In this document: in pieces, positions 1 through 64,000 of the stretch
Layout: each line of letters opens with the position of its first letter
How positions within the stretch are numbered: the first letter of the stretch is position 1
Source of the DNA: an uncultured Verrucomicrobia subdivision 3 bacterium
Lineage (GTDB): Bacteria > Verrucomicrobiota > Verrucomicrobiia > Limisphaerales > UBA11358
NCBI GenBank assembly: GCA_903872345.1
Contig: CAIQKM010000033.1
Coordinates: 1 to 64,000, forward strand
Reading direction: 5' to 3'
DNA: 64,000 nucleotides
Notes under the pieces: generated by a model
Database searches by the model: none
What the model was told of the DNA's origin: nothing
What the model saw: only the letters and a program-made list of their open reading frames with translations
Position numbers and translations under genes: made by a program

Positions 1-389
1 CGCCAGCGGCGACTGGTGCGGGATTACGAAACCACCGAGTCCAGTGCCGAGGCTTGGATCTATATCGCCATGATCCGAATCCAACTCCGCCGTCTGGCTT
101 GATCCCTCAGCATTCATGATTTTTCAGACGCACTCTTAGGGTTTCGGGTTAAATAAATTTGGATATCCCCGCGCATTCCCCTGATAAACAAAAGCAGCGT
201 TATCAACAGTATTGGCGATGTTTCGCCTCGCCGGGGTGTGTTAGATTGAACCTTGTAACACCCTTTGCCCTTCAGCACCGTCGCTGTCGAGTTAACCCAA
301 TCGGTATCCGGAAAAGATGCCGCCGACTCGCCGGCCACCGCTCCCGGGAGCAGTTGAATGCGAAGGCGAATACAAATTTAACACCCAAA

Positions 390-1199
390 ATGAAAACTGA
401 TAATTGTCATAAGCAAGCGAAGCGGGGCTTCACCCTCATTGAACTGCTGGTGGTGATCGCCATCATCGCCATTCTGGCCGCCATGCTGCTGCCCGCGCTG
501 GCCTCGGCGAAGGAAAAGGCGAACCGGGCTTACTGCGTCAACAATATGCGCCAGTTGGGCCTAGGTTATAATATTTATGCCACGGATAACGACAGCAAGT
601 TTCCCTTCACCCAGGCGGGCGGAAATGCGGTCAATGTCATCAACGGCGGATACTATACCCGGTGGATTTGCTTCACGAATGTCGGCGTGGCCACTCGCAT
701 TACGCCATCTTCGGCCGGTTCCTTCACCGATTTCGGTCTGCTTTATCCCAGCAAGCTTGCCGGGGACGGGGGCATTTATTATTGCCCGAGCCTGAACGCC
801 AAAAAATCTCCGTTGGGCAGCCTTTATTACTCACCATTGTTGACCACCGATACCGCCGGCAATGTGCGCGGCAGCTATCTTGTCAATCCGCGCGCCGATG
901 CCACCACCAAGGTGCGCACCTACACCAAATCGGAGAATGTCAAAGGTCGCATCCTGTTGGGCATGGACTTTATTGACTTTACACAATTTGACACCACTTC
1001 CGGCAGTGTCCTGACTTCCGGAACTGATTTTGCCCACAGCCGCAGCAAGGGGTGGGACTGTCTGTTTATTGATGACAGCGTTTCCTTCAATAATAACGTC
1101 GGTGGCGTGCATAATATCTGGTCGGCGGGCGGTTTCCGTTCCCAATACGATGGAGGCAACTCTGGTCTCAATCAGTTGTGCGATCTGTTCGAACAATAA
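390..1199 (+). CDS. Prepilin-type N-terminal methylation domain protein (type II secretion/pseudopilin-like)
   Basis: ORF 159..1199; likely start at ATG 390. Contains [34 protein letters not shown], the classic prepilin N-terminus. Confidence 0.85.
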
Positions 1200-1233
1200 C
1201 AGCCGCAGCGCGGCGAATTTTTTATAACTCCTG

Positions 1234-1277
1234 AAACCGGCCCGTTGGCACATCCAACCGGCCGGTTTTTTATTTTT
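1234..1277 (+). terminator. Rho-independent terminator
   Basis: AAACCGGCCCGTTGG-CACAT-CCAACCGGCCGGTTT stem (one mismatch) followed by a T-rich run. Confidence 0.75.
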
Positions 1278-1327
1278 CCGGCCCAAACACCTGCAACCTC
1301 CGGACCGCGAAAACCGTCAACCCCTCT

Positions 1328-2242
1328 GTGACCATCAACTTTCTTTTCCGCCGGATGCTTCGGCTCGGAGCCTGCCTGGGTTTTGTTGTCGTCGCCTCGG
1401 CGCAGAACACCGTCACCCCGGCTCCGCTCACGATCAGCGATGTCCCCCGCGCCACGCAAATCGGCACCGGACCCGTTCCTGCCGGCGCGCCCGGCAACGG
1501 CCGCTACGTCCCGCCCGTGCCGGCGGACACCCACCTGCCCACGCTCTGGCTCATCGGCGATTCCACTGTGCGCAACGGCACCCTCGGTGACAACGGTCCG
1601 ACCGGTCAATGGGGCTGGGGCGCGCCGATTACCGCGTACTTCGACCTGAAGAAAATCAACGTGGTCAACCGCGCCTTCGGCGGCACCAGCAGCCGCACGT
1701 TTTATAGCGGTTTCTTTTGGAAAAATCTCCGGCCGCAGATCAAGCCCGGCGACTTCGTGCTCCTGCAATTCGGGGCCAACGACAACGGCGGCGCGAAAGG
1801 GAAGGGAGCGCTCGCCGGCATCGGCGAGAACACGGAAACAAATCAGGATGAAGTGGTCCACACCTTCGGCTGGTATTTGAAACAATTCGTCGCCGAAACC
1901 CGCGCGCAGCACGCCACGCCCATCATCTGCTCCCTCACCCCGCGCAAAGCCTGGAGCGCCGACGGCAAGCAATTCAAACGCGACAACCGCACCCACGCCG
2001 CCTGGGCCCAACAGGTCGCATCGGCCACCGACACTCCGTTCATCCCGCTCTACGATCTCATCGCCACCCAATGCGAACAGCTCGGCCGCGAAAAAGTGGA
2101 TACCCTCTACGTCCCGTCACCCAAGGAAAAACTCCACCCAGGCTGGGACGGCGCCGTCCTCAACGCCGGCTGCGTGATCGCCGGTTTAAAAGCCCTGCCC
2201 GATGATCCGCTGGAAAAATATTTCTCCGCCCGCGCGCGATAA
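1328..2242 (+). CDS. Secreted SGNH/GDSL hydrolase, rhamnogalacturonan acetylesterase-like
   Basis: N-terminal signal peptide, LIGDSTVRNG block I, QFGANDNGG block III, C-terminal D..H region (KLHPGWDGA). Confidence 0.8.
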   Translation: MTINFLFRRMLRLGACLGFVVVASAQNTVTPAPLTISDVPRATQIGTGPVPAGAPGNGRYVPPVPADTHLPTLWLIGDSTVRNGTLGDNGPTGQWGWGAPITAYFDLKKINVVNRAFGGTSSRTFYSGFFWKNLRPQIKPGDFVLLQFGANDNGGAKGKGALAGIGENTETNQDEVVHTFGWYLKQFVAETRAQHATPIICSLTPRKAWSADGKQFKRDNRTHAAWAQQVASATDTPFIPLYDLIATQCEQLGREKVDTLYVPSPKEKLHPGWDGAVLNAGCVIAGLKALPDDPLEKYFSARAR

Positions 2243-2384
2243 AAAATTCCGAGGCGGGAGCCGACATTCCGAAACCGAATAATTCTGGACAGAAAGATTA
2301 GCCGGCCATAAAGTCCCGGATATTCAACTCGGCCGACCGCACGGGGCGGACGGCTCCGGCGGTGACGGTTGGGGAATCACGCGT

Positions 2385-2696
2385 ATGAAAAATTTCTGGT
2401 ATTATTTCGCGGGCTTTGATGTTTTGCTTTTCACCTCGGTCATCGTCCTGGTAACGACCGTGAACCGGCGCAAAAGCAACCACCAGAGCGGTGCCTTGAC
2501 GCCGGCAGAGCAGTTGCAACGGTGGGAAGCCCGGGCGCCCGGCTGGAACATTCGCTGCCTCAAATGCAATTTTACCGAGCCGTACGGCAAGTACGGCATC
2601 CGGCTCGGGGCGGCCGGCAAAAAATATACCGCGGGGTATTGCTCGCAGTGCCGGGGGATCAGATTTTATGTGATTGAGCGGAAGCAGGCACGGTAA
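2385..2696 (+). CDS. Small hypothetical protein with N-terminal TM segment and CxxC pairs
   Basis: 103-aa ORF, N-terminal hydrophobic segment, RCLKCNF and YCSQCRG motifs. Confidence 0.5.
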   Translation: MKNFWYYFAGFDVLLFTSVIVLVTTVNRRKSNHQSGALTPAEQLQRWEARAPGWNIRCLKCNFTEPYGKYGIRLGAAGKKYTAGYCSQCRGIRFYVIERKQAR

Positions 2697-2796
2697 CAAT
2701 AGGTTACCGAAGCCACCTTCGACTTCACCCGAAACCTCCAAGCAAATCCGCCTGTTCCCCCATTGAACTCTGCCATTTGTCGGGTATTTTGAGGGC

Positions 2797-5079
2797 ATGA
2801 TTCCCGGGAATTCCATCCGGCGCAGGAGCCGGTTTTTTAAAATCTTACCCTTACTGGCACTGACATTGCCGTGGGCGGCCGGGGCGCAGACTAATCAGGC
2901 GATCTACACGGATTCCCTGATAAACGGCTGGCAGGATTACAGCTATTGCACGCACAGCCTGACCAACACGTCGCCGGTGCATTCGGGGAGCGATTCCATC
3001 AGCGTGACCATCACCAGTGCTTACGGTGGCATCCAGCCGTTCCACACGCCGATGACCAATTCCGCCTTTGGCGCGGTGAGTTTCTGGCTGAATGGCGGGA
3101 CTGCGGGCGGGCAGCGGTTGCAAATGTACGGCAATCTCGGTTCGGGGCCGACGGCGCAGTCGCCGCGCTATTCCCTGGCCTCGCCGCCGGCGAACGCCTG
3201 GCAGCAGTACACCGTGCCCCTCGCCGCGCTGGGCGTGGCGAACACCACCAATTTCTCCGGCTTTGCCATCCAGGATGCCAACGGCTCGGCGGAACCCGTA
3301 TTTTACGTGGACGACATCCAGCTCGTCAGCACGAGCGGTCCGGCGCTCACGCATCTCACCGTGAATGCCGGCCAGACGGTGCGGCAGGCGGATGCGCGCT
3401 GGTTTGGCATGAATGCCGCGCAATGGGACAACGCGTTTGACAACCCCGTCACGCTCACCCAGCTCGCGGCCATCGGCGCGCGGTCGCTGCGGTTTCCCGG
3501 CGGCTCGGACTCGGATGATTACCACTGGCTCTACAACCGGCAAGACGCGAACAACTGGACGTGGGCGACCAGTATGGCGAATTTCATTCACATCGTCACC
3601 AATGCCACCGTTTCCACGATGATTACGGTGAACTACGGCACGGGTTCCACGAACGAGGCGGCGGCGTGGGTGGCCTATTGCAACGCCGCCACCACCAATC
3701 TCACCGCGCTGGGCACCGATAGCGCCGGCACAAACTGGAGCACGGCGGGGCATTGGGCGTCGCTGCGCGCGGCCACGCCGCTGGGCACGGATGACGGGAA
3801 GAATTTTCTCCGGATCGGCCGCAGCGCGCCGCTGGGGTTCAAGTATTGGGAAATCGGCAACGAGGAATACGGTTCGTGGGAAACGGACAGCAACACCGTG
3901 GCGCATGATCCGTACACGTACGCCGGTCGCGCCGCCGGATTTATCTCCCTGATGAAGGCGGCGGATCCGACCATCAAGATCGGCGTGGTGGTCACCGCGG
4001 GCGAGGATGGTTATGCCAACAGCACCAATCATCCGGCTTTCAACCCTCGCGAGGGCACCTATCACAACGGTTGGACGGCCGTGCTGCTGGCGACGCTGAA
4101 GAGTCTGGGCGCAACGCCGGATTTTCTGATTTACCACGTCTATCCGCAGAATCCCGGGAGCGAGAGCGATGCGGGTCTGCTCGCGAGCACCAGCGGCTGG
4201 GCGCCGGACGCCGCCAATTTGCGGCAGATGATAACGGATTATTTTGGAGCGGGTGGCACGAACATCGAACTGGTTTGCACGGAGAACAATTCCGTGAGTT
4301 CCTCGCCCGGCAAACAGTCGGTGAGCCTCGTGAACGCCCTGTATATGGCGGACAGTCTGGCGCAACTGATGCAAACCGAGTTCAACGGACTTTACTGGTG
4401 GAATTTCCGCAACGGCGGCGTGGAGACGAACAACAACAGCGCGTCGCTCTACGGCTGGCGGCAGTACGGCGAATACGGCATCGTGGACGGCACGAATTAT
4501 TACCCGACCTATTACGCGGCGAAGTTGATGACGAATTTCGTCCAAGCCGGCGACACCGTGGTGAGCGCCGGCACGGATTATTCGCTGCTCGCGACCTACG
4601 CGGCGCGGCGGCAGGATGGCGCGCTCACGATGCTGGTCATCAACAAAGATCCCATGAACACGCTCACCGGCCTCGTGGCGGTGGCGGGCTTCACCCCGGC
4701 CACGAACGCGCAGGTATTTTCCTACGGCATTCCGCAGGACACCGCCGCGCAAAGCGGCACCGGCTCGCCCGATGTGGCCAAGACCGCCTTTGCCATCGCC
4801 GGAACGAATTTCAGCTACGCGTTCCCGCCGTACTCGGCCACAGTGCTGTTCCTGCCGCCCGCGCCGGCAAAATTGGCCGCACTGCCGCTGGTGAGCACGA
4901 ACCGGTTCGTGTTTCAATTGCAGGGACAGACCGGCGTGCCTTACATCATCCAGCGTTCAACGAATCTGCTCTCGTGGTTCCCGGTGAGTACGAACCTGAC
5001 GGCGGGGTTGTTGAATGTGACGAATACATTTGCGTCCAATGGTCCGAAGCAATTCTGGCGCGCGGTGTGGGTGCCGTAG
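2797..5079 (+). CDS. Secreted alpha-L-arabinofuranosidase-like glycoside hydrolase with N-terminal carbohydrate-binding-like region
   Basis: Signal peptide ending AAGAQ; YWEIGNEEYGSW (acid/base NE), TENNS nucleophile-like motif; clan GH-A type sequence. Confidence 0.65.
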   Translation: MIPGNSIRRRSRFFKILPLLALTLPWAAGAQTNQAIYTDSLINGWQDYSYCTHSLTNTSPVHSGSDSISVTITSAYGGIQPFHTPMTNSAFGAVSFWLNGGTAGGQRLQMYGNLGSGPTAQSPRYSLASPPANAWQQYTVPLAALGVANTTNFSGFAIQDANGSAEPVFYVDDIQLVSTSGPALTHLTVNAGQTVRQADARWFGMNAAQWDNAFDNPVTLTQLAAIGARSLRFPGGSDSDDYHWLYNRQDANNWTWATSMANFIHIVTNATVSTMITVNYGTGSTNEAAAWVAYCNAATTNLTALGTDSAGTNWSTAGHWASLRAATPLGTDDGKNFLRIGRSAPLGFKYWEIGNEEYGSWETDSNTVAHDPYTYAGRAAGFISLMKAADPTIKIGVVVTAGEDGYANSTNHPAFNPREGTYHNGWTAVLLATLKSLGATPDFLIYHVYPQNPGSESDAGLLASTSGWAPDAANLRQMITDYFGAGGTNIELVCTENNSVSSSPGKQSVSLVNALYMADSLAQLMQTEFNGLYWWNFRNGGVETNNNSASLYGWRQYGEYGIVDGTNYYPTYYAAKLMTNFVQAGDTVVSAGTDYSLLATYAARRQDGALTMLVINKDPMNTLTGLVAVAGFTPATNAQVFSYGIPQDTAAQSGTGSPDVAKTAFAIAGTNFSYAFPPYSATVLFLPPAPAKLAALPLVSTNRFVFQLQGQTGVPYIIQRSTNLLSWFPVSTNLTAGLLNVTNTFASNGPKQFWRAVWVP

Positions 5080-5302
5080 CGGCATGATGGGAATTCATCC
5101 CCGCCCGCAGGCGGGCGAAATCCAAACAACCTGCGGGGAGTACGAGGCGAATTTGGACTGCGGCGGCAAGCGCAGCGCGACGCCGCTTTGGAAACAACAG
5201 ATTGCTGAATCTCGGCGCGCGAAATTAGAATTTGCATAATTAGGAAAAAAGAAGCGCAAACACCAAGAAAAACAACTACTTACAAGGACTCAGGCCCCGA
5301 AC

Positions 5303-5360
5303 TGGCATTTTGAGAAGAATCTGGCGAAATGTAGCGAAATGGCGAAGGTTTGAGAACTTT
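5303..5360. promoter_or_regulatory. Left-end transposase-binding region (candidate)
   Basis: TGGCATTTTGAGAAG at 5303 and GGTTTGAGAAC at 5347; TGAGAA cores 40 bp apart. Confidence 0.5.
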
Positions 5361-5368
5361 TCCGGGCA

Positions 5369-5905
5369 TTATCGAAAAAGGGTTAATTGACTTTTAACAG
5401 GCTTTAAAAGAGCCGTTTTTTTGCGTTTTGGGGCATCCAGAAGGCGCTTGGCTTTTGCCAGTTCGGCCACGGGATCGGGGGCGGGGTGCCGCGCCTGGCC
5501 GGCTATGAAAAGGGCATGGTCGGCCACGACCCGGATGGCCTTGGCCTGGTCCAGATAATCTTCGCCGTGGATCCGGAAATGGGATTGGATTACCTGCATC
5601 AGGTAGGCGGGCCGATATTTGACCTTGCTGGTCACATGGGCGGCCGCCTGAAGGAAAACTTTGTTAAAAATCTCCCGGTACGCCTCCCCGTGAATCGTGG
5701 CCGCCCGTTCATCCAGCCACTTGGCCGGCCAAAGTACCACCCAGCCCAATAACCGCTTCCGATCCTGGGCAAACGCCTGCGCCTCGGCGGCCTGATCTGG
5801 ACCGCCATAAAATTTGCTCTTCAACAGGCCCAAAATGGAGTCCCGCAGATCCTCCGGGACCGGCTGCTTCAGGCGCTGAAATTTTGGGCGGGGCGGCATG
5901 GTCAA
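5369..5905 (-). CDS. Phage early-region hypothetical protein
   Basis: 178-aa ORF in the leftward early operon, 4-bp overlap with upstream gene. Confidence 0.6.
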   Translation of the reverse strand: MTMPPRPKFQRLKQPVPEDLRDSILGLLKSKFYGGPDQAAEAQAFAQDRKRLLGWVVLWPAKWLDERAATIHGEAYREIFNKVFLQAAAHVTSKVKYRPAYLMQVIQSHFRIHGEDYLDQAKAIRVVADHALFIAGQARHPAPDPVAELAKAKRLLDAPKRKKTALLKPVKSQLTLFR

Positions 5906-6609
5906 AAGGACTGGTCAGCAGTCACCGGTTCGGCATCCATCTGGGGCGGGTTTACGGCGAACCCCCGGGCACGCTGGCAGGGCGCGCAAACACACGGGAC
6001 GCCGGCCTTGATTTTCATGTCATGGATCGTATCGCCAGCGGCCTTGCGTTTATCGTTCAAACGGGCCGAAAGGGTGTAACGGAATTTCTCCAACTGGATG
6101 GCGTTCAGATCCATCATGGTGATGTCCCGCGTGGGGCGATCCAGCTTCCACCAGCGGCGGTTGTCTTCCAGGATCGAAGTCATATATTCCCGCACGTCCG
6201 GGATGTACAATTCCAGGCACGGAACCAGCTCGTTTAAAATGTGGTACCGGATCGTCCTAGCCTTGTTGATGCTGCCATCGTCCGCCTCGCGCGCGGCCTG
6301 CAGGTCGGTGCCCTGCAGCACGAGCAATTCCTTGAGCACTTTGGTGAAGCCATCCACGCGATCCACCAGGGTGAGCGAGGTGAAGCCGCAACGCGCCAAA
6401 AACTCTTTGCGGTGGGCGTCAATCTGAGCGGCCGTGAGCCCGCGCTCGCGCGTCCAACCCATGGCCTGGCAGCTCTTGGGCCATTCGCGCCAAAACCGGC
6501 GCACCTGTTCTTGGGAAAGTTTCATTTGGCAGTAATCAGGATGTTTCACCCCGCACGGGCAGGCCACGGAAACAAACTGGGTTGCCATCGCAGTGGTGGG
6601 TTGGGCCAT
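5902..6609 (-). CDS. Phage early-region hypothetical protein with Cys pairs
   Basis: 235-aa ORF; CPCGVKHPDYC and CVCAPCQ possible zinc ligands. Confidence 0.6.
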   Translation of the reverse strand: MAQPTTAMATQFVSVACPCGVKHPDYCQMKLSQEQVRRFWREWPKSCQAMGWTRERGLTAAQIDAHRKEFLARCGFTSLTLVDRVDGFTKVLKELLVLQGTDLQAAREADDGSINKARTIRYHILNELVPCLELYIPDVREYMTSILEDNRRWWKLDRPTRDITMMDLNAIQLEKFRYTLSARLNDKRKAAGDTIHDMKIKAGVPCVCAPCQRARGFAVNPPQMDAEPVTADQSF

Positions 6610-6610
6610 A

Positions 6611-6850
6611 TCAGTTGACGGTTAAAAAACGATCCGCAAACCGAGAAATAACCGCCCGGGCGGCGGCGCGGCGGCGGCGTTGGTATTCGGCATTCCCCAG
6701 CAACTTTTGGCCAAGACCATTAGGCAGACGTGTCACCGGCGGACGGATCAACAGCCAGCGACGGCGGTGATATTCGCTCAGGCCCAGTTCTTTCACGGAC
6801 AAGCCCGTGCAGGAGGGGCGACCAAAAGGTTTCGGGGCGGTGGAACTCAT
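6611..6850 (-). CDS. Phage hypothetical protein
   Basis: 79-aa ORF, overlaps the methyltransferase stop/start. Confidence 0.45.
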   Translation of the reverse strand: MSSTAPKPFGRPSCTGLSVKELGLSEYHRRRWLLIRPPVTRLPNGLGQKLLGNAEYQRRRRAAARAVISRFADRFLTVN

Positions 6851-7710
6851 GATTTGTTTAAAATTTCAGCAATCCATTTTGCCATGGGCGGGGGCACGGC
6901 ATTGCCGGCGGCATAAGCTTCTTCAGCGTTGGCTCCATCCAATCCGAGGGAAAGCCCATGTAACTCAGCCGTTCGGCCCCACTCAGCCATCTGATCCCAT
7001 CCGTTCTCCTCAGCAACGAGAAGCTCATTGCCAATATTGATCCGGCTGTTTTGTTTGTGCAGTTTATTTGGTGCCGCCAAAGTATAGCCAGCCCAAGCAT
7101 CCGCCGGTTTTGCGAGCCAGTCCGAGCCAGCCGATGCAGGTAGCGATTCCACTGCCCCGGCGTCAGCCAGGAATGATTCGCAGGGATGTTTTTTATAACC
7201 TGCGACCAGGAATAACCGGCGGCGTTTTTGGGGGATTCCGAAATATTGAGCATCCAGCACTCGCGCGAATCCCACATAACCGCATTGGGCAATTTCGCAG
7301 ATGACTGTTTGAAAGTCTGCGCAATCGTTTGAATGGAGCAGCGCCGGCACGTTTTCAAGGACCAGCCATTGTGGGCGTAAATGCCGGACGATTTGCATGA
7401 TCTCGAAAAAGAGTCCGCTGCGGCCGCCCGCAAGACCGGTTCGCGATTTATCACGCCGAGCTGCTCCCATGACACTGATGTCTTGGCAGGGAAACCCGGC
7501 GCAGATGCAGGCCACGGGGGACAGGGAATGTGCGCGCCAATCCCGGAGGTCTTTATATTGCCGTGCGTGAGGAAATCTATCGGCAATGACAGTCCGGTTA
7601 ACATCGTCGAGTTCGATTTGCCAGGCGGTCTGCCAGCCGGCCTGTTCAAAGCCGAGGCTGAACCCGCCGATGCCGGCGCAGATTTCTCCGATGGTTCGAT
7701 CATGGCTCAT
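6847..7710 (-). CDS. DNA (cytosine-5-)-methyltransferase
   Basis: C5-MTase motifs EICAGIGGFSLGFEQAG (I), GFPCQDIS (IV), LENVPALL (VI), RRRLFLVA (VIII), AAGNAVPPP (X). Confidence 0.93.
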   Translation of the reverse strand: MSHDRTIGEICAGIGGFSLGFEQAGWQTAWQIELDDVNRTVIADRFPHARQYKDLRDWRAHSLSPVACICAGFPCQDISVMGAARRDKSRTGLAGGRSGLFFEIMQIVRHLRPQWLVLENVPALLHSNDCADFQTVICEIAQCGYVGFARVLDAQYFGIPQKRRRLFLVAGYKKHPCESFLADAGAVESLPASAGSDWLAKPADAWAGYTLAAPNKLHKQNSRINIGNELLVAEENGWDQMAEWGRTAELHGLSLGLDGANAEEAYAAGNAVPPPMAKWIAEILNKS

Positions 7711-7892
7711 ACTCCCTTCGCTTGCCGGTCGATCTCCGCCAGCCGGGCATCCAGGGCGGTCAAAGTGACCGACTTGGCGGGCGACCAGGTTTCCGGTACC
7801 GGATCCATCTCGCGCCGGCTACGGCCTTGCGGCGTGGGCTTGCCCGCGCGCGACTGATGCACGCGGTTTAATTTGTGCCGGTAGGGGTTCAT
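7707..7892 (-). CDS. Small phage hypothetical protein
   Basis: 61-aa ORF overlapping the methyltransferase start. Confidence 0.45.
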   Translation of the reverse strand: MNPYRHKLNRVHQSRAGKPTPQGRSRREMDPVPETWSPAKSVTLTALDARLAEIDRQAKGV

Positions 7893-7902
7893 AGCATTTG
7901 GA

Positions 7903-7923
7903 ATTTACGATTGCCGATTTACA
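7903..7923 (-). repeat. Heptamer tandem spacer (ATTTACG ATTGCCG ATTTACA)
   Basis: Three 7-mers just upstream of the 7707..7892 gene. Confidence 0.8.
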
Positions 7924-8008
7924 ATTTGTTGATGGAATGCGCCGGGCCTTGAACCCGGAGTTGACCGATCAGTTGGCCGCCTTCGGATTGATTCCTCGCA
8001 TTCATAAT

Positions 8009-8563
8009 TTATTCGACTCCAGCCTCCGGCTGGTCTTTGAGCAGCGCCGTGCAGATTTTATCCACTTCGCCGTCCACGGCCTTGATGACCACGGCATCGT
8101 CGGCCTCGGTCAACTCAATGCCCAATTTTTTCAGGTCGGCCGCCGGCATATCGGCCAGCGCATCCTTGTTGGGTTTTTCCGTCACATTCAGCCAGGCGAT
8201 CGCATCTGCGCCGAAGCGCTGGTGGATCCGCTTGACCGTGGCCGCCTCATCGGCAATCTCCAACTTCCCATTGCGTTTGGTGAAGCCGATCTTGATGCCA
8301 TGGAACACATAGGTGCGCGGCTTGGTAAAGAGCGGTTTGTTCAACTCAATGGCCGAGTTCAGCACGGCCTTGCTTTCCTGAGCCCGCGCCACGGCCGTGC
8401 GGAGCCCGCGCAAGTGGCGAGCCTTCACGGCCGTCAATTCGGCTTCCAGGCTGGTTACGGCCGTGCGCACGGCATCGTACTCGCGTGAGAAAGCGGCGAC
8501 CCGCTTTTCGATGTCCGCCAGCGTCGCGCCGGCAATAGGTGTATTTTCAGTTTCAGCGATCAT
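8009..8563 (-). CDS. Host-nuclease inhibitor Gam-like protein (Mu Gam family)
   Basis: N-terminal coiled coil and KRNGKLEIADEAATVKRI..., WLNVTEKPNKDAL resemble Mu Gam-family proteins; correct position in a Mu early operon. Confidence 0.75.
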   Translation of the reverse strand: MIAETENTPIAGATLADIEKRVAAFSREYDAVRTAVTSLEAELTAVKARHLRGLRTAVARAQESKAVLNSAIELNKPLFTKPRTYVFHGIKIGFTKRNGKLEIADEAATVKRIHQRFGADAIAWLNVTEKPNKDALADMPAADLKKLGIELTEADDAVVIKAVDGEVDKICTALLKDQPEAGVE

Positions 8564-8573
8564 GGGAGGTAGA

Positions 8574-8601
8574 ATTTGCGATTGGCGATTTACGATTTAC
8601 G
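8574..8601 (-). repeat. Heptamer tandem spacer (ATTTGCG ATTGGCG ATTTACG ATTTACG)
   Basis: Four 7-mers between 8590 gene stop and 8563 gene start. Confidence 0.85.
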
Positions 8602-8868
8602 CGCGGTGGTCTGTGACAGCAGCGCATCAAACTCCGGCGCGAATGAGCCATATTCTTTCTGCAAGCCGGCCAAGTGGTTTTCGGCGTCAACCAAACCCAT
8701 CTTGAGGTCTTGAATGCGCTGTTTGGTTTCAGCGATCTTCACGGAGAAATTCGTAAAGATAGCGCCGATTTTTTCTGCTTCTGCGACAGCAATTAAACGT
8801 ATTTCCGGCTGTACTGGGGCCGCCTTGGCCGTGGGTTTTTTAAAACTGACTCTGATATCGGATTCCAT
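8590..8868 (-). CDS. Coiled-coil phage hypothetical protein
   Basis: 92-aa ORF; C-terminus (RKS-stop) is encoded by the intergenic heptamer repeat. Confidence 0.55.
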   Translation of the reverse strand: MESDIRVSFKKPTAKAAPVQPEIRLIAVAEAEKIGAIFTNFSVKIAETKQRIQDLKMGLVDAENHLAGLQKEYGSFAPEFDALLSQTTARKS

Positions 8869-8887
8869 TTTAGTCCTTTGTGGTGGT

Positions 8888-9214
8888 TTATTTATTGCGG
8901 TTAAAAATGAGGGGCAGGCTGATTTTGATTTGCCAGATCAGCACGGCGACGGCGAGGGTGATGACGGTCCAGGCGAGCACTGGCAACCAGTCGGTGCCCA
9001 AATCAGGATCGGGCAGGTCGAGGCCGAATTCATCGGCGTGGGCGGCGAGGATGAACAGGTATAACACGGCGAGAGCGGCGAGGAAGCTGGCGATCCAGCC
9101 GCGCCGGGCGGCTTGGAGATTCTGCCAGCGTTCGCGGGCGAGAAGGTTGTTAATTCCGTTGTCACAATGCTGTGGACGGTAGTCTTTACGGGGCAGGTTT
9201 TGGATCACGTTCAT
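8888..9214 (-). CDS. Phage membrane protein, two TM segments
   Basis: ASFLAALAVLYLFILAA and WLPVLAWTVITLAVAVLIW hydrophobic stretches. Confidence 0.5.
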   Translation of the reverse strand: MNVIQNLPRKDYRPQHCDNGINNLLARERWQNLQAARRGWIASFLAALAVLYLFILAAHADEFGLDLPDPDLGTDWLPVLAWTVITLAVAVLIWQIKISLPLIFNRNK

Positions 9215-9270
9215 TTGGTTCCTTTGGTTGTTGTTGTTGGTTTGGTTGATGGGGCCCAGCGACTCGCTGG

Positions 9271-9639
9271 TCAGGCGATTCGCCAGGCGGCGAAGACGTG
9301 CGGGTGACGGTCCAGCAGCTGTTTCATGGCCGACTCTTCATCTTCGGCTTGCACCACGGTGCTGGCTTCGTGCGGGCCGTGGTCATCGGCCCAGGCATAG
9401 CCGAGGGCGAAGATCGGCTGGGACTGGGTCATTTCAAAAGCGGTTAAAATGGATTTCATGGCGGGTTGCGGACGGGTTATTTCGGCAATTATCTTTTCGG
9501 TTTGGGCGGCTTCGGCTTCCGCCGCGCGTTTTTGCATCCAACGTTTGGCATCGCGGCGGTCGCGCTGGTTCCGGTGCCGCTTGTCCGCCTTGTGCGGATC
9601 GCGGCCTTTGACCGGGACAAAATGGGAAGTGCGGCTCAT
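9271..9639 (-). CDS. Phage hypothetical protein
   Basis: 122-aa ORF in the early operon. Confidence 0.45.
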   Translation of the reverse strand: MSRTSHFVPVKGRDPHKADKRHRNQRDRRDAKRWMQKRAAEAEAAQTEKIIAEITRPQPAMKSILTAFEMTQSQPIFALGYAWADDHGPHEASTVVQAEDEESAMKQLLDRHPHVFAAWRIA

Positions 9640-9651
9640 GGGATTGATGAT

Positions 9652-10089
9652 TTAAGTGATGGTGATGATCAGTTCAATTTGTTGCGGTGGCCGGGCGGGC
9701 AATTCCGCCTCGGCCAGGCGCACGTTATTCCGGTTCGCCCAGGTAACGGCGGCGGCGCGGGATTTGAGGCGGTACACACACGCCCAGCGGCCCTTCGCGC
9801 CGGGGTTGGCATTCTGTTTGCGCCCGCCGAAGATGCCGGCGGCGGCATCCGTGTGGCCCAGCGGCAACGCTTCCAAAATCTCCAGCGATTTGAGGACATT
9901 CCAGGCGTTGCTCGCCACCCCCTGCCGGTGCTCCTCGCTCACGATATCTTCCGGCACGTCCCCGGCGAATACATACGTTTGCACCAGCGCGCGCCGGATG
10001 ATATGCGCCATGATCGTTACCAGCAGCTCGCGCTTGTACTGGCTCACCGCGCGTTCGGCATCGGCAATGGGCTGAGGCAGGGAGATCAT
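9652..10089 (-). CDS. Phage hypothetical protein
   Basis: 145-aa ORF in the early operon preceded by a heptamer spacer. Confidence 0.5.
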   Translation of the reverse strand: MISLPQPIADAERAVSQYKRELLVTIMAHIIRRALVQTYVFAGDVPEDIVSEEHRQGVASNAWNVLKSLEILEALPLGHTDAAAGIFGGRKQNANPGAKGRWACVYRLKSRAAAVTWANRNNVRLAEAELPARPPQQIELIITIT

Positions 10090-10093
10090 GGGG

Positions 10094-10121
10094 ATTTACG
10101 ATTTTTGATTTACGATTTACA
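10094..10121 (-). repeat. Heptamer tandem spacer (ATTTACG ATTTTTG ATTTACG ATTTACA)
   Basis: Four 7-mers between 10117 gene stop and 10089 gene start. Confidence 0.85.
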
Positions 10122-10404
10122 CGGGTAGCGGATGGCGCTTGCCTGGCAGCGGGCGGGCGTGTTTTTTTTTGGCGAGTTTGACCGCATCATCCAACTGGCT
10201 GGCGGCCGTCTCCAACCAGCCAATCAAATCGGATTTTTTTTCGCCATGGATCAGGGCGGCCAAGATGGAATGCACGGCGGCATGGGCGGCGTTGTTCCAT
10301 TCATACCGGTTTCCGGGCGCGCCCGATGTTTGGACGAAGGGAATCTCGATAACGTACCTCGTTTGGTTTTCCAGATACCGGGGCTGCAAAAATTTTCTGC
10401 TCAT
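10117..10404 (-). CDS. Phage hypothetical protein
   Basis: 95-aa ORF; its stop codon lies within the heptamer spacer. Confidence 0.5.
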   Translation of the reverse strand: MSRKFLQPRYLENQTRYVIEIPFVQTSGAPGNRYEWNNAAHAAVHSILAALIHGEKKSDLIGWLETAASQLDDAVKLAKKKHARPLPGKRHPLPV

Positions 10405-10425
10405 AAATTTTTCAGTTGAGGGGAT

Positions 10426-10439
10426 ATTTACGATTTACA
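10426..10439 (-). repeat. Heptamer spacer (ATTTACG ATTTACA)
   Basis: Two 7-mers upstream of the 10117..10404 gene. Confidence 0.7.
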
Positions 10440-10445
10440 CGCTGA

Positions 10446-11525
10446 TTAAAACTTCTGCCCCTCCAATTCCCGCAGGCCGGCGTGCGCGCTCAGGACGTGG
10501 CCCCACGTCATCTTCTGATTGCGTTCGGCGGCGAGCTTGGCGGCCATGCGCAGGATCGTCAGCCACATGCCCAGGGCTTCATCTTCCACCATCCGCTTTT
10601 CCAGATCACGCGCCGCGCCGTCGCTGGGGGCCAGCTTGTAAGCGGCGGCAAACAAGTTTAAATCTTGTTGCGTCGGCACGTTGGGCAGTTGCAGCGCGCA
10701 CAGGCGGCGCCGCTTGGTCTGCCGCAAAATCTTCGCCACACTGCCGGTCTCCATCGCATCGCGAAAAACATTGGTTGCGCAGATCACCACGCCACATTGC
10801 TTTTCATCGAACAACTCGCGGATGAATTCAATCGTCTGGATCGGCATGGTGCTGTTGCCGCTGTCGCGGATGCAACGGTGGGCTTCATCCACGATCAGCA
10901 GCATCCGGTCATCAAACGCCTTGATAATGCGCTCGCGCAGCTTGGTAATGCTCATGTTGGTGGGGATGCGCAGGATCTCCGCCAGCCGCGTGAGAAAATT
11001 CAGCAGCGCCCCGCCCGTGGGCACCGAGACATAGATGGTGCTGCCATGATTGTGCGCGGCGGCGTACGCTTTTAACGCCTCGGTTTTACCAATCTGCATA
11101 TCGCCGAACACAAAGGAGATTTTCTGAAATTCCAGCGAGGCCGCGCACACTTCCCAGATACGGTTCGTCAGCTTGGTTTTGATGAACGCCAGCTTGCGGC
11201 CCTTGTCACGCCGATCTTGCAAATCGAAAAACGTTTCGATTTCCTTGACGATGTTCTCCAGGCTGCCCTCGTATTTGCCGCGAAACAACTGGCTCACCAC
11301 CGCCCCGGTGTAATTGATCAGCCGCGCCGTCTCATCAATCCCCAAGTCATTTTCAATATAGAAGGCGTGCAGCCGGCGGATGGCACTGCGCTGGGTGTCC
11401 GGCAGTTCGGCGGTGGCATGGTTCACCACGTCGCCGGGAATCTTGCTGCGGCTTTCGTTCATGGCCGCCATCACATGCGCGGGAGCGGTGGTTACGATGG
11501 TCTGTTTGGTATCGGTTTCTTTCAT
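10446..11525 (-). CDS. MuB-like AAA+ ATPase, transposition target selector
   Basis: Walker A GDMQIGKTEA, Walker B LLIVDEAHRC, N-terminal HTH; adjacent to MuA-like gene. Confidence 0.88.
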   Translation of the reverse strand: MKETDTKQTIVTTAPAHVMAAMNESRSKIPGDVVNHATAELPDTQRSAIRRLHAFYIENDLGIDETARLINYTGAVVSQLFRGKYEGSLENIVKEIETFFDLQDRRDKGRKLAFIKTKLTNRIWEVCAASLEFQKISFVFGDMQIGKTEALKAYAAAHNHGSTIYVSVPTGGALLNFLTRLAEILRIPTNMSITKLRERIIKAFDDRMLLIVDEAHRCIRDSGNSTMPIQTIEFIRELFDEKQCGVVICATNVFRDAMETGSVAKILRQTKRRRLCALQLPNVPTQQDLNLFAAAYKLAPSDGAARDLEKRMVEDEALGMWLTILRMAAKLAAERNQKMTWGHVLSAHAGLRELEGQKF

Positions 11526-11546
11526 GTTGCCCTTTTAAATGTGCGT

Positions 11547-13520
11547 TTAACTTGGTTCGCTGCGTTTACCGAGGATGCCCAGGAGTGAATCTCCGGCGGT
11601 ATCTTCGGAAATGGGTTCGGCGGCGGTGGCGGCCGGCGCGAGAATGTCGGCGGCGGCGCTCTTGCCCTCGGTTTTTACCAAGGTAGCGGCGGCCTTTTCC
11701 GCATCGGTCAGGGGCTTGCGCGTATCGAGCACGCGAGCATTGTGCTGGGCGGCCTCCAAGCGCTCCTTGGTGAGGCGTGCGCCCGTGGCCGCGACCGGGG
11801 CGAGCAACTCGGCCTCAACCTTGCGGGCGGCGCCGAGTTGCCGTTCCAGCCCGGCCACGTCATCGCGGCGGTGGGTTTGCCAGGCACTCACCACGCCCAC
11901 CCATGCGCCACGCGCGTCAAAGAGTTGCGCGGTGTGCGGGGACATGGGATTAACGACGGCGGTGAACTTGTCCCCCGGCGCAAAGTGATGGCCGAGGAAC
12001 CGCAGCGGCGCGGGCGAAATGGCATCGTCTTCAAACGTGATCAGGTGATCTTTGCCCACGGTCACTTCGCGGCCGGCCACGCCGCGCAGGAGCATGGCGG
12101 TTTGCTCGGGGCGGAGACGGGCCAGCCGGGCGCGGCCCTGGTCAAAGACTTCGCGCGGGCTCATCAAGCGCGGCTTGGGCGTGGCCAGGGCTTGCAGCAT
12201 GGCTTGCTTCTCCGCCGGCATGGCCAGAAACTTTTGCGCGGAGATCACGCCAATGTCCGGCAATTCAAAGTCCATGGTGGTGAGGCCGGCTTCCAGCCAG
12301 CCTTCCAGTTCGTGCTCGGTGCGCTGGTTGATGCGTTCGGTGATCTCTTCCACCAGCCATTTCGCCTGGTTCACTTCCAGGAAAGGCAGGCGCAACATGG
12401 CGGCGCGTGGCGCGGGCAGGGCGGCCATGGCGTTGATGAGCGCGCGGGCGTGACTCTCGCGACCGTAGAGTTCCTCCGGTTTGTTCAGGCGCGAGTTGCT
12501 GCCGGTCTGGCCGGGGAACTGCAGCAGGTCGGCGGTCTCGTTGTGAATCAGGTTGCCCAGGCTTTCCAGCGCGGCCTTGAAACGGAAGTTGCCCTTGCTG
12601 GCCCCGGCGTACTGCCCCGCAAAAGCCGATGCGCCTTCAATGCCTGAGCGTTCCACGGTGATCCGGCCGTTGCTGAGGTCAAACAGAATGCGTTCCAACT
12701 CTTCTTTGATCGCGGCGGTGCCGTGTTCCACCATGAGCACGCAACCCTCCGGGTGGAACCCAAATTCCGCCAGCACATGCGCCACGAGAAACAGCATTTC
12801 GTGATCCTTCAACCCAATGCGCGTGCCATCCTCCGCCTCCATGCGCGGCTTGATACCACGGGCAAACTGGCACGCGCTGAAGAGATCGTGGGCGTGAAGT
12901 TGGATCAGGCGCATGGGCTTGCGCTGGTTCAGGCCCACGACCATGAAGTCATGCCACATGTCGTCAAAAATGAACCGTTGCCCCACGGCCAGGCCCACAC
13001 GGGTGGTAAAGATTTTGGGGCGAAAATCGGCGGCGGTGCTGCGGCCTTGACGGGCGGCCTTCAATTCAAAATCCGAGGGCCGATGGCGCATCAAATTGTC
13101 GTAGCTGTAGCCGGACGGCAGCGTGCGACGAGAGACCGTGGCATCAATGCCGGGGATGGGTTCGCCGGCTTTGAATTGCCGCACAAATTCCCGGTAGGCC
13201 GGCGCGCATTTGCGCGCGTTCTGTTTGCACAGCCCCTGCCAGTATTGAATGAACTCCCGATCCAGCGTGCGATCTTCCGGCGCTTTGGCCCGGTTCACCA
13301 GGGCGCGCCACGATTGCGCCTTGCGCCAGTCATCATATTTGCGACGGGCGGTCTTGTAGCTCACTCCCATGCGCGCCGCGACGGCCTCCAGGCTTTTCTG
13401 GATCGGCCGGGTGACCTTGCCGAGTTCTTCGATCCAGAGCTCGACTTCCGAGCGGACGCTATCCGGCAACTGCATGAAGGCGGCCAGGTCGCTGGTAGGA
13501 ATTAGGGTGGTGGTGGTCAT
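11547..13520 (-). CDS. MuA-like DDE transposase
   Basis: 657 aa; N-terminal HTH (GVSYKTARRKYDDW), FIFDDMWHDFMVVG catalytic-core start, C-terminal Mu-type region; paired with MuB. Confidence 0.88.
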   Translation of the reverse strand: MTTTTLIPTSDLAAFMQLPDSVRSEVELWIEELGKVTRPIQKSLEAVAARMGVSYKTARRKYDDWRKAQSWRALVNRAKAPEDRTLDREFIQYWQGLCKQNARKCAPAYREFVRQFKAGEPIPGIDATVSRRTLPSGYSYDNLMRHRPSDFELKAARQGRSTAADFRPKIFTTRVGLAVGQRFIFDDMWHDFMVVGLNQRKPMRLIQLHAHDLFSACQFARGIKPRMEAEDGTRIGLKDHEMLFLVAHVLAEFGFHPEGCVLMVEHGTAAIKEELERILFDLSNGRITVERSGIEGASAFAGQYAGASKGNFRFKAALESLGNLIHNETADLLQFPGQTGSNSRLNKPEELYGRESHARALINAMAALPAPRAAMLRLPFLEVNQAKWLVEEITERINQRTEHELEGWLEAGLTTMDFELPDIGVISAQKFLAMPAEKQAMLQALATPKPRLMSPREVFDQGRARLARLRPEQTAMLLRGVAGREVTVGKDHLITFEDDAISPAPLRFLGHHFAPGDKFTAVVNPMSPHTAQLFDARGAWVGVVSAWQTHRRDDVAGLERQLGAARKVEAELLAPVAATGARLTKERLEAAQHNARVLDTRKPLTDAEKAAATLVKTEGKSAAADILAPAATAAEPISEDTAGDSLLGILGKRSEPS

Positions 13521-13524
13521 GGGA

Positions 13525-13548
13525 ATTTACGATTGCCGATTTACGATT
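13525..13548 (-). repeat. Heptamer tandem spacer (ATTTACG ATTGCCG ATTTACG ATT)
   Basis: Immediately upstream of the MuA start; contains the stop of the upstream gene. Confidence 0.85.
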
Positions 13549-14467
13549 GAAACATCTGGCTGATGGCCTTGGCATCCCGTTTGGCTACGGGTTCTTTAAG
13601 CCAGGCTTTGCGGGCGTTTAAAGCCTGCTCCAGCGTGGCGATCTGCGCAGTGATATCGGCATCTGTCAACAGGAAGAACTTGTCTTTGTAGGCCGCCAGC
13701 CCGCGCGCAATGCCATGCCAATCCAGTTCCGCCTGTTCGCGCCTGAGCGCCGTTTCCTCCGTGAGGGTCAGCTTCTTTTTGGGCTCCGCTGTTTCCGCCT
13801 CACCGGCCTCACCGGCCTCGCCTGCGGATTCCCCTGGTGGCAACGCAGTTGGCTTGCGGCCGGTTACGCCGGCTCCCGGCGGTTTCTTCCACAAACCCAG
13901 CGCCTCGCCGAATTCTGCCTGGGTTTTGCCATCCGTCAGTTTCTTAACGGCCGTGGCCATGGCCTCGCGCTGGCGGGCGGAGAGCGTGGAGAGCGGTTTT
14001 GCCATGGGGTCAAAGTCTTTGAGCGCCGGCAGTTTCTTGAGGCGCGGCGCGGCAGCCTTGGCCATGCTCATGAACCGATACGCCGTGGACTGCGCCAGAC
14101 CCGACTCTTTTTTCAAAATTGATTCCCAGTCACCTTTCCCATTCTGGGAAAGGTGGGCTTTGGAACCATTCTGGATGCCATTGTTTTTCTGCAGCTCCAT
14201 CAATTCAAAGCCGGTCATCACCTGGGCAAACAGCTTGCCCTGCTCAAACATCCGGGCGGTATCCAGCCATTGCCGGACACCGTCCCAGGTGCCGGTCACC
14301 GTTACGGCACCGGGTTTGGCGGCGGGTTTGGCGGCGGGTTTTACTTCGATTGTTGTCGGGGTCATATTGGGAGAGACTGAGGGGGCATGTTCCACTTTGG
14401 CCCAGCGGATTCTTTGCGCTTCGCGAATACGCGCCATGCTGGGAGATTCTTTGGTTGTGTCGGGCAT
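13541..14467 (-). CDS. Phage early-region protein, possible DNA-binding/regulatory
   Basis: 308-aa ORF, RIREAQRIRWAK; stop codon TAA lies within a heptamer repeat unit. Confidence 0.55.
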   Translation of the reverse strand: MPDTTKESPSMARIREAQRIRWAKVEHAPSVSPNMTPTTIEVKPAAKPAAKPGAVTVTGTWDGVRQWLDTARMFEQGKLFAQVMTGFELMELQKNNGIQNGSKAHLSQNGKGDWESILKKESGLAQSTAYRFMSMAKAAAPRLKKLPALKDFDPMAKPLSTLSARQREAMATAVKKLTDGKTQAEFGEALGLWKKPPGAGVTGRKPTALPPGESAGEAGEAGEAETAEPKKKLTLTEETALRREQAELDWHGIARGLAAYKDKFFLLTDADITAQIATLEQALNARKAWLKEPVAKRDAKAISQMFQS

Positions 14468-14469
14468 AT

Positions 14470-14760
14470 TCAGGCTTCGGGGTTAAAAGCTTCGGCCACT
14501 TTGTCGAGCAGTTCCGGGTCAATTTCCCATTGCACCATCACGGCTTTGAATTGGGCGGGCGGCAGCAGATGCCGGCAGCTCACCACCACGCCGGTAATGA
14601 ACCCGCGCGCGGCATGAACCTCGTGAATCTCGCCCAGCGCCAGGGTGGTCTGTGCCTCGGCCACCAGGCCGCCCAGCAGGAGCAAAGGATTTTCCGCCTC
14701 CCAAGAGGCCGGGGCCTCGCTGGCGGTCAATTCGTTCGGATTATATTTGCTCAAGCTCAT
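14470..14760 (-). CDS. Phage hypothetical protein
   Basis: Preferred start MSLSKYNPNEL after a decamer-repeat leader; the ORF-track start at 14793 reads through the repeat. Confidence 0.5.
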   Translation of the reverse strand: MSLSKYNPNELTASEAPASWEAENPLLLLGGLVAEAQTTLALGEIHEVHAARGFITGVVVSCRHLLPPAQFKAVMVQWEIDPELLDKVAEAFNPEA

Positions 14761-14771
14761 GTTTTTTTTTG

Positions 14772-14801
14772 ATTCGTGTTTATTCGTGTCCATTCGTGGT
14801 T
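14772..14801 (-). repeat. Decamer tandem spacer (ATTCGTGTTT ATTCGTGTCC ATTCGTGGTT)
   Basis: Three 10-mers upstream of MSLSKYN start. Confidence 0.8.
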
Positions 14802-15274
14802 GAACTTCTTTGGTACAGCGCGCCCAACCAGCGGCGCTTTAAAAATTCGGCCAGCACGGGGCGGGCGTAAAAGTTCCGGCCATCCTTCATTTCCCCATTC
14901 AGTTCCGCGCCAAAATCAATGCGCGTGCGCGGGCGGATTTGAAACAGTTGATCCACCTCGCCGGCATGGAACTGAGTGCGCTTCACGGGCAGGATCCGGG
15001 CAATCACCCAATCCAATTCCCAGTGCCCATATTTCCCCGGGTGGGATCCACCGGCACGTTGGGCCGCTCGGGCTAAGAGCTCCTCGCGCCAGAAACGCAG
15101 ATCGCGGCGGGTGGTGCTGGCATCGTTCGCCAGATTAAACACCCACACCAACCCGGTCTCTAGCAGCGTGCCGCCATCTACGAGTTCGAAAATCTGCGTC
15201 ACACTGCGGCCGAGATCGGCGGCGGCTACATCAATTTTGACCAGGGCGGCGTTCACAAAATTTACGATCACTGC
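14780..15274 (-). CDS. Phage hypothetical protein
   Basis: GTG start (VIVNFVNAALVKIDVAAADLG) overlapping the stop of the upstream 15268..15477 gene; coordinate of start approximate. Confidence 0.5.
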   Translation of the reverse strand, partial: AVIVNFVNAALVKIDVAAADLGRSVTQIFELVDGGTLLETGLVWVFNLANDASTTRRDLRFWREELLARAAQRAGGSHPGKYGHWELDWVIARILPVKRTQFHAGEVDQLFQIRPRTRIDFGAELNGEMKDGRNFYARPVLAEFLKRRWLGALYQRSSTTNGHE

Positions 15275-15477
15275 GTGCTGGCCACCGGGGCCACGGGATA
15301 ACGGGCGATCAGGTTCAGCGCGGCCAGTTCCTGGGCATTCGTGCTTTTGGCAAACCACTGGGCGGCGGGCACCGTGAACAGCTTGCGGCCGGTGGGCGCG
15401 GTGCCCTCGCTAATACCGCGCACGATGGCCAGCCGTTGCGCGGCCGTGGGGGCGATGGGATAAGAACGGGTCTTCAT
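15268..15477 (-). CDS. Phage hypothetical protein
   Basis: Start MKTRSYPIAP; ATGA overlap with upstream 42-aa membrane ORF. Confidence 0.5.
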   Translation of the reverse strand: MKTRSYPIAPTAAQRLAIVRGISEGTAPTGRKLFTVPAAQWFAKSTNAQELAALNLIARYPVAPVASTQ

Positions 15478-15602
15478 AATTTGTTCACTTGCCGGCGGCA
15501 CCAGCGTTCTAACCGATCATTGCCCGTGGCCAAGGCCCACAGGGCAATCACGGCCAGCACCAGCAGGCCGGGCAGAACGAAAATGTTGCGGAGTTGACGC
15601 AT
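15474..15602 (-). CDS. Small membrane protein (42 aa), not in ORF track
   Basis: MRQLRNIFVLPGLLVLAVIALWALATGNDRLERWCRRQVNKL; translationally coupled (ATGA) to the next gene. Confidence 0.5.
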   Translation of the reverse strand: MRQLRNIFVLPGLLVLAVIALWALATGNDRLERWCRRQVNKL

Positions 15603-15608
15603 GGGGGG

Positions 15609-15830
15609 TTACTTCTTGGCCGGCAGCACGCGGGTGAGGATGCGCAGGGGCAGGCCGGCATAGATTTTATCATTGGCCACGTCTTCGCGGATCCAGGCTT
15701 GCACCTCCGCCACGCCCGGCGCGGAGCAATACCAATGCTGGGTAATACCCTGCGAGCAGATCACCGGCAACCATTTGCCCGCCACCTGCACGGCCACCGT
15801 GGAATCGGTGTCAATCATCGTGGTGGTCAT
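15609..15830 (-). CDS. Phage hypothetical protein
   Basis: 73-aa ORF; 4-bp overlap with the RHH-like gene upstream. Confidence 0.5.
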   Translation of the reverse strand: MTTTMIDTDSTVAVQVAGKWLPVICSQGITQHWYCSAPGVAEVQAWIREDVANDKIYAGLPLRILTRVLPAKK

Positions 15831-16030
15831 TCCGCCTCCTTCATGATCGGGATGCCTTCGCGCCGTAGCTTTTCGCGGGCGGCTTCGCGGAGGAAGGTCG
15901 AGACATCGCGTTCATCGCCTTGTTGGATCCAAGTTCTAATTCCGGCCAATACCGTGGCCGGCACATACCCGCCGAGAAGTTTCCCGGTTCTGGTGATTTG
16001 CCGTTTCATTGGTCGGTGGGCTCGTTTCAT
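15827..16030 (-). CDS. Ribbon-helix-helix-like regulator, leftward (first early gene)
   Basis: GKLLGGYVPATVLAGIRTWIQQGDERDVSTFLREAAREKL; similar to the divergent gene product at 16122. Confidence 0.55.
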   Translation of the reverse strand: MKRAHRPMKRQITRTGKLLGGYVPATVLAGIRTWIQQGDERDVSTFLREAAREKLRREGIPIMKEAE

Positions 16031-16048
16031 TGTTTAAGAATCTTGAAT

Positions 16049-16061
16049 AGTGTTTAACACT
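16049..16061. promoter_or_regulatory. Palindromic operator candidate 1
   Basis: AGTGTT-T-AACACT, perfect 6-1-6 palindrome in the divergent regulatory gap. Confidence 0.6.
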
Positions 16062-16096
16062 CTTTACACGACAGGTCAATTGATTTCTTGAAAATT

Positions 16097-16115
16097 CTTT
16101 TAACAGTGTTAAAAG
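16097..16115. promoter_or_regulatory. Palindromic operator candidate 2
   Basis: CTTTTAACA-G-TGTTAAAAG, perfect 9-1-9 palindrome in the divergent regulatory gap. Confidence 0.65.
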
Positions 16116-16121
16116 GTAGGT

Positions 16122-16442
16122 ATGGCAAATGAGCGTGCGGCTGGTAAAAAACTGATTGGTGCGCAAGCCTCTGCCGCTATTTGGGCGGGGGTGGATGAAT
16201 GGTTGCGCCGCAATCCCCGCCAATCCGTATCTGATTTTGTGCTGGAAGCCTGCATGGAGAAGTTGGATGCCTGCAAAATCCCCTATGATCGCGCGGCGGC
16301 TATGATTGATGGCCGGCGGCGCCAGCCCGGCGCGGCGGAATATTCCGCCCATCGCCCTGATTTCATGATTATGAATGACAGCTCGGCTTCCATGGCCGCC
16401 AGCCAGGTCAGGCTCAAGCAAAAAGCATTTACCAAACCATGA
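16122..16442 (+). CDS. Ribbon-helix-helix-like regulator, rightward (first late-arm gene)
   Basis: GKKLIGAQASAAIWAGVDEWLRRNPRQSVSDFVLEACMEKL; paralogous to the 15827..16030 product. Confidence 0.55.
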   Translation: MANERAAGKKLIGAQASAAIWAGVDEWLRRNPRQSVSDFVLEACMEKLDACKIPYDRAAAMIDGRRRQPGAAEYSAHRPDFMIMNDSSASMAASQVRLKQKAFTKP

Positions 16443-16819
16443 GCGATCTCAAGATGTCCTGCCCGGCGTGCGCGGGCCATGTGCAATTTCCTGAAGAGGG
16501 GATGGGCATCACGATTGATTGCCCTCATTGCGGCGTGCCATTCCTTTTGGAATCTCCCGAATCCATACGGGCATGGATGCAAAAGCAAAAATGGCCGTTG
16601 GATCGCGCCGCCGTCATTAAGACATCCGAAGCAAGGTTGAACGAGTTGCGGCTGGTAGGCATGAAATTTATTGGCGTGCTTGGCAGCAATACGCCTGGTG
16701 ACTGTGATGCTTGCCGCAGTATTAAGGGCCAGAAATTTCCCATCGAAGAAGTTCCACCATTGCCTTTGCCAGATTGCCAAAAGGAATTTTGCAAATGCAT
16801 CTATCTTGCTCTGTCATGA
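16439..16819 (+). CDS. Zinc-ribbon phage protein
   Basis: MSCPACAG...DCPHCG plus CDACRS and CKC; overlaps neighbours. Confidence 0.55.
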   Translation: MSDLKMSCPACAGHVQFPEEGMGITIDCPHCGVPFLLESPESIRAWMQKQKWPLDRAAVIKTSEARLNELRLVGMKFIGVLGSNTPGDCDACRSIKGQKFPIEEVPPLPLPDCQKEFCKCIYLALS

Positions 16820-17118
16820 ACGCCATTGCCAAATCTTACCCTTGTCCGCAGTGTGGCCAGCCCAATGGCGGCACGGAACTCCAGGTGCATCGCGGCTTGA
16901 AGTGTGGGGGCTGCGGGCTGGGTTACATTCCCGTGCGCATTGAAACGCGCACACGCGGGCATGAAGAAGCTCCCGCCGCGCTCTGGTGGGTGCTGGGCGT
17001 GGTGGCCGCGCTGCTGGTGGTGATCCTCGGCTGGGCGTTTGGCTGGGGCTGGGCGTTGTACCTCCTGCCCGTGCTCCTGCTGGCAGGCATCCTGGCGGCG
17101 GTGATCGTGAAGCGGTAA
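16816..17118 (+). CDS. Zinc-ribbon membrane protein
   Basis: CPQCGQ...CGGCG followed by two TM segments. Confidence 0.5.
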   Translation: MNAIAKSYPCPQCGQPNGGTELQVHRGLKCGGCGLGYIPVRIETRTRGHEEAPAALWWVLGVVAALLVVILGWAFGWGWALYLLPVLLLAGILAAVIVKR

Positions 17119-17200
17119 CTTCCCGCATCGTGCGGCGAAGTGACGCGCGCGCAGAATTAACTTGCCACGCGGCGGGGCCGCTGCTTTAGTTAAGGTTCAC

Positions 17201-17239
17201 GGAGGGCAGACCGGTGGCGGTCGCCCTCCCTTCTTTTTT
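17201..17239 (+). terminator. Rho-independent terminator inside late arm
   Basis: GGAGGGC...GCCCTCC stem followed by CTTCTTTTTT. Confidence 0.7.
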
Positions 17240-17483
17240 CTCCCCCCAAAAACTCGGTTGTGCGGCACAGTCACGCTGCGGGCGTGGCTGTGGTTTACTC
17301 GTGCCTGTGAACGGGCAAACCAGTAAACATCTTCTCTTTGGCACCACGCCAGCCGTTACCGGGTCGTTACGGTGCCGGCGGCTGGGTGCCTGCTGTCAGC
17401 CGGATGCTTCCGGTTTGCCCTCCGTGAACCCGGTTGGCAGCGAATTTTCCCTGCCCGCCGCCAACCTCAACCCTTGCCCTCCT

Positions 17484-18002
17484 ATGAATAAAATCCTGTC
17501 GCTCGTTCTTATTGCGGCGGCCGCGTGTGCGGCGGCCCTTGCCACCACCGGTTGCGCCCATGCGCGGGTGAAGTCTGGCACGGAACATGCCCTGACCCAC
17601 CGCACGGTGGCCTTGCCGCCGGGTTGGACGTTGGCCGGCGTAAAAGTGGCCAATGGATCCACGGCCAATGCGTTTGACCCCTTGGCCCTGACCGCCCCTG
17701 GCGCGGCGCCGACCAGCTTCTGGGCCAGCCTGGTGGCACCCCGGCCCCGTGTCTTCACCGATTATCAAGAGACCTGGACGGATCGTTCCAGCGGCGGCGG
17801 CACGTTTGTGTTTACCGATCCGGCGGCGAGTGCCTTGGAGTTTGATCATACGAATCAATCTGCCCTGGGCGGCGGTCGCGTGACCAAGGCCGGCAGCATC
17901 ACCAGCACCATCACCACGAACGCGGTCAGCGCCATCACGGCCGGCGGCAGCGCGGTGGGCAATGTCATCGGCGCGGCGGCATCCGCTGCTGCTGGGAAGT
18001 AG
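17484..18002 (+). CDS. Phage lipoprotein
   Basis: MNKILSLVLIAAAACAAALATTGCAHA, signal peptide plus lipobox; ORF-track start at 17214 judged too far upstream. Confidence 0.6.
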   Translation: MNKILSLVLIAAAACAAALATTGCAHARVKSGTEHALTHRTVALPPGWTLAGVKVANGSTANAFDPLALTAPGAAPTSFWASLVAPRPRVFTDYQETWTDRSSGGGTFVFTDPAASALEFDHTNQSALGGGRVTKAGSITSTITTNAVSAITAGGSAVGNVIGAAASAAAGK

Positions 18003-18138
18003 TCACTGCGTGACGGCCACCATTTCTTATATTAACCAAAAGACCACATCCGGCGGTTTGCCAGTGTAATCCTGAAGTTGATCCGGCGCTGAACAAAATC
18101 AAAAGTCCGCGACACCAAAAAACTGGCTGCAATTTTTA

Positions 18139-18165
18139 ACCACAGAAAACACAGAGAACACAAAG
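18139..18165 (+). repeat. ACCACAGAAA/ACACAGAGA/ACACAAAG leader repeat
   Basis: Imperfect approximately 9-10-mer tandem repeat upstream of ATG 18181. Confidence 0.6.
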
Positions 18166-18180
18166 CAACCAATTAAAATT

Positions 18181-18423
18181 ATGATGCGAGCCAAAATGAA
18201 AGTTGAATCCGTGAAGTCTTTTGCTCATCCCCAGCAAGAAATCGTCATGCACCCGGTTTGCGGGAACAAGCCGTTCGGGCCGGCTGGCGAAAGCGAAGAC
18301 AATACCTTCGCGCGTTATTCGCCCTCCGGCGAATTAAAACTCACCATCTCGAACCCTGATCTGATCGGCCAGATTTTGCCGGGTCAAACATTCTATCTGG
18401 ATTTTACCGAACACGTCGCCTGA
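18181..18423 (+). CDS. Phage hypothetical protein
   Basis: 80-aa ORF preceded by an ACCACAGAAA/ACACAGAGA-type leader. Confidence 0.45.
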   Translation: MMRAKMKVESVKSFAHPQQEIVMHPVCGNKPFGPAGESEDNTFARYSPSGELKLTISNPDLIGQILPGQTFYLDFTEHVA

Positions 18424-18425
18424 AT

Positions 18426-18446
18426 CCCGAAATCCAAAACCCGAGA
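18426..18446 (+). repeat. Heptamer tandem spacer (CCCGAAA TCCAAAA CCCGAGA)
   Basis: Between stop 18423 and lipase ATG 18450. Confidence 0.8.
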
Positions 18447-18449
18447 CCC

Positions 18450-19205
18450 ATGCCCGAAACTTCCAACCACCCGAACGGCTTTAGCCTGGCGATTGCGCGC
18501 GACCTCGCCGGGTTCAGTGCCGTGGCCTATGAGCCCGTGATTCACGGTGCCGGCATCACGGTGCTGGATTGGCCGCCGCTGGATTTGCGGGCCGTGGTGG
18601 CCCGGTATGATGACCATACCGAGATCGCGTTCCGGGGCACGGCCAGTATCGAGGATTGGATTCTGGATTTAGACGTGCGCAAAGCCGCGCTGGCCTACGG
18701 GGTAAAGGTTCATGCTGGTTTTCTGCGGGCGGCGGAGGCGTTGCTGCCGTTGTTGCTGGCGGAGTTGCTGCCACCGGCCTTGGATAAGGCGGCGGTCAAA
18801 CCATTGTACCTCACGGGCCACAGCCTGGGCGGGGCGCTGGCCAGCCTGGCCGCCTTGTTCTTGCATCGTGAAGGATTGCCCGTGGCGGCGGTGTACACCT
18901 TCGGCTCGCCGCGCGTGGGTAACCGCGAATGGCGGGTGATCTATTCCGAGGCGCTGGGTGAATGCTCCTACCGGGTGATTGCCGAGGGCGATCTGGTGCC
19001 GTATCTGCCCGGCCTGCTGGATGGCTTCCGGCATGTGGGGCAGGAGATCATGCTCACGCCGCACGGCATCTATGCGCGGCCGGCGCATTGGTGGGAGGTT
19101 GCGCACGGCTCCTGGCGCGTGCTCGGGGCCATCAACAAGTTGGATGCCCAGTTCAACACCCAGTTCCATTCCATCAACCAAGATTATTTGCCCCTGCTCA
19201 AATGA
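18450..19205 (+). CDS. Class 3 lipase (Lipase_3 family, alpha/beta hydrolase)
   Basis: IAFRGTASIEDW, GHSLGGALA, FGSPRVGN, EGDLVPYLP (Asp), C-terminal FHSINQDY (His): complete canonical Lipase_3 motif set. Confidence 0.88.
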   Translation: MPETSNHPNGFSLAIARDLAGFSAVAYEPVIHGAGITVLDWPPLDLRAVVARYDDHTEIAFRGTASIEDWILDLDVRKAALAYGVKVHAGFLRAAEALLPLLLAELLPPALDKAAVKPLYLTGHSLGGALASLAALFLHREGLPVAAVYTFGSPRVGNREWRVIYSEALGECSYRVIAEGDLVPYLPGLLDGFRHVGQEIMLTPHGIYARPAHWWEVAHGSWRVLGAINKLDAQFNTQFHSINQDYLPLLK

Positions 19206-19396
19206 TTGAACCGACCAACATCGTCGCCAATCTGCCGGCCCCGGCCCAGGTGCAATCAACGCTGAATGCCTGGAACGTGGTGGCGCTGGGCGCGGGTGCG
19301 TTTGTCTCGCACGCCTATCACCTGATCGTCCAGGCCGGCGGCATCAAGCGCATCGCCAAGAATTTTTGGGATTCCACCCCCGCCACCAAACCATGA
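19202..19396 (+). CDS. Small phage membrane protein, possible holin
   Basis: MIEPTNIVANLPAP...VVALGAGAFVSHAYHLIV; 4-bp overlap with lipase gene. Confidence 0.45.
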   Translation: MIEPTNIVANLPAPAQVQSTLNAWNVVALGAGAFVSHAYHLIVQAGGIKRIAKNFWDSTPATKP

Positions 19397-19788
19397 TCAA
19401 ACTTTTTTCACCGCTGCTGGCCCAAACCGATCTGCCCTCCGTGCCGGCGGAAACGCTCAAGTGGACGCTCATTATTCTGGTGGCGGTGCTGCTGATCGCG
19501 GCGGTGATCGTGGGGATGGTGCGCGGGTCCCGGCCGGAGAAGGTGACGCTGAACGATGATCCGCCGCCGGAATTCCGCAAGGCGGCCAAGCGGTTCAACC
19601 ATGATCTGGCCGAATCCCGCCATCACGAAGTGACCCGGCGCTTGGAAGGCCACGATGCGGAGATCGAACAACTTTGGACAACGATGCGCAGCGAGGATGC
19701 CGCCATCCGGCGGGAAATGGGCGCAAAATTTGACGCCATCCTCCTGAGCTTGGGCGAAATTAAAGGCGAATTGAAAAGGCACCAATGA
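19393..19788 (+). CDS. Phage TM plus coiled-coil protein (lysis-region, holin/spanin-like)
   Basis: MIKLFSPLLAQ..., TLIILVAVLLIAAVIVGMV then coiled coil; overlapping ATGA. Confidence 0.5.
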   Translation: MIKLFSPLLAQTDLPSVPAETLKWTLIILVAVLLIAAVIVGMVRGSRPEKVTLNDDPPPEFRKAAKRFNHDLAESRHHEVTRRLEGHDAEIEQLWTTMRSEDAAIRREMGAKFDAILLSLGEIKGELKRHQ

Positions 19789-20048
19789 CCAGTCGCGAGA
19801 TCAAAATTATCAAAGCCGTGCTGGATTACCTGCACGCCCTGGATCAAGGCCAGGCTACCGAAGTGCAGATCCACGCCAATGCCTTTGGCGAGGCGTTTGG
19901 CACGCCCGCCCCCAGCGTGGCCGAACTGAGCGCCGCGCTGCGCGAATGCGATGCCCGCAAGTGGATCACCGGCATTCCGGCGCGGATCACCAACCGCATG
20001 AAATGGAACCTCAACGACGCCGGCGAAGCCGCCCGTTTGGAATTTTAG
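19785..20048 (+). CDS. Small phage protein upstream of terminase
   Basis: 87-aa ORF in the position of Mu gp26-like genes. Confidence 0.5.
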   Translation: MTSREIKIIKAVLDYLHALDQGQATEVQIHANAFGEAFGTPAPSVAELSAALRECDARKWITGIPARITNRMKWNLNDAGEAARLEF

Positions 20049-20111
20049 CATGAATGAAACCAGCCACTGCCAATTCAATTGCCGCCCCCATGGTGGCCAT
20101 GCCGCAGGCAT

Positions 20112-20675
20112 ATGAGCGCCCCAACCAAATTACGCGCGGGAACCAGCGAGCTAACCAAGCTCAAGGTGCTCTGGCGCGATACGCTGGCCGAATCCACGCA
20201 GGCTTATTGGCGCTCGCTCTTTGTCTCGGCGGATTCCACGCAAGCGCAAATCCGGCGGGAACTCCAGGCCAAGCTGAAGATCAAGCTGGATTACGATTCG
20301 CAGTTGAACAGCTTCCGCGACTGGGTGGCGCAGCAGGATGCGATGAACCAGGAGGCCGAGGACGCGGCGGAATTCGAGCGGCGCATTCTGGCGGAGCATC
20401 CCGATTGGACGAAGGATCAGGTGCGCGAGGAATTGATCAAACGGTTTTACCAGCGCGCCCTGGCCACCGGGGATGCGGATTTGGGCCTCAAAACCATTGT
20501 GCAGGATTTGAACGTACAGAAGGTGGAACTGGACAGCCGCAAGCTGGCGCTACTGGAGAAGAAGGCGGCGGCTTACGACCGGGCGCAGGCCGCGCTGGCG
20601 GAAGCGAAACAATCCAAGGGCGGCATCACGCCGGAAACCATGTCCAAGATCGAAGCGGAATTGAAATTGCTGTGA
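20112..20675 (+). CDS. Mu gp27-like terminase small subunit (DUF3486-like)
   Basis: Start MSAPTKLRAG; helical 187-aa protein directly before the large subunit with ATGA-type overlap. Confidence 0.65.
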   Translation: MSAPTKLRAGTSELTKLKVLWRDTLAESTQAYWRSLFVSADSTQAQIRRELQAKLKIKLDYDSQLNSFRDWVAQQDAMNQEAEDAAEFERRILAEHPDWTKDQVREELIKRFYQRALATGDADLGLKTIVQDLNVQKVELDSRKLALLEKKAAAYDRAQAALAEAKQSKGGITPETMSKIEAELKLL

Positions 20676-22039
20676 GCGAATCAACCACCATTACCAAAGC
20701 CAACGTGGCCGCAACGCAGTTGCCATACTTTATGCCGTATCAGGCGGCATGGATCAACGACACCGCCCATCTGCGCATTTGCGAGAAGGGCCGGCAGATC
20801 GGTCTGAGCTATGCCGATTCCTACGACAGCGTGCGCAAGGCCGCCATGAAGGGCGGCAAAGATGTTTGGGTGATGAGCCGGGATGAAGTGCAGGCCAAAC
20901 AATATATCCTGTACTGCAAACGGTGGGCCAATGTCTTGAAATACGCCGCCGATGATTTGGGCGAACAGGTGTTCACCATGGACAACGGCAAAGCGGTCAA
21001 GATCCAGGTGCTCACGTTTGCCAGCGGTGCCAATATATATGCGCTGAGCTCCAACCCAGATGCCATCGTGGGCAAGACCGGCCATGTGAAGCTGGATGAA
21101 TTTGCCCTGCACAAGGATCAGCGCCAGCTCTTCGCCGTGGCCAAGCCGGTCATTCAATGGGGTGGCACCCTGAGCATCATCAGCACCCATCGGGGCGCGC
21201 AGACCGTGTTCAACGGATTGGTTGAAGACGTGAAGGCGCGCGGCAACAAGATGGGCTGGAGCCTGCATACCATCCCCATCCAACGCGCCGTGGCCGATGG
21301 CATCGTGGAAAAGATCAATGCCGCCACCGGCAAGCACGAGACGCGCGAAGAGTGGCTCGCTCGCCAGCGCGCCGAGTGCATTGATGAGGAGCAATGGTTG
21401 CAGGAATATTGCTGCATTCCGGCCGATGAATCCTCCGCCTTCATCACCTATGATTTGATTTCCGGTTGTGAAGATGACTCTGCGAAGCGCGATTTTGCCT
21501 ACCTGAAAGATTGCAAAAACCCGCTTTATATTGGCTACGACGTCGCCCGCACCACCGACCTGAGCGTGATAGATGTTGAGGAAAAGGTGGGGGATGTCTA
21601 TTGGGAACGGTTGCGGATTGAGATGCGCGGCAAATCCTTTGGCGAACAGGAAGCCGAGCTTTACCAGCTCATGGCCCTGCCCCAAGTGCAACGGGTGTGC
21701 ATTGACGCCACCGGGCTGGGGATGCAACTGGCGGAACGCGCCAACCAACGCTTTGGCTTTCGCGCCGAAGCCGTGCGGTTTACCAACACGGTCAAGGAGC
21801 AGCTCGCCTACCCGCTGCGCGCCGCCCATGAAGATCGCACCCTGCGCTACAACCGCGATGAAAAGCTGCGCGCCGATCTGCGCGGCATCAAAAAGGAATC
21901 CACCGCCAGCGGCAACATCCGGTTCATCGGCGAAGCGGCGGATAGCCATTGTGACCGGTTCTGGGCCAAGGCGCTGGCACTGCATGCCGGGCAGGTGGCC
22001 AAGTCCTGGGGCGGCGGACGCGGGAGCAATCTGATATGA
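20672..22039 (+). CDS. Phage terminase large subunit (Mu gp28-like)
   Basis: GTG start; LRICEKGRQIGLSYA, VKLDEFALHKD, ISTHRG, YIGYDVARTTDLSVI nuclease motif. Confidence 0.85.
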   Translation: MSESTTITKANVAATQLPYFMPYQAAWINDTAHLRICEKGRQIGLSYADSYDSVRKAAMKGGKDVWVMSRDEVQAKQYILYCKRWANVLKYAADDLGEQVFTMDNGKAVKIQVLTFASGANIYALSSNPDAIVGKTGHVKLDEFALHKDQRQLFAVAKPVIQWGGTLSIISTHRGAQTVFNGLVEDVKARGNKMGWSLHTIPIQRAVADGIVEKINAATGKHETREEWLARQRAECIDEEQWLQEYCCIPADESSAFITYDLISGCEDDSAKRDFAYLKDCKNPLYIGYDVARTTDLSVIDVEEKVGDVYWERLRIEMRGKSFGEQEAELYQLMALPQVQRVCIDATGLGMQLAERANQRFGFRAEAVRFTNTVKEQLAYPLRAAHEDRTLRYNRDEKLRADLRGIKKESTASGNIRFIGEAADSHCDRFWAKALALHAGQVAKSWGGGRGSNLI

Positions 22040-22181
22040 ACACCCTTTTTTATCCCATCCGCCCGGCCCTCCAGGAGGCCGCAGGAGCGTTTTGCGCCCC
22101 TTCGACCCGCCCCTGGGGTTTCCGACGCGGCATTCGGGCGTTTAAACGCCTCTTAAACGCATCGTGGTGGGAGGTCAAACC

Positions 22182-24482
22182 ATGAATTATCGCTCTCCCG
22201 GCATCCCTTTGGCAGAAGCCGGCGGTCTGCCTCCCATCCGTGGGGCCGCCAGCCCGGCGGAAACCGTCGTTAAGCGGGATCCTTCCGATGCCTCCATTGG
22301 CACCGGTAACTTTACCCAGGGCTTGCCGGCCTATTGGTTCGCGCGGGGCATTGGCGGGGAAGGGCGTGAAGGCATGAGCAGCCCCTACGCGCACTCCGCC
22401 TGGGTGCGTCGGGCCATCAAGTTTGTGTCCGGGCCGATCTCCTCGGTGGATTTGGTCTTTACCCAGCCGAAGGCCTCGGCGGCCATGCGCCGGCATCGGG
22501 GGCAGGGCCGGCGGCTGTTCACCAGCCGGGGCATTGTGGCCCGTAATCAGGCCGCCGAGGTGGATCTGCCCCAAATCCGCGAATGGCTCAGGGAGCCGAT
22601 GGCGGGCCTAACCTATGAGGACTTCGTGGAAGCATCCCTGGGCTGGTACAAATTGCAGGAATGTTTCTGGGTACTGGCGGATCAGGACGCCCGCGTTCCG
22701 TTCCCGGAAGTGAAGGCCAATCCCTACGCGCCCATCATCGTGGCCCGGCCGGATCGGATGCGGCCCACCGTGGCAGCCGGCAAGATTACGGCGTGGAATT
22801 TTACCGATGCCAGCGGCAAGGTCTGGGAGTTGGATCCCGAGCAGGTGGTGCGCCTCTTTGGCTGGAATCCCTATGATCCCCATCGCGGCCTGGGCGATTA
22901 TGCCAGCGCGCACTTGGCGGCGGAATCGCATCACCTCGGCAGCAAGTTCAAGCGCAACCTCACGGCGGATAATGATACCGCCCCGATCATCAGCGCCAAA
23001 AACGGCACCCCCAGCGATTTGCAGATTGAGCAAATCAAGATGAGCATCCTGGAACGTCGCCAGGCGCGGATGCGCGGCAACAGCAAGGCGCTCTTCCTGC
23101 CCGGCGAAGTGGACGTGCATGACCCCAAGATTCTCAGCGTGGACGCGGCGTTCATTGCCGGCATGTTGGAAGATCGCCACGAAATCTTCATCGCCTTCGG
23201 CGTGCCGCCCAGTTTGGCGGATGTGAAGGCCAGCTACAGCATCGGCCAGGCGAGCGATTGGTTTGCGCTTATCTTTAATACCTGCATTCCCGAGGGGAAC
23301 AAATTCTGCGCGGCCCTGGAGCAATTGATCTTCCGCCTCAGCGGCGAGCGCGTGGAAGTGGGTTTGGATTGGGATGAGCACTACGTCATGCAACAGGTGC
23401 GCAGCGAACGGATGAAAGATGCGGACAGCCTGTTCGGCAAGGGTGTGCCCATGAAGGTAATTAGCGAGTATCTGAATCTGGGCCTGCCCGAGTACGAGGA
23501 ATGGAATCAAGGCTACATCCCCATCAACCTCACGCCCGTGAGCGGCGCGGCCAATGAAGCGGCCCAGACGGTGCCAGAACCGGCCGCCGATGATTTTAAT
23601 GAGACGCCCGGCGCGGACAATGCCACGGGTGAGGCCAAGGCCGGCAGCGCCTTGATTCGCAATGCATTTTTGCAACGGTCCAATGGGGCACCGGCAACTT
23701 GCCGGAGGAAGCCGGCCAGCAAGAAACTGTGGGAGCAGCACATGAAGCTGCGCGGCGCGGCCATCAAACAATATCAGGCCAAGGTAAGCAAGCTGTTCAT
23801 GGCTTACCGCGTAACGGCCCTGAAACATTTGGATGCCGTCTATGCCGGGAAAAGCGTGGCCACCAAATCCCTGGTGGAAGTGATTTTCTCCGCCACCGGG
23901 TTTAATCGCGATCTCAAAACGAACCTCAAACCGGTCACGCAATCCGTGCTGCAACGCGCGGGCGAAGAGTTGTTCGGCGAGATCGGCCGCCCGGAAGATG
24001 CCTGGACCATGGCGCCGCCCAAGGCCGTGGCCTTTATCGAAACGCGCGACAAGCTGCTGGCCAGCGTGGGCGACACCGCGCAAAGCCAGTTGAACACCGC
24101 CTTGCAGGAAGGCATTGCCAATGGCGAGACCACCGCCGAATTGGCCGGCCGCGTGAAAGGCGTCTTTAACAATTTGCAGAACTTCGAGGCCCGCCGCATT
24201 GCCATGACGGAGACGAGCGCCGCCTACGGCTTCGCCCGGCACGAAGCGATGAGCGATGCCGGCATTGAGTTCAAGAGCTGGCTTTCCAGCCACGGGCCGA
24301 ACATGCGCGAGGCTCATGCCCAGGCGGAGTCGGATTATGCCGATGCGCCCATTCCCCTGGATGAACCCTTCATCGTGGATGGCGAAGAACTGATGTACCC
24401 CGGCGATGATGCCGGTTCCCCGGGCAACGTGATTAACTGCCACTGCATTCAACTGGCCGTGGCCAAACCCAACGACGAATAA
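22182..24482 (+). CDS. Fused portal (DUF935/Mu gp29-like) and minor head/F-like (Mu gp30) protein
   Basis: N-terminal part portal-like; C-terminal RRIAMTETSAAYGFARHEA...NVINCHCIQLAV is the phage Mu F-like region. Confidence 0.8.
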   Translation: MNYRSPGIPLAEAGGLPPIRGAASPAETVVKRDPSDASIGTGNFTQGLPAYWFARGIGGEGREGMSSPYAHSAWVRRAIKFVSGPISSVDLVFTQPKASAAMRRHRGQGRRLFTSRGIVARNQAAEVDLPQIREWLREPMAGLTYEDFVEASLGWYKLQECFWVLADQDARVPFPEVKANPYAPIIVARPDRMRPTVAAGKITAWNFTDASGKVWELDPEQVVRLFGWNPYDPHRGLGDYASAHLAAESHHLGSKFKRNLTADNDTAPIISAKNGTPSDLQIEQIKMSILERRQARMRGNSKALFLPGEVDVHDPKILSVDAAFIAGMLEDRHEIFIAFGVPPSLADVKASYSIGQASDWFALIFNTCIPEGNKFCAALEQLIFRLSGERVEVGLDWDEHYVMQQVRSERMKDADSLFGKGVPMKVISEYLNLGLPEYEEWNQGYIPINLTPVSGAANEAAQTVPEPAADDFNETPGADNATGEAKAGSALIRNAFLQRSNGAPATCRRKPASKKLWEQHMKLRGAAIKQYQAKVSKLFMAYRVTALKHLDAVYAGKSVATKSLVEVIFSATGFNRDLKTNLKPVTQSVLQRAGEELFGEIGRPEDAWTMAPPKAVAFIETRDKLLASVGDTAQSQLNTALQEGIANGETTAELAGRVKGVFNNLQNFEARRIAMTETSAAYGFARHEAMSDAGIEFKSWLSSHGPNMREAHAQAESDYADAPIPLDEPFIVDGEELMYPGDDAGSPGNVINCHCIQLAVAKPNDE

Positions 24483-24485
24483 ACT

Positions 24486-24677
24486 ATGAGCCGACCCTCT
24501 TTTAAATCTGTCATTCGCCCGGATCTGAATGTCCGCCGCGTGGGCCGTCGCACCGAAGTGTCCAAGCGCGATGGCCTCGGCAGCCTCACCTATGTGACCG
24601 AGAAAGCGAATGCGCAGACCGCCGCCTTGCTTAATTCCAAATTTCCCATGGCGGTCATCGCCCCGCCTATTCGCTAA
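24486..24677 (+). CDS. Small phage protein
   Basis: 63-aa ORF in head operon. Confidence 0.4.
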   Translation: MSRPSFKSVIRPDLNVRRVGRRTEVSKRDGLGSLTYVTEKANAQTAALLNSKFPMAVIAPPIR

Positions 24678-24678
24678 C

Positions 24679-25374
24679 ATGAAACCCAATACCATGCTCC
24701 GCCGCACGATTCACCCGCAGATCCGGGTGCTGGATGAAGCCAAGGGCCTTGTTGAATACATCGCCACCGATGAATCCGTGGATAGCTACAATGAGATCGT
24801 GCGCGCGGGCGGCGCCGACTTCTCGCGCTTTGAAAAGAACGCGCCGTTTGTGGACAGCCATGATTATTCCCAAATAGACAAGTGCCTGGGCCGCGTGGTG
24901 GATTGGAAGATCACCGGCAACCGCGTGGTGGAGACCGTGCAATGGGCCATTGATGTGGCCGAAAACAAAATGGCCCAATACGGTTTTAGCATGACCAAGG
25001 CCGGCTATCTCAAAGCGGTGAGCATTGGCTTCATGCCCACCGCCTACGCCACCAAGTGGGACAGCAACCCCACGCCGTTTCAGGATGCGCTGAAGGATAT
25101 GAACCTGCCGGCCGGTACCAACGTCACCTGCGTTTACCTGGCCTGGCTGCAACTGGAACTCTCCGCGTGCGTCATCGGTGCCAACGGCAATGCCGTGGCC
25201 AAAGCCTACAAGGCCGGCGTGGTGGATGATGCGTTCCTCGACTTAATTTCCGCGCAGCGCGCGCAGTCTGACACCGCCAACTTGACCGATGGTCCCGCTG
25301 CCGTCGAGTTGGCCCGGCAGCGGGCAAAAACGGCGTTTCTGGTGGAAATCCAAACCAAAATTAAAACGTTATGA
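24679..25374 (+). CDS. HK97-type prohead protease
   Basis: PFVDSHDYSQIDKCLGRVVDWKI and KAVSIGFMP motifs. Confidence 0.8.
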   Translation: MKPNTMLRRTIHPQIRVLDEAKGLVEYIATDESVDSYNEIVRAGGADFSRFEKNAPFVDSHDYSQIDKCLGRVVDWKITGNRVVETVQWAIDVAENKMAQYGFSMTKAGYLKAVSIGFMPTAYATKWDSNPTPFQDALKDMNLPAGTNVTCVYLAWLQLELSACVIGANGNAVAKAYKAGVVDDAFLDLISAQRAQSDTANLTDGPAAVELARQRAKTAFLVEIQTKIKTL

Positions 25375-26753
25375 TGAAATTCCGTAATATCTTGCTCGCC
25401 CCGGATTCCGCCGCCGGCGTGCTCCCCGAAGCCGATTTCCAGCGCAAAGTGCTGGGTGGAGTCGAAACCCTGACCAAAGCTCAGGAAAAACAACAGACCG
25501 ACCTCGCCAAGGTGATGGGCGATCTGGACCGCGCTGACAAAGAGGTGAAAGCCGCTTTAGAAGACCTCACCAAAGTCAAGAACCAGTCCAACGCCTCTTA
25601 CGAGGACGTGCTGAAACGCATGGAGAAGGTGCAACGCCAGGTGACGTTGAACGCCAATTCCAGCTTCCGCAATCCCATCCAGCGGGCGCTGGCGGATGAA
25701 GAATTCCGCACGCGCATGAACGCCACGGCGCGCTACATGTTCGCCCTGCAAACCAAATCCAAGTGCGATCCGGCCTACATCAAGCTGGTCGAAGAGGGCA
25801 GCGCCCAAGCCAAAGCCATCACCGGCGTGGATTCCGGCCTCGGCCAGGCCACCGTGCCCACCGACACGTTCAATACGATCTATGATCTGTTGCTCGAATA
25901 CGGCGATTACTCCACGCTGGGCACCACCCGCGTGGGTGCGCGCACCAATGTGCTGCCCGTGGCCACGGCCCGCCCGCAGTTCTACTGGATTGGTTCGCAA
26001 TCCACCCTGGCGGAAGGTTCCGCGATCACGGCCGGTGCCTTCGGTGGTTCGCAGGTGCTGCTCATCATCAACACCCTCGCGGTGCTGATGTATGCCGCGC
26101 GCGAATTGTTGCAGGATTCCACCATTGATCTCGCGCCGTACATCACGCGCCAGTTGGTGCAGAGCATCGCTTGGGGTATGGATACGGCCACCTTCATCGG
26201 CACCGGCAACCAGGACACCACCAACGGCGGTTACGTGGGCATCTTCAATGCCGCGCTGGCCAATACCAACCTGGGCGTGAGCGCCGGGGCCGGTCGCACC
26301 CAGGTGAGCAAGTTGTTGGTGGATGACTTCGTCCAGGCGCAACTCACCGTGAGCGCGCAGGTGCTCCGCAAAAAGCCCATGTGGTGGGCGCACCCCCAGA
26401 TGATGGCGCGCATCGCCCTCATCAAAGACGGTCTCGGCCGCCCGATCTTCCAGACGTGGCAGGAAGTGCCCAACCCCGGATCCATCGGCAGCATCCTCGG
26501 TTTCCCCGTGCATCCCACCGCCATCGCGCCGAACACGGATGGCAACAGCCAGCCCGTGATCGTCTTTGGCGACCCGGATGGGCAGGAAAACGGCATTCGC
26601 GTGGATCTGGAGCTCGCCACCAGCGAAGACATCGGTTTCCCGCAGAACTTGGTGGCTTACCGCGCCCTGCTGCGCGCGGGCTGTAAAATTCTCACCACGG
26701 CGGGTTCTACCACCCTCAAACCCTTTGCCGTGCTCAGCACGGCCGCCGCCTAA
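25371..26753 (+). CDS. HK97-type major capsid protein
   Basis: Directly follows protease; N-terminal coiled-coil delta-like domain; PTDTFNTIYDLLLEYGDYS..., IGTGNQDTTNGGYVGIF, GSILGFPVHPT. Confidence 0.85.
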   Translation: MMKFRNILLAPDSAAGVLPEADFQRKVLGGVETLTKAQEKQQTDLAKVMGDLDRADKEVKAALEDLTKVKNQSNASYEDVLKRMEKVQRQVTLNANSSFRNPIQRALADEEFRTRMNATARYMFALQTKSKCDPAYIKLVEEGSAQAKAITGVDSGLGQATVPTDTFNTIYDLLLEYGDYSTLGTTRVGARTNVLPVATARPQFYWIGSQSTLAEGSAITAGAFGGSQVLLIINTLAVLMYAARELLQDSTIDLAPYITRQLVQSIAWGMDTATFIGTGNQDTTNGGYVGIFNAALANTNLGVSAGAGRTQVSKLLVDDFVQAQLTVSAQVLRKKPMWWAHPQMMARIALIKDGLGRPIFQTWQEVPNPGSIGSILGFPVHPTAIAPNTDGNSQPVIVFGDPDGQENGIRVDLELATSEDIGFPQNLVAYRALLRAGCKILTTAGSTTLKPFAVLSTAAA

Positions 26754-26821
26754 GCAACTGGCGGTGTGGCCCTGCGCTGCGCCGCCAACTTTTTAAAAAC
26801 AACCATTAACCAAACGTTAAA

Positions 26822-27712
26822 ATGAAATCTGAAAACGAAATCAAAGCTCTCCCGCTGGAGGATCTCCAGAAATTCGTGATTGAACTGCGCGCGGTGCCCA
26901 CCGGCGACAAGTTCTACCCCACCGCCAAAGTGTTGATCGCCTTTGCGACCGGCCTGAAAAAGTACAAGGAACCGGAGCTCGTGGAAGTGACCAACGAGGC
27001 GGATCATCCCGTGCCCGTGGACGGCAAGGAAATCGCCGCCGGTGCCACCGGCAAGGTGTACCCCTGGCAAGCTGCCGCCCTTTCCCGCTGGCTCACGCCC
27101 GTGGGCAAAGTGGCCAGCCTGCTGCTGTTTCTGTTTGCCCTGGCGTTTACGGCCGGCGCACAGGTTCAGCCGTATGTGCTGGGCAGTGCCAGCCAGTACA
27201 ACGTGGTGGCCGTAAATGGTTTTTATGCCACCACGAATCTGAACGGCCCCACCTTCACCAACGCCACCGGCGGCGGCACGGTCTATTACACGGCCACCGT
27301 CACCAACGCCACGGCCATCTACACCAATGCCAATTGGGCTTTTAACGCCTCCGGCATTTGGACGAACACGCCCACCTACAGCACCAACAACCTGATCAAT
27401 CAGCCGGGCGTGGTGGGTTTGGTGAATTATGACACGGCGAATATCCAGTTCGGCGGCGCGCTCACGGCCGCCGGCACGGGCACCAATGCCCTGGCAAATT
27501 GGGATTTTTCCAATGACGCCGTGAATTGGCAGACCAACGCCCTCGTGCAAACGCTGATCCTGAACGGCACCCAGTTTGTGACCACCAACAGCACGCTCAC
27601 GCTGTTCGGTCCGGGGTACATACGTCTGAACTCCATCAGCATCTCCAACGGCGTGCCGTTCACCAATATCTTGGTGACCGTCAGCCGCAAACCCAGCCGT
27701 ACTGGCCCTTGA
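26822..27712 (+). CDS. Phage protein with internal signal/TM segment and Thr/Asn-rich exported domain
   Basis: About 95-aa N-terminal domain, then VGKVASLLLFLFALAFTAGAQ, then TN-rich region. Confidence 0.6.
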   Translation: MKSENEIKALPLEDLQKFVIELRAVPTGDKFYPTAKVLIAFATGLKKYKEPELVEVTNEADHPVPVDGKEIAAGATGKVYPWQAAALSRWLTPVGKVASLLLFLFALAFTAGAQVQPYVLGSASQYNVVAVNGFYATTNLNGPTFTNATGGGTVYYTATVTNATAIYTNANWAFNASGIWTNTPTYSTNNLINQPGVVGLVNYDTANIQFGGALTAAGTGTNALANWDFSNDAVNWQTNALVQTLILNGTQFVTTNSTLTLFGPGYIRLNSISISNGVPFTNILVTVSRKPSRTGP

Positions 27713-27738
27713 ACGCCGGTCTAACCCACGTTTAAGCC

Positions 27739-27921
27739 ATGTTAAATCAACCGCCCCAGGATCGAATGGTACGTGCCGTACAGGCCATTACCAGGTCCGT
27801 GCCTGCGCCCGTTCGGTCTGGGGCGGTTTTCTCCCCCGAAACGCCTGGCTACGAAGAATGGTTGCGCCGCCAGGCCCAGCCGGTTCGTAAATCGGCAATC
27901 GTCAATCGTAAATCCCCATGA
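27739..27921 (+). CDS. Small phage ORF
   Basis: 60 aa; its C-terminus RKSAIVNRKSP is encoded by heptamer repeats and its stop overlaps the next ATG. Confidence 0.35.
   Translation: MLNQPPQDRMVRAVQAITRSVPAPVRSGAVFSPETPGYEEWLRRQAQPVRKSAIVNRKSP
27886..27913 (+). repeat. Heptamer tandem spacer (CGTAAAT CGGCAAT CGTCAAT CGTAAAT)
   Basis: Immediately before ATG 27918. Confidence 0.85.
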
Positions 27922-28592
27922 ACGCTGGCTTCTCCAATCTCGATTACCTGAAACGCCAGTTGCTGGCCCCGGCCTTGCGCGCCACGGTTACGTACGATGA
28001 CCAGATTCTCGCGCTGGGCCAGGGCGTGGTGGGCATGTTCCAGAATTTGTGCAACCGCGAGTTCGGTTACCAAGCCGGCATTCAGGAGATTGCCCTGGGC
28101 GACCGCTCCTTCTGGTTTGCGCGCCGGATCCCGGTAACGCAATTCACCGGCGTGAACCTGCGTTTTTTTAAGTCCGACGATTGGGTGAGCATTCAGAACC
28201 AGCCCCTGCAGGCGGATGAAGAAAAGGGCCTCATCCATTTCGGCTACACCCTCGGCCGCTCGCCCATTCAATTCCAATTGATTTACAACGGCGGCTATTG
28301 GTGGGAGCAGTTGGAGCCGGATGACGCCGCTTTCCCCAGCGCGATCCCCGCCGACATCACCAACAACGCCGCCGGGATTGATCCCAAGAAATTTTTGCTC
28401 CCGCCCGATCTCCTGCTGGCCTGGGTACTGCAATGTAAGCATATGTGGCAAACGATTGATCCCCGCGGCACCAAGATCGTGGCGGAAGAAAAACTGGCCC
28501 GTGCCGTGCCGCAGCAAGTGTTCGGCGATATGGACCTGGTTCCGCAAGTGGCGAACCTGCTGAAACAATATTACCGCTATCAAATCACCTAG
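27918..28592 (+). CDS. Head-tail connector-region protein
   Basis: 224-aa ORF between capsid and tail-completion genes. Confidence 0.55.
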   Translation: MNAGFSNLDYLKRQLLAPALRATVTYDDQILALGQGVVGMFQNLCNREFGYQAGIQEIALGDRSFWFARRIPVTQFTGVNLRFFKSDDWVSIQNQPLQADEEKGLIHFGYTLGRSPIQFQLIYNGGYWWEQLEPDDAAFPSAIPADITNNAAGIDPKKFLLPPDLLLAWVLQCKHMWQTIDPRGTKIVAEEKLARAVPQQVFGDMDLVPQVANLLKQYYRYQIT

Positions 28593-29153
28593 ATGAGCCA
28601 AGCCTTTGACATCCAAATCTCCGGCGACCTCGTGGCGCAAATCCCGCGCCTCAAGGATCCCGCCGGGCACAGCCGTGCGATCGCGCGGGAGATGGATTAC
28701 CAAAATCAACTCACCGTGGCCCGCATTCAGGCCGGGCACTTGTCCGGCCCCACCAGCGACAGCAGCCTGAGCGTGCGCACCAATCGGCTGCGCAGTTCGG
28801 CCAATGCCAGCAAGGCGGTCATGGCGGGTGCCACCGTGGTGAGCACCATTGGCAGCAACGTGGTTTATGCGGCGGTGCACGAATTTGGCGCGGTGATCCA
28901 GCGCACGGTCAAAGCCGGATCCGTGAAGCTCCGCACCAACAAGCAGGGCAATCTGCTGCGCCGAGGCAACCTCGCCACCTTTGCCGGCCGCAATCACAAA
29001 TCCTTTAAGACGGTGCAATTCAAAGGCGGCAAAAGCTACACCATCACCATCCCGGCGCGCGCGCCCTTCGCCCATGGCATTGCCGACCGCCTGCCGGAAT
29101 ACACCGCCGCGTTTGAAGCCGTGACCGCCGAATACCTGGGAGGGGCTAACTAA
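28593..29153 (+). CDS. Phage virion morphogenesis / tail completion-like protein
   Basis: AAVHEFGAVIQ and IPARAPFAHGIADR motifs typical of phage virion morphogenesis proteins. Confidence 0.65.
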   Translation: MSQAFDIQISGDLVAQIPRLKDPAGHSRAIAREMDYQNQLTVARIQAGHLSGPTSDSSLSVRTNRLRSSANASKAVMAGATVVSTIGSNVVYAAVHEFGAVIQRTVKAGSVKLRTNKQGNLLRRGNLATFAGRNHKSFKTVQFKGGKSYTITIPARAPFAHGIADRLPEYTAAFEAVTAEYLGGAN

Positions 29154-29890
29154 TGCTCACCGATTTCAAACAGCTCCAGCGCGATGCCGCCTTCGCTTTT
29201 GCCAGCGACAGTCGGTTGCAGACGGTGAACATCATCACGCGCGAGCAGTTGCTGGCGGATCAATCCCGCCTGCCCGATGCCACGCTCAGTGCCGAGGTGC
29301 TCGTGTATATCACGCCGCGCAACGGCAAGATGGGCGTGGGCGTGATTGTGGAGAAGCCGCGCTTTGAAGTGCTGAATCCACAGGCACCGGGGCCGCAAGG
29401 CGACATCGTGATTGAATCCCTGGTGCTGGAAGATCAGCTCACTAACATGGATCCCGCCGAGGGCACCTTGCTGGCCGCGGACTATGTCGCGCAAATCCTG
29501 TTGGAAATCGGCCACGGCTGGAATTTGAATTTCCAATCCGATTTCACGGCGGACCGCCAGGCGATGGTGGAAGCCAAGGAATGGCAGCCGCTGCGCGCCT
29601 ACAAGGTTAGCCACCGCATGATCCTCAGCCGCGCCCAGACCGCGCGTGTGACCACGCCCGCCATCACCAACGATGGCACCAACATCACGCTCACGAACGA
29701 TCCCAGCACGCCGTCCGCCGCCATCTATTACACGCTCAATAGCGATTCCCCGGCCCCGGACAATGCCCAAGCCACCCTTTACACTGGCCCGTTTGCCGCG
29801 CCCGCTGGCACCACCACCTTGCGCTGGGCGGCCTACCAGCCTGGCTGGCTCAATTCTGCGTTCGCCCAAGTAACCATCAACAATAATTAA
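29153..29890 (+). CDS. Tail-module protein with C-terminal chitobiase-like repeat domain
   Basis: C-terminal AAIYYTLNSDSPAPDNAQATLYTGPFAAPAGTTTLRWAAYQPGW resembles CHB_HEX_C_1 domains. Confidence 0.55.
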   Translation: MLTDFKQLQRDAAFAFASDSRLQTVNIITREQLLADQSRLPDATLSAEVLVYITPRNGKMGVGVIVEKPRFEVLNPQAPGPQGDIVIESLVLEDQLTNMDPAEGTLLAADYVAQILLEIGHGWNLNFQSDFTADRQAMVEAKEWQPLRAYKVSHRMILSRAQTARVTTPAITNDGTNITLTNDPSTPSAAIYYTLNSDSPAPDNAQATLYTGPFAAPAGTTTLRWAAYQPGWLNSAFAQVTINNN

Positions 29891-29902
29891 TCCCCAAAAC
29901 CT

Positions 29903-30850
29903 ATGAGTCTATCCATCTCTCGCGCGAACCTGCCTGGCAGCGGCGCACCCAAGATCACCTACAAAGGCGCGACCCTCTGGACGCGCGCCGATTTGATGAT
30001 TCCCCTGAAGCAATCGCTGAAGGAACAAAAAAGCAGCATGTACGGCCTTGTTACGTGGACGCGCGATGGCCGTAGCATTGAATTCGAGATCCCGATCTAC
30101 GGGTTCTGGCAATCGCTTTCCGTGCTGTTTCCCAGCTACATTCTCAACGGCATCTACGGATCCCGCATCTTTGGTCTCACCGACACGCCCTTGACCATTG
30201 TGGCCCGCAATGGCGATCAGATTGTGCTCAACAACGTGCAGCTCGTGGGCATCACCAACCTCAAGCTGAAGGCCAATGAACAGATTTTCTCCGGCAACGC
30301 CAAGTTTGTGGCACTGATCGGCAACAACCTGTCGCCGAATACGCCCAATTCGTATTACACCATTACCACCGGCGCGGCGTATGTGGATGCCGGCTTTGCC
30401 CAGGCGAACTTCAAAGCCCTGGCGTGGACGGGCGCGTGGGGCGCGCGCAGCGGGTTCACCAACATCCTCACCCAAGATGGCTGGGATATTGACTGGCAGG
30501 TGAAATTCCTGAGCCCGGATGATTTGATTGATGGCATCGGCCCCGTGGATAAGTTCTTTGATTCCTGCCTGCCCAAGATTTCCGCCATCGTCGTGGGCCC
30601 CAGCCTGGCGCAGTTGGATGCCGCCGTGGATTTCCAGGGCAACAACGCCACCGTGGGCGCGGACATCGCCGCCGATTCGGATCCGCTCGTGCTCACCGAT
30701 GGCACCAGCACCATCACGCTGGCCGTGAGCAGCGTGATTGAAACCGGCCTCGTCTTTGCGCCCGGTAAAAAACGCATCGCCAAAACCACCTGGCAGGGAA
30801 CGCTCGGCTTCTCCGCCGGCGTGCCCAACGCCATCGCCGCCGTGTCGTGA
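29903..30850 (+). CDS. Tail tube/major tail protein candidate
   Basis: 315-aa protein between tail completion and tape measure genes. Confidence 0.5.
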   Translation: MSLSISRANLPGSGAPKITYKGATLWTRADLMIPLKQSLKEQKSSMYGLVTWTRDGRSIEFEIPIYGFWQSLSVLFPSYILNGIYGSRIFGLTDTPLTIVARNGDQIVLNNVQLVGITNLKLKANEQIFSGNAKFVALIGNNLSPNTPNSYYTITTGAAYVDAGFAQANFKALAWTGAWGARSGFTNILTQDGWDIDWQVKFLSPDDLIDGIGPVDKFFDSCLPKISAIVVGPSLAQLDAAVDFQGNNATVGADIAADSDPLVLTDGTSTITLAVSSVIETGLVFAPGKKRIAKTTWQGTLGFSAGVPNAIAAVS

Positions 30851-30910
30851 GGCCACGACGGGCCATTATTAAAAATGTCTGACCACCCTTAACCAAAAAA
30901 TAAAACACCT

Positions 30911-31564
30911 ATGAAAAAAATCCTGCTCATCGCTGATTCCGCCGCCGGCATTCCGGCTGATGTGGAAGCCAAACTCGAAACCGAAGTCGCCACCGCGCCC
31001 GCGCCCGTGCCCGCGCTGGATACCAAGCCCATCATTGCCGATGTGGAACACGCCATCGCCGCGCTGGCCGCGCAGCCCAACTTGCATCCGCTGCTCGGCT
31101 TCGCCCTCACCAACTTGCGCGGCGCGCACAACGCCCTCAAAGGCCACCTCAAGGGCTTGTCCGCCCTGCTGGTGCTGCTCGCCGTGCTGCTGGCGTTTGC
31201 CAGCCCGGCCCGCGCGCAAATCTTCTACGGCGGCGTGTCCGTGACCAACAGCGCGTTTGCGCCCGTGCAATCCTCGTTTGTGCTGCTCACCAATGTGGCC
31301 TCCTCCACGCTCCCCGCGCGCACGTTGCAAGTGCTGAACATCCAAACGAATCAACCCATTACCGTGTGGTACGCCTACGCCTTCGCCGGGTCCACCAACT
31401 TGTTCCTGGTGAATTCCAACATCTACACCTTCCCCGCCAGCAATGGCTGGGTGAATGGCGCGACGTTCACCACCAACGTGGCCAGCGTCTTTAACAGCGT
31501 GCCGATCCAGCCCTACGGCCTGATCAACCTCGGCGGCTATACCAACACCGTCCTCTTTCAGTGA
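30911..31564 (+). CDS. Phage protein with internal signal/TM segment and exported domain
   Basis: LSALLVLLAVLLAFASPARAQ at about residue 80, then TN-rich region. Confidence 0.6.
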   Translation: MKKILLIADSAAGIPADVEAKLETEVATAPAPVPALDTKPIIADVEHAIAALAAQPNLHPLLGFALTNLRGAHNALKGHLKGLSALLVLLAVLLAFASPARAQIFYGGVSVTNSAFAPVQSSFVLLTNVASSTLPARTLQVLNIQTNQPITVWYAYAFAGSTNLFLVNSNIYTFPASNGWVNGATFTTNVASVFNSVPIQPYGLINLGGYTNTVLFQ

Positions 31565-31573
31565 GGCCGCTGC

Positions 31574-31601
31574 CCCGAGACCCGAAATCCGAAACCCGTT
31601 C
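31574..31601 (+). repeat. Heptamer tandem spacer (CCCGAGA CCCGAAA TCCGAAA CCCGTTC)
   Basis: Immediately before GTG 31604. Confidence 0.8.
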
Positions 31602-31603
31602 CC

Positions 31604-31996
31604 GTGAAACTGACTTGGACTCCACCAACCGGCGGTGCCGTGGTGCTTGGCGATGATTCGGTGAAATCCACCATCATCGTCGAGCAACTTGATGCCCCGG
31701 CGCTCGTTCAGAAACTGCTGTTCTTTCGCGGGGTCACCGCCCAACTGGTGGCGCGCGGCGGGGATGAAGGCACGTTTGTGTGCGTCATCCAGCCCGCCCT
31801 GGCCAATGCCGATGCCGCCAGCGCGTATCTCAAAACGGAGCTGGCCCGGTCCGGTCAGGCGGGCAGTCTCGCCTGGGGCCGCGTTTCCGCCATCTTCACG
31901 TTCAACGGTGCCGTGCTGCGCCGGGTGACCGTGGCGGAATTGAACGGCGCGCGGCTGCGGCTGCGCTACTCCTTCGGCTTCGCCTCCCTCACCTGA
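31604..31996 (+). CDS. Phage tail-module hypothetical protein (GTG start)
   Basis: 130-aa ORF preceded by a heptamer spacer. Confidence 0.5.
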   Translation: MKLTWTPPTGGAVVLGDDSVKSTIIVEQLDAPALVQKLLFFRGVTAQLVARGGDEGTFVCVIQPALANADAASAYLKTELARSGQAGSLAWGRVSAIFTFNGAVLRRVTVAELNGARLRLRYSFGFASLT

Positions 31997-32024
31997 TTTC
32001 CAATTGCCAATTGCCAATCTCCAA
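31997..32024 (+). repeat. Heptamer tandem spacer (TTTCCAA TTGCCAA TTGCCAA TCTCCAA)
   Basis: Between stop 31996 and ATG 32029. Confidence 0.85.
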
Positions 32025-32028
32025 AATT

Positions 32029-33315
32029 ATGAGCAAAACCCTGTTTAAAGCCTCTTTAAAGGCCCTGAGCGCCTTTGCCGCCCTCGGCGTGTTTGCCATC
32101 CTCGGTTCCTTTCTACTGGCCCTGTTTTTGCGCTTGGTAACCCTGGCCTGGCACTGGGGCTGGCGGCTGTTCGCCTTGTTGGCCATTTGCCATCTGCCAT
32201 TGGCCATCTCCGCCCGCGCCCAGACCACGGCGGTCTTTTTTTCAATGCAGAACCTGACTGGCGGCGTGAACAACCGGACGATTAACCTTTTGCCGGACAC
32301 CGCCAATGCGCCGGTTTTTGTGGGCACCAATTTGCTCCAACTCGGGCCAATCCAGCTTCAACCGGTGGGCGGCCAAGTGACAACCAACCTGGTGCCGTGG
32401 GGCTACTCGCTCTATGTCCAGGGCTGGCCGCGCCCGGTTCATATTGTGGTGCCCAGCAGCACCAACACGCTCAATGTGGTGGGCATGATTAACACCAATC
32501 TCTACTGGCCGCTGACGATTTACCAAATGACGGCCACCGGCACCAACGGCATTAATGTTACGCAAACCAACAACCAGGTAATCATTGACGGCAGCGGGCT
32601 GGATGCCGCCGGCACCGCGTGGGCGACATTTTCCTTTAATGCCACCAACGGCATCTATGCCTTTAATCTCGCCTCCAGCTATGGCCTGCCCGCCGCCGGC
32701 GTGGTGGGATTGGGATCGGCGGCGTTGGTAAGCACCAACACGTTTTACAGTCAGGGCGTTTCGGGTTACTTGGATATCCTGTACAACCTCGCGCAAGGCC
32801 AGGTGGGCTGGCTGGTCGTGAGCAACTTGTCTTCCATTCAGGCCGTGCCGCCATTGTTGGATTACTTGTGGACCGCCGGAAACAATACGGCCTCGCTCGC
32901 CACGTTTGCCGCCGTGAGCACCAATCAAATCACGGTTTACGGCGCGGGCACGGCCAGCGCCAACGGCACCTACACCTTCAACGCGGCCGCCGGTGTTTGG
33001 ACGAATGCCGCCACGGCCGATACGATCACCAACAGCGGTGCCTACCTCATCATTGCCACCGGGGCCACCAAACTCTACAAATCGTCCAATGCCCTGGCCT
33101 ATCCGGCCGGCAGCGGCGCATGGTTCAATGGCAGCGGTTACAGTGGCAGTTCGCCCATGCCCTACAATGCGTTTCTGCGGGTAACGGATTATTCGCTCAA
33201 TAATGTTGCGCCCACCAACATTCCCGGCAAAGCCCTGACCGGCCTTGCCACCAACACAGTCGTGCCGATCTCCGCGCATGTGACCAATGGCGTTGTTACG
33301 TGGACCAGCCCGTAA
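32029..33315 (+). CDS. Phage protein with N-terminal TM/signal region and TN-rich exported domain
   Basis: Start MSKTLFKASLKALSAF after a heptamer spacer; RLFALLAICHLPLAISARAQ signal-like segment. Confidence 0.6.
   Translation: MSKTLFKASLKALSAFAALGVFAILGSFLLALFLRLVTLAWHWGWRLFALLAICHLPLAISARAQTTAVFFSMQNLTGGVNNRTINLLPDTANAPVFVGTNLLQLGPIQLQPVGGQVTTNLVPWGYSLYVQGWPRPVHIVVPSSTNTLNVVGMINTNLYWPLTIYQMTATGTNGINVTQTNNQVIIDGSGLDAAGTAWATFSFNATNGIYAFNLASSYGLPAAGVVGLGSAALVSTNTFYSQGVSGYLDILYNLAQGQVGWLVVSNLSSIQAVPPLLDYLWTAGNNTASLATFAAVSTNQITVYGAGTASANGTYTFNAAAGVWTNAATADTITNSGAYLIIATGATKLYKSSNALAYPAGSGAWFNGSGYSGSSPMPYNAFLRVTDYSLNNVAPTNIPGKALTGLATNTVVPISAHVTNGVVTWTSP
32179..32213 (+). repeat. Heptamer tandem repeat inside coding sequence (TTGGCCA TTTGCCA TCTGCCA TTGGCCA TCTCCGC)
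   Basis: Five 7-mers encoding part of the LLAICHLPLAISAR signal-like segment. Confidence 0.7.
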
Positions 33316-33323
33316 CCCCTAAC

Positions 33324-33351
33324 CCCGAAATCCGAGACCCGAAACCCGTTT
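33324..33351 (+). repeat. Heptamer tandem spacer (CCCGAAA TCCGAGA CCCGAAA CCCGTTT)
   Basis: Between stop 33315 and ATG 33362. Confidence 0.8.
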
Positions 33352-33361
33352 CCGAGCTGCC

Positions 33362-34888
33362 ATGAACCTGGAATATAAAATCACCACCACGGCCGAACTG
33401 GCCGGCGCCGAGGCGGCGGCGGACGCCCTGGAACGCCAGATCGGCAAGGCCAAGGCGCTTAAACAGGATTATTCCGGGCTGGAAGCGCAGCTCAAAACGA
33501 TGCGCGGCAGTATTGATGAGTACAAGACCGCCACCGCCGCGCAGACCGCCGCCGCCGAGGAAGAGAAGCGCGCCAATGAGCAGTTGGCCGATTCGTATCA
33601 TGAGGTTTCCCGTTCCGAAGCGGAGATGGCGGAAAAAGGGGAGAAGGCCGAACTCAGTCACCGGCAGATGTTCCGCGTGGCCGGCGAGCTGAATCGCATT
33701 CTGCCCGGGCTGGGCGAATTAATGATGGTGGCATTTGAACCCGTCATCGCACCGCTGATTATTTTGGCCGGTTTGTTTGCTGGCCTGGTCGAACACATTA
33801 AATCGGTTCGCGAAGAAATGGCCAAGATGGCGGAAGCCAACATTGACGTGAGTCGCATCACCGATGGCACCGAAGCCATGGAAGCTCAGTTGGACGTAAT
33901 GCGCGAGAGCGTGGGGAAAGCCGATGAATTTGCCACAGCCACCGACCATGTGGCGGATGCCCAAAAACGCGTGACCGATGAAACGAACCACGCGTTGGAT
34001 GCCCTGCGCACCCAGGCGCAGTTTGAGGAGGAGGAAGCCAAGGCCCGCGAAAAGCTGGCGCTGGATCAGGTGCGCCAGAAAGTGGCCACGGGCCAGCTTA
34101 CGCCCGCGCAAGGCGAGGCGGCGGAGATCGACATCACCTCGCGCAATGCCCGTGAAGCCGACCGCCGCAAATCCGCTTTGGAAGCGGCGGAAATCGCCGC
34201 CCGCGAAAAGGAACAGGCTGAATTAAAGGCCCAGCAATTTGACCTGAGCCAAAAGAAAATCAAGGAAGCCGGGTCGCCCGAGGCCGCGCAAACCTCGGCG
34301 GAAGAGGCCAAAAAACTGGCCGATAAATATCAGAAGGATGCCGATGCCCAGGTCAAATATCTCCAGGACTTTGGCAAGGACATGTCGCCCCAGGAGTTCA
34401 CCCAGCAACTGGCCAAGCTTTCCCAGCTCCAGCAACTGGCGGATCAGCAGGCGGTGGTGGCCGGGGAAGCGGCGGAAAAAGCCAAGGCCGTAAAGGAAGA
34501 GTGGGAGAAAACCGTGGGCGCGCTGAAAAAGGTTAATGACCGCTTGGCGGAACTGGGCGAGCAGATTCCCCAGCTCGAATCCTCGCACAAATCAGCCGAC
34601 AAACACCGCGCCACCATGCGCGGGATTGAAGATCAATCCACGGCCATTAACCGGGTAACGGGTGATATTGACCGCGCCAACAAAGACGTGGCCACGATCA
34701 ACGAGATCAGCGGCCACGCCACCCAAACGCAGGCGGATGCCAAGCGCGTGGCCGATGCTCTCAAGGATGCCCACGCGGCCGTGGCCGATGCCGCCGCCAC
34801 CATTGGCAAACTCGGCGACATGGGCGCGGATGTGGAGAATCTCAAAAAGCAGGTCGCGCAATTGCGCATGGCCGTTGACCACCACTGA
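33362..34888 (+). CDS. Tail tape measure-like protein
   Basis: 508 aa, long coiled coils with a single hydrophobic segment (MMVAFEPVIAPLIILAGLFAGLV), upstream of distal tail genes. Confidence 0.6.
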   Translation: MNLEYKITTTAELAGAEAAADALERQIGKAKALKQDYSGLEAQLKTMRGSIDEYKTATAAQTAAAEEEKRANEQLADSYHEVSRSEAEMAEKGEKAELSHRQMFRVAGELNRILPGLGELMMVAFEPVIAPLIILAGLFAGLVEHIKSVREEMAKMAEANIDVSRITDGTEAMEAQLDVMRESVGKADEFATATDHVADAQKRVTDETNHALDALRTQAQFEEEEAKAREKLALDQVRQKVATGQLTPAQGEAAEIDITSRNAREADRRKSALEAAEIAAREKEQAELKAQQFDLSQKKIKEAGSPEAAQTSAEEAKKLADKYQKDADAQVKYLQDFGKDMSPQEFTQQLAKLSQLQQLADQQAVVAGEAAEKAKAVKEEWEKTVGALKKVNDRLAELGEQIPQLESSHKSADKHRATMRGIEDQSTAINRVTGDIDRANKDVATINEISGHATQTQADAKRVADALKDAHAAVADAAATIGKLGDMGADVENLKKQVAQLRMAVDHH

Positions 34889-34890
34889 TT

Positions 34891-37557
34891 ATGGCCCTCG
34901 CCGCGTTCACTCTCTTCTACAACGGCGTGGAGAAGTCTTTGGCCGATTGGGGCCTGGACGATCTGCAATTCTCGGACAACGATCTTGCGCCTGCCGTGGT
35001 GGAATTCACCGCTGCCGGCCGGGCCGTGGATGCCGCCGATCTCTTCGCTTACGGTGCCCGCGTGATCATTTACCAGAACCGCGCCAGCGCGGGCACGGCT
35101 TGGAGCGGGGGCACCTGTTGGTTCGATGGCCGCGTGGAACCGTGGGAACGCAGCGGCGCACCGGGCATGGAAGATTGCATTGGCCGGCTGGTCAACGCCT
35201 GGTGGTATTTCGAGCGCATCCAATACAAGATGCAATTCACGCGCGCCACCAGCGCCAGCACCACGGCCGTGTACACCACCAACCGCGTGGTGCTGGGCGT
35301 GGGTTACAGCGGCGTGGGTTCGGCGTGGACGACGCTGAACACGGGCCAGCAGATCGCGGCGGCCGTCAATTGGGCGATCAGCCAGGGTGCGCCGGTGGCC
35401 TTGGGTAATGTCGCGCCGTGGGCACCGGTCATCAGCGATTTTCAGAAGTGCATCAAGGTTTCGCAGGTGATCCAGAAGATGTGGCAGATCGAATCTGACT
35501 TCATCGTGGTCTGGGATTATTCCACCGTGGGCACCAATCCCAGCGCGCCGGGCGTGCCCACCATCCACTTCTTAAAAGGCTCGCAAACAAACCTTAACCC
35601 GGCCTTAAGCGCAGGGGTTAAGGCCGGCTTGCTACTCACGCCCCTCACCATCAACCTGGATGCCGGCAACTGGCTGGGCAAGGTAAAGCTCAAGCCGCGC
35701 CCGGATTGGGTTAAGAGTTATGTAGCCATCAATTACGATCAGGTGGCCAGCTTCGGCAGCAATCAATATTTGTCCATCGGTTCGGATCAATACCCCGCCG
35801 TGCTGCCGGCGGATACGGAGAGCAAATTCAACGGCGTGGATCTGTACTACGATCTGGCCGGGGCCAAAGTGGCCGTGCAAAACCAAAGCGGCAATCTCAC
35901 GACCGCGCCGTTTGACATCACCAGCCTGGCGCAATGGCAGCAATGGAAAGCGGAACTCACCGCGCCCACGGTGGTGAGCGCCGTCATCCTCACCGCCGGC
36001 ACCACGCCGGCCACCACGGCCAATCATCCCGCGCCCGCCCTGGTCACCAAGGAAGTGGACAATACCGGGGCCACCGTGGCCTACAACGCCGCTAATGCCT
36101 ACGAGCTGCTGGATGGGGCGTATTGCGATTGGATGGCCGATGCCACGCTCATGCCGGCCAACGGGTATCCGGTGATCACCGCGCAAAAGGTCAAGGCCAC
36201 CGCGTGGGTGTATCTCACCTTCAGCAACGGCACCAAAACCTACAAACAGCTTACGCGCGAGTTCACGGCCATCAGCTATAACACCTTCAACGTGGCCACG
36301 GTGCTCAATGTGGCCACGCAAACGGTCACGTCCTATGCCGAACCGCAGCCGGTGGGGCTGGCGCAGATCATGTACAACGCCTGGCGTTCGCTGGCGGTGG
36401 AAGGCAGCTTTACCACCACGGAAACCGAGCTGGGGGCCAGCGGCATCCAACTCAGCCGGGCGAACTGCCTGAACTTCACCAGCGCGGCCGTGGCGGCCCA
36501 TGCCGGCGATGGCAGCATATTGGATTGGTCCGCCGTCAACGCGCCGATCCGCCGGCTCAGCGGCAGCGCGGTGAAGGGCACCACCACCGTGGAATTTGGC
36601 GCGCCGCTGCATCTCACGGCCAACGCGCTGGTGGATCTCGTGCGCAACAGCCGCGTGCGGGTGACCAGCATTGATCTCAACTATATCTTCGGCGGCCGGC
36701 TTGCCAACGGCGGGGGCACCGTAAAGCACGCGCGCAAAACCCACGCGCACCATGCCGAACACGGGGCCGATGAACCGCAGGTGCATGTGGTGACCGGCCC
36801 GGATGCGTTAGACTCCACGCGCACCCAGGTAATGACGAGCGACAGCAGCACGGGCATTGTCACCGTTACCCAGCAGCCCACGGCGGGCGGCTCGGCCTAC
36901 ACCAGCGGCATCGTGGCCCCGGAGTTTTCCGGCGCGGGCGCGCCCGGCGCCGGCACGCTGGCGGCCAGCGCCAGCTATCTCACGGGCAATTATTATTGGG
37001 ATACGACCAACTCCGTTTTGTACCGCTGCACGACCAGCGGCAGCAATTCGTCCTCGTTGTGGACGCCGGTGGGCGGCGGGGTCGGTGGCATGGTGCAATA
37101 TTTTGCCATCACCACCTTGTACCTGCTCGATTATGTTACCGCCCTGCCGATCCTCATATCTTTCCCCAGCGGGGTGTTGACCATTACTTTTGGTTCGCCC
37201 ACGAGCATTGCCAAGCCGAACCGAATGCGCCCATCCGTGGCCAGTGAATTGATTGACGGACTAACCATCACGTACAGCAACCACACCGATGAAAACACGC
37301 GCACGGCCAGCGATGGCACGAACACGGAATTTCAGGTGGTTTTTCCCCGGTACACCACCATGCACATTTTGGGTTTCGACAGCTATCTGACCACGCCGCC
37401 CACCGGCACAGCGGCGCTGACCTTCCTGAATTCCTTGTGCGTGATTAAAGCGATGAAAATGCCCGGTGCCGGCACCGGGCTGGTGGATGCCATACCCAGC
37501 GCCATCCTTTACGAGGAAATCACCACCCGCGTTTGGGCGCGCCGCTACGCGCAATAA
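34891..37557 (+). CDS. Large distal-tail protein
   Basis: 888-aa ORF following tape measure. Confidence 0.55.
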   Translation: MALAAFTLFYNGVEKSLADWGLDDLQFSDNDLAPAVVEFTAAGRAVDAADLFAYGARVIIYQNRASAGTAWSGGTCWFDGRVEPWERSGAPGMEDCIGRLVNAWWYFERIQYKMQFTRATSASTTAVYTTNRVVLGVGYSGVGSAWTTLNTGQQIAAAVNWAISQGAPVALGNVAPWAPVISDFQKCIKVSQVIQKMWQIESDFIVVWDYSTVGTNPSAPGVPTIHFLKGSQTNLNPALSAGVKAGLLLTPLTINLDAGNWLGKVKLKPRPDWVKSYVAINYDQVASFGSNQYLSIGSDQYPAVLPADTESKFNGVDLYYDLAGAKVAVQNQSGNLTTAPFDITSLAQWQQWKAELTAPTVVSAVILTAGTTPATTANHPAPALVTKEVDNTGATVAYNAANAYELLDGAYCDWMADATLMPANGYPVITAQKVKATAWVYLTFSNGTKTYKQLTREFTAISYNTFNVATVLNVATQTVTSYAEPQPVGLAQIMYNAWRSLAVEGSFTTTETELGASGIQLSRANCLNFTSAAVAAHAGDGSILDWSAVNAPIRRLSGSAVKGTTTVEFGAPLHLTANALVDLVRNSRVRVTSIDLNYIFGGRLANGGGTVKHARKTHAHHAEHGADEPQVHVVTGPDALDSTRTQVMTSDSSTGIVTVTQQPTAGGSAYTSGIVAPEFSGAGAPGAGTLAASASYLTGNYYWDTTNSVLYRCTTSGSNSSSLWTPVGGGVGGMVQYFAITTLYLLDYVTALPILISFPSGVLTITFGSPTSIAKPNRMRPSVASELIDGLTITYSNHTDENTRTASDGTNTEFQVVFPRYTTMHILGFDSYLTTPPTGTAALTFLNSLCVIKAMKMPGAGTGLVDAIPSAILYEEITTRVWARRYAQ

Positions 37558-37559
37558 TT

Positions 37560-38849
37560 ATGGCCATCGGCTTAAAAGTCATGTGCTCCATCCAGAGCGG
37601 CAATGTTGGCGGCGGCTTGCGCGAATCGCCGGTAAAAGCCCTCAACGGAAATCAGCTTCGGCCCGTACTGCTCACGCGCATGGGGTATGCTTGCAAGGGG
37701 GTGAATGGAATTGCGGGCTACTATTCGGGGATGTATGACAACCAGGCGGTTTTGGTGGCTCCCGGCGTTTATGCCCCCTGGCCCTACGCAAAAAACGCCG
37801 TCGATGATATGAACCGGCAGTGGACGCTTTACTCCGGGTTGGTCATCAATTATTCGAATTCGCTGCCCGGAGCTTCCCCCGACAGTTTTACCTATACTTC
37901 ATCGCTGGCGGGAACTGCCCCGCAGACGAGCTATGTGCAAACCAATCCGTCCCTTTCGGCCTCGGATCATGATTGGGGCAAATCCCCGTCCAACGGTAAT
38001 TATCAATGCCAAATCACCTCGGACACCTCATGGGCGCAGCAACAATACGATCCCGTTATCCCGCCCCATGCGATCTTTGCCACCTGGAGTCTTTCGCTCA
38101 GCGGCGGGATTGACGTGGCCGGCATTTATTCTGCCGTGCATGGCGACTTCTTTGGTGCCAGCTTTCCGAGTTTGTTTACGAGCGGTTTTCAGAACATTTA
38201 TTACAAGGATTTTCCCGCCACCATCAGCGGTGCGCAACTGGCGCCCTCGCTTATCAATCCGGCGGAGTGGGATGGCTCCATCACGCTGGGCAGTCCTTAT
38301 ACCGGCGGTCCTTATTACACCGGGGGATCGACCTACACCGCCTTTGCCGGCGCGGGCACCCTGCTTTCCGGCATCGCGGCCGCCAACGGTTGGCGGATCT
38401 CCGGTTCGGCCATCGGCGGCGGCGGCAACATTACCATTTTTCGGGGCCAGGCCACTTTGGACACCACCGTGGTACAGCCGGCCGTGCCCTTTTGGATCGG
38501 CCTTTACACCGAGGCCACCTGGTCCCCGGTGAGCTTTTACGATGGCACCAAAAGCAGTCCGCAGCCGAAGGCAGCCCCGATAAAATCCATCAAACTATTT
38601 CGCATCGGCAAGCTGCCCACGGATGGCACCATCATTGCCTACGAATCATCGGGAATTTTCCAGCTTCCTTTTCCCGCGCAAACGCCCTTTCCCATTCAGG
38701 ATTTTGCCGGTTTGGGCGTCGTGGCGCGCTATTATTTTGTCGTGGTGGGTCAAGATCCGGAAAGCTGGGCGAGCCAATATGGCTACGTCTTTGATTTGAC
38801 CGCCGACAACGCCAATGTCACCGCCGATAATACCACCGTAACCCTATGA
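37560..38849 (+). CDS. Tail-associated protein
   Basis: ATG 37560 (MAIGLKVMCSIQSGN); 4-bp overlap with next gene. Confidence 0.5.
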   Translation: MAIGLKVMCSIQSGNVGGGLRESPVKALNGNQLRPVLLTRMGYACKGVNGIAGYYSGMYDNQAVLVAPGVYAPWPYAKNAVDDMNRQWTLYSGLVINYSNSLPGASPDSFTYTSSLAGTAPQTSYVQTNPSLSASDHDWGKSPSNGNYQCQITSDTSWAQQQYDPVIPPHAIFATWSLSLSGGIDVAGIYSAVHGDFFGASFPSLFTSGFQNIYYKDFPATISGAQLAPSLINPAEWDGSITLGSPYTGGPYYTGGSTYTAFAGAGTLLSGIAAANGWRISGSAIGGGGNITIFRGQATLDTTVVQPAVPFWIGLYTEATWSPVSFYDGTKSSPQPKAAPIKSIKLFRIGKLPTDGTIIAYESSGIFQLPFPAQTPFPIQDFAGLGVVARYYFVVVGQDPESWASQYGYVFDLTADNANVTADNTTVTL

Positions 38850-40027
38850 AAAAACTCCTTGCTTCCAGCCTCCTATTTTTGGCCTTGCTTGCGCCCGTTT
38901 CCGCGCCTGCGCAAATCACCAATGTCTTCATCGGCACCACCCCGAATGACGGCACCGGCGATACCCTCCCGGTGGCCTTCACCAAGCTCAACTACAACAA
39001 TGCCTACTTCGCCGCCGCCCTTGCTTCCAACACGGCCGCCATCGTGAATTTGGCCTCCGTAACCAACTTGGTTTATCAATCGCATTTGTACCCGCTGTTG
39101 GCGCCGAATCCCTTCACTTTTACCGGTTCAAATTACATCGGCCAATTCACCAACGTCATCATCTTCAATTCCGGGGGCATCGTCAGCGGGAGTGGCGGCG
39201 GATTATCGCCTGGCACCACGCTGATCACCACCAATGTCATGAGCACCAACGGGGGCACCACTTGGCAGCTCTGGCAGCCCACCGCAGGCGCGGTGCAGCT
39301 TGCCGTTTTGACCGTGGCCGGGGTGGGAGCCGTAAACGTCAACGGAACCGACCATCCCGAATTGATCGGCCGCACCAATTCCTTCTTCGGCCAGACGTGG
39401 CAATTTGCCAACCCAATCAACCCCACTGACGGGGCCAACAAAGCTTACGTGGACGCCCGCACCGGCTACCTGCCGGGCACCGTGATCCAGCTCGCGCCGG
39501 AATGGAACATGCAAGGTCAATTTACGACGACGAATTCCAGCCTGAATTTCTTTTTGAATCAGGCCGCTAGCAACGTGCTTTCCATGTCATTTGCCTACCA
39601 ATCGGCCCCCATCGCATCCATTGCCTTGGATAGCACTGGCACCAATGTGATATTGGGTGTCACCAACAGCACTCCGGCCGGCTGGCAAATCTATGTGACC
39701 ACCAACCTCCTTGGCCCCGTCTGGCTACCCTTGGCCACCAACGGCCTCACCTGGTCAACCAACAGCGGGATCATCAGTGAAACCTTCCCCATGCCTAACC
39801 AGAGCCAAGCGTTCTTCAAGGTGGCCATCCCCGGAGCGGCCAGCATCATCGCCAGCGTGCCCGTGGCAATGCCGTTCCTTAGCCTGGCTCCCTTTACCGT
39901 CACCCATTCCACCAACAGCACCATGGGCTACGGCGCGGGCCTAGTGGCCTGCGACCAGACCAATATCTACATCAGCATTGGCACCAACGCCTGGCGGCGC
40001 TTGGCCCTGGCCACAAACAGTTGGTAA
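38846..40027 (+). CDS. Tail fibre-like protein with N-terminal signal peptide
   Basis: MKKLLASSLLFLALLAPVSAPAQ then NVFIGTTPNDGTGDTLPVAFTKLNYNNAYF, a motif seen in tail fibre proteins. Confidence 0.6.
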   Translation: MKKLLASSLLFLALLAPVSAPAQITNVFIGTTPNDGTGDTLPVAFTKLNYNNAYFAAALASNTAAIVNLASVTNLVYQSHLYPLLAPNPFTFTGSNYIGQFTNVIIFNSGGIVSGSGGGLSPGTTLITTNVMSTNGGTTWQLWQPTAGAVQLAVLTVAGVGAVNVNGTDHPELIGRTNSFFGQTWQFANPINPTDGANKAYVDARTGYLPGTVIQLAPEWNMQGQFTTTNSSLNFFLNQAASNVLSMSFAYQSAPIASIALDSTGTNVILGVTNSTPAGWQIYVTTNLLGPVWLPLATNGLTWSTNSGIISETFPMPNQSQAFFKVAIPGAASIIASVPVAMPFLSLAPFTVTHSTNSTMGYGAGLVACDQTNIYISIGTNAWRRLALATNSW

Positions 40028-40079
40028 AGACCCTTTAAACGGACATTAAAGCCCTCGTGAAGACCGCCGCAGACTCCCG

Positions 40080-40133
40080 ACTTCTCAAACCTTTTCAAAA
40101 TCTTCTCAAACCGGGCGCGTTTTTACATTGCCA
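40080..40133. promoter_or_regulatory. Right-end transposase-binding region (candidate)
   Basis: Reverse complement reads TGGCAATGTAAAAACGCGCCCGGTTTGAGAAGATTTTGAAAAGGTTTGAGAAG; two GGTTTGAGAAG boxes 21 bp apart. Confidence 0.5.
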
Positions 40134-40153
40134 TACGAGCAAACGGGAAAGTT

Positions 40154-40332
40154 AGAGCGTATTAAAAAATATTGCAGCCATTCGGTTGGAGCGAGCCGGG
40201 CAGCGGCCTTTTTGGGTTTGGGCTTCGTTTCGGCTCAGTTACAGGGTTCTTTAAACCTGCGCCTTCGCCGAAGCCTCGCCCAAACCCAAAAATCCTCGCT
40301 CCGAACGGCTACACTATTTTTTTAAACGCTCT
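40154..40332. repeat. Long palindromic hairpin repeat, family 1 copy A
   Basis: AGAGCGT...ACGCTCT termini; nested stems GGGTTTGGGC/GCCCAAACCC; homologous to copy B. Confidence 0.85.
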
Positions 40333-40346
40333 GGCCCCCACCTTTG

Positions 40347-40485
40347 TCCTCCCCCCAGGAGAGGATTTCACCTTGGCGCATTTTCTGAACATTTGTCCAC
40401 CAGCCTGACCAATCCAGCGGCTTGATTCGCGAAATAGGCGGCAACCGTGAAAAGCCCTCTCCTTGGGAAGAGGGTTGGGTGAGGG
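40347..40485. repeat. Palindromic repeat family 3 copy A
   Basis: Shares CCAGGAGAGG.TTTC.CCTTGGC.CATT and GACCAATCCAGCGGCTTG.TTCGCGAAA with 46236..46393. Confidence 0.75.
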
Positions 40486-40547
40486 AGAGCTTTAAACATA
40501 CTTTTCCCTGTCCGTCGATGCATTGGGCAAAAAGATGCAGTTAATGA

Positions 40548-40613
40548 CAAGGACTTGTGGCGGCTCCAAATAAATAAACGTTTCCAAAAATATTTGAGCC
40601 TTCTTACGTCGGC
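40548..40613. repeat. Palindromic repeat family 2 copy A (partial)
   Basis: GGCGGCTCCAAATAAATAAACGTTTCCAAAAATATTTGAGCCTTCTTACGTCGGCTGCTACC. Confidence 0.65.
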
Positions 40614-40659
40614 TGCTACCCCTGAATAGACTCGATTCGCTGAACCAGCGTCACCGCGC

Positions 40660-41118
40660 TCACCACAGAAACGATTTCTGCTCGCCGATTTGCTCGGTGC
40701 CGGACCAGAGGGTCACGCGCCAGGCGACGAGGGAGCCGAAATTCTTGTAGTCATCGCCGGCGAGCGGGAGCGACGTCCAGGTGTGGAAGAAGCCGGGGGT
40801 GACGTTGGTTTCCAGCGTTTGCAGGTGCGGCGCGCCATTGGGGAGAACGCCCCGGAGTTCGGCGCGCAGGGTGAATTGGGTGCCCGCCGATTTCTTGGCG
40901 GTCCAGAGGACGTCAAAGCGGATGGCGGAAACGAGATTGGTTTGGGCGCGTAGGCGGGCCTGATAGGCATCGCGATCAAACAGACTGGGCGAGACGGCGT
41001 CGTGGCCCTTCAAGTCCAGGAGCAGCGGCAGGACCTTGATGACGCGGCCGGGGGCGTCCGCAGCGGAACCCACGGCGAGCGAGGCGAACAATACAATGGC
41101 AACAAGCAACTGGCGCAT
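40660..41118 (-). CDS. Secreted hypothetical protein
   Basis: 152 aa with signal peptide MRQLLVAIVLFASLAVGSAADA. Confidence 0.6.
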   Translation of the reverse strand: MRQLLVAIVLFASLAVGSAADAPGRVIKVLPLLLDLKGHDAVSPSLFDRDAYQARLRAQTNLVSAIRFDVLWTAKKSAGTQFTLRAELRGVLPNGAPHLQTLETNVTPGFFHTWTSLPLAGDDYKNFGSLVAWRVTLWSGTEQIGEQKSFLW

Positions 41119-41208
41119 GGGGCAACGATACCGGGAGCAGGGACAAATTCAACTGGAAACGGAGGGGGAAAACATCCCTGGGCGCAGCTTGACACCGCCC
41201 CGACGGCT

Positions 41209-41386
41209 AGAGCATATCAAGAAATACTGTAGCCGTTCGGTCAGGTGGAAATGGCAGCGGTCTTTTTGCTGGCTGGCTTCGTTTCGGCTCAGTCACAGGT
41301 CCAAGTGGACATGCTCCTTCGCCAAAGCCTTGCCAGCCAGCAAAAATCCTCGCTCCGAACGGCTACACTATTTCTTGAAATGCTCT
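41209..41386. repeat. Long palindromic hairpin repeat, family 1 copy B
   Basis: AGAGCAT...ATGCTCT termini; nested stems GCTGGCTGGC/GCCAGCCAGC. Confidence 0.85.
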
Positions 41387-41665
41387 AAATAGCTCGGCAC
41401 CACCTCACCCCGGCCATCTCTCCCCCATTTATCAATGGCGGAGAGGGTGATAGGCCGTCGTGCGAACGGTTTGCGGCATGAACTCACGGCTTATGATTTG
41501 GGGCAGTGTCGGGATGCACCCAATATCCCACAACCAACCTCGAACGCCGAACATCCGGGTACGCCCTTTAGCCGGCACGATGGGGTTCAACCACGAATGA
41601 ACAAGCCGTGGCCGCCGCGCTCGGGGGCGGGGGCGGCTTCACCGGTCGCTCGCATCCGTCGCCGC

Positions 41666-42220
41666 CTACTTCTTCAATCCGCGCTGCCAGAGTTCGAAAT
41701 GGTACAGGGCGGCGACCACGAGCGGGTGCTTGATCTTTTCCGCCGCCACCAGCCGGGGAATGTCCGCCACGGGCACGAGCCGGGTGATGAGGTCTTCGCC
41801 CTGGTCGAATTCCACGCCGTGCTGGAGCCGGCAGTTTTCCACGATCACGCTGTAGCAGTTGTTGCTAAAGATCGCAGGGTTGGCATGGACGGTCGCCAGC
41901 AGGCGCGCGCCCGCGCCGGCGTAGCCCGTTTCTTCGCGCAGTTCCCGCACGCCGCAGACCACCGGATCCGTTTCCTCCGGGTCCATCATGCCGCCGGGAA
42001 TCTCCAGCTCCACCGTTTGGGAGCCGTGACGGAATTGCTCCACCATCACGAGTTGGTGCTCCGGCGTGAGGGCCAGCACATTCACCCAATGGACGCTGTC
42101 GGCGATGTAAAAGTCGTGTTCCTGACCGGTGCGGGGGTTGATGCTGGTGTCCTGCCGCAGTTTGAAAATGCGAAAGTCTCCGATGGGGGTGGAGCGAATT
42201 TTGACCCAGGGTTTGACCAT
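41666..42220 (-). CDS. NUDIX hydrolase (ADP-ribose pyrophosphatase-like)
   Basis: Nudix box GGMMDPEETDPVVCGVRELREETGYAG. Confidence 0.9.
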   Translation of the reverse strand: MVKPWVKIRSTPIGDFRIFKLRQDTSINPRTGQEHDFYIADSVHWVNVLALTPEHQLVMVEQFRHGSQTVELEIPGGMMDPEETDPVVCGVRELREETGYAGAGARLLATVHANPAIFSNNCYSVIVENCRLQHGVEFDQGEDLITRLVPVADIPRLVAAEKIKHPLVVAALYHFELWQRGLKK

Positions 42221-42224
42221 AAAA

Positions 42225-42428
42225 TTAAAAGCCCCGCTGCTTGGCGGCCCAGCCCTGTTTCATGAGGGTGAGCAGGTGGTGGAGCGCCTCGTCGTAGGGC
42301 TGATTGCGCTCGGCGGACAGTTGATGCGCGCGTTTGTCGAGTTGCGCGGCCATTTCCGGGGACTTCTCCGCCGGACAGCCGAGGGCGACCAGAATTTGTG
42401 TCAGTTGGGCGATTTCCACGCCCGTCAT
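42225..42428 (-). CDS. Small hypothetical protein
   Basis: 67-aa ORF just upstream of the NUDIX gene, same strand. Confidence 0.5.
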   Translation of the reverse strand: MTGVEIAQLTQILVALGCPAEKSPEMAAQLDKRAHQLSAERNQPYDEALHHLLTLMKQGWAAKQRGF

Positions 42429-42475
42429 TTAACCAAAACCCCGGCGGATGACACGGATAAAAAAATTACTGATTT

Positions 42476-42555
42476 GGTAGCAGCCGACGTGAGGAGGCTC
42501 AAATACATTTGAGAACGCTCTTTTATTTATGAGCCTCCTAACGTCGGCTGCTACC
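42476..42555. repeat. Palindromic repeat family 2 copy B (complete)
   Basis: GGTAGCAGCCGACGTGAGGAGGCTCAAATA...ATTTATGAGCCTCCTAACGTCGGCTGCTACC. Confidence 0.85.
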
Positions 42556-42578
42556 GGTCTGACAATTGCGCCCGCCGT

Positions 42579-43082
42579 TCAGCCTTCCACAATGGTCACG
42601 CTGACCACGCCGATGCGCTTGTGCGGCTTGCTGGCTTCGCCGGAACCGCTCGAACCGACCGGGGTGCCGGAGATTTTCGCGAGCACGTCCTCACCTTTCG
42701 TGAGCTTGCCGAATGCCGTGTACTGGCGGTCCAGGAACGAGGCATTGCCGTCGCAAATGAAGAACTGCGAACCGGCGGAGTCGGGGTTCGAGCTGCGGGC
42801 CATGGAGATCACGCCGCGCTGGTGCGAGCGGTCGTTGAACTCGGCCTTGATCTGGTAGCCGGGCCCGCCCGTGCCCCAGGCGCGTTCCTTGGAGGCATCC
42901 TTGGTCAGCGGATCGCCGCCCTGGACCATGAAGCCCTTGATGATGCGGTGGAAACAGGTGCCGTCGTAAAAGCCCTTTTTCGCGAGGGTTTTGAAGTTTT
43001 CGACCGTCTTGGGGGCGACGTCGGACCAGAATTCGAGGGTGAGGTCACCCTCGGTGGTTTTGATGATGGCTACTTCGCTCAT
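42579..43082 (-). CDS. Peptidyl-prolyl cis-trans isomerase, cyclophilin type
   Basis: NFKTLAKKGFYDGTCFHRIIKGFMVQGGDP, GSQFFIC. Confidence 0.95.
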   Translation of the reverse strand: MSEVAIIKTTEGDLTLEFWSDVAPKTVENFKTLAKKGFYDGTCFHRIIKGFMVQGGDPLTKDASKERAWGTGGPGYQIKAEFNDRSHQRGVISMARSSNPDSAGSQFFICDGNASFLDRQYTAFGKLTKGEDVLAKISGTPVGSSGSGEASKPHKRIGVVSVTIVEG

Positions 43083-43119
43083 AAAATGTTGGTTAATGAT
43101 GGAGGGAAAGGATTGCGGA

Positions 43120-43806
43120 TTACTTCAAATTCACGCTGTCGGCGGGAACAATGTGGATGCTCTCGATGTTCACGCGCGTGACCGGGCGGTCGGGGCCTTC
43201 GGTCGGGGTGGTGGCGATTTTGTCGAGCACGTCAAAGCCCTTGAGCAGATTGCCAAAGACGGTGTACTGGCCGTCCAGGCTGCCGGCATCGGCGTGGCAG
43301 ATGAAGAACTGGCTGCCGGCGGAGTCCGGGTCCGGCGTGCGGGCCATGGAGAGGATGCCGCGGGCGTGATGGCGGGAATTGAATTCGGCCTTGATGGTGT
43401 AGCCCGGACCGCCCTGGCCCCAGCTATCCTTCTTGGTGTCATCCTTGGTGTTCGGATCGCCGCCCTGGATCATGAAACCGGGGATCACGCGGTGGAAGGC
43501 CTGGCCGTCATAGAACCCGCTCTTGGCGAGCTTCTTGAAGTTGGCCACGTGGTTGGGCGCGAGGTCGGGATAGAATTCCACGATCATGGTGCCGAGACTG
43601 GTCTTGATTACACCAACTTCCTTCACCTCCGCCGCCGGGGCATTGGTGCCGGCGGTGGCCGTGACGGCGGCGGGCGCATTGGTGGCGGCCGCCGGGGTGT
43701 TGGTTTTGGAATCATCGGCCTGGCAACCGGCCACCAGGGCGAACAAACTGAGACAGATAAATTGAATTGCTTTCATGGTCGCAACATTTTCCATACGGAA
43801 AGGCAA
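43120..43806 (-). CDS. Peptidyl-prolyl cis-trans isomerase, cyclophilin type, exported lipoprotein
   Basis: FHRVIPGFMIQGGDPN, GSQFFICHA; N-terminal LFALVAGCQAD lipobox. Confidence 0.93.
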   Translation of the reverse strand: MPFRMENVATMKAIQFICLSLFALVAGCQADDSKTNTPAAATNAPAAVTATAGTNAPAAEVKEVGVIKTSLGTMIVEFYPDLAPNHVANFKKLAKSGFYDGQAFHRVIPGFMIQGGDPNTKDDTKKDSWGQGGPGYTIKAEFNSRHHARGILSMARTPDPDSAGSQFFICHADAGSLDGQYTVFGNLLKGFDVLDKIATTPTEGPDRPVTRVNIESIHIVPADSVNLK

Positions 43807-43883
43807 AAGCCAAGGCTAAATGCTGAAGCTTTCCGGGTTGCGATTGACGGCCAGCAACCGGAGGATGGTTTTCTCGAAGTCGC

Positions 43884-44110
43884 CTAGCGGCATAATTGGG
43901 CGGCAATCTGGAAGCCGCGCCGTCCGCCATCCGCGCGCAGCCGTTCGCAGAGGTAAGGTATTTCTTCCGCGACGATTTCTGCATCCCGCCGCATGAACCA
44001 GAAACAACGGGCATGAAACTCCCGGTACGCCTGCTGCGCCAAGGCGAGTTTCTCCGCCGGAAAATCCGACGCCGTTGTTTTTATCGGAATCACTTGTCGC
44101 AAATTAGCCC
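43884..44110 (-). CDS. Hypothetical protein, start uncertain
   Basis: KLALAQQAYREFHARCFWFMRRDAEIVAEEIPYLCERLRADGGRRGFQIAAQLCR looks protein-like; upstream part of the 43884..44297 ORF does not. Confidence 0.35.
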
Positions 44111-44330
44111 AAATTTGCCCGCGTATCAATCGTACTCTCTGGCTGCCTCCTCTGCCGTGAACCGCCGGGACGCCGGCGTGAGGGGCTTGCTGCGGAGCGG
44201 CGCATTCATCCCGCTTCGGCATGCAAGGCGAAGGCGGTCTGGACGATACAAGCGTTTTGCCCGCTCGGACATTGAAACGCGCTGAAGCCCGCGCCACGGG
44301 GGAGACCGGCTTCGGCGCGGCGGCTGCCGG

Positions 44331-44732
44331 TCAGGGTTTGGCTGACTTGGGGTGGAAGGCGAAAGCGTAGTCGTGGGCGGTCACGCTGACGCCGGCGGCT
44401 TTCGCCAGACGCTCCGAGGCCTCGGCCAAGGTCACGTTTTTGAGGGCGAGCGTGAGCTTGGGGCCGGGCTTTGGAATGCCCTGTTCGATCATAAAATTGA
44501 CGCCTTTTTTGTCCGGGTCATACTGCCGGCCGGCCAGCGTCAATTGGCGGGCTGCCTCGAAAAAGGTGACGCCTTCCAACTTGAACTCAGGCAGCACGAT
44601 GGCCTTGGCTTTTGTGACGATGGCGCGCTCGGGCACTTTGGTGTCCCCCGCAGTGGCGCTGGGTGGGGTGCTAATGTTTAAGACCAGTGCGAAGATCAGG
44701 GTGGCCAGGGTGGTTTGGAGCGGTTGTTTCAT
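44331..44732 (-). CDS. Secreted hypothetical protein with secretin/STN-like region
   Basis: Signal peptide; VTFFEAARQLTLAGRQ...LTLALKNVTLAEASERLAKAAGVSVTAHDYAF. Confidence 0.55.
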   Translation of the reverse strand: MKQPLQTTLATLIFALVLNISTPPSATAGDTKVPERAIVTKAKAIVLPEFKLEGVTFFEAARQLTLAGRQYDPDKKGVNFMIEQGIPKPGPKLTLALKNVTLAEASERLAKAAGVSVTAHDYAFAFHPKSAKP

Positions 44733-44777
44733 GGGGGGGATGGTGGTGGATGTGGCAGCGATGGTGGCAATATCATA

Positions 44778-45122
44778 TCAACCAAGTGGATGATGAAAAA
44801 GCATTCCAAATGGCACGGGTAACAGATTAGTCAAAAAAACTACAGTTGGATAGCCCATCGGTAAATAGCCGTATCTTAAAAAACGGGGTAACTTGGCCGA
44901 ACGAAAAACGGCTGGGGTAAACCAAAAAAATGCAACCAAGGCAATCGCTTGAAATAGTGCAGCAACGATTCCATCGCCAAACATCGGGAAAATGTTGAAT
45001 AAAGTATAAGGTTGCCAGAAAAATAATCTGCAAGGCATCACGCAGAAATAAGCGAGAAAAAACCAACCAGGAACCTCGCTGATATTTGCGAGGCAAATCG
45101 GGAAATGACTCATGGGGTTCAT
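44778..45122 (-). CDS. Hypothetical membrane protein
   Basis: 114-aa ORF with multiple aromatic-rich TM segments. Confidence 0.45.
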   Translation of the reverse strand: MNPMSHFPICLANISEVPGWFFLAYFCVMPCRLFFWQPYTLFNIFPMFGDGIVAALFQAIALVAFFWFTPAVFRSAKLPRFLRYGYLPMGYPTVVFLTNLLPVPFGMLFHHPLG

Positions 45123-45235
45123 GCTGCCTAACAGTGCGGTGAGTCGTAATAGCGTAGTTTATCACGTTGCATGGAAACGGTTTTAGGCTTTTTTATCCGG
45201 CTTGTCCAGTGCCGTTTATCAGGGGTGGTCGCACA

Positions 45236-45385
45236 TTTTGAGGGGCATTGCGGTCAATGGTTAGGTGCCTGGAAGGTGCCTCCCTTTCAGGGCGGGAGAA
45301 ATGTTGGGGACGGATACCCAGGCCTGCGCTCGGGGACTCGCTTCAGCCTGGGCTATAACATTACGGGCCTTCAGCCCTAGGGGTG
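45236..45385. repeat. GC-rich intergenic repeat-like sequence (ATACCCAGGCCTGCGCTCGGGGACTCGCTTCAGCCTGGGCTATAACATT)
   Basis: Internal inverted complementarity CCCAGGC/GCCTGGG; single copy in window. Confidence 0.4.
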
Positions 45386-45413
45386 GTTTGATGTGCGTCC
45401 GAACTGCCGCCAC

Positions 45414-46181
45414 CTACTTGCTAATCCCCCGCTCACTGGCGCGGACGAAATCGACGAGGTGTTTGACCTCGGGGTTGGGCGGGAGTTCGGCTTCGATTTT
45501 CGCCAGGGCGTTGGAGATGGCGAGGTCTTCGCGGAACAGAATCCGATGGGCATGTTTCAAGGCTTCCCGGGATTCCTCGGAAAAGCCGCGCCGTTCGAGG
45601 CCGACTTTGTTGAGGGCGCGGGTTTCGCCGGGGTTGCCGTCCACGATCATGTAGGGGGGCACGTCCTGCACCACCTTGGTGCAGCCGCCCATCATGGAGT
45701 GGCAGCCGATGCGGCAGAATTGGTGCACGGCCACGTAGCCGCCGAAAATGGCGTGATCTTCCACGACCACATGTCCGGCCAGGCCGGCGAATCCGGACAT
45801 GATAATGTGGTTGCCCAGAATGCAGTCGTGCGCGACATGCACGTGGGTGAGAAACAGATTGTGGGAGCCGACCACGGTGGCGTCGCCTTCGTTGGTGGCG
45901 CTGTGGACGGTCACGGCTTCGCGGAAAACGTTGTCGTTGCCAATCTCGAGGCGGGTGATGCCGCCCTTCCATTTCAGGTCCTGGGTTTTGAGGCCGAGGG
46001 CGGCGAAGGGAAAGATTTCGTTGCGGTCGCCCAGCTTGGTGTGGCCGTCGATGACCACGTGCGAATGCAGTTGGCACCGGTCGCCCAGGGTGACGTGCTC
46101 GCCGATGACGCAGTAGGGTCCGATCTGGCAGCCGTCGCCGATTTTGGCGCCGGGATGGATAATGGCGGTGGGATGAATCAT
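45414..46181 (-). CDS. lpxA: Acyl-ACP--UDP-N-acetylglucosamine O-acyltransferase
   Basis: Left-handed beta-helix hexapeptides, IHPTAIIHPGAKIGDGCQIGPYCVIG. Confidence 0.93.
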   Translation of the reverse strand: MIHPTAIIHPGAKIGDGCQIGPYCVIGEHVTLGDRCQLHSHVVIDGHTKLGDRNEIFPFAALGLKTQDLKWKGGITRLEIGNDNVFREAVTVHSATNEGDATVVGSHNLFLTHVHVAHDCILGNHIIMSGFAGLAGHVVVEDHAIFGGYVAVHQFCRIGCHSMMGGCTKVVQDVPPYMIVDGNPGETRALNKVGLERRGFSEESREALKHAHRILFREDLAISNALAKIEAELPPNPEVKHLVDFVRASERGISK

Positions 46182-46235
46182 GTTACGGCGTAATGATACT
46201 ATAAAATGGCAGGCGGAATCCAGTTTGTGGGTTGT

Positions 46236-46393
46236 CCGCCCTCACCCAACCCTCTCCCCCAGGAGAGGGCTTTCCCTTGGCACATTGGTTAACCTCCCGT
46301 TCACCGGTCCGACCAATCCAGCGGCTTGGTTCGCGAAAGACGCGGCAACCTGTTCTCCTTCTCCTGGGGGAGAAGGCCGGGATGAGGGCGGGC
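46236..46393. repeat. Palindromic repeat family 3 copy B
   Basis: See copy A; CCCTCACCCAACCCTCTCCCCCAGGAGAGGG...CTCCTGGGGGAGAAGGCCGGGATGAGGG. Confidence 0.75.
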
Positions 46394-46436
46394 GTCATAC
46401 CTTCATATTCCAATTTATGTCTTTAAAATATAGTCC

Positions 46437-47795
46437 TCAAATATCCCGGATCATGAAGGTGACTTCGGCTTCGCTGACGACGTCGTCGCCGACTTTGCAG
46501 ACGCCTTTGGCGCGGCCGATCTTGCCGCGGACCTTGGTGAGTTCCACTTCGATGATGAGGGTGTCGCCGGGGCCGACGGGCTTGCGCCATTTGACATCCT
46601 CGGCGGACATGAAATAGGCGAGCTGGTTTTTGGCTTCGCCCTGCTTGATCAGCACGATGCCGGCGGCCTGTGCGATGGCCTCGAGTTGCAGCACGCCGGG
46701 CATGATGGGATGGCCGGGGAAGTGGCCCCGGAAAAAGTCTTCGTTCACGGTCACGTTTTTCAACGCGACAATCTTGGTGCCCTCGATTTTCAGGATGCGG
46801 TCCAGCAGGAGAAACGGCGGCCGGTGCGGCAGCAATTTCATGATCTCCTCGATGTTCATGGCCCCGGTGGCGGGGGCGGGCGGCGGCGGGGTGTCCTTGG
46901 CCGGCGGCGGGGAGAAGGTCTGGGCGGCGCGCAGGGGCTTGTTGATTTGTTCGAGCACCTTGCGGGCGAGTTCGCAGTTGCCGGCATGGCCGGGGCGCAC
47001 GGCGATGATATGGCCGCGCAGGGGCCGGCCAAGCAGCGAGAGGTCGCCGACGATGTCGAGCATCTTGTGGCGGACAAATTCCTCGGGATAGCGGAGCGGT
47101 TCGGTGGTGAGCACGGCGTCGTCGCGGATGACGACGGCGTTTTCCAGGCTGCCGCCCTTGATGAGTCCGTTCTTGATGAGAAATTCGATCTCCTCGAAAA
47201 AGCAAAAGGTGCGGGCGTGGGCGAGTTCCTTTTCCCAGGTGGCGGGGGTGACCTCGGTGGAATAAAACTGGGTGAAGCGGCCCTTGCGGTCGGCGCTGGT
47301 GCAGGTGATCTTGAAATGTTCGTCGGGGAACAGCGTCATGCTCGTTTCGCCGAGGTGGATTTCAATGGGTTCCGTGATGGTGAGGTAATCCTTTTTTTCG
47401 GGCTGGGCGACGATGCCGGCGGCCTGGATAATCTTGCAAAATTCGCGGGAACTGCCGTCGGCAATGGGCGGTTCGTTGGCGTCCAGCTCGATGACGGCGT
47501 TATCAATGCCGTAGCCGGCCAGGGCGGCGAGGACGTGTTCCACGGTGTGGACCTTGACGTTGCCCTTGGCGAGCGTGGTGGAGCGGTTGGTCTCGGAAAC
47601 GTTCTCCACGCGGGCCTCGATTTCGGGTTTCCCCTCGAGGTCCACGCGACGGAACCGCACCCCGGAGTTGCCGGGCGCGGGCAGGATGGTCATGTTGACC
47701 CGGTTCCCGCTGTGCAATCCGATGCCGGAAAAGGTGGCGGGACGATTAAGAGTCTGCTGATTGAGCACGCCAGATTGAACAAAACGCAGGGGCAA
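46437..47795 (-). CDS. Bifunctional LpxC-FabZ
   Basis: N-terminal LpxC (GIGLHSG, VEHVLAAL, HKMLDIVGDL) fused to FabZ (LLPHRPPFLLLDRIL, NEDFFRGHFPGHPIMPGVLQLEAIAQ). Confidence 0.95.
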   Translation of the reverse strand: MPLRFVQSGVLNQQTLNRPATFSGIGLHSGNRVNMTILPAPGNSGVRFRRVDLEGKPEIEARVENVSETNRSTTLAKGNVKVHTVEHVLAALAGYGIDNAVIELDANEPPIADGSSREFCKIIQAAGIVAQPEKKDYLTITEPIEIHLGETSMTLFPDEHFKITCTSADRKGRFTQFYSTEVTPATWEKELAHARTFCFFEEIEFLIKNGLIKGGSLENAVVIRDDAVLTTEPLRYPEEFVRHKMLDIVGDLSLLGRPLRGHIIAVRPGHAGNCELARKVLEQINKPLRAAQTFSPPPAKDTPPPPAPATGAMNIEEIMKLLPHRPPFLLLDRILKIEGTKIVALKNVTVNEDFFRGHFPGHPIMPGVLQLEAIAQAAGIVLIKQGEAKNQLAYFMSAEDVKWRKPVGPGDTLIIEVELTKVRGKIGRAKGVCKVGDDVVSEAEVTFMIRDI

Positions 47796-47823
47796 ATGGC
47801 AAGTTTGCTTTCATGGGGAAATA

Positions 47824-47844
47824 ATTTCAAATTTCAAATTTCAA
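47824..47844 (-). repeat. Heptamer tandem spacer, chromosomal (ATTTCAA x3)
   Basis: Upstream of the lpxC-fabZ start; perfect triplicate 7-mer. Confidence 0.8.
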
Positions 47845-47898
47845 ATTAGGAGCCAAATCCATCCTCCAGCCGCCATTTTCCATCCTCGCCGGCCGGCT

Positions 47899-49833
47899 TC
47901 ACTGGCGGTGCAGCCAGACGGCCATTTCGGCGCGGCCGCGGTTGGCCCAGGCGTAGTAGGGGATGGCGGTAAAGTCCTGCTCCACCTTGTCGGCGTTCAG
48001 GACGCGGCCTTTGATGGTTTCCACGCCGTTCAACAGATTGGGGTCGAAGCTGGCGGTGAGCGGGGCGGTGTCGGCCAGGGTCAGGTTGCGGACCTTGCCG
48101 CCGGGATTGTCCGGGCCTTCGGCGCAGAACACGATGGGACCGCGTTCGAGGGCCACGCGGCCGGTGTCGGCCTTCACCAGTTCATTGGCCACCACGCGGC
48201 GGACGGGCATGGGCAGGTGCAGGCGCAACACATCGCCCACGCGCCAGGTGCGGACGATCTTGACGTAGCCGTGGTCGGTCTGGATGGGCACGTTTTTGCC
48301 GTTGAGCGTGAGGGTCACCGGATCGCTGTTGGTATCGGCAAAGCGATACAGGTCGCTGGGCACCACGTTGCCCTGTGCCCAGCCGGGGATGCGGATAGCC
48401 AGGATGAAGCTGGTCTTTTTGATGGGTTCGAGGGTGATCTTCACATCGCCATCCCAGGGATACTGGGTTTCCTGGGTGACTTTGACCTTATGGTCGCCTT
48501 CGAGCACGACGTCGGCGGTGCCGCCGGCGAAGAGATTCACGAACAGCGTGTTGTGGAGCTGGGCGTAGGCGTAGCCGGGCACGGAGGGGAGCAGGCGGGT
48601 GATATTGCCGGGACAGCAGGCGCAGCCGAACCAGAGGCTGCGTTCATAATGGCCGTCGGATTCGAGCGGGTTGGGATAAAAGTATTTGGTGCCGGTAAGC
48701 GAAACGCCGGAGAGCAGGCCGTTGTAGAGGCTGCGTTCGAGGACGTCGATGTACTTGGCATCGGCATGGAGCAGGAACAGGCGCTGGTTCCAATAGACAT
48801 TGGCGACGGCGGCGCAGGTTTCGCAGTAGGCGGTGGCATTGGGCAGTTCGTAGTCGTTGCCGAAGGCTTCGCCGGCGGGGCGGGCGCCGATGCCGCCGGT
48901 GAGGTAAAGTTTCTTGCCCACGCAATTTTCCCAAATGGCGTCAATGGCTCGAATGTAAGTCTGGTCGCCAGTCAGGGCGGCGACATCGGCCATGCCGCTG
49001 TAGAGGTAGCCGGCGCGGACGGCGTGGCCTTCGGCGACAGTCTGGTCCACAGGCTTGAGATTGGCCTGGCTATAGGCTTCGCCGCCGGGGCCGCGGACAT
49101 CGATGAAATATTTGGCCAGCTTCAGGTAGCGTTCCTCGCCGGTGACGCGGTAGAGCTTGGCGAGGCCCATTTCGACGATTTCATGGCCGGGGGCGAGGTG
49201 AAGCTGGTTGGTGCCGGGACCGAAGGTCTGGCAGAGCAAATCGGCTTCACGGCGGGCGACGTTGAGGAAGTTGGTTTTGCCGGTGGCCTGGTAATGGGCG
49301 GTGGCGGCTTCAAAGAGATGGCCGGCGTCGTAGAGTTCGTGGCTCAGCTTGGGATCGTTCACCCAGCGTTCAGTGCCGGACCAGTCGTGCGGGTGCGCGG
49401 GGTTGATGGTGCGGGTGGTGTAGAGATAGCCGTCGGGTTCCTGGGCGGAGGCGATGAGGGAAATCAGGTTGTCCAGATAGGCGTCGAGCTTGGAGTCCGG
49501 CTGCACGGCGAGGGTGAAAGACGCGCCTTCAAGGACCTTGTAAGGATCGGTGTCGTCAAAAGGATAGCCGGGGGCCTTGAGGTTGGCGATTTTCTCGCCG
49601 CGCAGGACGGCGTCGGCGCGGGCGAAGTTATCCATGCGGCCGGAGTCCTCGCATTTTTTGAAGGCGTCCGGGATGCTGGCGAGGCGGTTGGTTTCGAGGC
49701 GCGGCGCCCAGAAAGCGTCATTGAAATGCACGGCGGTAAAGGGCACGGGCATCATGGGAAAATCGTGGGTGGCGGCGGAAACGTGCGTGGCGGCGCCGGC
49801 CAGCAAGGCGAACAACAACCGGAAGGATTTCAT
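47899..49833 (-). CDS. Glycoside hydrolase family 127-like (beta-L-arabinofuranosidase-like)
   Basis: Start MKSFRLLFALLAG; GGIGARPAGEAFGNDYELPNATAYCETCAAVANVYWNQRL, GCACCPGNITRLLPSVPGY. Confidence 0.88.
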   Translation of the reverse strand: MKSFRLLFALLAGAATHVSAATHDFPMMPVPFTAVHFNDAFWAPRLETNRLASIPDAFKKCEDSGRMDNFARADAVLRGEKIANLKAPGYPFDDTDPYKVLEGASFTLAVQPDSKLDAYLDNLISLIASAQEPDGYLYTTRTINPAHPHDWSGTERWVNDPKLSHELYDAGHLFEAATAHYQATGKTNFLNVARREADLLCQTFGPGTNQLHLAPGHEIVEMGLAKLYRVTGEERYLKLAKYFIDVRGPGGEAYSQANLKPVDQTVAEGHAVRAGYLYSGMADVAALTGDQTYIRAIDAIWENCVGKKLYLTGGIGARPAGEAFGNDYELPNATAYCETCAAVANVYWNQRLFLLHADAKYIDVLERSLYNGLLSGVSLTGTKYFYPNPLESDGHYERSLWFGCACCPGNITRLLPSVPGYAYAQLHNTLFVNLFAGGTADVVLEGDHKVKVTQETQYPWDGDVKITLEPIKKTSFILAIRIPGWAQGNVVPSDLYRFADTNSDPVTLTLNGKNVPIQTDHGYVKIVRTWRVGDVLRLHLPMPVRRVVANELVKADTGRVALERGPIVFCAEGPDNPGGKVRNLTLADTAPLTASFDPNLLNGVETIKGRVLNADKVEQDFTAIPYYAWANRGRAEMAVWLHRQ

Positions 49834-49897
49834 CCGTTTAAAATGTCGTTTTGGGGGGCGAAAGGCAAACGGGAAAACCGGACTCTTTTGGGTAGGG

Positions 49898-49971
49898 GGA
49901 GCCGACGGGCGAAGGCTCAAAAATATAAGAACGTTTAGGAACATATTAGAGCCTCCTGACGTCGGCTCCTA
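49898..49971. repeat. Palindromic repeat family 2 copy C
   Basis: GGGGGAGCCGACGGGCGAAGGCTCAAAAATATAAGAACGTTTAGGAACATATTAGAGCCTCCTGACGTCGGCTCCTAC. Confidence 0.75.
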
Positions 49972-49987
49972 CTTCATTAACGGGGTG

Positions 49988-50968
49988 CTAGAGCGGGTGC
50001 GCCGAGGCGGGGATGGCATTGGTGGTGCCGGCGGGAGAGGGGTCCGGTGTGGGATGCTCTTTTTCGGCGAGGGTGCGCACAAGGTTCTTTTTCAGGCCAG
50101 CATAGGTTGCGTTGGTGATGCGGCTCAGGTGGACGCGGGCTTCGTCAAACATGCCGGCGGCGATCTTGGTGCGGGCGAGGTGGACTTCCACGCCCTGGCG
50201 TTCGAGGTCGGTGTGGGCCACGTTCATGGCGTTGGTCCAGGCCAGGAGGGCATCGTTGGTGCGCAGGGGTTTGATGCCGTAGTAACTTTCGGCGTAATCG
50301 GTGGCGAGCACGAAGTTGTCCGGGGACAGCTTCATGGCCGACTGATAGAGGCCAAGCGCCTTGTCGAAGACCTGCTGCTCGCCAATGTTGTAAAACTCCT
50401 TCGCGTCCTTGCGGTACAGATAAACCGTGGTGGCGAAATTCTGGTAATAGACCGGTTCATCGGGCTTGAGCCGGATGGCTTCGGTGTAATAGGCGAAGGC
50501 GTTGGTGATGGGGCTGTGCTCGCCGTAATAATTGGCCAGATTGTTCCAGACGGCCGGATTTTTCGGGTCGAGCTGACGGGAGTTTTCGTATTCCACCTGG
50601 GCGCCGTCCTCGTCGCCGGTGTCGTTCAGGAACGTGCCGTAGGCGAGGTAGCCGCGCGCGGAATCGGGGTGGTTGCGGAGAAAATGTTCGTAGCCCTGGC
50701 GCACCACGCCGAAGCGGTCCTTAATGCGCTGGTTCAGCGCCGCAATGGCGACGGTATTGGTGTGCGGGATGCTGTTGGTGTTGATCCACGACTCGACTTC
50801 ATCCAAAGCGGCATCGTCGCCGAGCATGAGCTCGCGGAGTTCGCGCTCGACGGGATCGGCGGTCACATCCACGGCAATGCCGGTCTGTTGCTGGACCAGA
50901 TTGCTGACGGCCTGCGGCTGGTTGGTGGCCAGCAGCGCGCTCAAAAGTCCGATGGTGATATCACTCAC
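49988..50968 (-). CDS. TPR-repeat protein
   Basis: Repeated helical motifs (ARGYLAYGTFLNDTGDEDGAQVEYENSRQLDPKNPAVWNNLANYYGEHS). Confidence 0.7.
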   Translation of the reverse strand: MSDITIGLLSALLATNQPQAVSNLVQQQTGIAVDVTADPVERELRELMLGDDAALDEVESWINTNSIPHTNTVAIAALNQRIKDRFGVVRQGYEHFLRNHPDSARGYLAYGTFLNDTGDEDGAQVEYENSRQLDPKNPAVWNNLANYYGEHSPITNAFAYYTEAIRLKPDEPVYYQNFATTVYLYRKDAKEFYNIGEQQVFDKALGLYQSAMKLSPDNFVLATDYAESYYGIKPLRTNDALLAWTNAMNVAHTDLERQGVEVHLARTKIAAGMFDEARVHLSRITNATYAGLKKNLVRTLAEKEHPTPDPSPAGTTNAIPASAHPL

Positions 50969-51003
50969 GCTCTTAGCTTAACACCGGAATGGACGGGCAC
51001 AAA

Positions 51004-51837
51004 TCAAACTTCCCGCACCACGCCCCAGAACACGTCCAGGTGTTTGCCGAGGTAGAGTTTGACGGCTTTCACGAGCGTCTTGGCCTCGGCCTGCTGACCG
51101 CGGGCGACGATGTCCTTGAGCGTCATGCCGGGGCGGATTCCAAAGGCGCCTTGGGCGATGATCGGGCCTTCGTCGAGGCGCATGGAGACGAAATGAGCGG
51201 TGACGCCGGCGATCTTCACGCCGCTCTCATACGCCTGCCGGTAGGCTTGGGGTCCGGGGAAACTGGGCAGCAGGGAGGGGTGAATGTTGATGATTTTGTT
51301 TTTGTGGCGCCAGACGAAATTGGGGGAAAGGATCTTCATGAAGCGCGCGAGCACGATGAAGTCCACTTCGTATTCCTCGAGCACTTTCAGGGCTTCGGCC
51401 TCGGATTTGGCGCGGTCCACCCAGGGGAGGTGAACGTAGGGCAGCTTGTGTTTCTTGGCGAGGGCGGCGAATTCGGGGTAATTGCCGATGACGAGCACGG
51501 GGTCGGCGTTCAGCTTGGCGGCCAGGAGGGCGTCGAAGCAATGGGTTTCTTTGGTGACGAGAATGGCGAACCGCTGGCGGCGCTTGGGGTCGGTGAGCCG
51601 CATCTTGATTTCCATGCCCAGGTCCTGGCCGAGGGCGGCGAGGCCGGTGGAGATGGCGTCGGGATTGCAATTGCCGGTTTTCCAAGAAGCCTGGAGGGTC
51701 ATGCTGAACTGGCCGCGGGTGACCTGTTCTTCGAGCGCCTCGATGTTGGCGTGCTGCTCGAAAAGGAAGTCGGTGACCCGGGCAATGACGCCGGTTTTGT
51801 CGCGGCCGATGACCGTAATGGTGGCGAAATGTTTCAT
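51004..51837 (-). CDS. purU: Formyltetrahydrofolate deformylase
   Basis: N-terminal ACT domain; ILVTKETHCFDALL, INIHPSLLPSFPG, GVTAHFV. Confidence 0.93.
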   Translation of the reverse strand: MKHFATITVIGRDKTGVIARVTDFLFEQHANIEALEEQVTRGQFSMTLQASWKTGNCNPDAISTGLAALGQDLGMEIKMRLTDPKRRQRFAILVTKETHCFDALLAAKLNADPVLVIGNYPEFAALAKKHKLPYVHLPWVDRAKSEAEALKVLEEYEVDFIVLARFMKILSPNFVWRHKNKIINIHPSLLPSFPGPQAYRQAYESGVKIAGVTAHFVSMRLDEGPIIAQGAFGIRPGMTLKDIVARGQQAEAKTLVKAVKLYLGKHLDVFWGVVREV

Positions 51838-52145
51838 CTGATAGGCACGAATAAACACGATTTTTGGCGGATTTAAAGCATTATAAACCGAAAAGGTGCG
51901 GGATGATTTTTTCCGGACGGTTGAAAGGTGCAACGGCTTCCCCCCAGCCGTTGGCAAATGCATTTCATAGACACTCAACTCCCCATCTCTAAGATTAGAG
52001 CCTGTTTAACTGCTTCCCAGCCTCATTTATATTCCAGGATTTCTTATCAAAAACCGCCGGCTTGCGGCAAAAATTGCGATGGAAAGAGCAAAAAATGGGC
52101 TTCACACCAAAAGATTCACTGATAGTGTATGTCCAGTTTCCAGTC

Positions 52146-53279
52146 ATGAAAATCTCCGTTCCACGCGAGACACATCCGGGCGAAACCCGCGCGCCCCTGA
52201 CGCCTGACAGCGTCAGTAAACTGGTCAAGCTCGGCGCTCAAGTTGAGGTCGAAGCTGGCCTCGGCCTCACCGCCGGGTTTGTTGATGACGCCTACACCAA
52301 AGCTGGTGCGGCGATCACCACCGACCGCAAGGCCCTCATCAGCTCCGGGGACATCGTCCTCCGGTTGCGCAAGCCGCCGGGCGATGAAATCGCCTGGCTC
52401 AAACCCAACGCCATTCACGCCAGCCTGCTGGACCCCTTCAATGAGAAGGACCTGGTCCAGAAGTTTGCCGAACGCGGCGTCAGCGCCGTCAGCATGGAAT
52501 TCATTCCGCGCACCACCCGGGCGCAGAAGATGGACGTGCTGTCCTCCCAGGCCAACCTCGGCGGTTACGAAGCCGTGATTCTGGCCGCGCGCTATTCCAA
52601 CAAGATTTTTCCCATGATGACCACGGCGGCCGGCACCATCCTGCCCGCCAAGGTGTTCATTATCGGCGTCGGCGTCGCCGGTTTGCAGGCGATTGCCACC
52701 GCCAAACGGCTCGGCGCCAAGGTCACCGCCTACGACACCCGTCCGGTGGTCGAGGAACAGGTGAAGTCCCTCGGCGCCCAGTTCCTGAAGATTGATATCG
52801 GCGAAACCGGCCAGACCAAGGACGGCTACGCCAAGGCGCTTACGGAAGAACAGATTCAGATGCAGCGCGATGCGATGAAGAAAACCTGCGGCGATTCCGA
52901 TGTGGTCATCTCCGCCGCCCAGGTATTCGGCCGCAAAGCTCCCATCCTCGTCACCGCCGCCATGCTGGATGCCATGAAGCCCGGCAGCGTGGTCGTGGAT
53001 TTGGCCGTCGAAACCGGCGGCAACGTCGAAGGCGTCGTCTATGACAAAGTCACCGACCGCAACGGCGTCAAGATTGTCGGCATTGCGAATCTTCCCGGCC
53101 GCGTGCCGCTGCATGCCAGCCAGGTGTACGCCGCGAACCTTGTGAATCTCATCGAGGAATTCTGGGACAAGAAAGAAAAAACCTTTGTGCTCAAACTCGA
53201 CGACGAAATCATCAAGGGCTGCCTCGTGACCCATGGTGGCAAGGTCGTAAACGAAAAACTCCTGCCCAAACCCGCATAA
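52146..53279 (+). CDS. pntAA: NAD(P) transhydrogenase subunit alpha part 1
   Basis: MKISVPRETHPGETRAPLTPDSV; GVGVAGLQAIATAKRLGAKVTAYD. Confidence 0.93.
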   Translation: MKISVPRETHPGETRAPLTPDSVSKLVKLGAQVEVEAGLGLTAGFVDDAYTKAGAAITTDRKALISSGDIVLRLRKPPGDEIAWLKPNAIHASLLDPFNEKDLVQKFAERGVSAVSMEFIPRTTRAQKMDVLSSQANLGGYEAVILAARYSNKIFPMMTTAAGTILPAKVFIIGVGVAGLQAIATAKRLGAKVTAYDTRPVVEEQVKSLGAQFLKIDIGETGQTKDGYAKALTEEQIQMQRDAMKKTCGDSDVVISAAQVFGRKAPILVTAAMLDAMKPGSVVVDLAVETGGNVEGVVYDKVTDRNGVKIVGIANLPGRVPLHASQVYAANLVNLIEEFWDKKEKTFVLKLDDEIIKGCLVTHGGKVVNEKLLPKPA

Positions 53280-53286
53280 TAATTTT

Positions 53287-53592
53287 ATGACTATCGAAAG
53301 CTTGCAAGCTTACAACCAGATTCTGGTGCTGTTCATCTTCGTCCTTGCGATTTTCGTGGGGTTTGAAGTCATTTCGAAAGTGCCGTCCATGCTGCACACG
53401 CCGCTGATGTCCGGCACGAACGCCATTCACGGCATCATCCTGTTCGGCGGCATTCTGGTGCTGGCCGACGCCACCACGGTGTTGCAACAGGCGCTGGGTT
53501 TTGTCGCGGTGGTCTTCGGTTCCGCCAACGTTTTCGGCGGATTCATGGTCACGGACCGCATGTTGCAAATGTTTAAGAAAAAGAAAAAATGA
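53287..53592 (+). CDS. pntAB: NAD(P) transhydrogenase subunit alpha part 2
   Basis: VGFEVISKVPSMLHTPLMSGTNAIHGII. Confidence 0.93.
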   Translation: MTIESLQAYNQILVLFIFVLAIFVGFEVISKVPSMLHTPLMSGTNAIHGIILFGGILVLADATTVLQQALGFVAVVFGSANVFGGFMVTDRMLQMFKKKKK

Positions 53593-55037
53593 GCTCAACC
53601 ATCGCATTAATTTTAATCGGCGTCGCGGTTCTATTCATCCTCGGCATCAAGTTCTTGAGTTCGCCGAAGACCGCGCGGCTCGGCAACCTCGTCGCGGCGG
53701 CGGGCATGCTCATCGGCCTGATGGTGCTGTGCAAACCGGCGGAAGCCGGTGGTGCCAACATCTGGACGCAAGGCTGGACCTTCAACTACACGCTCATCGT
53801 CATCGGCACGGTGGTCGGTCTGATCATCGGCGCGCTCGGCGCGTATTCGGTGAAGATGACCGCGATGCCGCAAATGGTCGCGCTTTTCAACGGTCTCGGC
53901 GGCGGCGCGGCGGCGCTGGTCGCAAGTCTGGAATTTTTGAAAGACGCGCAGCCGGCGCCAATCGCCGCCGACGCCCTGCCGCACAGCGTGGGAGCCGCCA
54001 TCACGGTCCCGATGCTGTTCGCCACGCTCATCGGCTCGCTGTCATTCGCCGGCAGCATTATCGCCTATCTGAAACTCGAAGGGAAATTCGAGAAGCCGAT
54101 GACGTTCCCCGGTCAGAACATTCTGAACGGCCTGATTTTGCTGGTGATTGTCGGCTTGTGCGGCTGGCTCACGTTCAACGCCACCGGCCACAACGCCGTC
54201 GCCGCGTTCATCGTGATGTTCTCGCTGGCGCTGTTTTTCGGCATTGCGATGGTCATGCCCATCGGTGGCGCGGATATGCCGGTGGTGATTTCACTGCTCA
54301 ACTCCTTCACCGGTCTTGCCGTGGCGGCGGACGGTTTTGCCATCAACAACAACGCGATGATTGTCGCGGGCACGCTGGTCGGCTCCTCCGGCACGCTGCT
54401 CACCCTGCTCATGTGCAAGGCCATGAACCGCCCGGTGACGAATGTTCTTTTCGGCGCGTTCGGTTCCAGCGGCAGTGCGCAAGCGGGCGCGGCCGGGGTT
54501 GCCGGCACCGTCAAGCCTATCCAAGCCGATGAAGTGGCGTTGCTGCTGGCCTACGCGCAGCGCGTCGTGGTGGTGCCCGGTTATGGCATGGCCGTGGCGC
54601 AGGCGCAACATTCCGTGCGCGAACTGACCGAAGAACTTGGCAAACGCGGCATCGAAGTGCAGTTCGCCATCCATCCGGTTGCCGGCCGCATGCCTGGTCA
54701 CATGAACGTGCTGCTTGCCGAGGCGAATGTTCCCTACGACCAGCTCATCGAAATGGAACACATCAATCCCTCGATGGATCGCGTGGACGTGTGTCTCGTC
54801 ATCGGTGCGAACGACGTGGTGAACCCCGCCGCCCGTGAGGAAAAGACCAGCCCTATTTACGGCATGCCCATCATTGACGCCGACCATTGCAAGACGGTGA
54901 TTGTGATGAAGCGCTCCATGGCCGCCGGTTTTGCCGGCATTGAGAACCACCTGTTCTACAAGGACAACACCCGCATGTTGTTCGGCGATGCGAAGAATTC
55001 GCTGCAAGCCCTCGTAGCCGCCGTGAAGGCGAGCTAA
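53589..55037 (+). CDS. pntB: NAD(P) transhydrogenase subunit beta
   Basis: PGYGMAVAQAQHSVRELTEEL, IHPVAGRMPGHMNVLLAEA, IGANDVVNPAA. Confidence 0.95.
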   Translation: MSSTIALILIGVAVLFILGIKFLSSPKTARLGNLVAAAGMLIGLMVLCKPAEAGGANIWTQGWTFNYTLIVIGTVVGLIIGALGAYSVKMTAMPQMVALFNGLGGGAAALVASLEFLKDAQPAPIAADALPHSVGAAITVPMLFATLIGSLSFAGSIIAYLKLEGKFEKPMTFPGQNILNGLILLVIVGLCGWLTFNATGHNAVAAFIVMFSLALFFGIAMVMPIGGADMPVVISLLNSFTGLAVAADGFAINNNAMIVAGTLVGSSGTLLTLLMCKAMNRPVTNVLFGAFGSSGSAQAGAAGVAGTVKPIQADEVALLLAYAQRVVVVPGYGMAVAQAQHSVRELTEELGKRGIEVQFAIHPVAGRMPGHMNVLLAEANVPYDQLIEMEHINPSMDRVDVCLVIGANDVVNPAAREEKTSPIYGMPIIDADHCKTVIVMKRSMAAGFAGIENHLFYKDNTRMLFGDAKNSLQALVAAVKAS

Positions 55038-55057
55038 ACGATCCAATCTCCTCATCC

Positions 55058-55087
55058 AACCCTCTCCGTTTCGGGGAGGGTTTTTTT
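55058..55087 (+). terminator. Rho-independent terminator after pntB
   Basis: AACCCTCTCC-GTTTC-GGGGAGGGTTTTTTT. Confidence 0.85.
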
Positions 55088-55160
55088 CTGCCCGTGTAGG
55101 GAGAGCGTCACCACTAACTTTTCGGTTCCGCCATCCTCAATCCTCCACCTTCGCTATGCG

Positions 55161-55328
55161 TCAGCGCGACGGCGCACTGTTCGGCAGGGGCGCACCAAAA
55201 TCACGCTGCTGTTCCACCTTCCGAGCCGCCAGCCACACCCACACCACCGCGAGCACTATGCCGAGCACCACCCCGGCCAGCACATACTTGGGCCAGCGAT
55301 AGTGAGGTTTGTTGTCGTTTTCATTCAT
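55161..55328 (-). CDS. Small single-TM protein (55 aa), not in ORF track
   Basis: MNENDNKPHYRWPKYVLAGVVLGIVLAVVWVWLAARKVEQQRDFGAPLPNSAPSR. Confidence 0.5.
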   Translation of the reverse strand: MNENDNKPHYRWPKYVLAGVVLGIVLAVVWVWLAARKVEQQRDFGAPLPNSAPSR

Positions 55329-55347
55329 GGTGGATTGGGTTAGCGGT

Positions 55348-56055
55348 TTACCAAAAATTCCAGGCCCCGCGCCACACCACCCAGATGCCCAGCAGGCAAT
55401 TGGTAATGCCGTGGGCGGTCATGGCGTCGCCGAGGTGACCCTTGCGGATGGCCAGCCATTGATACGCCATCCCGCAAAGAATGCCTGCCAGCCATTCATT
55501 GTGGGAAAAGCCAAACACCAGCGCCGTTAGCACAAACGGCTTCGGCAAAAACCGGTTCAAGGGCACGGACATGAATTCCACCTTCGCAATGTAACGGTAC
55601 AGGAAAGAACGGTAAAACGCCTCCTCAATTGGCGGCACCACCAGGGACGAGCCGAGAATACGCACTGCAATCACGAACCACGCCAACGCCGAACCGGCGC
55701 CGAATTGTTCGAACGGATTCCACAGTTTTGGCGGGGTAGTTGGCGCATGGGAAAGACCGAGCTTCACCCAAAGGGTGTTTTGCGTGGTCCAGTCGCAGTT
55801 AACGCCCACCCAGATTGCGGCAATGCCGATCCCCACGGCCGCCGCTTCCCAACTGAAACTCCAGCGGGCCTCGGTGACAAACGGCCGCATCTCGCAGACC
55901 AGCCAGAGGCCGACCACGGTTTTGGCCACGTAAAACCAGTAGGCCGCCGGCGTGCCGGGCTTGCCTTGCAGGCAGGTGAGAGCCAGAAAAATGACAAATG
56001 GCAGCGCCCGCGCCAGCAGCGGCGAGTCGCCAAAGGTTTTTTTGAGCAGATGCAC
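55348..56055 (-). CDS. CPBP/CAAX-type intramembrane protease-related protein
   Basis: PPIEEAFYRSFLYRY, FGFSHNEWLAGI, AHGITNCLLG motifs. Confidence 0.85.
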   Translation of the reverse strand: MHLLKKTFGDSPLLARALPFVIFLALTCLQGKPGTPAAYWFYVAKTVVGLWLVCEMRPFVTEARWSFSWEAAAVGIGIAAIWVGVNCDWTTQNTLWVKLGLSHAPTTPPKLWNPFEQFGAGSALAWFVIAVRILGSSLVVPPIEEAFYRSFLYRYIAKVEFMSVPLNRFLPKPFVLTALVFGFSHNEWLAGILCGMAYQWLAIRKGHLGDAMTAHGITNCLLGIWVVWRGAWNFW

Positions 56056-56300
56056 GCGCCGTGTTTAGCAGAATTGCCGGCAAAGGCCAATGGCCAATAT
56101 TGAGGCTGGCCAATATCAAGACGTCAAAAAATGTTGCCACGCGGGTCGATTCCCCGTATCTTTTTGCCCGTCACGAATTCGACTGCTTCAACTGCGGTTT
56201 GACGGGCTGCATTTGGTTCGGTTGCTTTGGCTGGTTGGTCGGATTCATACGATTCATGACGGTGGTAAAAGCCTTTTGGCAAAGCCTTCCTTTAATGATT

Positions 56301-56375
56301 GCGCGGTTAGCTCAGTGGTAGAGCATTACCTTGACACGGTAGGGGTCACAGGTTCGAACCCTGTATCGCGCACCA
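56301..56375 (+). tRNA. tRNA-Val (anticodon GAC), CCA encoded
   Basis: GCGCGGT acceptor / ATCGCGC, loop TTGACAC, T-arm ACAGGTTCGAACCCTGT, 3' ACCA. Confidence 0.95.
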
Positions 56376-56935
56376 TCTTTTTGTTCGGTAGCTTGCATAG
56401 TCTTCTTCGCAAAGCTAACAATTAATCAAATAAGCGAACCGCGCATCCGCACTTGGGTGCCGGATGCCAGAGGTGTTGATTCTGGATTTATCTTGATTTT
56501 CGCGATTTTAAAGAGGTTTTTAATCAATTCTAAAGGCTAAAGTTTTCAGATCCCGTGAAAGGGCGGGGTGGGCGGGGAATATCGACCGCAAATAAACGGG
56601 AATGGGCACAGATGGGAAATTTCCCAGGCAGGGGGTTGGTGGCGCAGCCTTGATAAGGTTTGAATTGGTTTGATTTACCCTGATCCTCTGGCTCGGGGGG
56701 TGGCGACCCGGGGCGGTGCAATAGTTGAGGGGGCCGGACGTACCCGCCAAGGGGTGGAGAGACAACCGGGCGCGAGTTTGGCCGTGACGGTGAGTTTACC
56801 ATGTAAACTTCCAACAGGGTAATATAGCACAGGTTTGCAGATGTCAAATATGGGGCGGGTTTGGGGCGGCGCGTTGGGGGTGTCGCGCGGCGCCTTGGGG
56901 GTTGCAGTACGGGGCGGGATACAATAGGTTGGGTT

Positions 56936-57830
56936 ATGCTTTTCGACCGCCAGCGGGTGTTGCTTGAGCTTCTGGATGCTTTGAACGAGCCGGTTGGTTC
57001 GACGGATTTTCAGAAGCTGCTGTTCCTTTATACTCGTGAAGGCGAACCCACCCCCAGCTATGATTTTGTGCCATACCGGTTCGGCTGTTTTTCATTCACG
57101 TCCTACGCCGACAAGCGCCGGTTGGTGGAGCAGGAACTGATCGAGGACGGCGAAACGTGGAAGCTGACGGACAAAGGCCGTCGCATCGCGCGTGGCTGTG
57201 TGCGGTCGCCGCTGCCGATGGCGCGGTTTGCAAAACAATACAAAGCCTTGCGCGGCAATGCGCTGGTGGCCGATGTTTACCAGCGTTACCCCTATTTCGC
57301 GACACGCAGCGAAATTGTGGAAAAAGTGCTGCCCAAGCCGGAGGATCGCGCCCGTGTGGAAGCCGCCCGTCCGGCCAGGCAGATGCCGGGTCTGGTCACG
57401 CTGGGTTACGAAAGCAAAACGCTGGAGGCTTACCTAAACCAATTGCTGCAAGCTGGTGTGACCCTGCTGTGCGATGTCCGGCGCAACCCATTGAGCCGGA
57501 AATACGGTTTTTCCAAAAGCACGTTGAGCCATGCCTGCGAAGGTGTTGGCATCCGTTACGAACATCTCCCGGAACTGGGCATCCCCTCGGAGAAACGGCA
57601 GGATCTGGAAACGCAGACCGATTACGACAAACTATTCGCCACCTGCGAACGCACGACGCTGCCGAAGGAAACCCAAACGCTGGCCAAAATCGCGGGCTGG
57701 ATTCAGGCGGAAGGCCAGCGGGTGGCCCCTGACCTGTTTCGAGTTGCTGCCGCACCAATGCCACCGGCACTGCGTTTCCGACGCCTTGCAAAAAACTTTC
57801 GGGCCGAGACTGGCGGCCCATCACCTGTAA
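56936..57830 (+). pseudogene. DUF488 family protein with N-terminal winged-helix-like domain; apparent +1 frameshift at CCCC 57726-57729
   Basis: Frame 1: VTLGYESKTLEAYLNQLLQAGVTLLCDVRRNPLSRKYGFSK...; canonical C-terminus LTCFELLPHQCHRHCVSDALQKTFGPRLAAHHL* continues in another frame. Confidence 0.7.
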
Positions 57831-57839
57831 ACTGGGATT

Positions 57840-57956
57840 ATGGGACGCGAAAAGGTACTCATTACCGTCAAGACGTACCCGACCCTTTCGCGCAAGCACG
57901 GTGAACTGGTATGCACCGCCGGAGTGCGCGAGGATGGCTCCTGGGTGCGGTTGTAA
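57840..57956 (+). pseudogene. Truncated ORF (38 aa) downstream of DUF488, likely remnant of a partner gene
   Basis: MGREKVLITVKTYPTLSRKHGELVCTAGVREDGSWVRL*; ends at the edge of the methylase island. Confidence 0.5.
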
Positions 57957-57957
57957 G

Positions 57958-58611
57958 TCAGCCGCAGTTAAGAAAAATGTGATAAATGCGGATGTTTACT
58001 CCGTTACTTCGCCTGTGAATACTTTGAAGTTCATGAAGTAACTCATCCAAAATGGAAACGCTTGAAAGGGTTTCATGGATTCCAAGGCGAGATGTTTCGG
58101 CCCTTTGATCTTCGTCAAAAACTCGCGTTAACTCGCCATGCCAATATGCAACATCCTTGTTCTGAAACAGGGCGACCATCGCGGCTTCAGGATGCTCGGC
58201 TCCGTAACGGCATTCGATGAAGTCTCCCATTCCGCCGTCACCAATATATTTGCCGACTGGAAAGCCGCCGGTGCGCAGCCGTTTGGCTTCAAATATAAAA
58301 GAGATGCGAGGTTTAATTCCGTTACGAATAATTGTAATGTCGAAGCGCAGCCGGGCGTTACCGAGTTCACCATTGGGGCTATGCGGCTCTTGGTCGCCCG
58401 GCCAATAATGGTCATATTCATTGGGTGTATCAGGATGGTCAAGCCTCGTCTTCATTGCCCCCGCCAACAATCCGGTAATTGATGGTTCATCCATTTCTGC
58501 GTTGAGCTGATCTCGCACGTCAGCGTAAGCCCAAGCGAGTAGCTGATGAGAATGAAGGCAAAAAGCCTCGCCATAAATCTCCCACAGCTCGTTGATCGGG
58601 CCGTTACTCAT
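57958..58611 (-). CDS. Putative PD-(D/E)XK-type nuclease partner of the methylase
   Basis: ARLRFDITIIRNGIKPRISFIFEAKRL = D...ExK core; overlaps the methylase stop. Confidence 0.6.
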   Translation of the reverse strand: MSNGPINELWEIYGEAFCLHSHQLLAWAYADVRDQLNAEMDEPSITGLLAGAMKTRLDHPDTPNEYDHYWPGDQEPHSPNGELGNARLRFDITIIRNGIKPRISFIFEAKRLRTGGFPVGKYIGDGGMGDFIECRYGAEHPEAAMVALFQNKDVAYWHGELTRVFDEDQRAETSRLGIHETLSSVSILDELLHELQSIHRRSNGVNIRIYHIFLNCG

Positions 58612-61600
58612 TTTTTTCTCCGACTGTGCTCCTCAATGGTTTCAGCGATAAAATCATCTGCGTCCAGCAAGGCGTTGGTCTCCGTCCATTCAAGGCGCCG
58701 TGGCGGTTTGATAATGTGAACGGTATCGCCGTCCTTCAGACGGACGCTCCGTTTTACATAGACCCATTGGCTAAACTTTGTTTCCGCAGCCTCCAACAGC
58801 GCTTTAAGCGTTGCAGCTTCCTTGCCTTCGGCGGCACGTACTTCTGGGACGATGACCTCGCGTTGTTTTGTCAGTGTGATGGAAACGCAGATTCCCATTG
58901 GAGAATGTAAAACTACGATTTTGTGATGGGCTTTCCCGCCAAGGAAGCCATCCAGTTCAGAACGGAGGCGCAATGCATAGGTCTTTAATTCTGTTTCATC
59001 TGGGCTGACACGAAGGAATAATGGATTTTTGCCTTTATTTAATTGGTAACGAACGCGGAAAAACTCGCTTACAATTAGTGATGCCGAAGCAGGAAGCCGC
59101 AGAGCTGTCGCAACACGGCAATCAATCAATTCCTTTACCTCTGAAAGCTCGGCACCTTGAGACTCCAATAATGTGGCTTCTTCCCAAGCAGCGCATAATT
59201 TTTGCTCTCTTTCCTTTGTCAATTCAGGGAATGGTAGGTTTTTGGCGTCTCCTTTGTCTATAAGACTCCTGTCAATTCCCCATTCTGCGCTCATCAGGAA
59301 TAGAAGGTAGCTGGCGTAACTGGAATTCCAAAGAGCCGCAACGGCTTTCATTTCAGATGCAGTACCGCCTGCCAATCCCATTTTGCGCTGCCGAATTATA
59401 AAATTATTATCGCTATAGGCAGCAAAATCACTGACAAGGAGTAGATGTGGTCCTTTTATTATACGCATGCCAGCTAATCCCCCGTTGCGAACGAAACACC
59501 CAAAAGTATTCGGCTTTACAAAAGTATCTGGAACAACCAGACGTTTGCCATCTCTTGTGAAGTTTTGGTGGTCGAGAACTTTAACGCCTTTCAATTGCTC
59601 GACCATTTCGCTTGGGTCATTTGGAGTACCTGCGTCTTTTCTGAGTTGTAGGCCTAATTCAAGATGCCAACCGCGAGATTTCACGATTGTTCCAAGTGTC
59701 GTTACGAAAATATTTTGAAGCTTCCGTAGCGTGCTCAAATCGCGCTGATTACACCATAATGCGAATTTCCAAGTCTTTGCACTTCCCGATTCAACATCTT
59801 GAGGTGGGATAGCTTTAATTTCTGATTCAGAATATCCGATTACCCACGATTTCCTGCGGTGTTTAGATTGACTCTGCATTGACCACTGATTTGCAACAAA
59901 AGGGCCAAAATGTAGTACTGGTTTTGGATTTGCAGCAGAAATACGTCGAGTATAAACCAGAGTCATAGCGGGGGCATCCGCTGAAAAAATCACATAAGCA
60001 AGGTTCGCTAGGTTGGTCACTCGGTGCACTTGCAAACCGCCGAAAAACTTCCGTCGCCATTCTAATAGGTGGTCATTGGTCAGTGTCTTAGCATGCAAAA
60101 TAAGTCCGACAACGCCATCGATTTTAAGACAGTCCATTACACGCCAAGCAAAAGCTTCGCCCGTTCTATCTCTTGCAAGAGAATAAATTGTTTTGTGTTT
60201 ATTATACCATTCTTTGAAGTGGCGAGCTTTGGGATCATCCATGTTTGACTCCACCCAAGGCGGATTTCCGACAATACAATCAAAACGAAGACCTTTGCCT
60301 TCGTTTGAAATCAACAATTTCCAAAACTGTCCGTTTTCATCGAAGAAGTCTTCACGAAAGAGGTTGTTGCCGAATAATGTAGGAAACTTGATTTTACATT
60401 TATGTAACTCAGGCGGATCCACATAGCTTAACATTGCCAGTATGAGACTGAATCCGGCAATCTGACAGGCGGTTCGATTACGCTCGACTCCATAGATACT
60501 GTTGATTAGTAACTTCTTTAGCTCGCCTGCATTAAGTGAAATACATTTCTGCCGATCACACTCCATCTCCACTAATCGGCGATAGGTAACAACCAAAAAG
60601 ACGCCGGACCCGCAGCAGCAATCCAAAATCTTCATCCCCAATTTAAGCGGATTGACGGAGTTGACTTCGGCAACTAGGTAGTCTGCTAACGACTCAGGTG
60701 TGTAATGGGCACCCCGCTTTTCGGGGTCGGAAGCGTCATCTTTTGCTGGTAGTGGGGCTGATTTATCTATCTCCTCCCCTTCACCATCTTCAGCGTGTAG
60801 AAACTGCTCATAGATTGATGATATGAACTCCACCGGGATAGAGGCAAAGTCATATGCCTTAAATGATAAGTGCATCTGTCCTTCCACATCCTCACCCGCA
60901 AATATTCGCGCCACGCTGCGAATAGCGTCTGCTCTTGGCGCATGGCGACTACCCCAGGCAATTGGAAATAATTTGCCATTAAATTTGTTTTCGACCGCTC
61001 GTACGAGTTTCCGAAAGCTTTCCAACGTAATATCAGCCGAAAAAACCTTCCCACTAAAAACGCTGGCAGGGTCAACCTTGGCTTCGCCTTTCAGCCATTC
61101 GTCCGAAAGAATATCACGTGCCCGCAAATACGACAGATAAACAAATTTGCCAATCAGCGCATGACTTGTATCCGGCGGGAGAATGTGGGGTTTTTTCTGA
61201 AGCACCTCCCCAAGTGATTTCAGGTTTTTTAACAGCGTCGTATCAACCCGTTGGTCTGTGCCCAAATGCTTGGACTCATTTTGCCAGATTACACCACGGT
61301 TGATGGCATCCGCAGTAAAGGAAGAAAGTGCTTCGATTACACATGTCACACCTTCGTCCGTCCGTAAAGTTCCGGTTACTGCGCCGACATCTGGTTTATC
61401 TGGATCAAAGGCGAAGCCAGTAAAAACGCGAACTTGTGCCGGCATTACGACGATAAGGAAGGGGTTAACACCCTGGTTCCAAAGTTTGCGATGAATTGCT
61501 CTTGCTTCTTCAACCGAATTAGCTTCAGCAACGTGGACGGCGGCTCGGAGGGCCTTTGGATCCGGCGAAGTTCTGAAAAAAAAGGTTCCTTTCACTCCGG

Positions 61601-61721
61601 CTTCGCGCGCCGAACGAACCCAATGCCGATCTGACAACGCAAGAAGCCCTTGCCCCTCATCCTCGCAGAAAAGAGGCGAATTTCTGTACCCGAGTGCTGA
61701 AGTTAAATCGTCGTAAAACAC
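58608..61721 (-). CDS. Eco57I-like/N6-adenine DNA methyltransferase (restriction-modification or defence protein)
   Basis: 1037 aa; KILDCCCGSGVFLV (SAM motif I), IVGNPPWVESN (motif IV), RGAHYTPESLADYLV. Confidence 0.85.
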   Translation of the reverse strand: MFYDDLTSALGYRNSPLFCEDEGQGLLALSDRHWVRSAREAGVKGTFFFRTSPDPKALRAAVHVAEANSVEEARAIHRKLWNQGVNPFLIVVMPAQVRVFTGFAFDPDKPDVGAVTGTLRTDEGVTCVIEALSSFTADAINRGVIWQNESKHLGTDQRVDTTLLKNLKSLGEVLQKKPHILPPDTSHALIGKFVYLSYLRARDILSDEWLKGEAKVDPASVFSGKVFSADITLESFRKLVRAVENKFNGKLFPIAWGSRHAPRADAIRSVARIFAGEDVEGQMHLSFKAYDFASIPVEFISSIYEQFLHAEDGEGEEIDKSAPLPAKDDASDPEKRGAHYTPESLADYLVAEVNSVNPLKLGMKILDCCCGSGVFLVVTYRRLVEMECDRQKCISLNAGELKKLLINSIYGVERNRTACQIAGFSLILAMLSYVDPPELHKCKIKFPTLFGNNLFREDFFDENGQFWKLLISNEGKGLRFDCIVGNPPWVESNMDDPKARHFKEWYNKHKTIYSLARDRTGEAFAWRVMDCLKIDGVVGLILHAKTLTNDHLLEWRRKFFGGLQVHRVTNLANLAYVIFSADAPAMTLVYTRRISAANPKPVLHFGPFVANQWSMQSQSKHRRKSWVIGYSESEIKAIPPQDVESGSAKTWKFALWCNQRDLSTLRKLQNIFVTTLGTIVKSRGWHLELGLQLRKDAGTPNDPSEMVEQLKGVKVLDHQNFTRDGKRLVVPDTFVKPNTFGCFVRNGGLAGMRIIKGPHLLLVSDFAAYSDNNFIIRQRKMGLAGGTASEMKAVAALWNSSYASYLLFLMSAEWGIDRSLIDKGDAKNLPFPELTKEREQKLCAAWEEATLLESQGAELSEVKELIDCRVATALRLPASASLIVSEFFRVRYQLNKGKNPLFLRVSPDETELKTYALRLRSELDGFLGGKAHHKIVVLHSPMGICVSITLTKQREVIVPEVRAAEGKEAATLKALLEAAETKFSQWVYVKRSVRLKDGDTVHIIKPPRRLEWTETNALLDADDFIAETIEEHSRRKK

Positions 61722-61886
61722 TTTGCAAAGCCTATTTCGTTTGAATATTAAAATAGCAGACGAAGACTTGCAATAACGGGCGGGAAATAAAATATCGGGG
61801 AAGAAAATAACGCTGTTTCATTTTGATTCGAGCAAATAGAGGCCGTCTTCGTTTGCTTAAGCCGCTTGGTTCGTTGCACCTTTTCG

Positions 61887-61920
61887 AAAAAAACGCCGCC
61901 CACGGTGACGCGGGCGGCGT
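61887..61920 (-). terminator. Rho-independent terminator after hpnJ
   Basis: Reverse strand ACGCCGCCCGCGTCACCGTGGGCGGCGTTTTTTT. Confidence 0.85.
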
Positions 61921-61948
61921 GTTGAAACGTTCGGTTTTTGCCGGGCTT

Positions 61949-63409
61949 TTACAGCGAGGCGGCGGCGGCTTTGGCGGTGGCCATGTCTTGCTTGCGGTTT
62001 TTCAGGGTGGTGAAAAACTCGTAGCCTTCGCGGAGGCGGCGGACCATGACGCGCTTGTCTTCCAGCATGGTTTTAACAATGCGCAGGATGGGTTTCGGCC
62101 GGAAATAATAGGTGCGGTAGAAACGGTCCACTTCTTCAAAGATGGCGTCCTTGTTCAGGCCGGGATATTCAATGGTGCTGTCCTGGTAGCCTTCGCCGCC
62201 GAGGAGATCGGTCTTTTCCTTCTTGGCGAACCAGCCGTTGAGACGGGCCTGTTCGTAGAGTTCGGTGCCGGGGTACGGCGCGGCGAGACTGACCTGGATG
62301 CTGAACACGTCCAGTTCCTTCGCAAAATCAATGGTCTGCTGGATGGTCTCGCGGGTTTCCACGGGCAACCCGAGGATGAACGTGCCGTGAATGAGCACGC
62401 CGGCCTTGTGACAGTCCTTGGTGAACCGGCGCATTTCGTCGGTGGTCACACCTTTCTTAATGCGGGTGAGGGTGTCGTCGTTGCCGCTTTCATAGCCGAC
62501 GAGGAACAGGCGGAGGCCGTTATCCTTGAGCAGCTTGATGTTGTCGTAATCCAGGTTCGCGCGGCTGTTGCAGGACCAGGTGAGGCCCAGGGGCGAGATC
62601 TTCTTGGCGATTTCGCGGGCGCGCGGGAGGTTCGCGGTGAAGGTGTCGTCATCAAAGAAATATTCCACGACTTCGGGGAACAGTTTCTTGAGGTACGCCA
62701 TTTCGTCGGCGACGTTTTGGGCGGAGCGGACGCGGTACTTGTGACCGCCGATGGTCTGGGGCCAGAGGCAGAACGTACACTGCGCGGGACAGCCGCGGCC
62801 GGTGTACATGCTCATGTACGGATGGTTCAGATAGCCATTGAAGTACTTCTGAACATCCACATCGCGGCGATAGATGTCGCCCACCCACGGGAGGGTGTCG
62901 AGATTTTCGATCAGCGGACGCTCGGCGTTGTGCTTGATCTTGCCTTCCTTGTCCTTGTAGGACAGGCCGAGCACGGTGGCAAATTCGCGGCCTTCGGCGA
63001 CTTCCTTGCAGGTGTAATCAAATTCCTTGCGGCCGACCCAGTCAATGGCCCAGGAGGCCTTGAGCGTTTCGGTAGGGAGCACGGCGGCATGGGCGCCGAC
63101 GAAACCGATGACGGTGCCGGGCTTCTGCTGCTTGATGGCTTCGGCCACCTTGCAGTCGTTCTTCAACGACGGCGTGCTGGTATGGATGATGACGTGATCG
63201 AAGTCCTTGGCGATGCGCAGGCATTCGTCCTTGCCGATATTATGCGGCGGGCAGTCGAGGAGCTTGGCGTTGGGCGTCAGCGCGGCGGGTTGCGCCAGCC
63301 AGGTGGGATACCAATAGCTGGTCACTTCACGGACCGTCTGATAACGCGCACCGGCGCCGCCATCGAAACCGTCAAAGCTCGGGGGTGAAAGATACAGTGT
63401 TTTGCTCAT
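61949..63409 (-). CDS. hpnJ: Hopanoid biosynthesis-associated radical SAM protein HpnJ
   Basis: CPAQCTFCLWPQTIGGHKYRVRSAQNV radical SAM motif; B12-binding-like N-terminus; adjacent to HpnH. Confidence 0.85.
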   Translation of the reverse strand: MSKTLYLSPPSFDGFDGGAGARYQTVREVTSYWYPTWLAQPAALTPNAKLLDCPPHNIGKDECLRIAKDFDHVIIHTSTPSLKNDCKVAEAIKQQKPGTVIGFVGAHAAVLPTETLKASWAIDWVGRKEFDYTCKEVAEGREFATVLGLSYKDKEGKIKHNAERPLIENLDTLPWVGDIYRRDVDVQKYFNGYLNHPYMSMYTGRGCPAQCTFCLWPQTIGGHKYRVRSAQNVADEMAYLKKLFPEVVEYFFDDDTFTANLPRAREIAKKISPLGLTWSCNSRANLDYDNIKLLKDNGLRLFLVGYESGNDDTLTRIKKGVTTDEMRRFTKDCHKAGVLIHGTFILGLPVETRETIQQTIDFAKELDVFSIQVSLAAPYPGTELYEQARLNGWFAKKEKTDLLGGEGYQDSTIEYPGLNKDAIFEEVDRFYRTYYFRPKPILRIVKTMLEDKRVMVRRLREGYEFFTTLKNRKQDMATAKAAAASL

Positions 63410-63444
63410 GTGCTTGGCTTAAAATCTTCTTCAATCTGGCTGGC

Positions 63445-64000
63445 TTACTTGGTCTTGGCGGCGGATTCTTCCGTGCCGCAGGAGCCGGCTCCGGCATGTT
63501 CCTCTTCCTTGTGGGTGAAGGCGCCACGGGCGCCGGCGGCGGGGGATTTCAGGGCGGCCTTGGCTTCGGCCAGATGGCCCTTGCCGATGGTCACACCGTT
63601 GTAGGCGCGCTTGGTCAGGTCGGTCGAGGCCGGGAACGGCTTCGGCTTGGTGCCGAAGTTGTAGCGGAAATTCTTCCAGTTGTCGCCGCTCTTATAGTTG
63701 GTGCCCAGTGCTCCGCTCGGGTCGTAGCCGCAATGCACCATGCAGTTTTCGCAGCGGGGGTCACGGGCCTTGCCGTCCACGACGCCGTAATTTTCCCAGT
63801 TCACTTTCGTGAGCATTTCCTGATAGCCATTGTAATGGCCATCGGTCATGAGGTAGCAGGGAGCCTTCCAGCCTTTGACGTTGTAGGTCGGAATGGCCCA
63901 CGCGGTGCAGGTGAGCTCGCGCTTGCCGGACAGGAATTCCTGATAAACAGGCGTGCCGAAAATGGTGAACAGCTTGCCCCATTCCTCGATCTTCGCGAAT
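63445..64000 (-). CDS. hpnH: Adenosyl-hopene transferase HpnH, C-terminal part (runs off window)
   Basis: Frame open to window end: EEWGKLFTIFGTPVYQEFLSGKRELTCTAWAIPTYNVKGWKAPCYLMTDGHY...RCENCMVHCGYDPSG. Confidence 0.85.
   Translation of the reverse strand, partial: FAKIEEWGKLFTIFGTPVYQEFLSGKRELTCTAWAIPTYNVKGWKAPCYLMTDGHYNGYQEMLTKVNWENYGVVDGKARDPRCENCMVHCGYDPSGALGTNYKSGDNWKNFRYNFGTKPKPFPASTDLTKRAYNGVTIGKGHLAEAKAALKSPAAGARGAFTHKEEEHAGAGSCGTEESAAKTK

Follow-up and report, generated by a model that had tools for sequence, protein, structure and literature searches.

What are short tandem arrays of degenerate 7-bp units doing between the genes of a prophage, and where do they come from? The question is raised by a 64,000-nucleotide stretch of DNA from an uncultured Verrucomicrobia subdivision 3 bacterium (hereafter the window), in which such arrays sit at several junctions between a stop codon and the next start. 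Judged by its predicted genes, the carrier is a Mu-like (B3-type) transposable prophage in a Verrucomicrobia host. On its left, a predicted Mu-type transposase gene (11547..13520, minus strand; phrog_310, E=8e-18) adjoins a predicted gene for a Mu B-type transposition ATPase (10446..11525, minus strand; phrog_296, E=2e-26; Pfam AAA_22 and TniB), while the module on its right holds a B3/Mu-type terminase large subunit (20672..22039, plus strand), assigned by family matches, and a portal/head morphogenesis protein (22182..24482, plus strand; phrog_2662 and phrog_2468). A probable major capsid protein (29903..30850, plus strand), placed by position only and with no family match, served as the query for phage relatives. 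The rpoB gene of the host genome shares 94-96% identity with its counterpart in L163, a MAG labelled Verrucomicrobia subdivision 3.

A first-pass annotation had reported tandem degenerate 7-mers at ten places, and all ten carry them, as seen by direct reading of the sequence, Tandem Repeats Finder, and pattern search. Run unprompted, Tandem Repeats Finder returned arrays at 8574, 10093, 13525, 27885, 31574, 31996, and 33324; among the ten sites, that at 10426 has two units only, and those at 7903 and 18426 are weak. On the minus strand, AATCGTA-type arrays occupy 7903..7928 (at least three units; the ORF 7707-7892 starts 10 nt downstream; sequence and pattern search), 8574..8601 (four units; gene 8009-8563 starts 10 nt away; Tandem Repeats Finder and context), 10093..10120 (four units; gene 9652-10089 starts 3 nt away; Tandem Repeats Finder), 10426..10439 (between genes 10117-10404 and 10446-11525; pattern search), and 13525..13548 (next to the transposase gene, which starts a few nt away; Tandem Repeats Finder). 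As annotated, the second, third, and last of these arrays contain one stop codon each, at 8590, 10117, and 13541, which end genes 8590-8868, 10117-10404, and 13541-14437, respectively.

On the plus strand, a further AATCGTA-type array of four units (27885..27914; Tandem Repeats Finder) lies 3 nt before an ATG at 27918 and encodes the C-terminus of a 60-aa ORF (27739-27921), so that the residues VRKSAIVNRKSP* are indeed the tail of this ORF, ending at 27921. CCCGAAA-type arrays fill the whole gap from a stop (18423) to an ATG (18450) at 18424..18449, this one being a 3-mismatch relative of an array dispersed in the host, and lie between genes 30911-31564 and 31604-31996 (31574..31598; Tandem Repeats Finder) and between genes 32029-33315 and 33362-34888 (33307..33348), the latter matched exactly over 22 bp by a copy on host contig C73. 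A CCAATTG-type array (31993..32024) stands between genes 31604-31996 and 32029-33315. Tandem Repeats Finder also detects one array within a gene (GCCATTT GCCATCT GCCATTG GCCATCT; 32179..32209, plus strand), in the hydrophobic N-terminal segment of gene 32029-33315, and one in intergenic host DNA (AATTTCA x3.6; 47823..47847, no strand assigned), which is also present in a sister species at ~92% identity.

The period of seven is specific. With a strict threshold, there are 5 period-7 arrays in the window versus 0.2 in dinucleotide shuffles and 0-1 for other periods; at prophage junctions there are 7 arrays of period 7, and 0, 0, 1, 3, and 1 of periods 5, 8, 10, 11, and 13, respectively. Restricted to the AATCGTA type, a pattern search of the window with ATTTACGATTTACG (up to 3 mismatches) finds 18 matches where 3.0 are expected; none of 100 shuffles reached 18. 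The units themselves are diverse. The single consensus TYNSMAA into which the annotation had fitted every array is too loose, since at least three unit families occur here and many unrelated units in relatives; as one motif it was discarded, the phage units having only a weak asymmetry in common (4.37 bits versus 3.69 ± 0.11 when shuffled). We also rejected a function as a three-frame stop, as stop triplets are about equally frequent in either array orientation (183 versus 206). A search of positions 5000-50000 of the window for known structured RNAs at the junctions gave 0 curated Rfam matches.

Similar arrays recur in phage relatives. Across 654 kb in 41 contigs with a related terminase, which are mutually related, unevenly sampled, and 91% coding according to our own caller, we count 110 period-7 junction arrays versus 9-16 for control periods, and 72 are left without the three richest contigs. 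Per non-coding kb, with genes called by our own script, phages carry 1.87 junction arrays versus 0.29 in the host (about 6-fold), where the statistics cover ~1.4 of 6.5 Mb, about a fifth of the genome. Arrays occur at 6 of 37 short codirectional junctions in the window prophage, at 33 of 556 in other phages, and at 3 of 426 in the host. These rates indicate that tolerance alone is insufficient and that phages receive more insertions, filter them less, or benefit from them.

In long phage spacers, arrays abut starts in 18 cases and stops in 19, where uniform placement expects 6.8 each (~2.7-fold). The enrichment at start codons that the annotation had proposed to look for is therefore found in phages, for starts and stops alike, and not in the host, where 1 of 21 long-spacer arrays abuts a start versus 1.6 expected. 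Likewise, its claim that placement is specific to gene junctions agrees with the phage positions by starts and stops, but not with the in-gene array, the array in host DNA, or the dozens found host-wide. Six named phages with B3-type terminases from other hosts (228 kb) have 2 junction period-7 matches, no more than at control periods, which rules out the arrays as a property of the whole terminase family.

Phages did not invent these arrays: the same families are dispersed in the host genome. In the ~1.4 Mb covered, host period-7 arrays are mainly intergenic (61 outside versus 32 inside genes), and their families include AACATCC, TTTAGCC, AATTTCA, AATCGTA, and CCCGAAA. With up to 3 mismatches allowed, the host genome holds the pattern CCGAAATCCGAGACCCGAAACC at 26 places, including one outside the phage that is an exact copy, and its reversed control at 0; exact AATCGTAAATCGTAAATC is present in 31 of 59 relatives and its reversed control in none. 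Four-copy arrays also occur in Bacteroidales, Akkermansia, Anaerolineales, Saprospiraceae, Armatimonadetes, and others. On contig C40 the host has a second prophage, whose arrays, AACATCC among them, stand at 6 of 18 codirectional junctions; array units equal to host units make up 8 of 16 in the two own prophages versus 7 of 84 in other phages (p=2.5e-4). Agreement with the host pool is incomplete, since the window prophage lacks AACATCC, the most frequent family of the host.

We consider it reasonably probable that these arrays are heptamer repeats of the host lineage, inserted from the host pool into Mu-like phages, in which they act as spacers and not as required signals. The array class would be a set of degenerate heptamer direct repeats native to the lineage (Verrucomicrobia subdivision 3), whose intergenic copies in the host change as whole 7-bp units are gained, lost, or substituted; from this pool, copies would enter resident Mu-like phages as insertions, and we infer that the phage arrays were copied from host arrays. 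As phage DNA is ~91% coding, insertions would persist almost only from stop to start, in dispensable protein ends, and in hydrophobic leader segments.

Turnover is observed in the host, where the sister species (~92% identity) carries arrays at the same loci that differ, for example, by 7 versus 4 units or by single substitutions. Such shifts in steps of 7 would also fit an independent birth of each array in place, by a local 7-nt duplication through polymerase slippage unrelated to any other array, and the excess of heptamers in bacteria has been ascribed to the polymerase footprint (discussed in PMC4692102). We regard this origin as highly improbable, however: the same unit families and their sub-variants recur at many unrelated host and phage loci, which local duplication would not yield, and the units of the own prophages match the host pool. 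Replication slippage in 7-nt steps would account for the growth of arrays, not for their spread.

Comparison with relatives reveals how the phage junctions differ with and without an array. Where phage relatives share moderate to high protein identity, their orthologous junctions usually lack the array, and we note that in such comparisons a loss in the relative is sometimes possible instead of a gain. At the CCAATTG-type array, the relative L026 reads TGA-TT-ATG where the window reads TGA-TT-array-TT-ATG between the same two genes, a gap of 2 versus 32 nt. The gap at 31564/31604 is 39 nt in the window versus 0 in L026 and 7 in L027, both of which lack the array, and at the junction orthologous to the 13525 array the genes of L103 overlap by 4 nt. 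The pair L107/L105 likewise shows gaps of 78 versus 3 and 52 versus 7 nt at the same gene junctions. Between terminase and portal, arrays are present in 8 of 33 relatives, with units unlike between phages, so that no unit is conserved at this junction. Both the arrayless orthologous junctions and the unrelated units at one junction argue against a sequence-specific or required signal. Consequently, the proposal of an element required for initiation or coupling is contradicted, as orthologous phage genes follow each other at gaps of 0-7 nt without one and the units differ; the arrays resemble movable spacers that a phage can do without more than they resemble a conserved control signal. Phages with a common gene order but different arrays form natural before-and-after pairs, in which both origin and effect on translation can be tested.

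The same comparisons bear on the suggestion that the arrays are scars of gene insertion or module exchange, or boundaries at which phages swap genes. In lambdoid phages, short repeated boundary or linker sequences lie between modules and are thought to promote module exchange. Relatives do have one or two extra genes at 33315/33362, and interruption in the closest relative is nominally more frequent at array junctions than at others (odds ratio 1.8). However, this excess is not significant (10 of 49 array junctions versus 51 of 404 others, p=0.18), and at most array junctions the same two genes are joined in relatives. Unlike the lambdoid boundary sequences, array junctions here thus come without a significant excess of gene change, and we find the scar explanation very unlikely.

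A role in translation requires closer consideration. The annotation had remarked on the lack of an obvious Shine-Dalgarno (SD) sequence, which is uninformative: SD cores are rare in the host, with 9% of genes having one versus 5% in a control window, so their absence near arrays is unremarkable. The median distance from array end to start is 5 nt in short junctions, and the predicted structure around starts is weaker with an array (median -1.8 versus -6.2 kcal/mol, p=3e-6), in part because of lower GC and base composition; real arrays do not differ in structure from letter-shuffled ones (p=0.26). Orientation is more informative. When arrays were transplanted into other junctions on their natural or flipped strand, the natural strand was the less structured for 43 of 58 start-proximal arrays (p=3e-4) and for 16 of 32 stop-proximal ones, and with one vote per phage the unstructured orientation is the sense one in 17 of 22 (p=0.017). 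Of 59 start-proximal arrays, 44 have more C than G on the coding strand, a bias only slightly above that of array-free upstream regions (p=0.049).

We read this orientation as a filter, by which an array beside a start persists only if its mRNA strand leaves initiation unblocked. Near starts, selection would keep only arrays with an A/C-rich, unstructured mRNA strand, and these would serve as permissive, SD-independent leaders. Of the translation-element idea, the required signal falls and a weaker form stands, namely start-proximal arrays as unstructured, translation-friendly leaders, as suggested by strand orientation. A stronger version holds that the arrays are initiation elements in their own right, that is, selected unstructured leaders, perhaps bound by S1 or cold-shock proteins, that give SD-free starts uncoupled from the upstream gene; MacGregor made the same proposal of translational regulation for TAACTGA repeats (PMC4679880). 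The short distance to the start, the weak structure, the sense orientation found only near starts, and the rare use of SD sequences by the host are all consistent with it. Nevertheless, orthologues start without arrays, stops are abutted as often as starts, structure is at the letter-shuffled level, the C-over-G bias barely exceeds that of array-free regions, and host arrays are not placed at starts. We therefore hold this version to be doubtful, if deserving of attention; active enhancement of translation by the arrays is possible. If start-proximal arrays are portable unstructured leaders, they would show how low-SD lineages acquire new start regions.

Returning to insertion from the host pool, a more specific form of it would have a host process working in 7-nt steps copy arrays into phage junctions far above the level of host operons, with strand selection then turning them into portable SD-free leaders. 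This form is speculative and rather unlikely. If it is true, copying and strand selection together constitute a route by which phages gain expression-competent intergenic spacers.

Many bacteria have an excess of tandem repeats with 7-bp units. The STRR of filamentous cyanobacteria, cited in PMC4692102, are likewise described as dispersed heptanucleotide tandem repeats, with other units and another host group. The GGGAATC/GGGGATT heptamers of Xanthomonas and Nostoc form intergenic arrays (PMC4692102) and, similarly to those described here, lie near ORF ends with lengths that vary between close relatives. They are G-runs with quadruplex potential, in contrast to the C-over-G mRNA strand of our arrays near starts, and tandem GGGRATC-like units have 0 matches in the window (up to 2 mismatches).

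The closest precedent is the TAACTGA heptamer, found in Beggiatoaceae, Cyanobacteria, and Bacteroidetes (PMC4679880), and it answers the annotation, which knew of no described role of this kind. In Beggiatoaceae, these direct repeats sit just upstream of start codons and over upstream stops, without SD sequences (MacGregor 2015, PMC4679880), and in Cyanothece the arrays change by 7-nt steps (PMC4679880). Both systems consist of 7-bp direct repeats in few copies with degenerate neighbours, ending a few nt before starts; both overlap upstream stops without an SD sequence, are patchily distributed, vary by 7-nt-step indels, and leave empty sites in relatives. In addition, the present repeats form small arrays at several unlinked loci and prefer one orientation to the downstream gene, judged by C over G and by the unstructured sense strand. 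What sets them apart from TAACTGA are different units, with many families per genome and none conserved per junction, and phage carriers with empty orthologous sites. The TAACTGA unit itself has 0 pairs in the window (up to 2 mismatches), the word "phage" is absent from the main text of PMC4679880, and a literature search largely outside subscription journals returned no paper on heptad arrays in phages.

We note, finally, that heptads recur in the hydrophobic leader segment of gene 32029-33315: its orthologue in L027/G014 carries a different heptad array at about the same place as the array at 32179..32209.

Entry into gene junctions does not seem to be confined to heptads, and repeats of 9-11 bp appear to be inserted there too. 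In the window, a 10-bp tandem repeat (ATTCGTGTCC, 2.7 copies; 14772-14798) coincides exactly with the junction at which the genes 14470-14793 and 14780-15271 overlap, and a 9-bp repeat of the CACAGAAAA type (18141-18162) lies shortly upstream of the gene at 18184. The latter is resembled by the TCTCTGCGTTCTCTGCGGTTAA-type inserts found at junctions of the related phage contig L107. The intergenic DNA of the host likewise shows an enrichment of arrays with period 10, 62 of which are located outside genes in the approximately 1.4 of 6.5 Mb covered.

Heptad arrays additionally occur within coding sequence. Orthologous genes of the window and the related phage contig L027 carry different arrays at about the same location (32179-32209 and 12583-12608, respectively), in both cases within a hydrophobic N-terminal segment. 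We therefore find that a coding region of low sequence importance can accept such arrays.

A further phage contig, L134 (IMGVR_UViG_2820209022_000004), is very dense in heptads of the GAGTTAG type, with 23 junction arrays in 21 kb, and many of its gene junctions are flanked by arrays in inverted pairs.

In the host genome, a 424-bp insert (L311, 10735-11160) has a boundary that falls inside a heptad array, while the sister species G008 has only the array at that place. Host contigs C89, C81 and C153 (L301, L306 and L307) hold several copies of a longer dispersed repeat that includes CCGAAATCCGAGACCCGAGACCCATGCCCGTTTTCCC or near copies of it.

Follow-up and report, generated by a model that had tools for sequence, protein, structure and literature searches.

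In the textbook account, phages lyse Gram-negative hosts with a holin, an endolysin and spanins. The DNA analysed here, a stretch of 64,000 nucleotides (the window) corresponding to contig C33 in a draft genome of 6.5 Mb, raises the question of how a prophage is released that carries a class 3 lipase in the lysis position and no recognisable endolysin, as an initial annotation made from the sequence alone had described it. It is established that mycobacteriophages use lipolytic enzymes for lysis (PMC6116005), and our literature search found nothing on point on a Verrucomicrobia phage lipase or on a class 3 lipase in phage lysis.

A Mu/B3-like prophage carries the lipase

The lipase gene lies in a transposable prophage covering roughly 5.4-40 kb of the window, which encodes a MuB-like AAA ATPase, Mu Gam (3.3e-7), a terminase, a portal with a Mu F domain (1.4e-8) and an HK97-type capsid. 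That the prophage is transposable is indicated by the MuB-like ATPase and the putative MuA-like transposase (10446..13520), and the ATPase, Gam and Mu F matches are those of Mu/B3-like transposable phages. The terminase and portal genes stand in Mu order, and TerL is syntenic with that of B3 and 43% identical to TerL of Pseudomonas phage B3 and Sinorhizobium phage Aussie. The host of the prophage is probably a member of the Verrucomicrobiota; a Limisphaerales contig (L250, WRPG01000034.1) has the same lipase-tmB-gp26 order with transposase and MuB-like genes close by. Four putative virion or tail genes (26822-27712, 30911-31564, 31780-33315 and 38846-40027) encode a transmembrane (TM) and 'ARAQ'-like signal-peptide segment followed by a Thr/Asn-rich beta domain, an arrangement that is unusual among phage structural proteins. 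The cassette genes initially placed at 17484-19788 are all present there (Table 1).

Table 1. Prophage features in and around the lipase cassette (positions in the window)
Feature	Position	Strand	Evidence
MuB-like AAA ATPase	10446-11525	-	AAA_22 1.5e-13, TniB 3.2e-7 (Pfam)
Putative MuA-like transposase	11547-13520	-	Inferred from size and position only
Zinc-ribbon and two-TM hairpin protein	16774..17118 (start may be 16818)	+	Two TM-like windows; homologues in L009, L013, L017
Lipoprotein, 172 aa, cluster 35	17484..18002	+	Hydrophobic N-terminus and LATTGC lipobox
80-aa protein	18181..18423	+	Aligns with C-terminal end of phrog_6978 (unknown function), PHROGs 1.8e-9
Class 3 lipase, 251 aa, predicted catalytic S125, D181, H240, no signal peptide	18450..19205	+	Pfam, PHROGs, PDB, AlphaFold
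tmA, 64 aa, weakly hydrophobic	19202..19396	+	Hydropathy peak 1.37; ATGA overlap with lipase
tmB, N-terminal TM and coiled coil, Mu gp25 (releasin, DUF2730) position	19393..19788	+	ATGA overlap with tmA
Winged-helix-like protein, Mu gp26 / B3 ORF29 position	19785..20048	+	ATGA overlap with tmB
Terminase small subunit, Mu gp27 position	20115..20675	+	Homologues directly 5' of TerL in relatives; B3 synteny
Terminase large subunit TerL	20681..22039	+	phrog_5909 1.5e-39 (PHROGs); ORF opens earlier, at 20054

The enzyme is a class 3 lipase with a complete predicted triad

Judged from its sequence, the ORF at 18450-19205 encodes a true class 3 lipase with a complete predicted Ser125-Asp181-His240 set. 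It matches Lipase_3 (PF01764) with an E-value of 2.6e-28 and 99.1 bits, above the curated cut-off of 22, and phrog_21992 'esterase/lipase' with 1.7e-27, while its top PDB match is the Rhizomucor miehei lipase (9.6e-21). The AlphaFold model (mean pLDDT 77.7, with a C-terminal region of low confidence) resembles fungal lipases and feruloyl esterases. The fold and triad are common to the fungal-type class 3 lipases (R. miehei 1tgl/4tgl, feruloyl esterase A), whereas the window lipase is phage-encoded, lacks a signal peptide and has a divergent C-terminal third. S125 and D181 are invariant in an alignment of 12 phage homologues (A4); the His column of that alignment is offset by two residues for the window lipase, and H240 aligns directly with the His of the closest homologue, L145, which is 54% identical. 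The class 3 lipase assignment made initially was confirmed. A chance or misread ORF is ruled out by the PF01764 profile, the fold and the 54% identical homologue. Among the matches listed, none had the LysB family sequence or fold, and the best were class 3 lipases.

No signal peptide was seen in the lipase, in agreement with the initial annotation, which makes release via a membrane lesion plausible. The holin-dependent release suggested there on this ground remains plausible, but the chromosomal class 3 lipase that the genome also encodes (G000:C188) apparently has no signal peptide either, so the missing signal peptide is not diagnostic of holin-dependent export. This second, chromosomal-type lipase (9387-9983 of G000:C188) has no phage-gene matches nearby. 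In the tree, phage lipases split from chromosomal lipases of related genomes with support 92/96; recent capture of a host gene is therefore not favoured, though the branch of the window lipase is long.

The lipase sits in the endolysin position and is coupled to its neighbours

By synteny, the window lipase sits in the endolysin position of Mu/B3-like phages, in line with the lysis position first claimed for it: the endolysin gene of B3, Aussie, Leptolyngbya phage Lsp-JY19 and Mu stands just 5' of gp25-gp26-gp27-terminase. The Mu/B3 lysis region (gp22 endolysin, gp23/23.1 spanins, gp25 releasin) has its position and the gp25-gp26-gp27-gp28 order in common with the window, whereas the window has the lipase where Mu and B3 have the endolysin, a spanin pair was not recognised, and tmB has no detectable homology to DUF2730. 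Operon coupling is seen directly in the sequence, since ATGA overlaps chain lipase to tmA, tmA to tmB and tmB to the gp26-like gene, and no promoter-like site was found between 16.0 and 21.5 kb. A 4-nt overlap of the lipase stop with the next start occurs in 9/16 loci checked, the window included. An overlapping i-spanin/lipoprotein (Rz/Rz1) pair was found in none of 17 cassette loci by a detector of limited sensitivity.

Mu gp25 has been shown experimentally to be a releasin, and in active transposable phages DUF2730 genes always lie shortly 3' of the endolysin (PMC9239132). The tmB protein has the gp25-type architecture: its N-terminal TM (residues 25-43) is followed by the greater positive charge, on the C-side, giving a predicted N-out/C-in topology, and its gene lies shortly past the endolysin slot and before gp26. 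It gave no PF10805 match in Pfam at E up to 1 and no significant hhalign result, and with no detectable sequence homology to DUF2730 we did not accept it as a proven releasin. The next protein (19785..20048) gave a full-length profile alignment with Mu gp26 / B3 ORF29 (P 0.0015-0.003). Two small TM proteins had been described after the lipase; a clear TM is present only in the product of 19393-19788, which also has the coiled coil, whereas the 64-aa product of 19202-19396 peaks at a hydropathy of 1.37. This protein, tmA, is a holin-like candidate from position only, and the two-TM protein at 16774..17118 is an alternative holin candidate. Homologues of tmA lie 3' of the lipase in L012, L145, G042:C53 and G033:C31, and also occur in the lipase-less G017, G000:C40 and G008. 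In L007, a near relative by TerL (72%), the slot holds a Phage_holin_10 protein (E 9.1e-15). There, at 7290-8021, and at 4439-5083 of L005, a holin-like segment (Phage_holin_10 in L007) and a lipoprotein are fused in one ORF, which sits in the lysis slot of these lipase-less relatives.

On the upstream side, the lipoprotein (17484..18002) has no Pfam match and is possibly an outer-membrane lysis partner. G033:C31 and G033:C152 encode homologues of it 5' of the lipase, and further homologues occur in the lipase-less G000:C40 and G008:C36; in other relatives its position is taken by an outer-membrane beta-barrel or a different lipoprotein. A small putative outer-membrane beta-barrel with a C-terminal Phe/Tyr replaces it 5' of the lipase, or of the hydrolase found in its stead, in L003, L004, L019, L021, L023 and L024, and likewise in L031, L132, L133, L145, L146 and L151; this barrel is possibly a superinfection-exclusion protein or a lysis partner. 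In L009, G103 and G014 the slot encodes a homologue of the 80-aa protein.

The slot is conserved and its hydrolase replaceable in related phages

The order lipoprotein or outer-membrane barrel, lipase, tmA, tmB, gp26, terS and TerL recurs in about 30 related phages whose TerL has diverged to about 30% identity with that of the window; such loci were also drawn from genomes and IMG/VR. In a combined census, for which some of the loci had been selected by lipase, the lipase lies 2.6-4.3 kb before the TerL stop in 23/54 loci, including phages with TerL only 28-47% identical. The lipase keeps its slot across diverged phages and is ATGA-coupled to the next genes; it is no stray insertion. Of 22 non-redundant TerL relatives in which the slot can be seen (loci showing tmB or gp26 and no less than 2.5 kb; duplicates L020 and L032 and the window itself not counted), nine carry a class 3 lipase, four an unrelated alpha/beta hydrolase and nine neither. 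The unrelated hydrolase, modelled as a carboxylesterase/lipase-like fold, occupies the slot in these four relatives and in two G014 prophages.

The lipoprotein and tmA occur without the lipase in related prophages of the same genome (G000:C40) and of G008; G000:C40 (L117/L118) is a second Mu-like prophage, with no lipase between these two genes. Insertions in the lysis zone of relatives encode receiver-domain proteins (L019 8590-8967, L023 1371-1814) and DNA adenine methylases (L003 7949-8722, L110 1223-2002), and the region also holds glycosyltransferase genes. A DUF1353-like protein occupies the lipase slot at 1869-2663 of L022 and 1597-2049 of L123, the latter matching the PHROGs 'tail assembly chaperone' phrog_1158 (2.4e-16). 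Some short genes of relatives escape the gene caller applied to them.

Class 3 lipases accompany lysis genes in some unrelated phages

A first scan of viral contigs with the lipase alone as query found nothing, while a profile-guided, alignment-based scan gave at least 581 viral stretches with lipase relatives. Outside the Mu-like group, the lipase adjoins a GH108 endolysin in L169 (2.2e-19) and a GTA_holin_3TM protein in L216 (3e-6), and in L210 it is preceded by a T4-type phage lysozyme (1.3e-8) and followed by an Rz/Rz1-like pair. Overlapping Rz/Rz1-like pairs, called in these phages from architecture with no family match, lie near the lipase in seven phages, of which L202, L207 and L218 are near-copies; a strict spanin-pair detector found them near the lipase in 4/63 loci and in none of 402 kb elsewhere. 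Many fetched class 3 lipase loci outside the Mu-like group have no recognised lysis gene adjoining. We regard the unrelated-phage loci as independent support, at the level of gene neighbourhood, for phage class 3 lipases belonging with lysis genes. In L169 and L210 lipase and endolysin genes occur together, so that these lipases stand beside endolysins and not in their place.

The endolysin gap is clade-wide

No peptidoglycan hydrolase family was found in the prophage with Pfam on the scanned proteins and PHROGs on subsets, which confirms the lack of endolysin motifs noted earlier, and none was found among 28 ORFs on both strands from 16 to 20 kb, the range named at that time for a search for cryptic endolysins. 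Lipase-less relatives, some with recognisable holins, likewise have no recognisable endolysin, so the gap is clade-wide and gives no argument for the lipase replacing an endolysin; the lack of a muralytic enzyme is a puzzle apart from the lipase. One Peptidase_M14 match lies somewhere in relative set A1 (Pfam; gene not located), and the Pfam scan of relative set A2, with 25 of 62 families listed, does not count as evidence of absence. More distant relatives have an apparent amidase (L042) and M15-type peptidase (L044) in the slot, from sequence motif only. The products of L040 8228-8824 and L030 7462-8064 look lysozyme-like by eye; they have no Pfam or PDB match and hence were not counted as endolysins.

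Discussion

We lean towards the view that the lipase is a late lysis operon component of the Mu/B3-like prophage which, like LysB, hydrolyses envelope lipids and aids virion release. Given that it occupies the endolysin slot and that the same enzyme type stands beside true lysis genes in unrelated viruses, it probably helps to break host membranes. Its release route, substrate and contribution to lysis we infer as follows: the cytosolic lipase would build up during late expression, would be let out via a membrane lesion from a neighbouring small membrane protein (tmA, tmB or the two-TM protein at 16774-17118) and would then cleave acyl esters of envelope lipids, which may be outer- and/or inner-membrane phospholipids or glycolipids. 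This hydrolysis would finish the disruption of the envelope and free the virions, the part that LysB plays in the hosts of mycobacteriophages. The sequence data give partial support to the initial interpretation, in which a lipolytic enzyme may be central to lysis by analogy with LysB.

LysB is a mycolyl-arabinogalactan esterase that provides an accessory third lysis step in mycobacteriophages (PMC5707550, PMC6116005). Both enzymes are alpha/beta hydrolases, LysB being encoded in the lysis cassette and the window lipase in the lysis-cassette position, whereas the window lipase belongs to another family (class 3), the envelope is presumed to be LPS-type diderm in place of mycolate, and an endolysin was not recognised here. 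A lipolytic enzyme in a Gram-negative phage lysis cassette, resembling the window, is the lipase 'part24' of a Pseudomonas syringae pv. actinidiae phage; although of another family, it adds killing that depends on its catalytic residues, with the outer membrane as its proposed target (PMC12173070). In contrast to the window lipase, 'part24' is an Aeromonas hydrolase homologue with a carbohydrate-binding domain and adjoins a recognised holin and endolysin (PMC12173070).

Several observations speak against a lysis role: 9/22 TerL relatives have neither hydrolase, two related prophages carry lipoprotein and tmA with no lipase, cargo genes (Dam methylases, receiver proteins) lie in the same zone, and many unrelated lipase loci are not beside lysis genes. 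An alternative is a cargo (moron) or dispersal enzyme: freed at lysis, it would work on debris or exopolymer, breaking down lipids, surface layers or receptors there, or release nutrients, without lysing the cell. The patchy presence of the lipase, the Dam methylase, receiver-domain and glycosyltransferase genes in the region and the outer-membrane barrel genes often found directly 5' of it agree with such a role, and PghP of a Bacillus phage, as cited in PMC12173070, offers a precedent for a released surface enzyme. We nevertheless think this unlikely, though worth serious consideration, given the ATGA coupling to lysis-position genes, the position fixed across very diverged phages, the replacement by a non-homologous hydrolase at the same place and the lipases near spanins and endolysins in unrelated phages. 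Independent moron expression, named earlier as a refutation of a lysis role, is likewise less likely given the ATGA coupling, yet has the nine enzyme-less relatives on its side.

That the lipase stands in for the endolysin, with lysis by lipid hydrolysis alone, possibly by triggering host autolysins, would explain a prophage with no recognised peptidoglycan hydrolase. This reading is not supported and appears improbable: the absence is not tied to the lipase, since holin-bearing relatives without it share the gap, L169 and L210 encode both a lipase and an endolysin, and a cryptic endolysin of an unknown family may exist in the prophage. Hence an accessory LysB-like lipolytic lysis protein fits the sequence data better than a substitute endolysin. 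It is more improbable still that the enzyme is virion-associated and used at entry; a Cylindrospermopsis virus does have a class 3 lipase about 2 kb from its tape measure gene, but the window lipase lies between lysis-position genes and the terminase, outside the tail module, and is not fused to structural domains.

Beyond this locus, we propose tentatively, and with more doubt than conviction, that class 3 lipases may be a recurrent lytic class in diderm phages, equivalent to LysB and acting on outer- or inner-membrane lipids in the final step, and that in Verrucomicrobia transposable phages they, or the unrelated alpha/beta hydrolase, may work with a novel endolysin type. The lipase-slot clade points to a peptidoglycan-cutting protein still to be identified. 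If the accessory lysis role is true, lipid hydrolysis as a lysis step would extend to diderm bacteria, and the lipase would be a source of enzymes attacking outer membranes.

Follow-up and report, generated by a model that had tools for sequence, protein, structure and literature searches.

Among the described systems, those closest to the locus analysed here are prophages of Porphyromonas gingivalis from the proposed family Nixviridae, which carry proteins with signal peptidase I (SPase I) signals exposing an N-terminal glutamine (PMC10367356). The major capsid proteins of Nixviridae have N-terminal signal-like segments, which the prohead protease is presumed to remove, while their Q-rule genes of unknown function are read as outer-membrane modifiers; these prophages insert in tRNA-Pro (PMC10367356). 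In Bacteroidetes, the Q-rule refers to the presence of glutamine at position +1 after SPase I cleavage (PMC5837995, PMC10653852), and Verrucomicrobia go unmentioned in the first of these papers (PMC5837995). The phage genes described below would likewise expose glutamine at +1, and the likeness to Nixviridae extends to signal-like capsid N-termini, comparable to a hairpin found in relatives of the present prophage. In contrast to those of Nixviridae, however, the genes studied here are fibre-like, occupy fixed slots in the late operon, sometimes have internal signals fused to phage domains, and belong to a Mu-like phage of another host phylum. Phages Mu, D3112 and Hankyphage share with this prophage the MuA/MuB transposition genes and a Mu F-like head protein, but differ from it in that signal peptides were read (a reader's judgement) only in their lysis-type or membrane proteins, and in no structural gene.

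Prophage and Gene Organization

The window, i.e., the whole stretch of 64,000 nucleotides that was analysed, contains a Mu-like transposable prophage, as indicated by MuA/MuB genes and a Mu F-type head gene (phrog_310, phrog_296, phrog_2468). The sequence-only reading had singled out four late-module proteins with Sec-type signals, and both the four ORFs and the segments quoted from them were recovered exactly, as late-module proteins with signals of the Sec/SPase I type. All four lie on the + strand of the late operon, among phage late genes. The features are as follows (families A–D denote the four genes and their relatives; the arrow marks the predicted cleavage site):

10446..13520, − strand: MuB- and MuA-like transposition genes (transposable phage)
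20054..25374, + strand: head module, comprising the large terminase subunit, a portal carrying a Mu F-like domain, and the head protease
25371..26753, + strand: major capsid protein, HK97 fold, PF05065
26822..27712, + strand: family A, post-capsid gene, 296 aa; predicted cytoplasmic N-domain (residues 1–92), internal signal peptide, putatively exported jelly-roll, and C-terminal K.RTGP-type end
27098..27160, + strand: family A, internal signal peptide VGKVASLLLFLFALAFTAGA↓Q at approximately residues 93–113 (from sequence and alignment of 24 relatives)
29903..30850, + strand: probable major tail tube protein, 80–84% identity in relatives L021 and L033; role from position, no family match
30911..31564, + strand: family B, 217 aa, located between the tail tube and tape measure genes; N-region (residues 1–79), internal signal peptide, and putatively exported domain of 115 aa
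31148..31216, + strand: family B, internal signal peptide LKGLSALLVLLAVLLAFASPARA↓Q (from sequence and relatives)
32029..33315, + strand: family C, gene before the tape measure, 428 aa; transmembrane helix, signal peptide, tail-fibre-type N-domain, and variable distal part
32062..32136, + strand: first transmembrane helix of family C, also a stand-alone 48-aa ORF in L033
32164..32220, + strand: signal peptide of family C, WRLFALLAICHLPLAISARA↓Q (from sequence)
33362..37557, + strand: 33362-34888, probable tape measure, and 34891-37557, probable tail tip; roles mainly from position, no export signals
38846..40027, + strand: family D, 393 aa, tail-fibre-like, encoded at the end of the late operon; signal peptide at the N-terminus
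38846..38911, + strand: signal peptide of family D, MKKLLASSLLFLALLAPVSAPA↓Q, immediately 5' of ITNVFIGTTPNDGTGDTL (from sequence)

The reading frame of the family C gene stays open upstream to position 31780.

This arrangement bears on the earlier suggestion of surface display in lysogens or superinfection exclusion. In such a case, the proteins would be lysogenic-conversion (moron) products serving exclusion or adhesion. Phage lambda encodes exported proteins of this type, namely Lom and Bor. In addition, the P. gingivalis prophages have five Q-rule genes with signal peptides and no known function (PMC10367356). However, the four genes are packed on the same strand within the late operon, where a promoter scan gave three promoter-like sites against 4.6 expected; furthermore, two of the four are fused to phage N-domains, and fibre-type domains are present. 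Given this position inside the late operon and the lack of any excess of promoter-like sites, lysogen display is less likely, and we regard it as improbable.

Predicted Export Signals

Signals were read with hydrophobicity scripts as a basic n-region followed by a hydrophobic core and small residues at positions −3 and −1. All four proteins fit this pattern and end it with an AxA↓Q motif for signal peptidase; cleavage is predicted after residue 113 in 26822 (AGA↓Q), 102 in 30911 (ARA↓Q), 64 in 32029 (ARA↓Q) and 22 in 38846 (APA↓Q). A signal peptidase I gene is present in the host. The signal of 38846 forms the extreme N-terminus of the protein. The other three had been described as having an internal segment, which holds for 26822 and 30911, where 92 and 79 residues, respectively, of soluble-looking sequence precede it, but not for 32029, whose preceding ~46 residues are largely a transmembrane helix. 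N-terminal signals were found in 38846, in relatives L066 and L122, and in most family C genes; those of 26822, 30911 and 32029 are not N-terminal, and these three proteins are best described as Sec-like only.

The noted richness in Thr and Asn beyond the site is borne out, as T+N amounts to 0–8% before and 22–30% after it in the four proteins. The corresponding values are 7–16% in twelve other late proteins and ~11% in host proteins, and the T/N of host signal-peptide proteins is 0.141 versus 0.095 for cytosolic ones. The predicted mature parts contain 0, 0, 0 and 1 Cys residues, so disulfide folding was rejected as a reason for export.

In 494 host ORFs, the pattern [ASTVG]xAQ follows only 9 of 417 hydrophobic segments located beyond residue 60. 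Since the family A signal is kept in 24/24 relatives while such sites are rare in host segments, the signals are not due to chance. A Fisher test of 4/14 late genes of the window against 0/80 control genes gave p 3e-4, but it is not relied on, as the counts are a personal reading and a loose filter flags control segments. The flagging of some control-phage segments by a simple hydrophobicity filter would suit an explanation by chance hydrophobic segments or misassigned start codons. This is nevertheless very improbable, given that the same slots carry signals across divergent phages, the cleavage site is conserved, the domains also occur in rearranged forms (see below), and conserved downstream starts are absent. 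No ATG, GTG or TTG is conserved 5' of the internal signal in family A, and thus the signal is internal to the protein rather than the start of a second gene. Likewise, a cytoplasmic form of the family D product initiated just past the signal was discarded, as no conserved start is found there in five D genes.

Glutamine occupies +1 in 35 of the 51 signals counted across slots A–D (homologous, hence not independent) versus 5 of 53 strict AxA sites of the host. The phage genes therefore follow the Q-rule, i.e., Gln in the majority of SPase I substrates, while the host sample does not, and a host Q-rule as the cause of the phage AxAQ is unsupported by this sample. A search for a plant-type glutaminyl cyclase (PF05096) found none.

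Conservation and Domain Shuffling in Related Phages

A search for similar architecture elsewhere, as proposed in the sequence-only reading, revealed signals in the same gene slots of about 25 related phages and of one more distant lineage. By slot, signals are conserved in 24/24 aligned relatives for A, and in 6 cases for B, 16 for C and 5/5 for D. In the family A alignment, in which four sites were taken by eye where the script had picked an upstream AxA, Q is at +1 in 19 of the 24 sequences, and AxA↓Q is retained while the remaining sequence diverges. In the B slot, the layout recurs in L021; in L023 and L026, the signal peptide there is an ordinary N-terminal one. The D slot, the last gene, encodes a signal peptide with +1 Q in all five phages.

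Three relatives present the same domains in 'Rosetta' forms. L033 has cytoplasmic domains only, i.e., the A N-domain alone and the C helix alone. In L066, the A exported jelly-roll domain stands behind an ordinary signal peptide, MKKLLLSAFCAFSAVIPAYS↓Q, and in L122, which has a different head module, the A exported domain is a separate gene, MKKLIIASLLIVAMALPSFA↓Q. Because L033 has no B gene and neither of the putatively exported A and C parts, and L113 is without A, these parts are not essential for assembly.

No relatives of A, C and D were found among the cultured phages of the collection searched, and a class-wide genome search for family A yielded only three further copies, two of which are the exported domain alone. 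A viral-contig scan for family D found none; D relatives were reached via the tail-tip gene instead. P8625 gp13, flagged with xAQ, was not judged a signal peptide: the protein is small and the segment is situated towards its end, and SignalP, as run by the authors of that study, was negative.

Membrane coupling of assembly had also been suggested. One unexpected point in its favour is an N-terminal hydrophobic hairpin on the major capsid proteins of many relatives, but the window's own capsid protein lacks it. Together with this hairpin, the hydrophobic segments could be uncleaved anchors holding heads and tails at the inner membrane during assembly, which would agree with the internal segments of A and B and the additional helix of C. 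The retention of AxA↓Q amid the divergence of family A, the ordinary N-terminal signal peptides of L066, L122 and all D genes, and the change in T+N composition at the predicted site speak against it, and we consider such anchoring decidedly unlikely.

Similarity of the Putatively Exported Parts to Virion Proteins

Both 32029 and 38846 look like fibre proteins, the former by modelled structure and the latter by sequence. Foldseek matched the first exported domain of 32029 to tail-fibre proteins, and its fold resembles tail fibre N-terminal domains (phCDa, phi674, BFK20 gp21, lambda-like N-domain); the best match is partial (E 2.3e-5, TMq 0.42), and the C model has a low pTM of 0.47. This fibre-type N-terminal domain is conserved in family C, and the distal part is variable. 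The position of family C 5' of the tape measure is unusual for a tail fibre.

The tail-fibre motif reported in 38846, IGTTPNDGTGDTL, does match fibre-region genes, with weak E-values (overall about 2–10). It begins at residue 1–3 of Bradyrhizobium and Nonlabens phage fibre-region genes, and it is also shared with gp10-type baseplate-fibre connectors of cyanophages (E about 2). No signal peptide precedes it in the two inspected phages, where it starts at residue 1–3, whereas in 38846 one stands ahead of it, and the fibre-type N-terminus starts right after the cleavage site. The D gene lies 3' of the tail-tip region in the window and in L112, L113, L032 and L033, with divergent distal parts, as expected of a tail fibre. 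The tail-tip gene may have its own receptor-binding region, and D need not be the sole fibre.

The exported domain of 26822, a candidate head decoration protein, shows jelly-roll similarity to small phage proteins, with low TM-scores (TMt up to about 0.55) and a weak model (pTM 0.47); one weak Mucin match was its only hit in Pfam and PHROG. Exported proteins of relatives contain a beta-helix (PF13229, in L056, a locus of Luteolibacter marinus) and a GDSL lipase (PF13472, L122); the latter protein has a weak tail-fibre PHROG match, and a PDB sequence search gave no match for it.

These domains are compatible with the main rival explanation, according to which the exported fibre-derived proteins are not virion components. 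At a late stage of infection, they would act within the host envelope, whether free or bound, either blocking or stripping receptors against re-adsorption to debris or altering surface polysaccharide for release. Late receptor blocking is exemplified by Llp of phage T5, and the dispensability of some exported proteins in L033 and L113 also suits this view. That the fibre-type attachment domain at the N-terminus is conserved, in contrast to the variable distal part, agrees better with attachment to a conserved partner than with a decoy in free form. A purely envelope-borne role is rather unlikely.

Proposed Export and Assembly Route

The sequences themselves show that the signals exist and are conserved, that domains have been shuffled and that some of these are fibre-like; export and cleavage of the four products are what we infer from them. 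We favour, at a little less than even confidence, the reading that a Mu-like Verrucomicrobia phage lineage exports fibre and decoration proteins through Sec late in infection, and that these join the virion at or after lysis. The Sec translocon would receive the four products, and signal peptidase I of the host would cleave each of them just ahead of the glutamine. By this route, 38846 and 32029 would yield tail-fibre-like proteins outside the inner membrane, and 26822 and 30911 would be two-part precursors, with the N-part kept in the cytoplasm or membrane and the Thr/Asn-rich beta domain exported, similarly to the flavivirus C-prM precursor, which is split at an internal signal. Once lysis opens the inner membrane, the exported fibres may dock on tails and heads, so that final assembly would take place outside the cytoplasm. 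Docking is suggested because the exported fibres keep virion-type attachment N-termini; it is the weakest step, based on domain resemblance with A and C models that both have a pTM of 0.47. A fuller version, in which particles are completed outside the cytoplasm by docking of Sec-exported fibres and of a capsid-module beta-sandwich at lysis, with membrane-anchored capsid proteins in many members, is possible, though we lean against it. In that case, the beta-sandwich would be cut from a two-compartment precursor by the host signal peptidase.

Implications

The cytoplasm is regarded as the site of tailed-phage assembly, and in the tailed viruses known, parts of the particle are not believed to leave the cell interior before completion. 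If true, the presence of slot-conserved, lineage-wide export signals in fibre-type proteins would imply one of two things: assembly ends outside the inner membrane, or free fibre proteins routinely enter the envelope before lysis. The annotation of virion proteins would also be affected, because a signal peptide is easily read as the mark of a non-structural phage gene. In one survey, for instance, the lack of signal peptides in phage diversity-generating targets was taken as support for their phage origin (PMC6199706).

Prophage and Late Gene Organization

A Mu-like prophage occupies about 10–40 kb of the window, within a draft genome of 6.5 Mb. Its genes and some features of the window are listed below, with tail roles assigned mostly by position:

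MuA and MuB genes, − strand
Terminase, portal with a Mu F-like domain, head protease, HK97-type capsid protein and neck genes, + strand, in this order
Tail tube, tape measure, tip and fibre genes, + strand, distal to the neck genes
17214–18002, in-frame lipoprotein-like start MNKILSLVLIAAAACAAALATTGC, preceding the head genes, with a possible link to lysis
18450–19205, class 3 lipase without a signal peptide (PF01764, E-value 2.6e-28; phrog_21992 esterase), just 5′ of the terminase gene
26822–27712, + strand, post-capsid gene (family A)
Start 30911, + strand, late gene (family B)
Start 32029, + strand, gene before the tape measure (family C)
Start 38846, + strand, last late gene (family D)
58000–62000, drop in G+C from about 0.59 to 0.47 across a 3.1 kb ORF, − strand, suggesting a foreign island

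The four ORFs of families A–D proved to be real and intact in the window, and none has a convincing match in Pfam or PHROGs.

Predicted Export Signals and Composition

Signal peptides are predictions, judged throughout by hydrophobicity scripts. The sequence-only reading had placed internal signals behind an N-terminal region in three products; this holds for 26822 (after 92 residues) and 30911 (after 79 residues), while 38846 has an ordinary signal peptide, and 32029 carries a transmembrane helix followed by a signal. The Thr/Asn-rich domains described behind the sites were borne out by an abrupt change at the predicted cleavage site in all four ORFs: the Thr+Asn share rises from 8 to 30% (26822), 7 to 23% (30911), 3 to 22% (32029) and 0 to 22% (38846), with 7–16% in twelve neighbouring late proteins. 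Since signal-peptide proteins of the host are also richer in Thr and Asn than cytosolic ones (0.141 vs. 0.095; Mann–Whitney p = 2e-11), the break looks like a compartment boundary.

By reading, no structural gene of phages Mu, D3112, P8625 and Bacteroides Hankyphage encodes a signal-peptide protein; signal-like segments occur there in membrane or lysis genes, and the authors of P8625 reported no signal peptides. Phage RAP44 encodes a lipoprotein with an Ig domain, but the gene runs opposite to the late genes of this phage. Comparable slots are absent from the visible tail region of two other prophages of the same host genus (L037, L040). Small membrane proteins opening with a signal ending in AQ were seen in a Bacteroides phage (L117, 20053–20439) and a Verrucomicrobia phage (L122, 14287–14739, reverse strand). 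No report of Sec-exported tail fibres was found in the open-library literature, outside which most subscription journals lie.

Conservation and Domain Shuffling in Relatives

With the capsid protein as query, about 30 loci on viral contigs were retrieved, along with matches in 13 of 321 genomes from the same order, the named records being Verrucomicrobia subdivision 3, Verrucomicrobiia and Luteolibacter. A similar architecture, which the earlier reading had proposed to look for in other PVC prophages, exists elsewhere, with signals recurring in the same slots. Family A is found in nearly all close relatives, its parts in a constant sequence: an N-domain, a basic residue and a hydrophobic core, then AxA, in most cases Q, and a beta domain ending in K.RTGP, a conserved C-terminus that suggests a specific binding partner. 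The C slot is also signal-bearing, as is the D slot wherever the contig extends that far. The B slot is variable: its signal is internal in the window and in L021, L022 and L057, but ordinary and N-terminal in L023 and L026. Gln occupies +1 in 19/24 (A), 3/6 (B), 8/16 (C) and 5/5 (D) sites, several of them read by eye since the script picked an upstream AxA, and sites within one family do not count as independent; the host rate of 5/53 is approximate, as its ORFs came from a crude caller.

The best evidence that the segments are signals comes from domain shuffling. In L033, whose tail tube and tip proteins share 73–80% identity with those of the window, family A is reduced to its N-domain (76 aa) and family C to its first helix (48 aa). 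Of family A, L066 encodes just the exported domain, placed behind a canonical signal peptide. In L122, a prophage of the same order with a different head module, this domain forms a separate signal-peptide gene adjoining a signal-peptide fibre gene, and a second distant copy (L123) also opens with a signal-like segment. An internal start codon as a simple account of the two-part genes was excluded, because none is conserved at that place.

Capsid and Late Protein N-Termini

Capsid proteins of L017, L020, L021, L022, L026, L031, L032, L036, L056, L060, L065, L069 and L113 have an N-terminal basic stretch and a hydrophobic segment or hairpin before the coiled-coil delta domain, and capsid proteins of P. 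gingivalis phages (PMC10367356) have a similar segment. The hairpin is lacking in the window, L018, L023, L028, L057, L058 and L061. Given the hairpin in many relatives and the similar feature of P. gingivalis phages, head assembly may include a membrane-linked step, although the window's own capsid protein is without the hairpin. A short N-terminal motif, MKxxILLxxDxAxG, turns up in late proteins that are not related to one another, namely the capsid protein, 30911 and the post-capsid gene product (window 25371 and 30911; L033, L018, L021, L058); it may be a tag for targeting or processing.

Predicted Exported Domains and a Possible Role

AlphaFold2 modelled the N-domain of family A confidently (pLDDT above 90) and its beta-sandwich at about 85, with the linking segment poorly placed. 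The sandwich shows similarity, with modest scores, to jelly-roll binding modules and to small proteins of phages. The first exported domain of 32029 appears similar to N-terminal domains of tail fibres. Across six phages, the N-terminal part of the 32029 family is about 40–50% identical and the remainder divergent. The 38846 product and two relatives form one family. The IGTTPNDGTGDTL stretch of 38846 has weak matches in cyanophage fibre connectors and at the extreme N-terminus of one Bradyrhizobium and one Nonlabens phage gene; the signal peptide of 38846 therefore sits directly 5′ of what appears to be a standard fibre N-terminus, which cleavage would restore.

Other exported proteins include a beta-helix domain (L056) and a GDSL lipase domain (L122), both known in phage receptor-binding proteins. 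Such domains could affect the envelope unaided, and two relatives manage without some exported parts; that the exported proteins act free on the envelope, not as virion parts, is hence a serious alternative. The best conserved exported parts, however, are attachment-type domains. For this reason we favour a scheme in which the four late products would be Sec-exported late in infection, and their exported parts would dock on the particle at lysis.

Follow-up and report, generated by a model that had tools for sequence, protein, structure and literature searches.

Several described bacterial repeats come close to the element reported here. The RUP/IS630-Spn1 system resembles it by description in being non-coding, ~100-200 bp in size, mobilised in trans and provided with IS630-like ends and a TA target; RUP differs in its host phylum, its length of 107 bp and its short terminal inverted repeats (TIRs) (PMC2229807). 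The Correia or NEMIS elements of Neisseria (~107-155 bp, TIRs of ~24 bp, 5′-TA ends) are, again by description, similar in their long RNA stem–loop and their empty sites, and RNase III cleavage and an IHF site have been reported as their functions (PMC2229807). The enterobacterial ERIC/IRU/RU-1 elements are likened to it by description through their TA ends and highly base-paired transcript, and an orientation-dependent effect on mRNA has been reported for ERIC; they differ, however, in having a 7-bp TIR, and no partner insertion sequence (IS) is named for them in the review (PMC2229807). REPINs and GTAG-tagged REPs are palindromes with GTAG in their arms and share the arrangement in inverted pairs with some relatives of our core (PMC3733652). 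Our element is unlike REPINs in its TA duplication, in its IS630 ends and in that GTAG is paired instead of forming an unpaired tag. A 2024 review of prokaryotic MITEs mentions neither Verrucomicrobia nor compensatory change (PMC10969869), and a literature search for the core strings returned nothing relevant. The element described below works in the manner of these repeats and makes up an IS630-type MITE family of its own that is new; its unusual part is a shared, covarying and strand-biased core.

Two hairpin elements in the window

The window, i.e., the whole stretch of 64,000 nucleotides analysed here, contains two hairpin repeats at 40154-40332 (copy A) and 41209-41386 (copy B), just as the original prediction had described them. 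An alignment of the two copies shows common blocks together with replaced inner arms which nevertheless remain complementary within each copy, so that the predicted difference between self-complementary arms is also borne out. The minimal fold of copy A has an MFE of -84.7 kcal/mol (z -8.65) and that of copy B an MFE of -93.3 kcal/mol (z -9.72), and in both cases none of 200 shuffled sequences folded as well.

The boundaries of the elements are better set as TA + GAGC...GCTC + TA. With these limits copy A is a complete element on the plus strand at 40153-40333 (GAGC...GCTC at 40155-40331), recognised by its sequence, its fold and its match to the family, and copy B, likewise complete, extends on the same strand from 41208 to 41387 (GAGC...GCTC at 41210-41385). 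The TA is duplicated on both sides of copy B (41208-41209 and 41386-41387); copy A has retained the left TA (40153-40154) and its right TA has decayed to TG (40332-40333). The left TIR of copy A (40155-40183, plus strand, GAGCGTATTAAAAAATATTGCAGCCATTC) has an end pattern common to IS630 elements and pairs with the right TIR at 40303-40331; in copy B the corresponding TIRs are found by sequence and fold at 41210-41238 (GAGCATATCAAGAAATACTGTAGCCGTTC) and 41357-41385, both given on the plus strand. The interior forms one long interrupted hairpin with an inner core of 82 nt. A covariance model built on this core (R1) places it at 40209-40290 in copy A (104.6 bits) and at 41263-41344 in copy B (94.0 bits), both on the plus strand. 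A and B belong to different subfamilies and do not stem from one duplication; the copies arose by transposition. The explanation which we hold with high confidence is that both are MITEs of ~176 bp of the IS630 type (Tc1/mariner superfamily), very probably mobilised in trans and with putative selection on the fold of the core on the minus strand.

Size and distribution of the family

When the window's own genome, a draft of 6.5 Mb in 204 contigs with a completeness of 94.6%, was searched at the DNA level, it yielded ~12 full or near-full-length copies in addition to fragments, several of them at contig ends. The family is also present in 28 of the 117 relatives, and GTDB genomes scanned with a pattern gave matches nearly confined to MAGs of Verrucomicrobia subdivision 3 / Pedosphaera. 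We extracted 75 distinct full copies from Verrucomicrobiota MAGs. In the 68 distinct copies of consistent length the arms stay paired with many compensatory changes, and with this number of copies, both in the genome itself and in the wider set, the pattern seen between A and B is far beyond chance.

Like other MITEs the element is short, non-coding, multi-copy and mostly intergenic. The sites lie between predicted ORFs in 58 of 67 cases, as compared with 79% of random positions falling inside ORFs, and the neighbours are most often convergent gene pairs (20/49) and least often divergent ones (5/49); the ORFs were called mechanically and both comparisons are accordingly rough.

Several lineages carry mini-elements of ~24-50 bp which consist of the two terminal repeats only (L222, L236, L237, L239, L240; L179-L181). 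These are likely deletion derivatives that have lost the hairpin. The MAG with most copies (G117) has 37 end matches, all of them full elements, truncated ends or mini-elements, and no IS was seen when we searched these matches for an autonomous copy. Its mini-elements (TAGAGCAGTTCCATAAATGCTCTA) appear to have arisen by internal deletion from one ATGCT repeat to another.

Target site and empty sites

In 72 copies both flanks were available. The base preceding AGAGC is T in 65 of them and the base following GCTCT is A in 64, with Y at -2 and R at +2. The element thus inserts at YTAR and duplicates the two bases TA. A four-base duplication of YTAR was rejected, as the outer bases disagree between the two sides.

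Empty sites had been suggested by the original prediction as a check of mobility, and uninterrupted copies of the host repeat are indeed present in the same genome, with TA occurring once where the site is empty and twice where it is filled. The filled site of copy B and of a second locus (L002) reads ...GGAGGC-TA-[GAGC...GCTC]-TA-AATAG. The empty site at L338 reads CCCCGGAGGC-TA-AATAGCTCAGCACC, those at L345 and L346 are similar, and further empty sites of the form CCCCGGGT-TA-AATAG occur at L009, L015, most of L319-L325 and others. Besides L338, L345 and L346 the host repeat is uninterrupted in ~20 more copies, which mostly carry TTAAATAG. A TA target duplication with a clean empty site is expected of an IS630-type MITE, and these sites are the decisive evidence that the elements are mobile. 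Since copy B and L002 have their flanks in common, the most likely origin of both is a single insertion that was copied along with the host repeat.

The host repeat of ~130 bp is interrupted by copy B; its left half ends at 41209 and its right half occupies 41386-41520 on the plus strand. It represents a second repeat family of ~130-140 bp (CTTGACACTGCCCCGGGTTAAATAG...CCACCTCACCCCGGCCCTCTCCCCC), found at least at 40 places in the genome (including loci L319-L348) and partly in relatives.

Relation to IS630 insertion sequences

In relatives, IS630/Tc1-mariner insertion sequences have ends that match those of the element (TAGAGC...TGTAGC). A genome of the same genus (G040, locus L268) has the end TAGAGCGTTTCCATAAATCATGTAGCG beside an ORF that carries a DDE_3 domain (E = 3e-24). 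In another relative (G097, locus L290) a complete hairpin element at 1223-1396 abuts an IS630 of ~1 kb at a shared TA. This IS630 has inverted repeats of 27 bp with 96% identity (TAGAGCRTTTTAAATAAAGTTATAGCC), two ORFs with HTH_Tnp_IS630 and DDE_3, respectively, and the end pattern TAGAGC..TT..A..AAA...T.TAGCC; its ends and those of the adjacent MITE are similar, not identical. The match of the ends is specific, because other DDE_3 elements in the genomes of the relatives have unrelated ends.

An autonomous partner in the same genome is usual for a MITE, not required. We found no match to the IS630 transposase (DDE_3, PF13358) in the window's own draft genome with its completeness of 94.6%, and IS630 partners are present in relatives. 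As no DDE_3 gene was detected there, the partner in this organism would be extinct or lost, or else unassembled or unbinned. The IS5/IS4-type transposases of this genome were considered as partners and rejected, as their ends are unlike type 1. The solo ends at L013-L015 are fragments with no recognisable transposase nearby.

Covariation and strand bias of the core

In 24 diverse cores 90% of the cells pair, and sliding the partner lowers the pairing to at most 59%, a control which keeps relatedness but favours a structure derived from the same sequences. Double changes were found in 13 of the 27 core pairs as compared with 6.5 expected, and the covariation score was 0.226 as compared with 0.102 in shuffles; in neither measure did any of 500 shuffles, which ignore relatedness, reach the observed value. 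Pairs of the full-length element covary too (e.g., GC:32/CG:30 and GC:29/CG:20/TA:8). The covariation proposed from two copies is therefore upheld across many.

The internal loops of the hairpin are conserved as well. On the minus strand, GA lies opposite GA in the middle loop of 21 of the 24 cores, and the outer loop has GAG/GAA in 20 of 24. In the inner loop mostly GAG/TGA or GCG/TAA are found, the two sides changing together. In these conserved loops the mismatches are tandem G-A when the minus strand is read and T-C when the plus strand is read. Tandem G-A mismatches stack well, and in the copies examined the minus strand folds better by 3 to 19 kcal/mol.

We also counted single changes away from Watson–Crick pairs by parsimony on a tree of the 68 copies. 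Changes giving G-T on the minus strand (equal to A-C on the plus strand) outnumber the reverse by 73 to 38 (p = 0.001) and do so in both arms, whereas the same comparison in unpaired columns gives 114:102; the event counts are approximate, the tree being built from recombining repeats. The asymmetry is modest, and a mutational strand bias as its cause is not fully excluded. It suggests, but does not prove, that selection acts on the minus strand in single-stranded form. The original prediction of selection on a folded RNA or cruciform is thus sustained with respect to the fold, to which the covariation, the conserved loops and the wobble bias all point, and has to be narrowed with respect to the cruciform, since the strand asymmetry is better explained by one folded strand than by a symmetric cruciform. 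Likewise, the repeats are more than duplicated sequence insofar as selection on the fold is supported, but duplicated they are, by transposition.

In one subfamily (L089, L086, L121, L107) a short palindromic insert (the GGCCGATGATCGGCACCGC region) is present in the 3′ arm of the core only. The insert is uncompensated in the 5′ arm, and the subfamily has been amplified nonetheless.

The core in other elements

The R1 core was detected in 54 of the 287 genomes of the class and in a few others of the phylum. Outside the present family it sits in palindromic elements which have, as judged by eye, other types of ends (TTATTCYAATTCGCTTTCAAGATGAG..., TAGGCGGTGTAAATAAATAAAGG..., GAGCCYGTCTGAAAATT..., AGGGTCTGTGCAAAAATAA...). 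An IS with a PF01609 transposase in the window's own genome (L139: TTAGAGTGCGTCTGAAAAA) has ends resembling the third of these types (GAGCCYGTCTGAAAATT...). A search with the type-4 ends gave 270-bp MITEs and ~50-bp TIR-TIR remnants only and no IS. One interior hairpin is thus common to MITEs which apparently rely on different transposases, and either the interior may have been passed between elements or the ends may have been replaced.

In several loci two inverted cores lie ~26 bp apart between terminal repeats of other types (L208:1501-1690, L201, L193, L049, L045, L206, L197), a layout reminiscent of REPINs.

The interiors of IS630-type MITEs are generally treated as filler, and here the interior contains one of the best-conserved parts of the element, the hairpin core. 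We are not aware that a conserved covarying core common to RUP and other types of MITEs has been described. It is conceivable, although we would put the chances somewhat below even, that the 82-nt core is a functional module that acts in single-stranded, folded form (as RNA or ssDNA containing tandem sheared G-A steps), has travelled in MITEs of different transposase families across Verrucomicrobiota and is conserved for the benefit of the element independently of the transposase. Such a core might, for example, recruit a host factor or aid replication or persistence. If it is functional, the carrier genomes, the richest of which have at least a dozen copies each, with filled and empty sites, make a role of a MITE interior directly testable.

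Alternative explanations

Palindromic elements are prone to arm-to-arm correction, and the hairpin could be a by-product of MITE palindromy if template switching or gene conversion copied one arm onto the other without any selection on a folded strand. On the tree, 76 changes from one Watson–Crick pair to another are inferred on single branches and the tip branches show mostly unrepaired mismatches, as such copying would have it, and bacterial MITEs typically have long hairpins (PMC2229807). Conversion would, however, also heal the mismatches of the internal loops, which stay the same from one subfamily to another and in element types that have other ends, and conversion predicts no strand preference of the kind seen in the 73:38 ratio. 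We therefore regard an origin by arm copying as rather doubtful. The strong covariation, the conserved unpaired nucleotides and the preference for the minus strand would also suit an independent gene for a structured non-coding RNA, or a riboswitch-like element, which is not transposable and is multi-copy by chance. A gene of this kind is highly improbable in view of the TA-flanked empty sites, the IS630-like TIRs, the variable copy number and the scattered, mostly intergenic sites. In Rfam 15 no family reached the gathering score for the element; the sole match in the window was a tRNA, and the best permissive matches to the element were at chance level (E = 2.6-2.7).

Movement as a REP/BIME/REPIN-type element by a RAYT (Y1/HUH) transposase via a single-stranded hairpin would agree with the GTAG motif in both arms of the palindromes (TGTAGC) and with the inverted cores paired ~26 bp apart in some relatives (L208, L201, L193, L049), and RAYTs recognise single strands that are folded. 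The TA duplication, clean in the empty site, and the IS630 ends are, however, hallmarks of a DDE transposase, and in place of the unpaired GTAG/CGTC tag expected at the foot of a REPIN hairpin we find TGTAGC inside the paired outer stem. This route is very unlikely, and among the options raised earlier the "REP/MITE-like" one has proved correct in the form of an IS630-type MITE with TA duplication. The position of copy A next to phage genes leads to one more reading, namely an attachment site or terminator at the right end of a prophage. The phage gene cluster is real, with terminase large subunit, portal, head maturation and major head proteins (PHROGs) at 20054-27000, and copy A lies 127 bp past the last ORF on the plus strand in this region. 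The earlier statement that A abuts the right end of the prophage is nevertheless reduced to proximity to a putative end. The three large ORFs nearest to A (34891-40027) gave no PHROG or Pfam match. Copy B has no separate phage gene next to it, copies of the family are spread over numerous contigs and genomes, a related core query matched nothing in collections of phages and plasmids or in viral contigs, and no U-tract follows the hairpin, so that the chances of a prophage function are practically negligible.

Proposed mobilisation and minor observations

For the IS630-type MITE we propose that an IS630 transposase supplied in trans would recognise the ~28-bp ends TAGAGC-N2-TT-N2-(A)A-N-AA-N3-T-N-TAGC, excise the element and join it to a TA, as suggested by the identity of the ends, the target duplication and the empty sites. 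Selection would keep the shape of the 82-nt core by acting on one folded strand, the minus strand in the window, and this strand, either as a transcript or as ssDNA during replication, may help the element to persist or to move.

In one locus (L153, minus strand, near position 1500) what by eye appears to be a TPP riboswitch has a truncated terminal repeat directly upstream. The right flank of copy A (40348-40510) is repeated within the window at 46251-46411 with 73% identity over 163 bp, and more repeated pieces of this kind are found in the window near 42476-42555 and 49914-49972.
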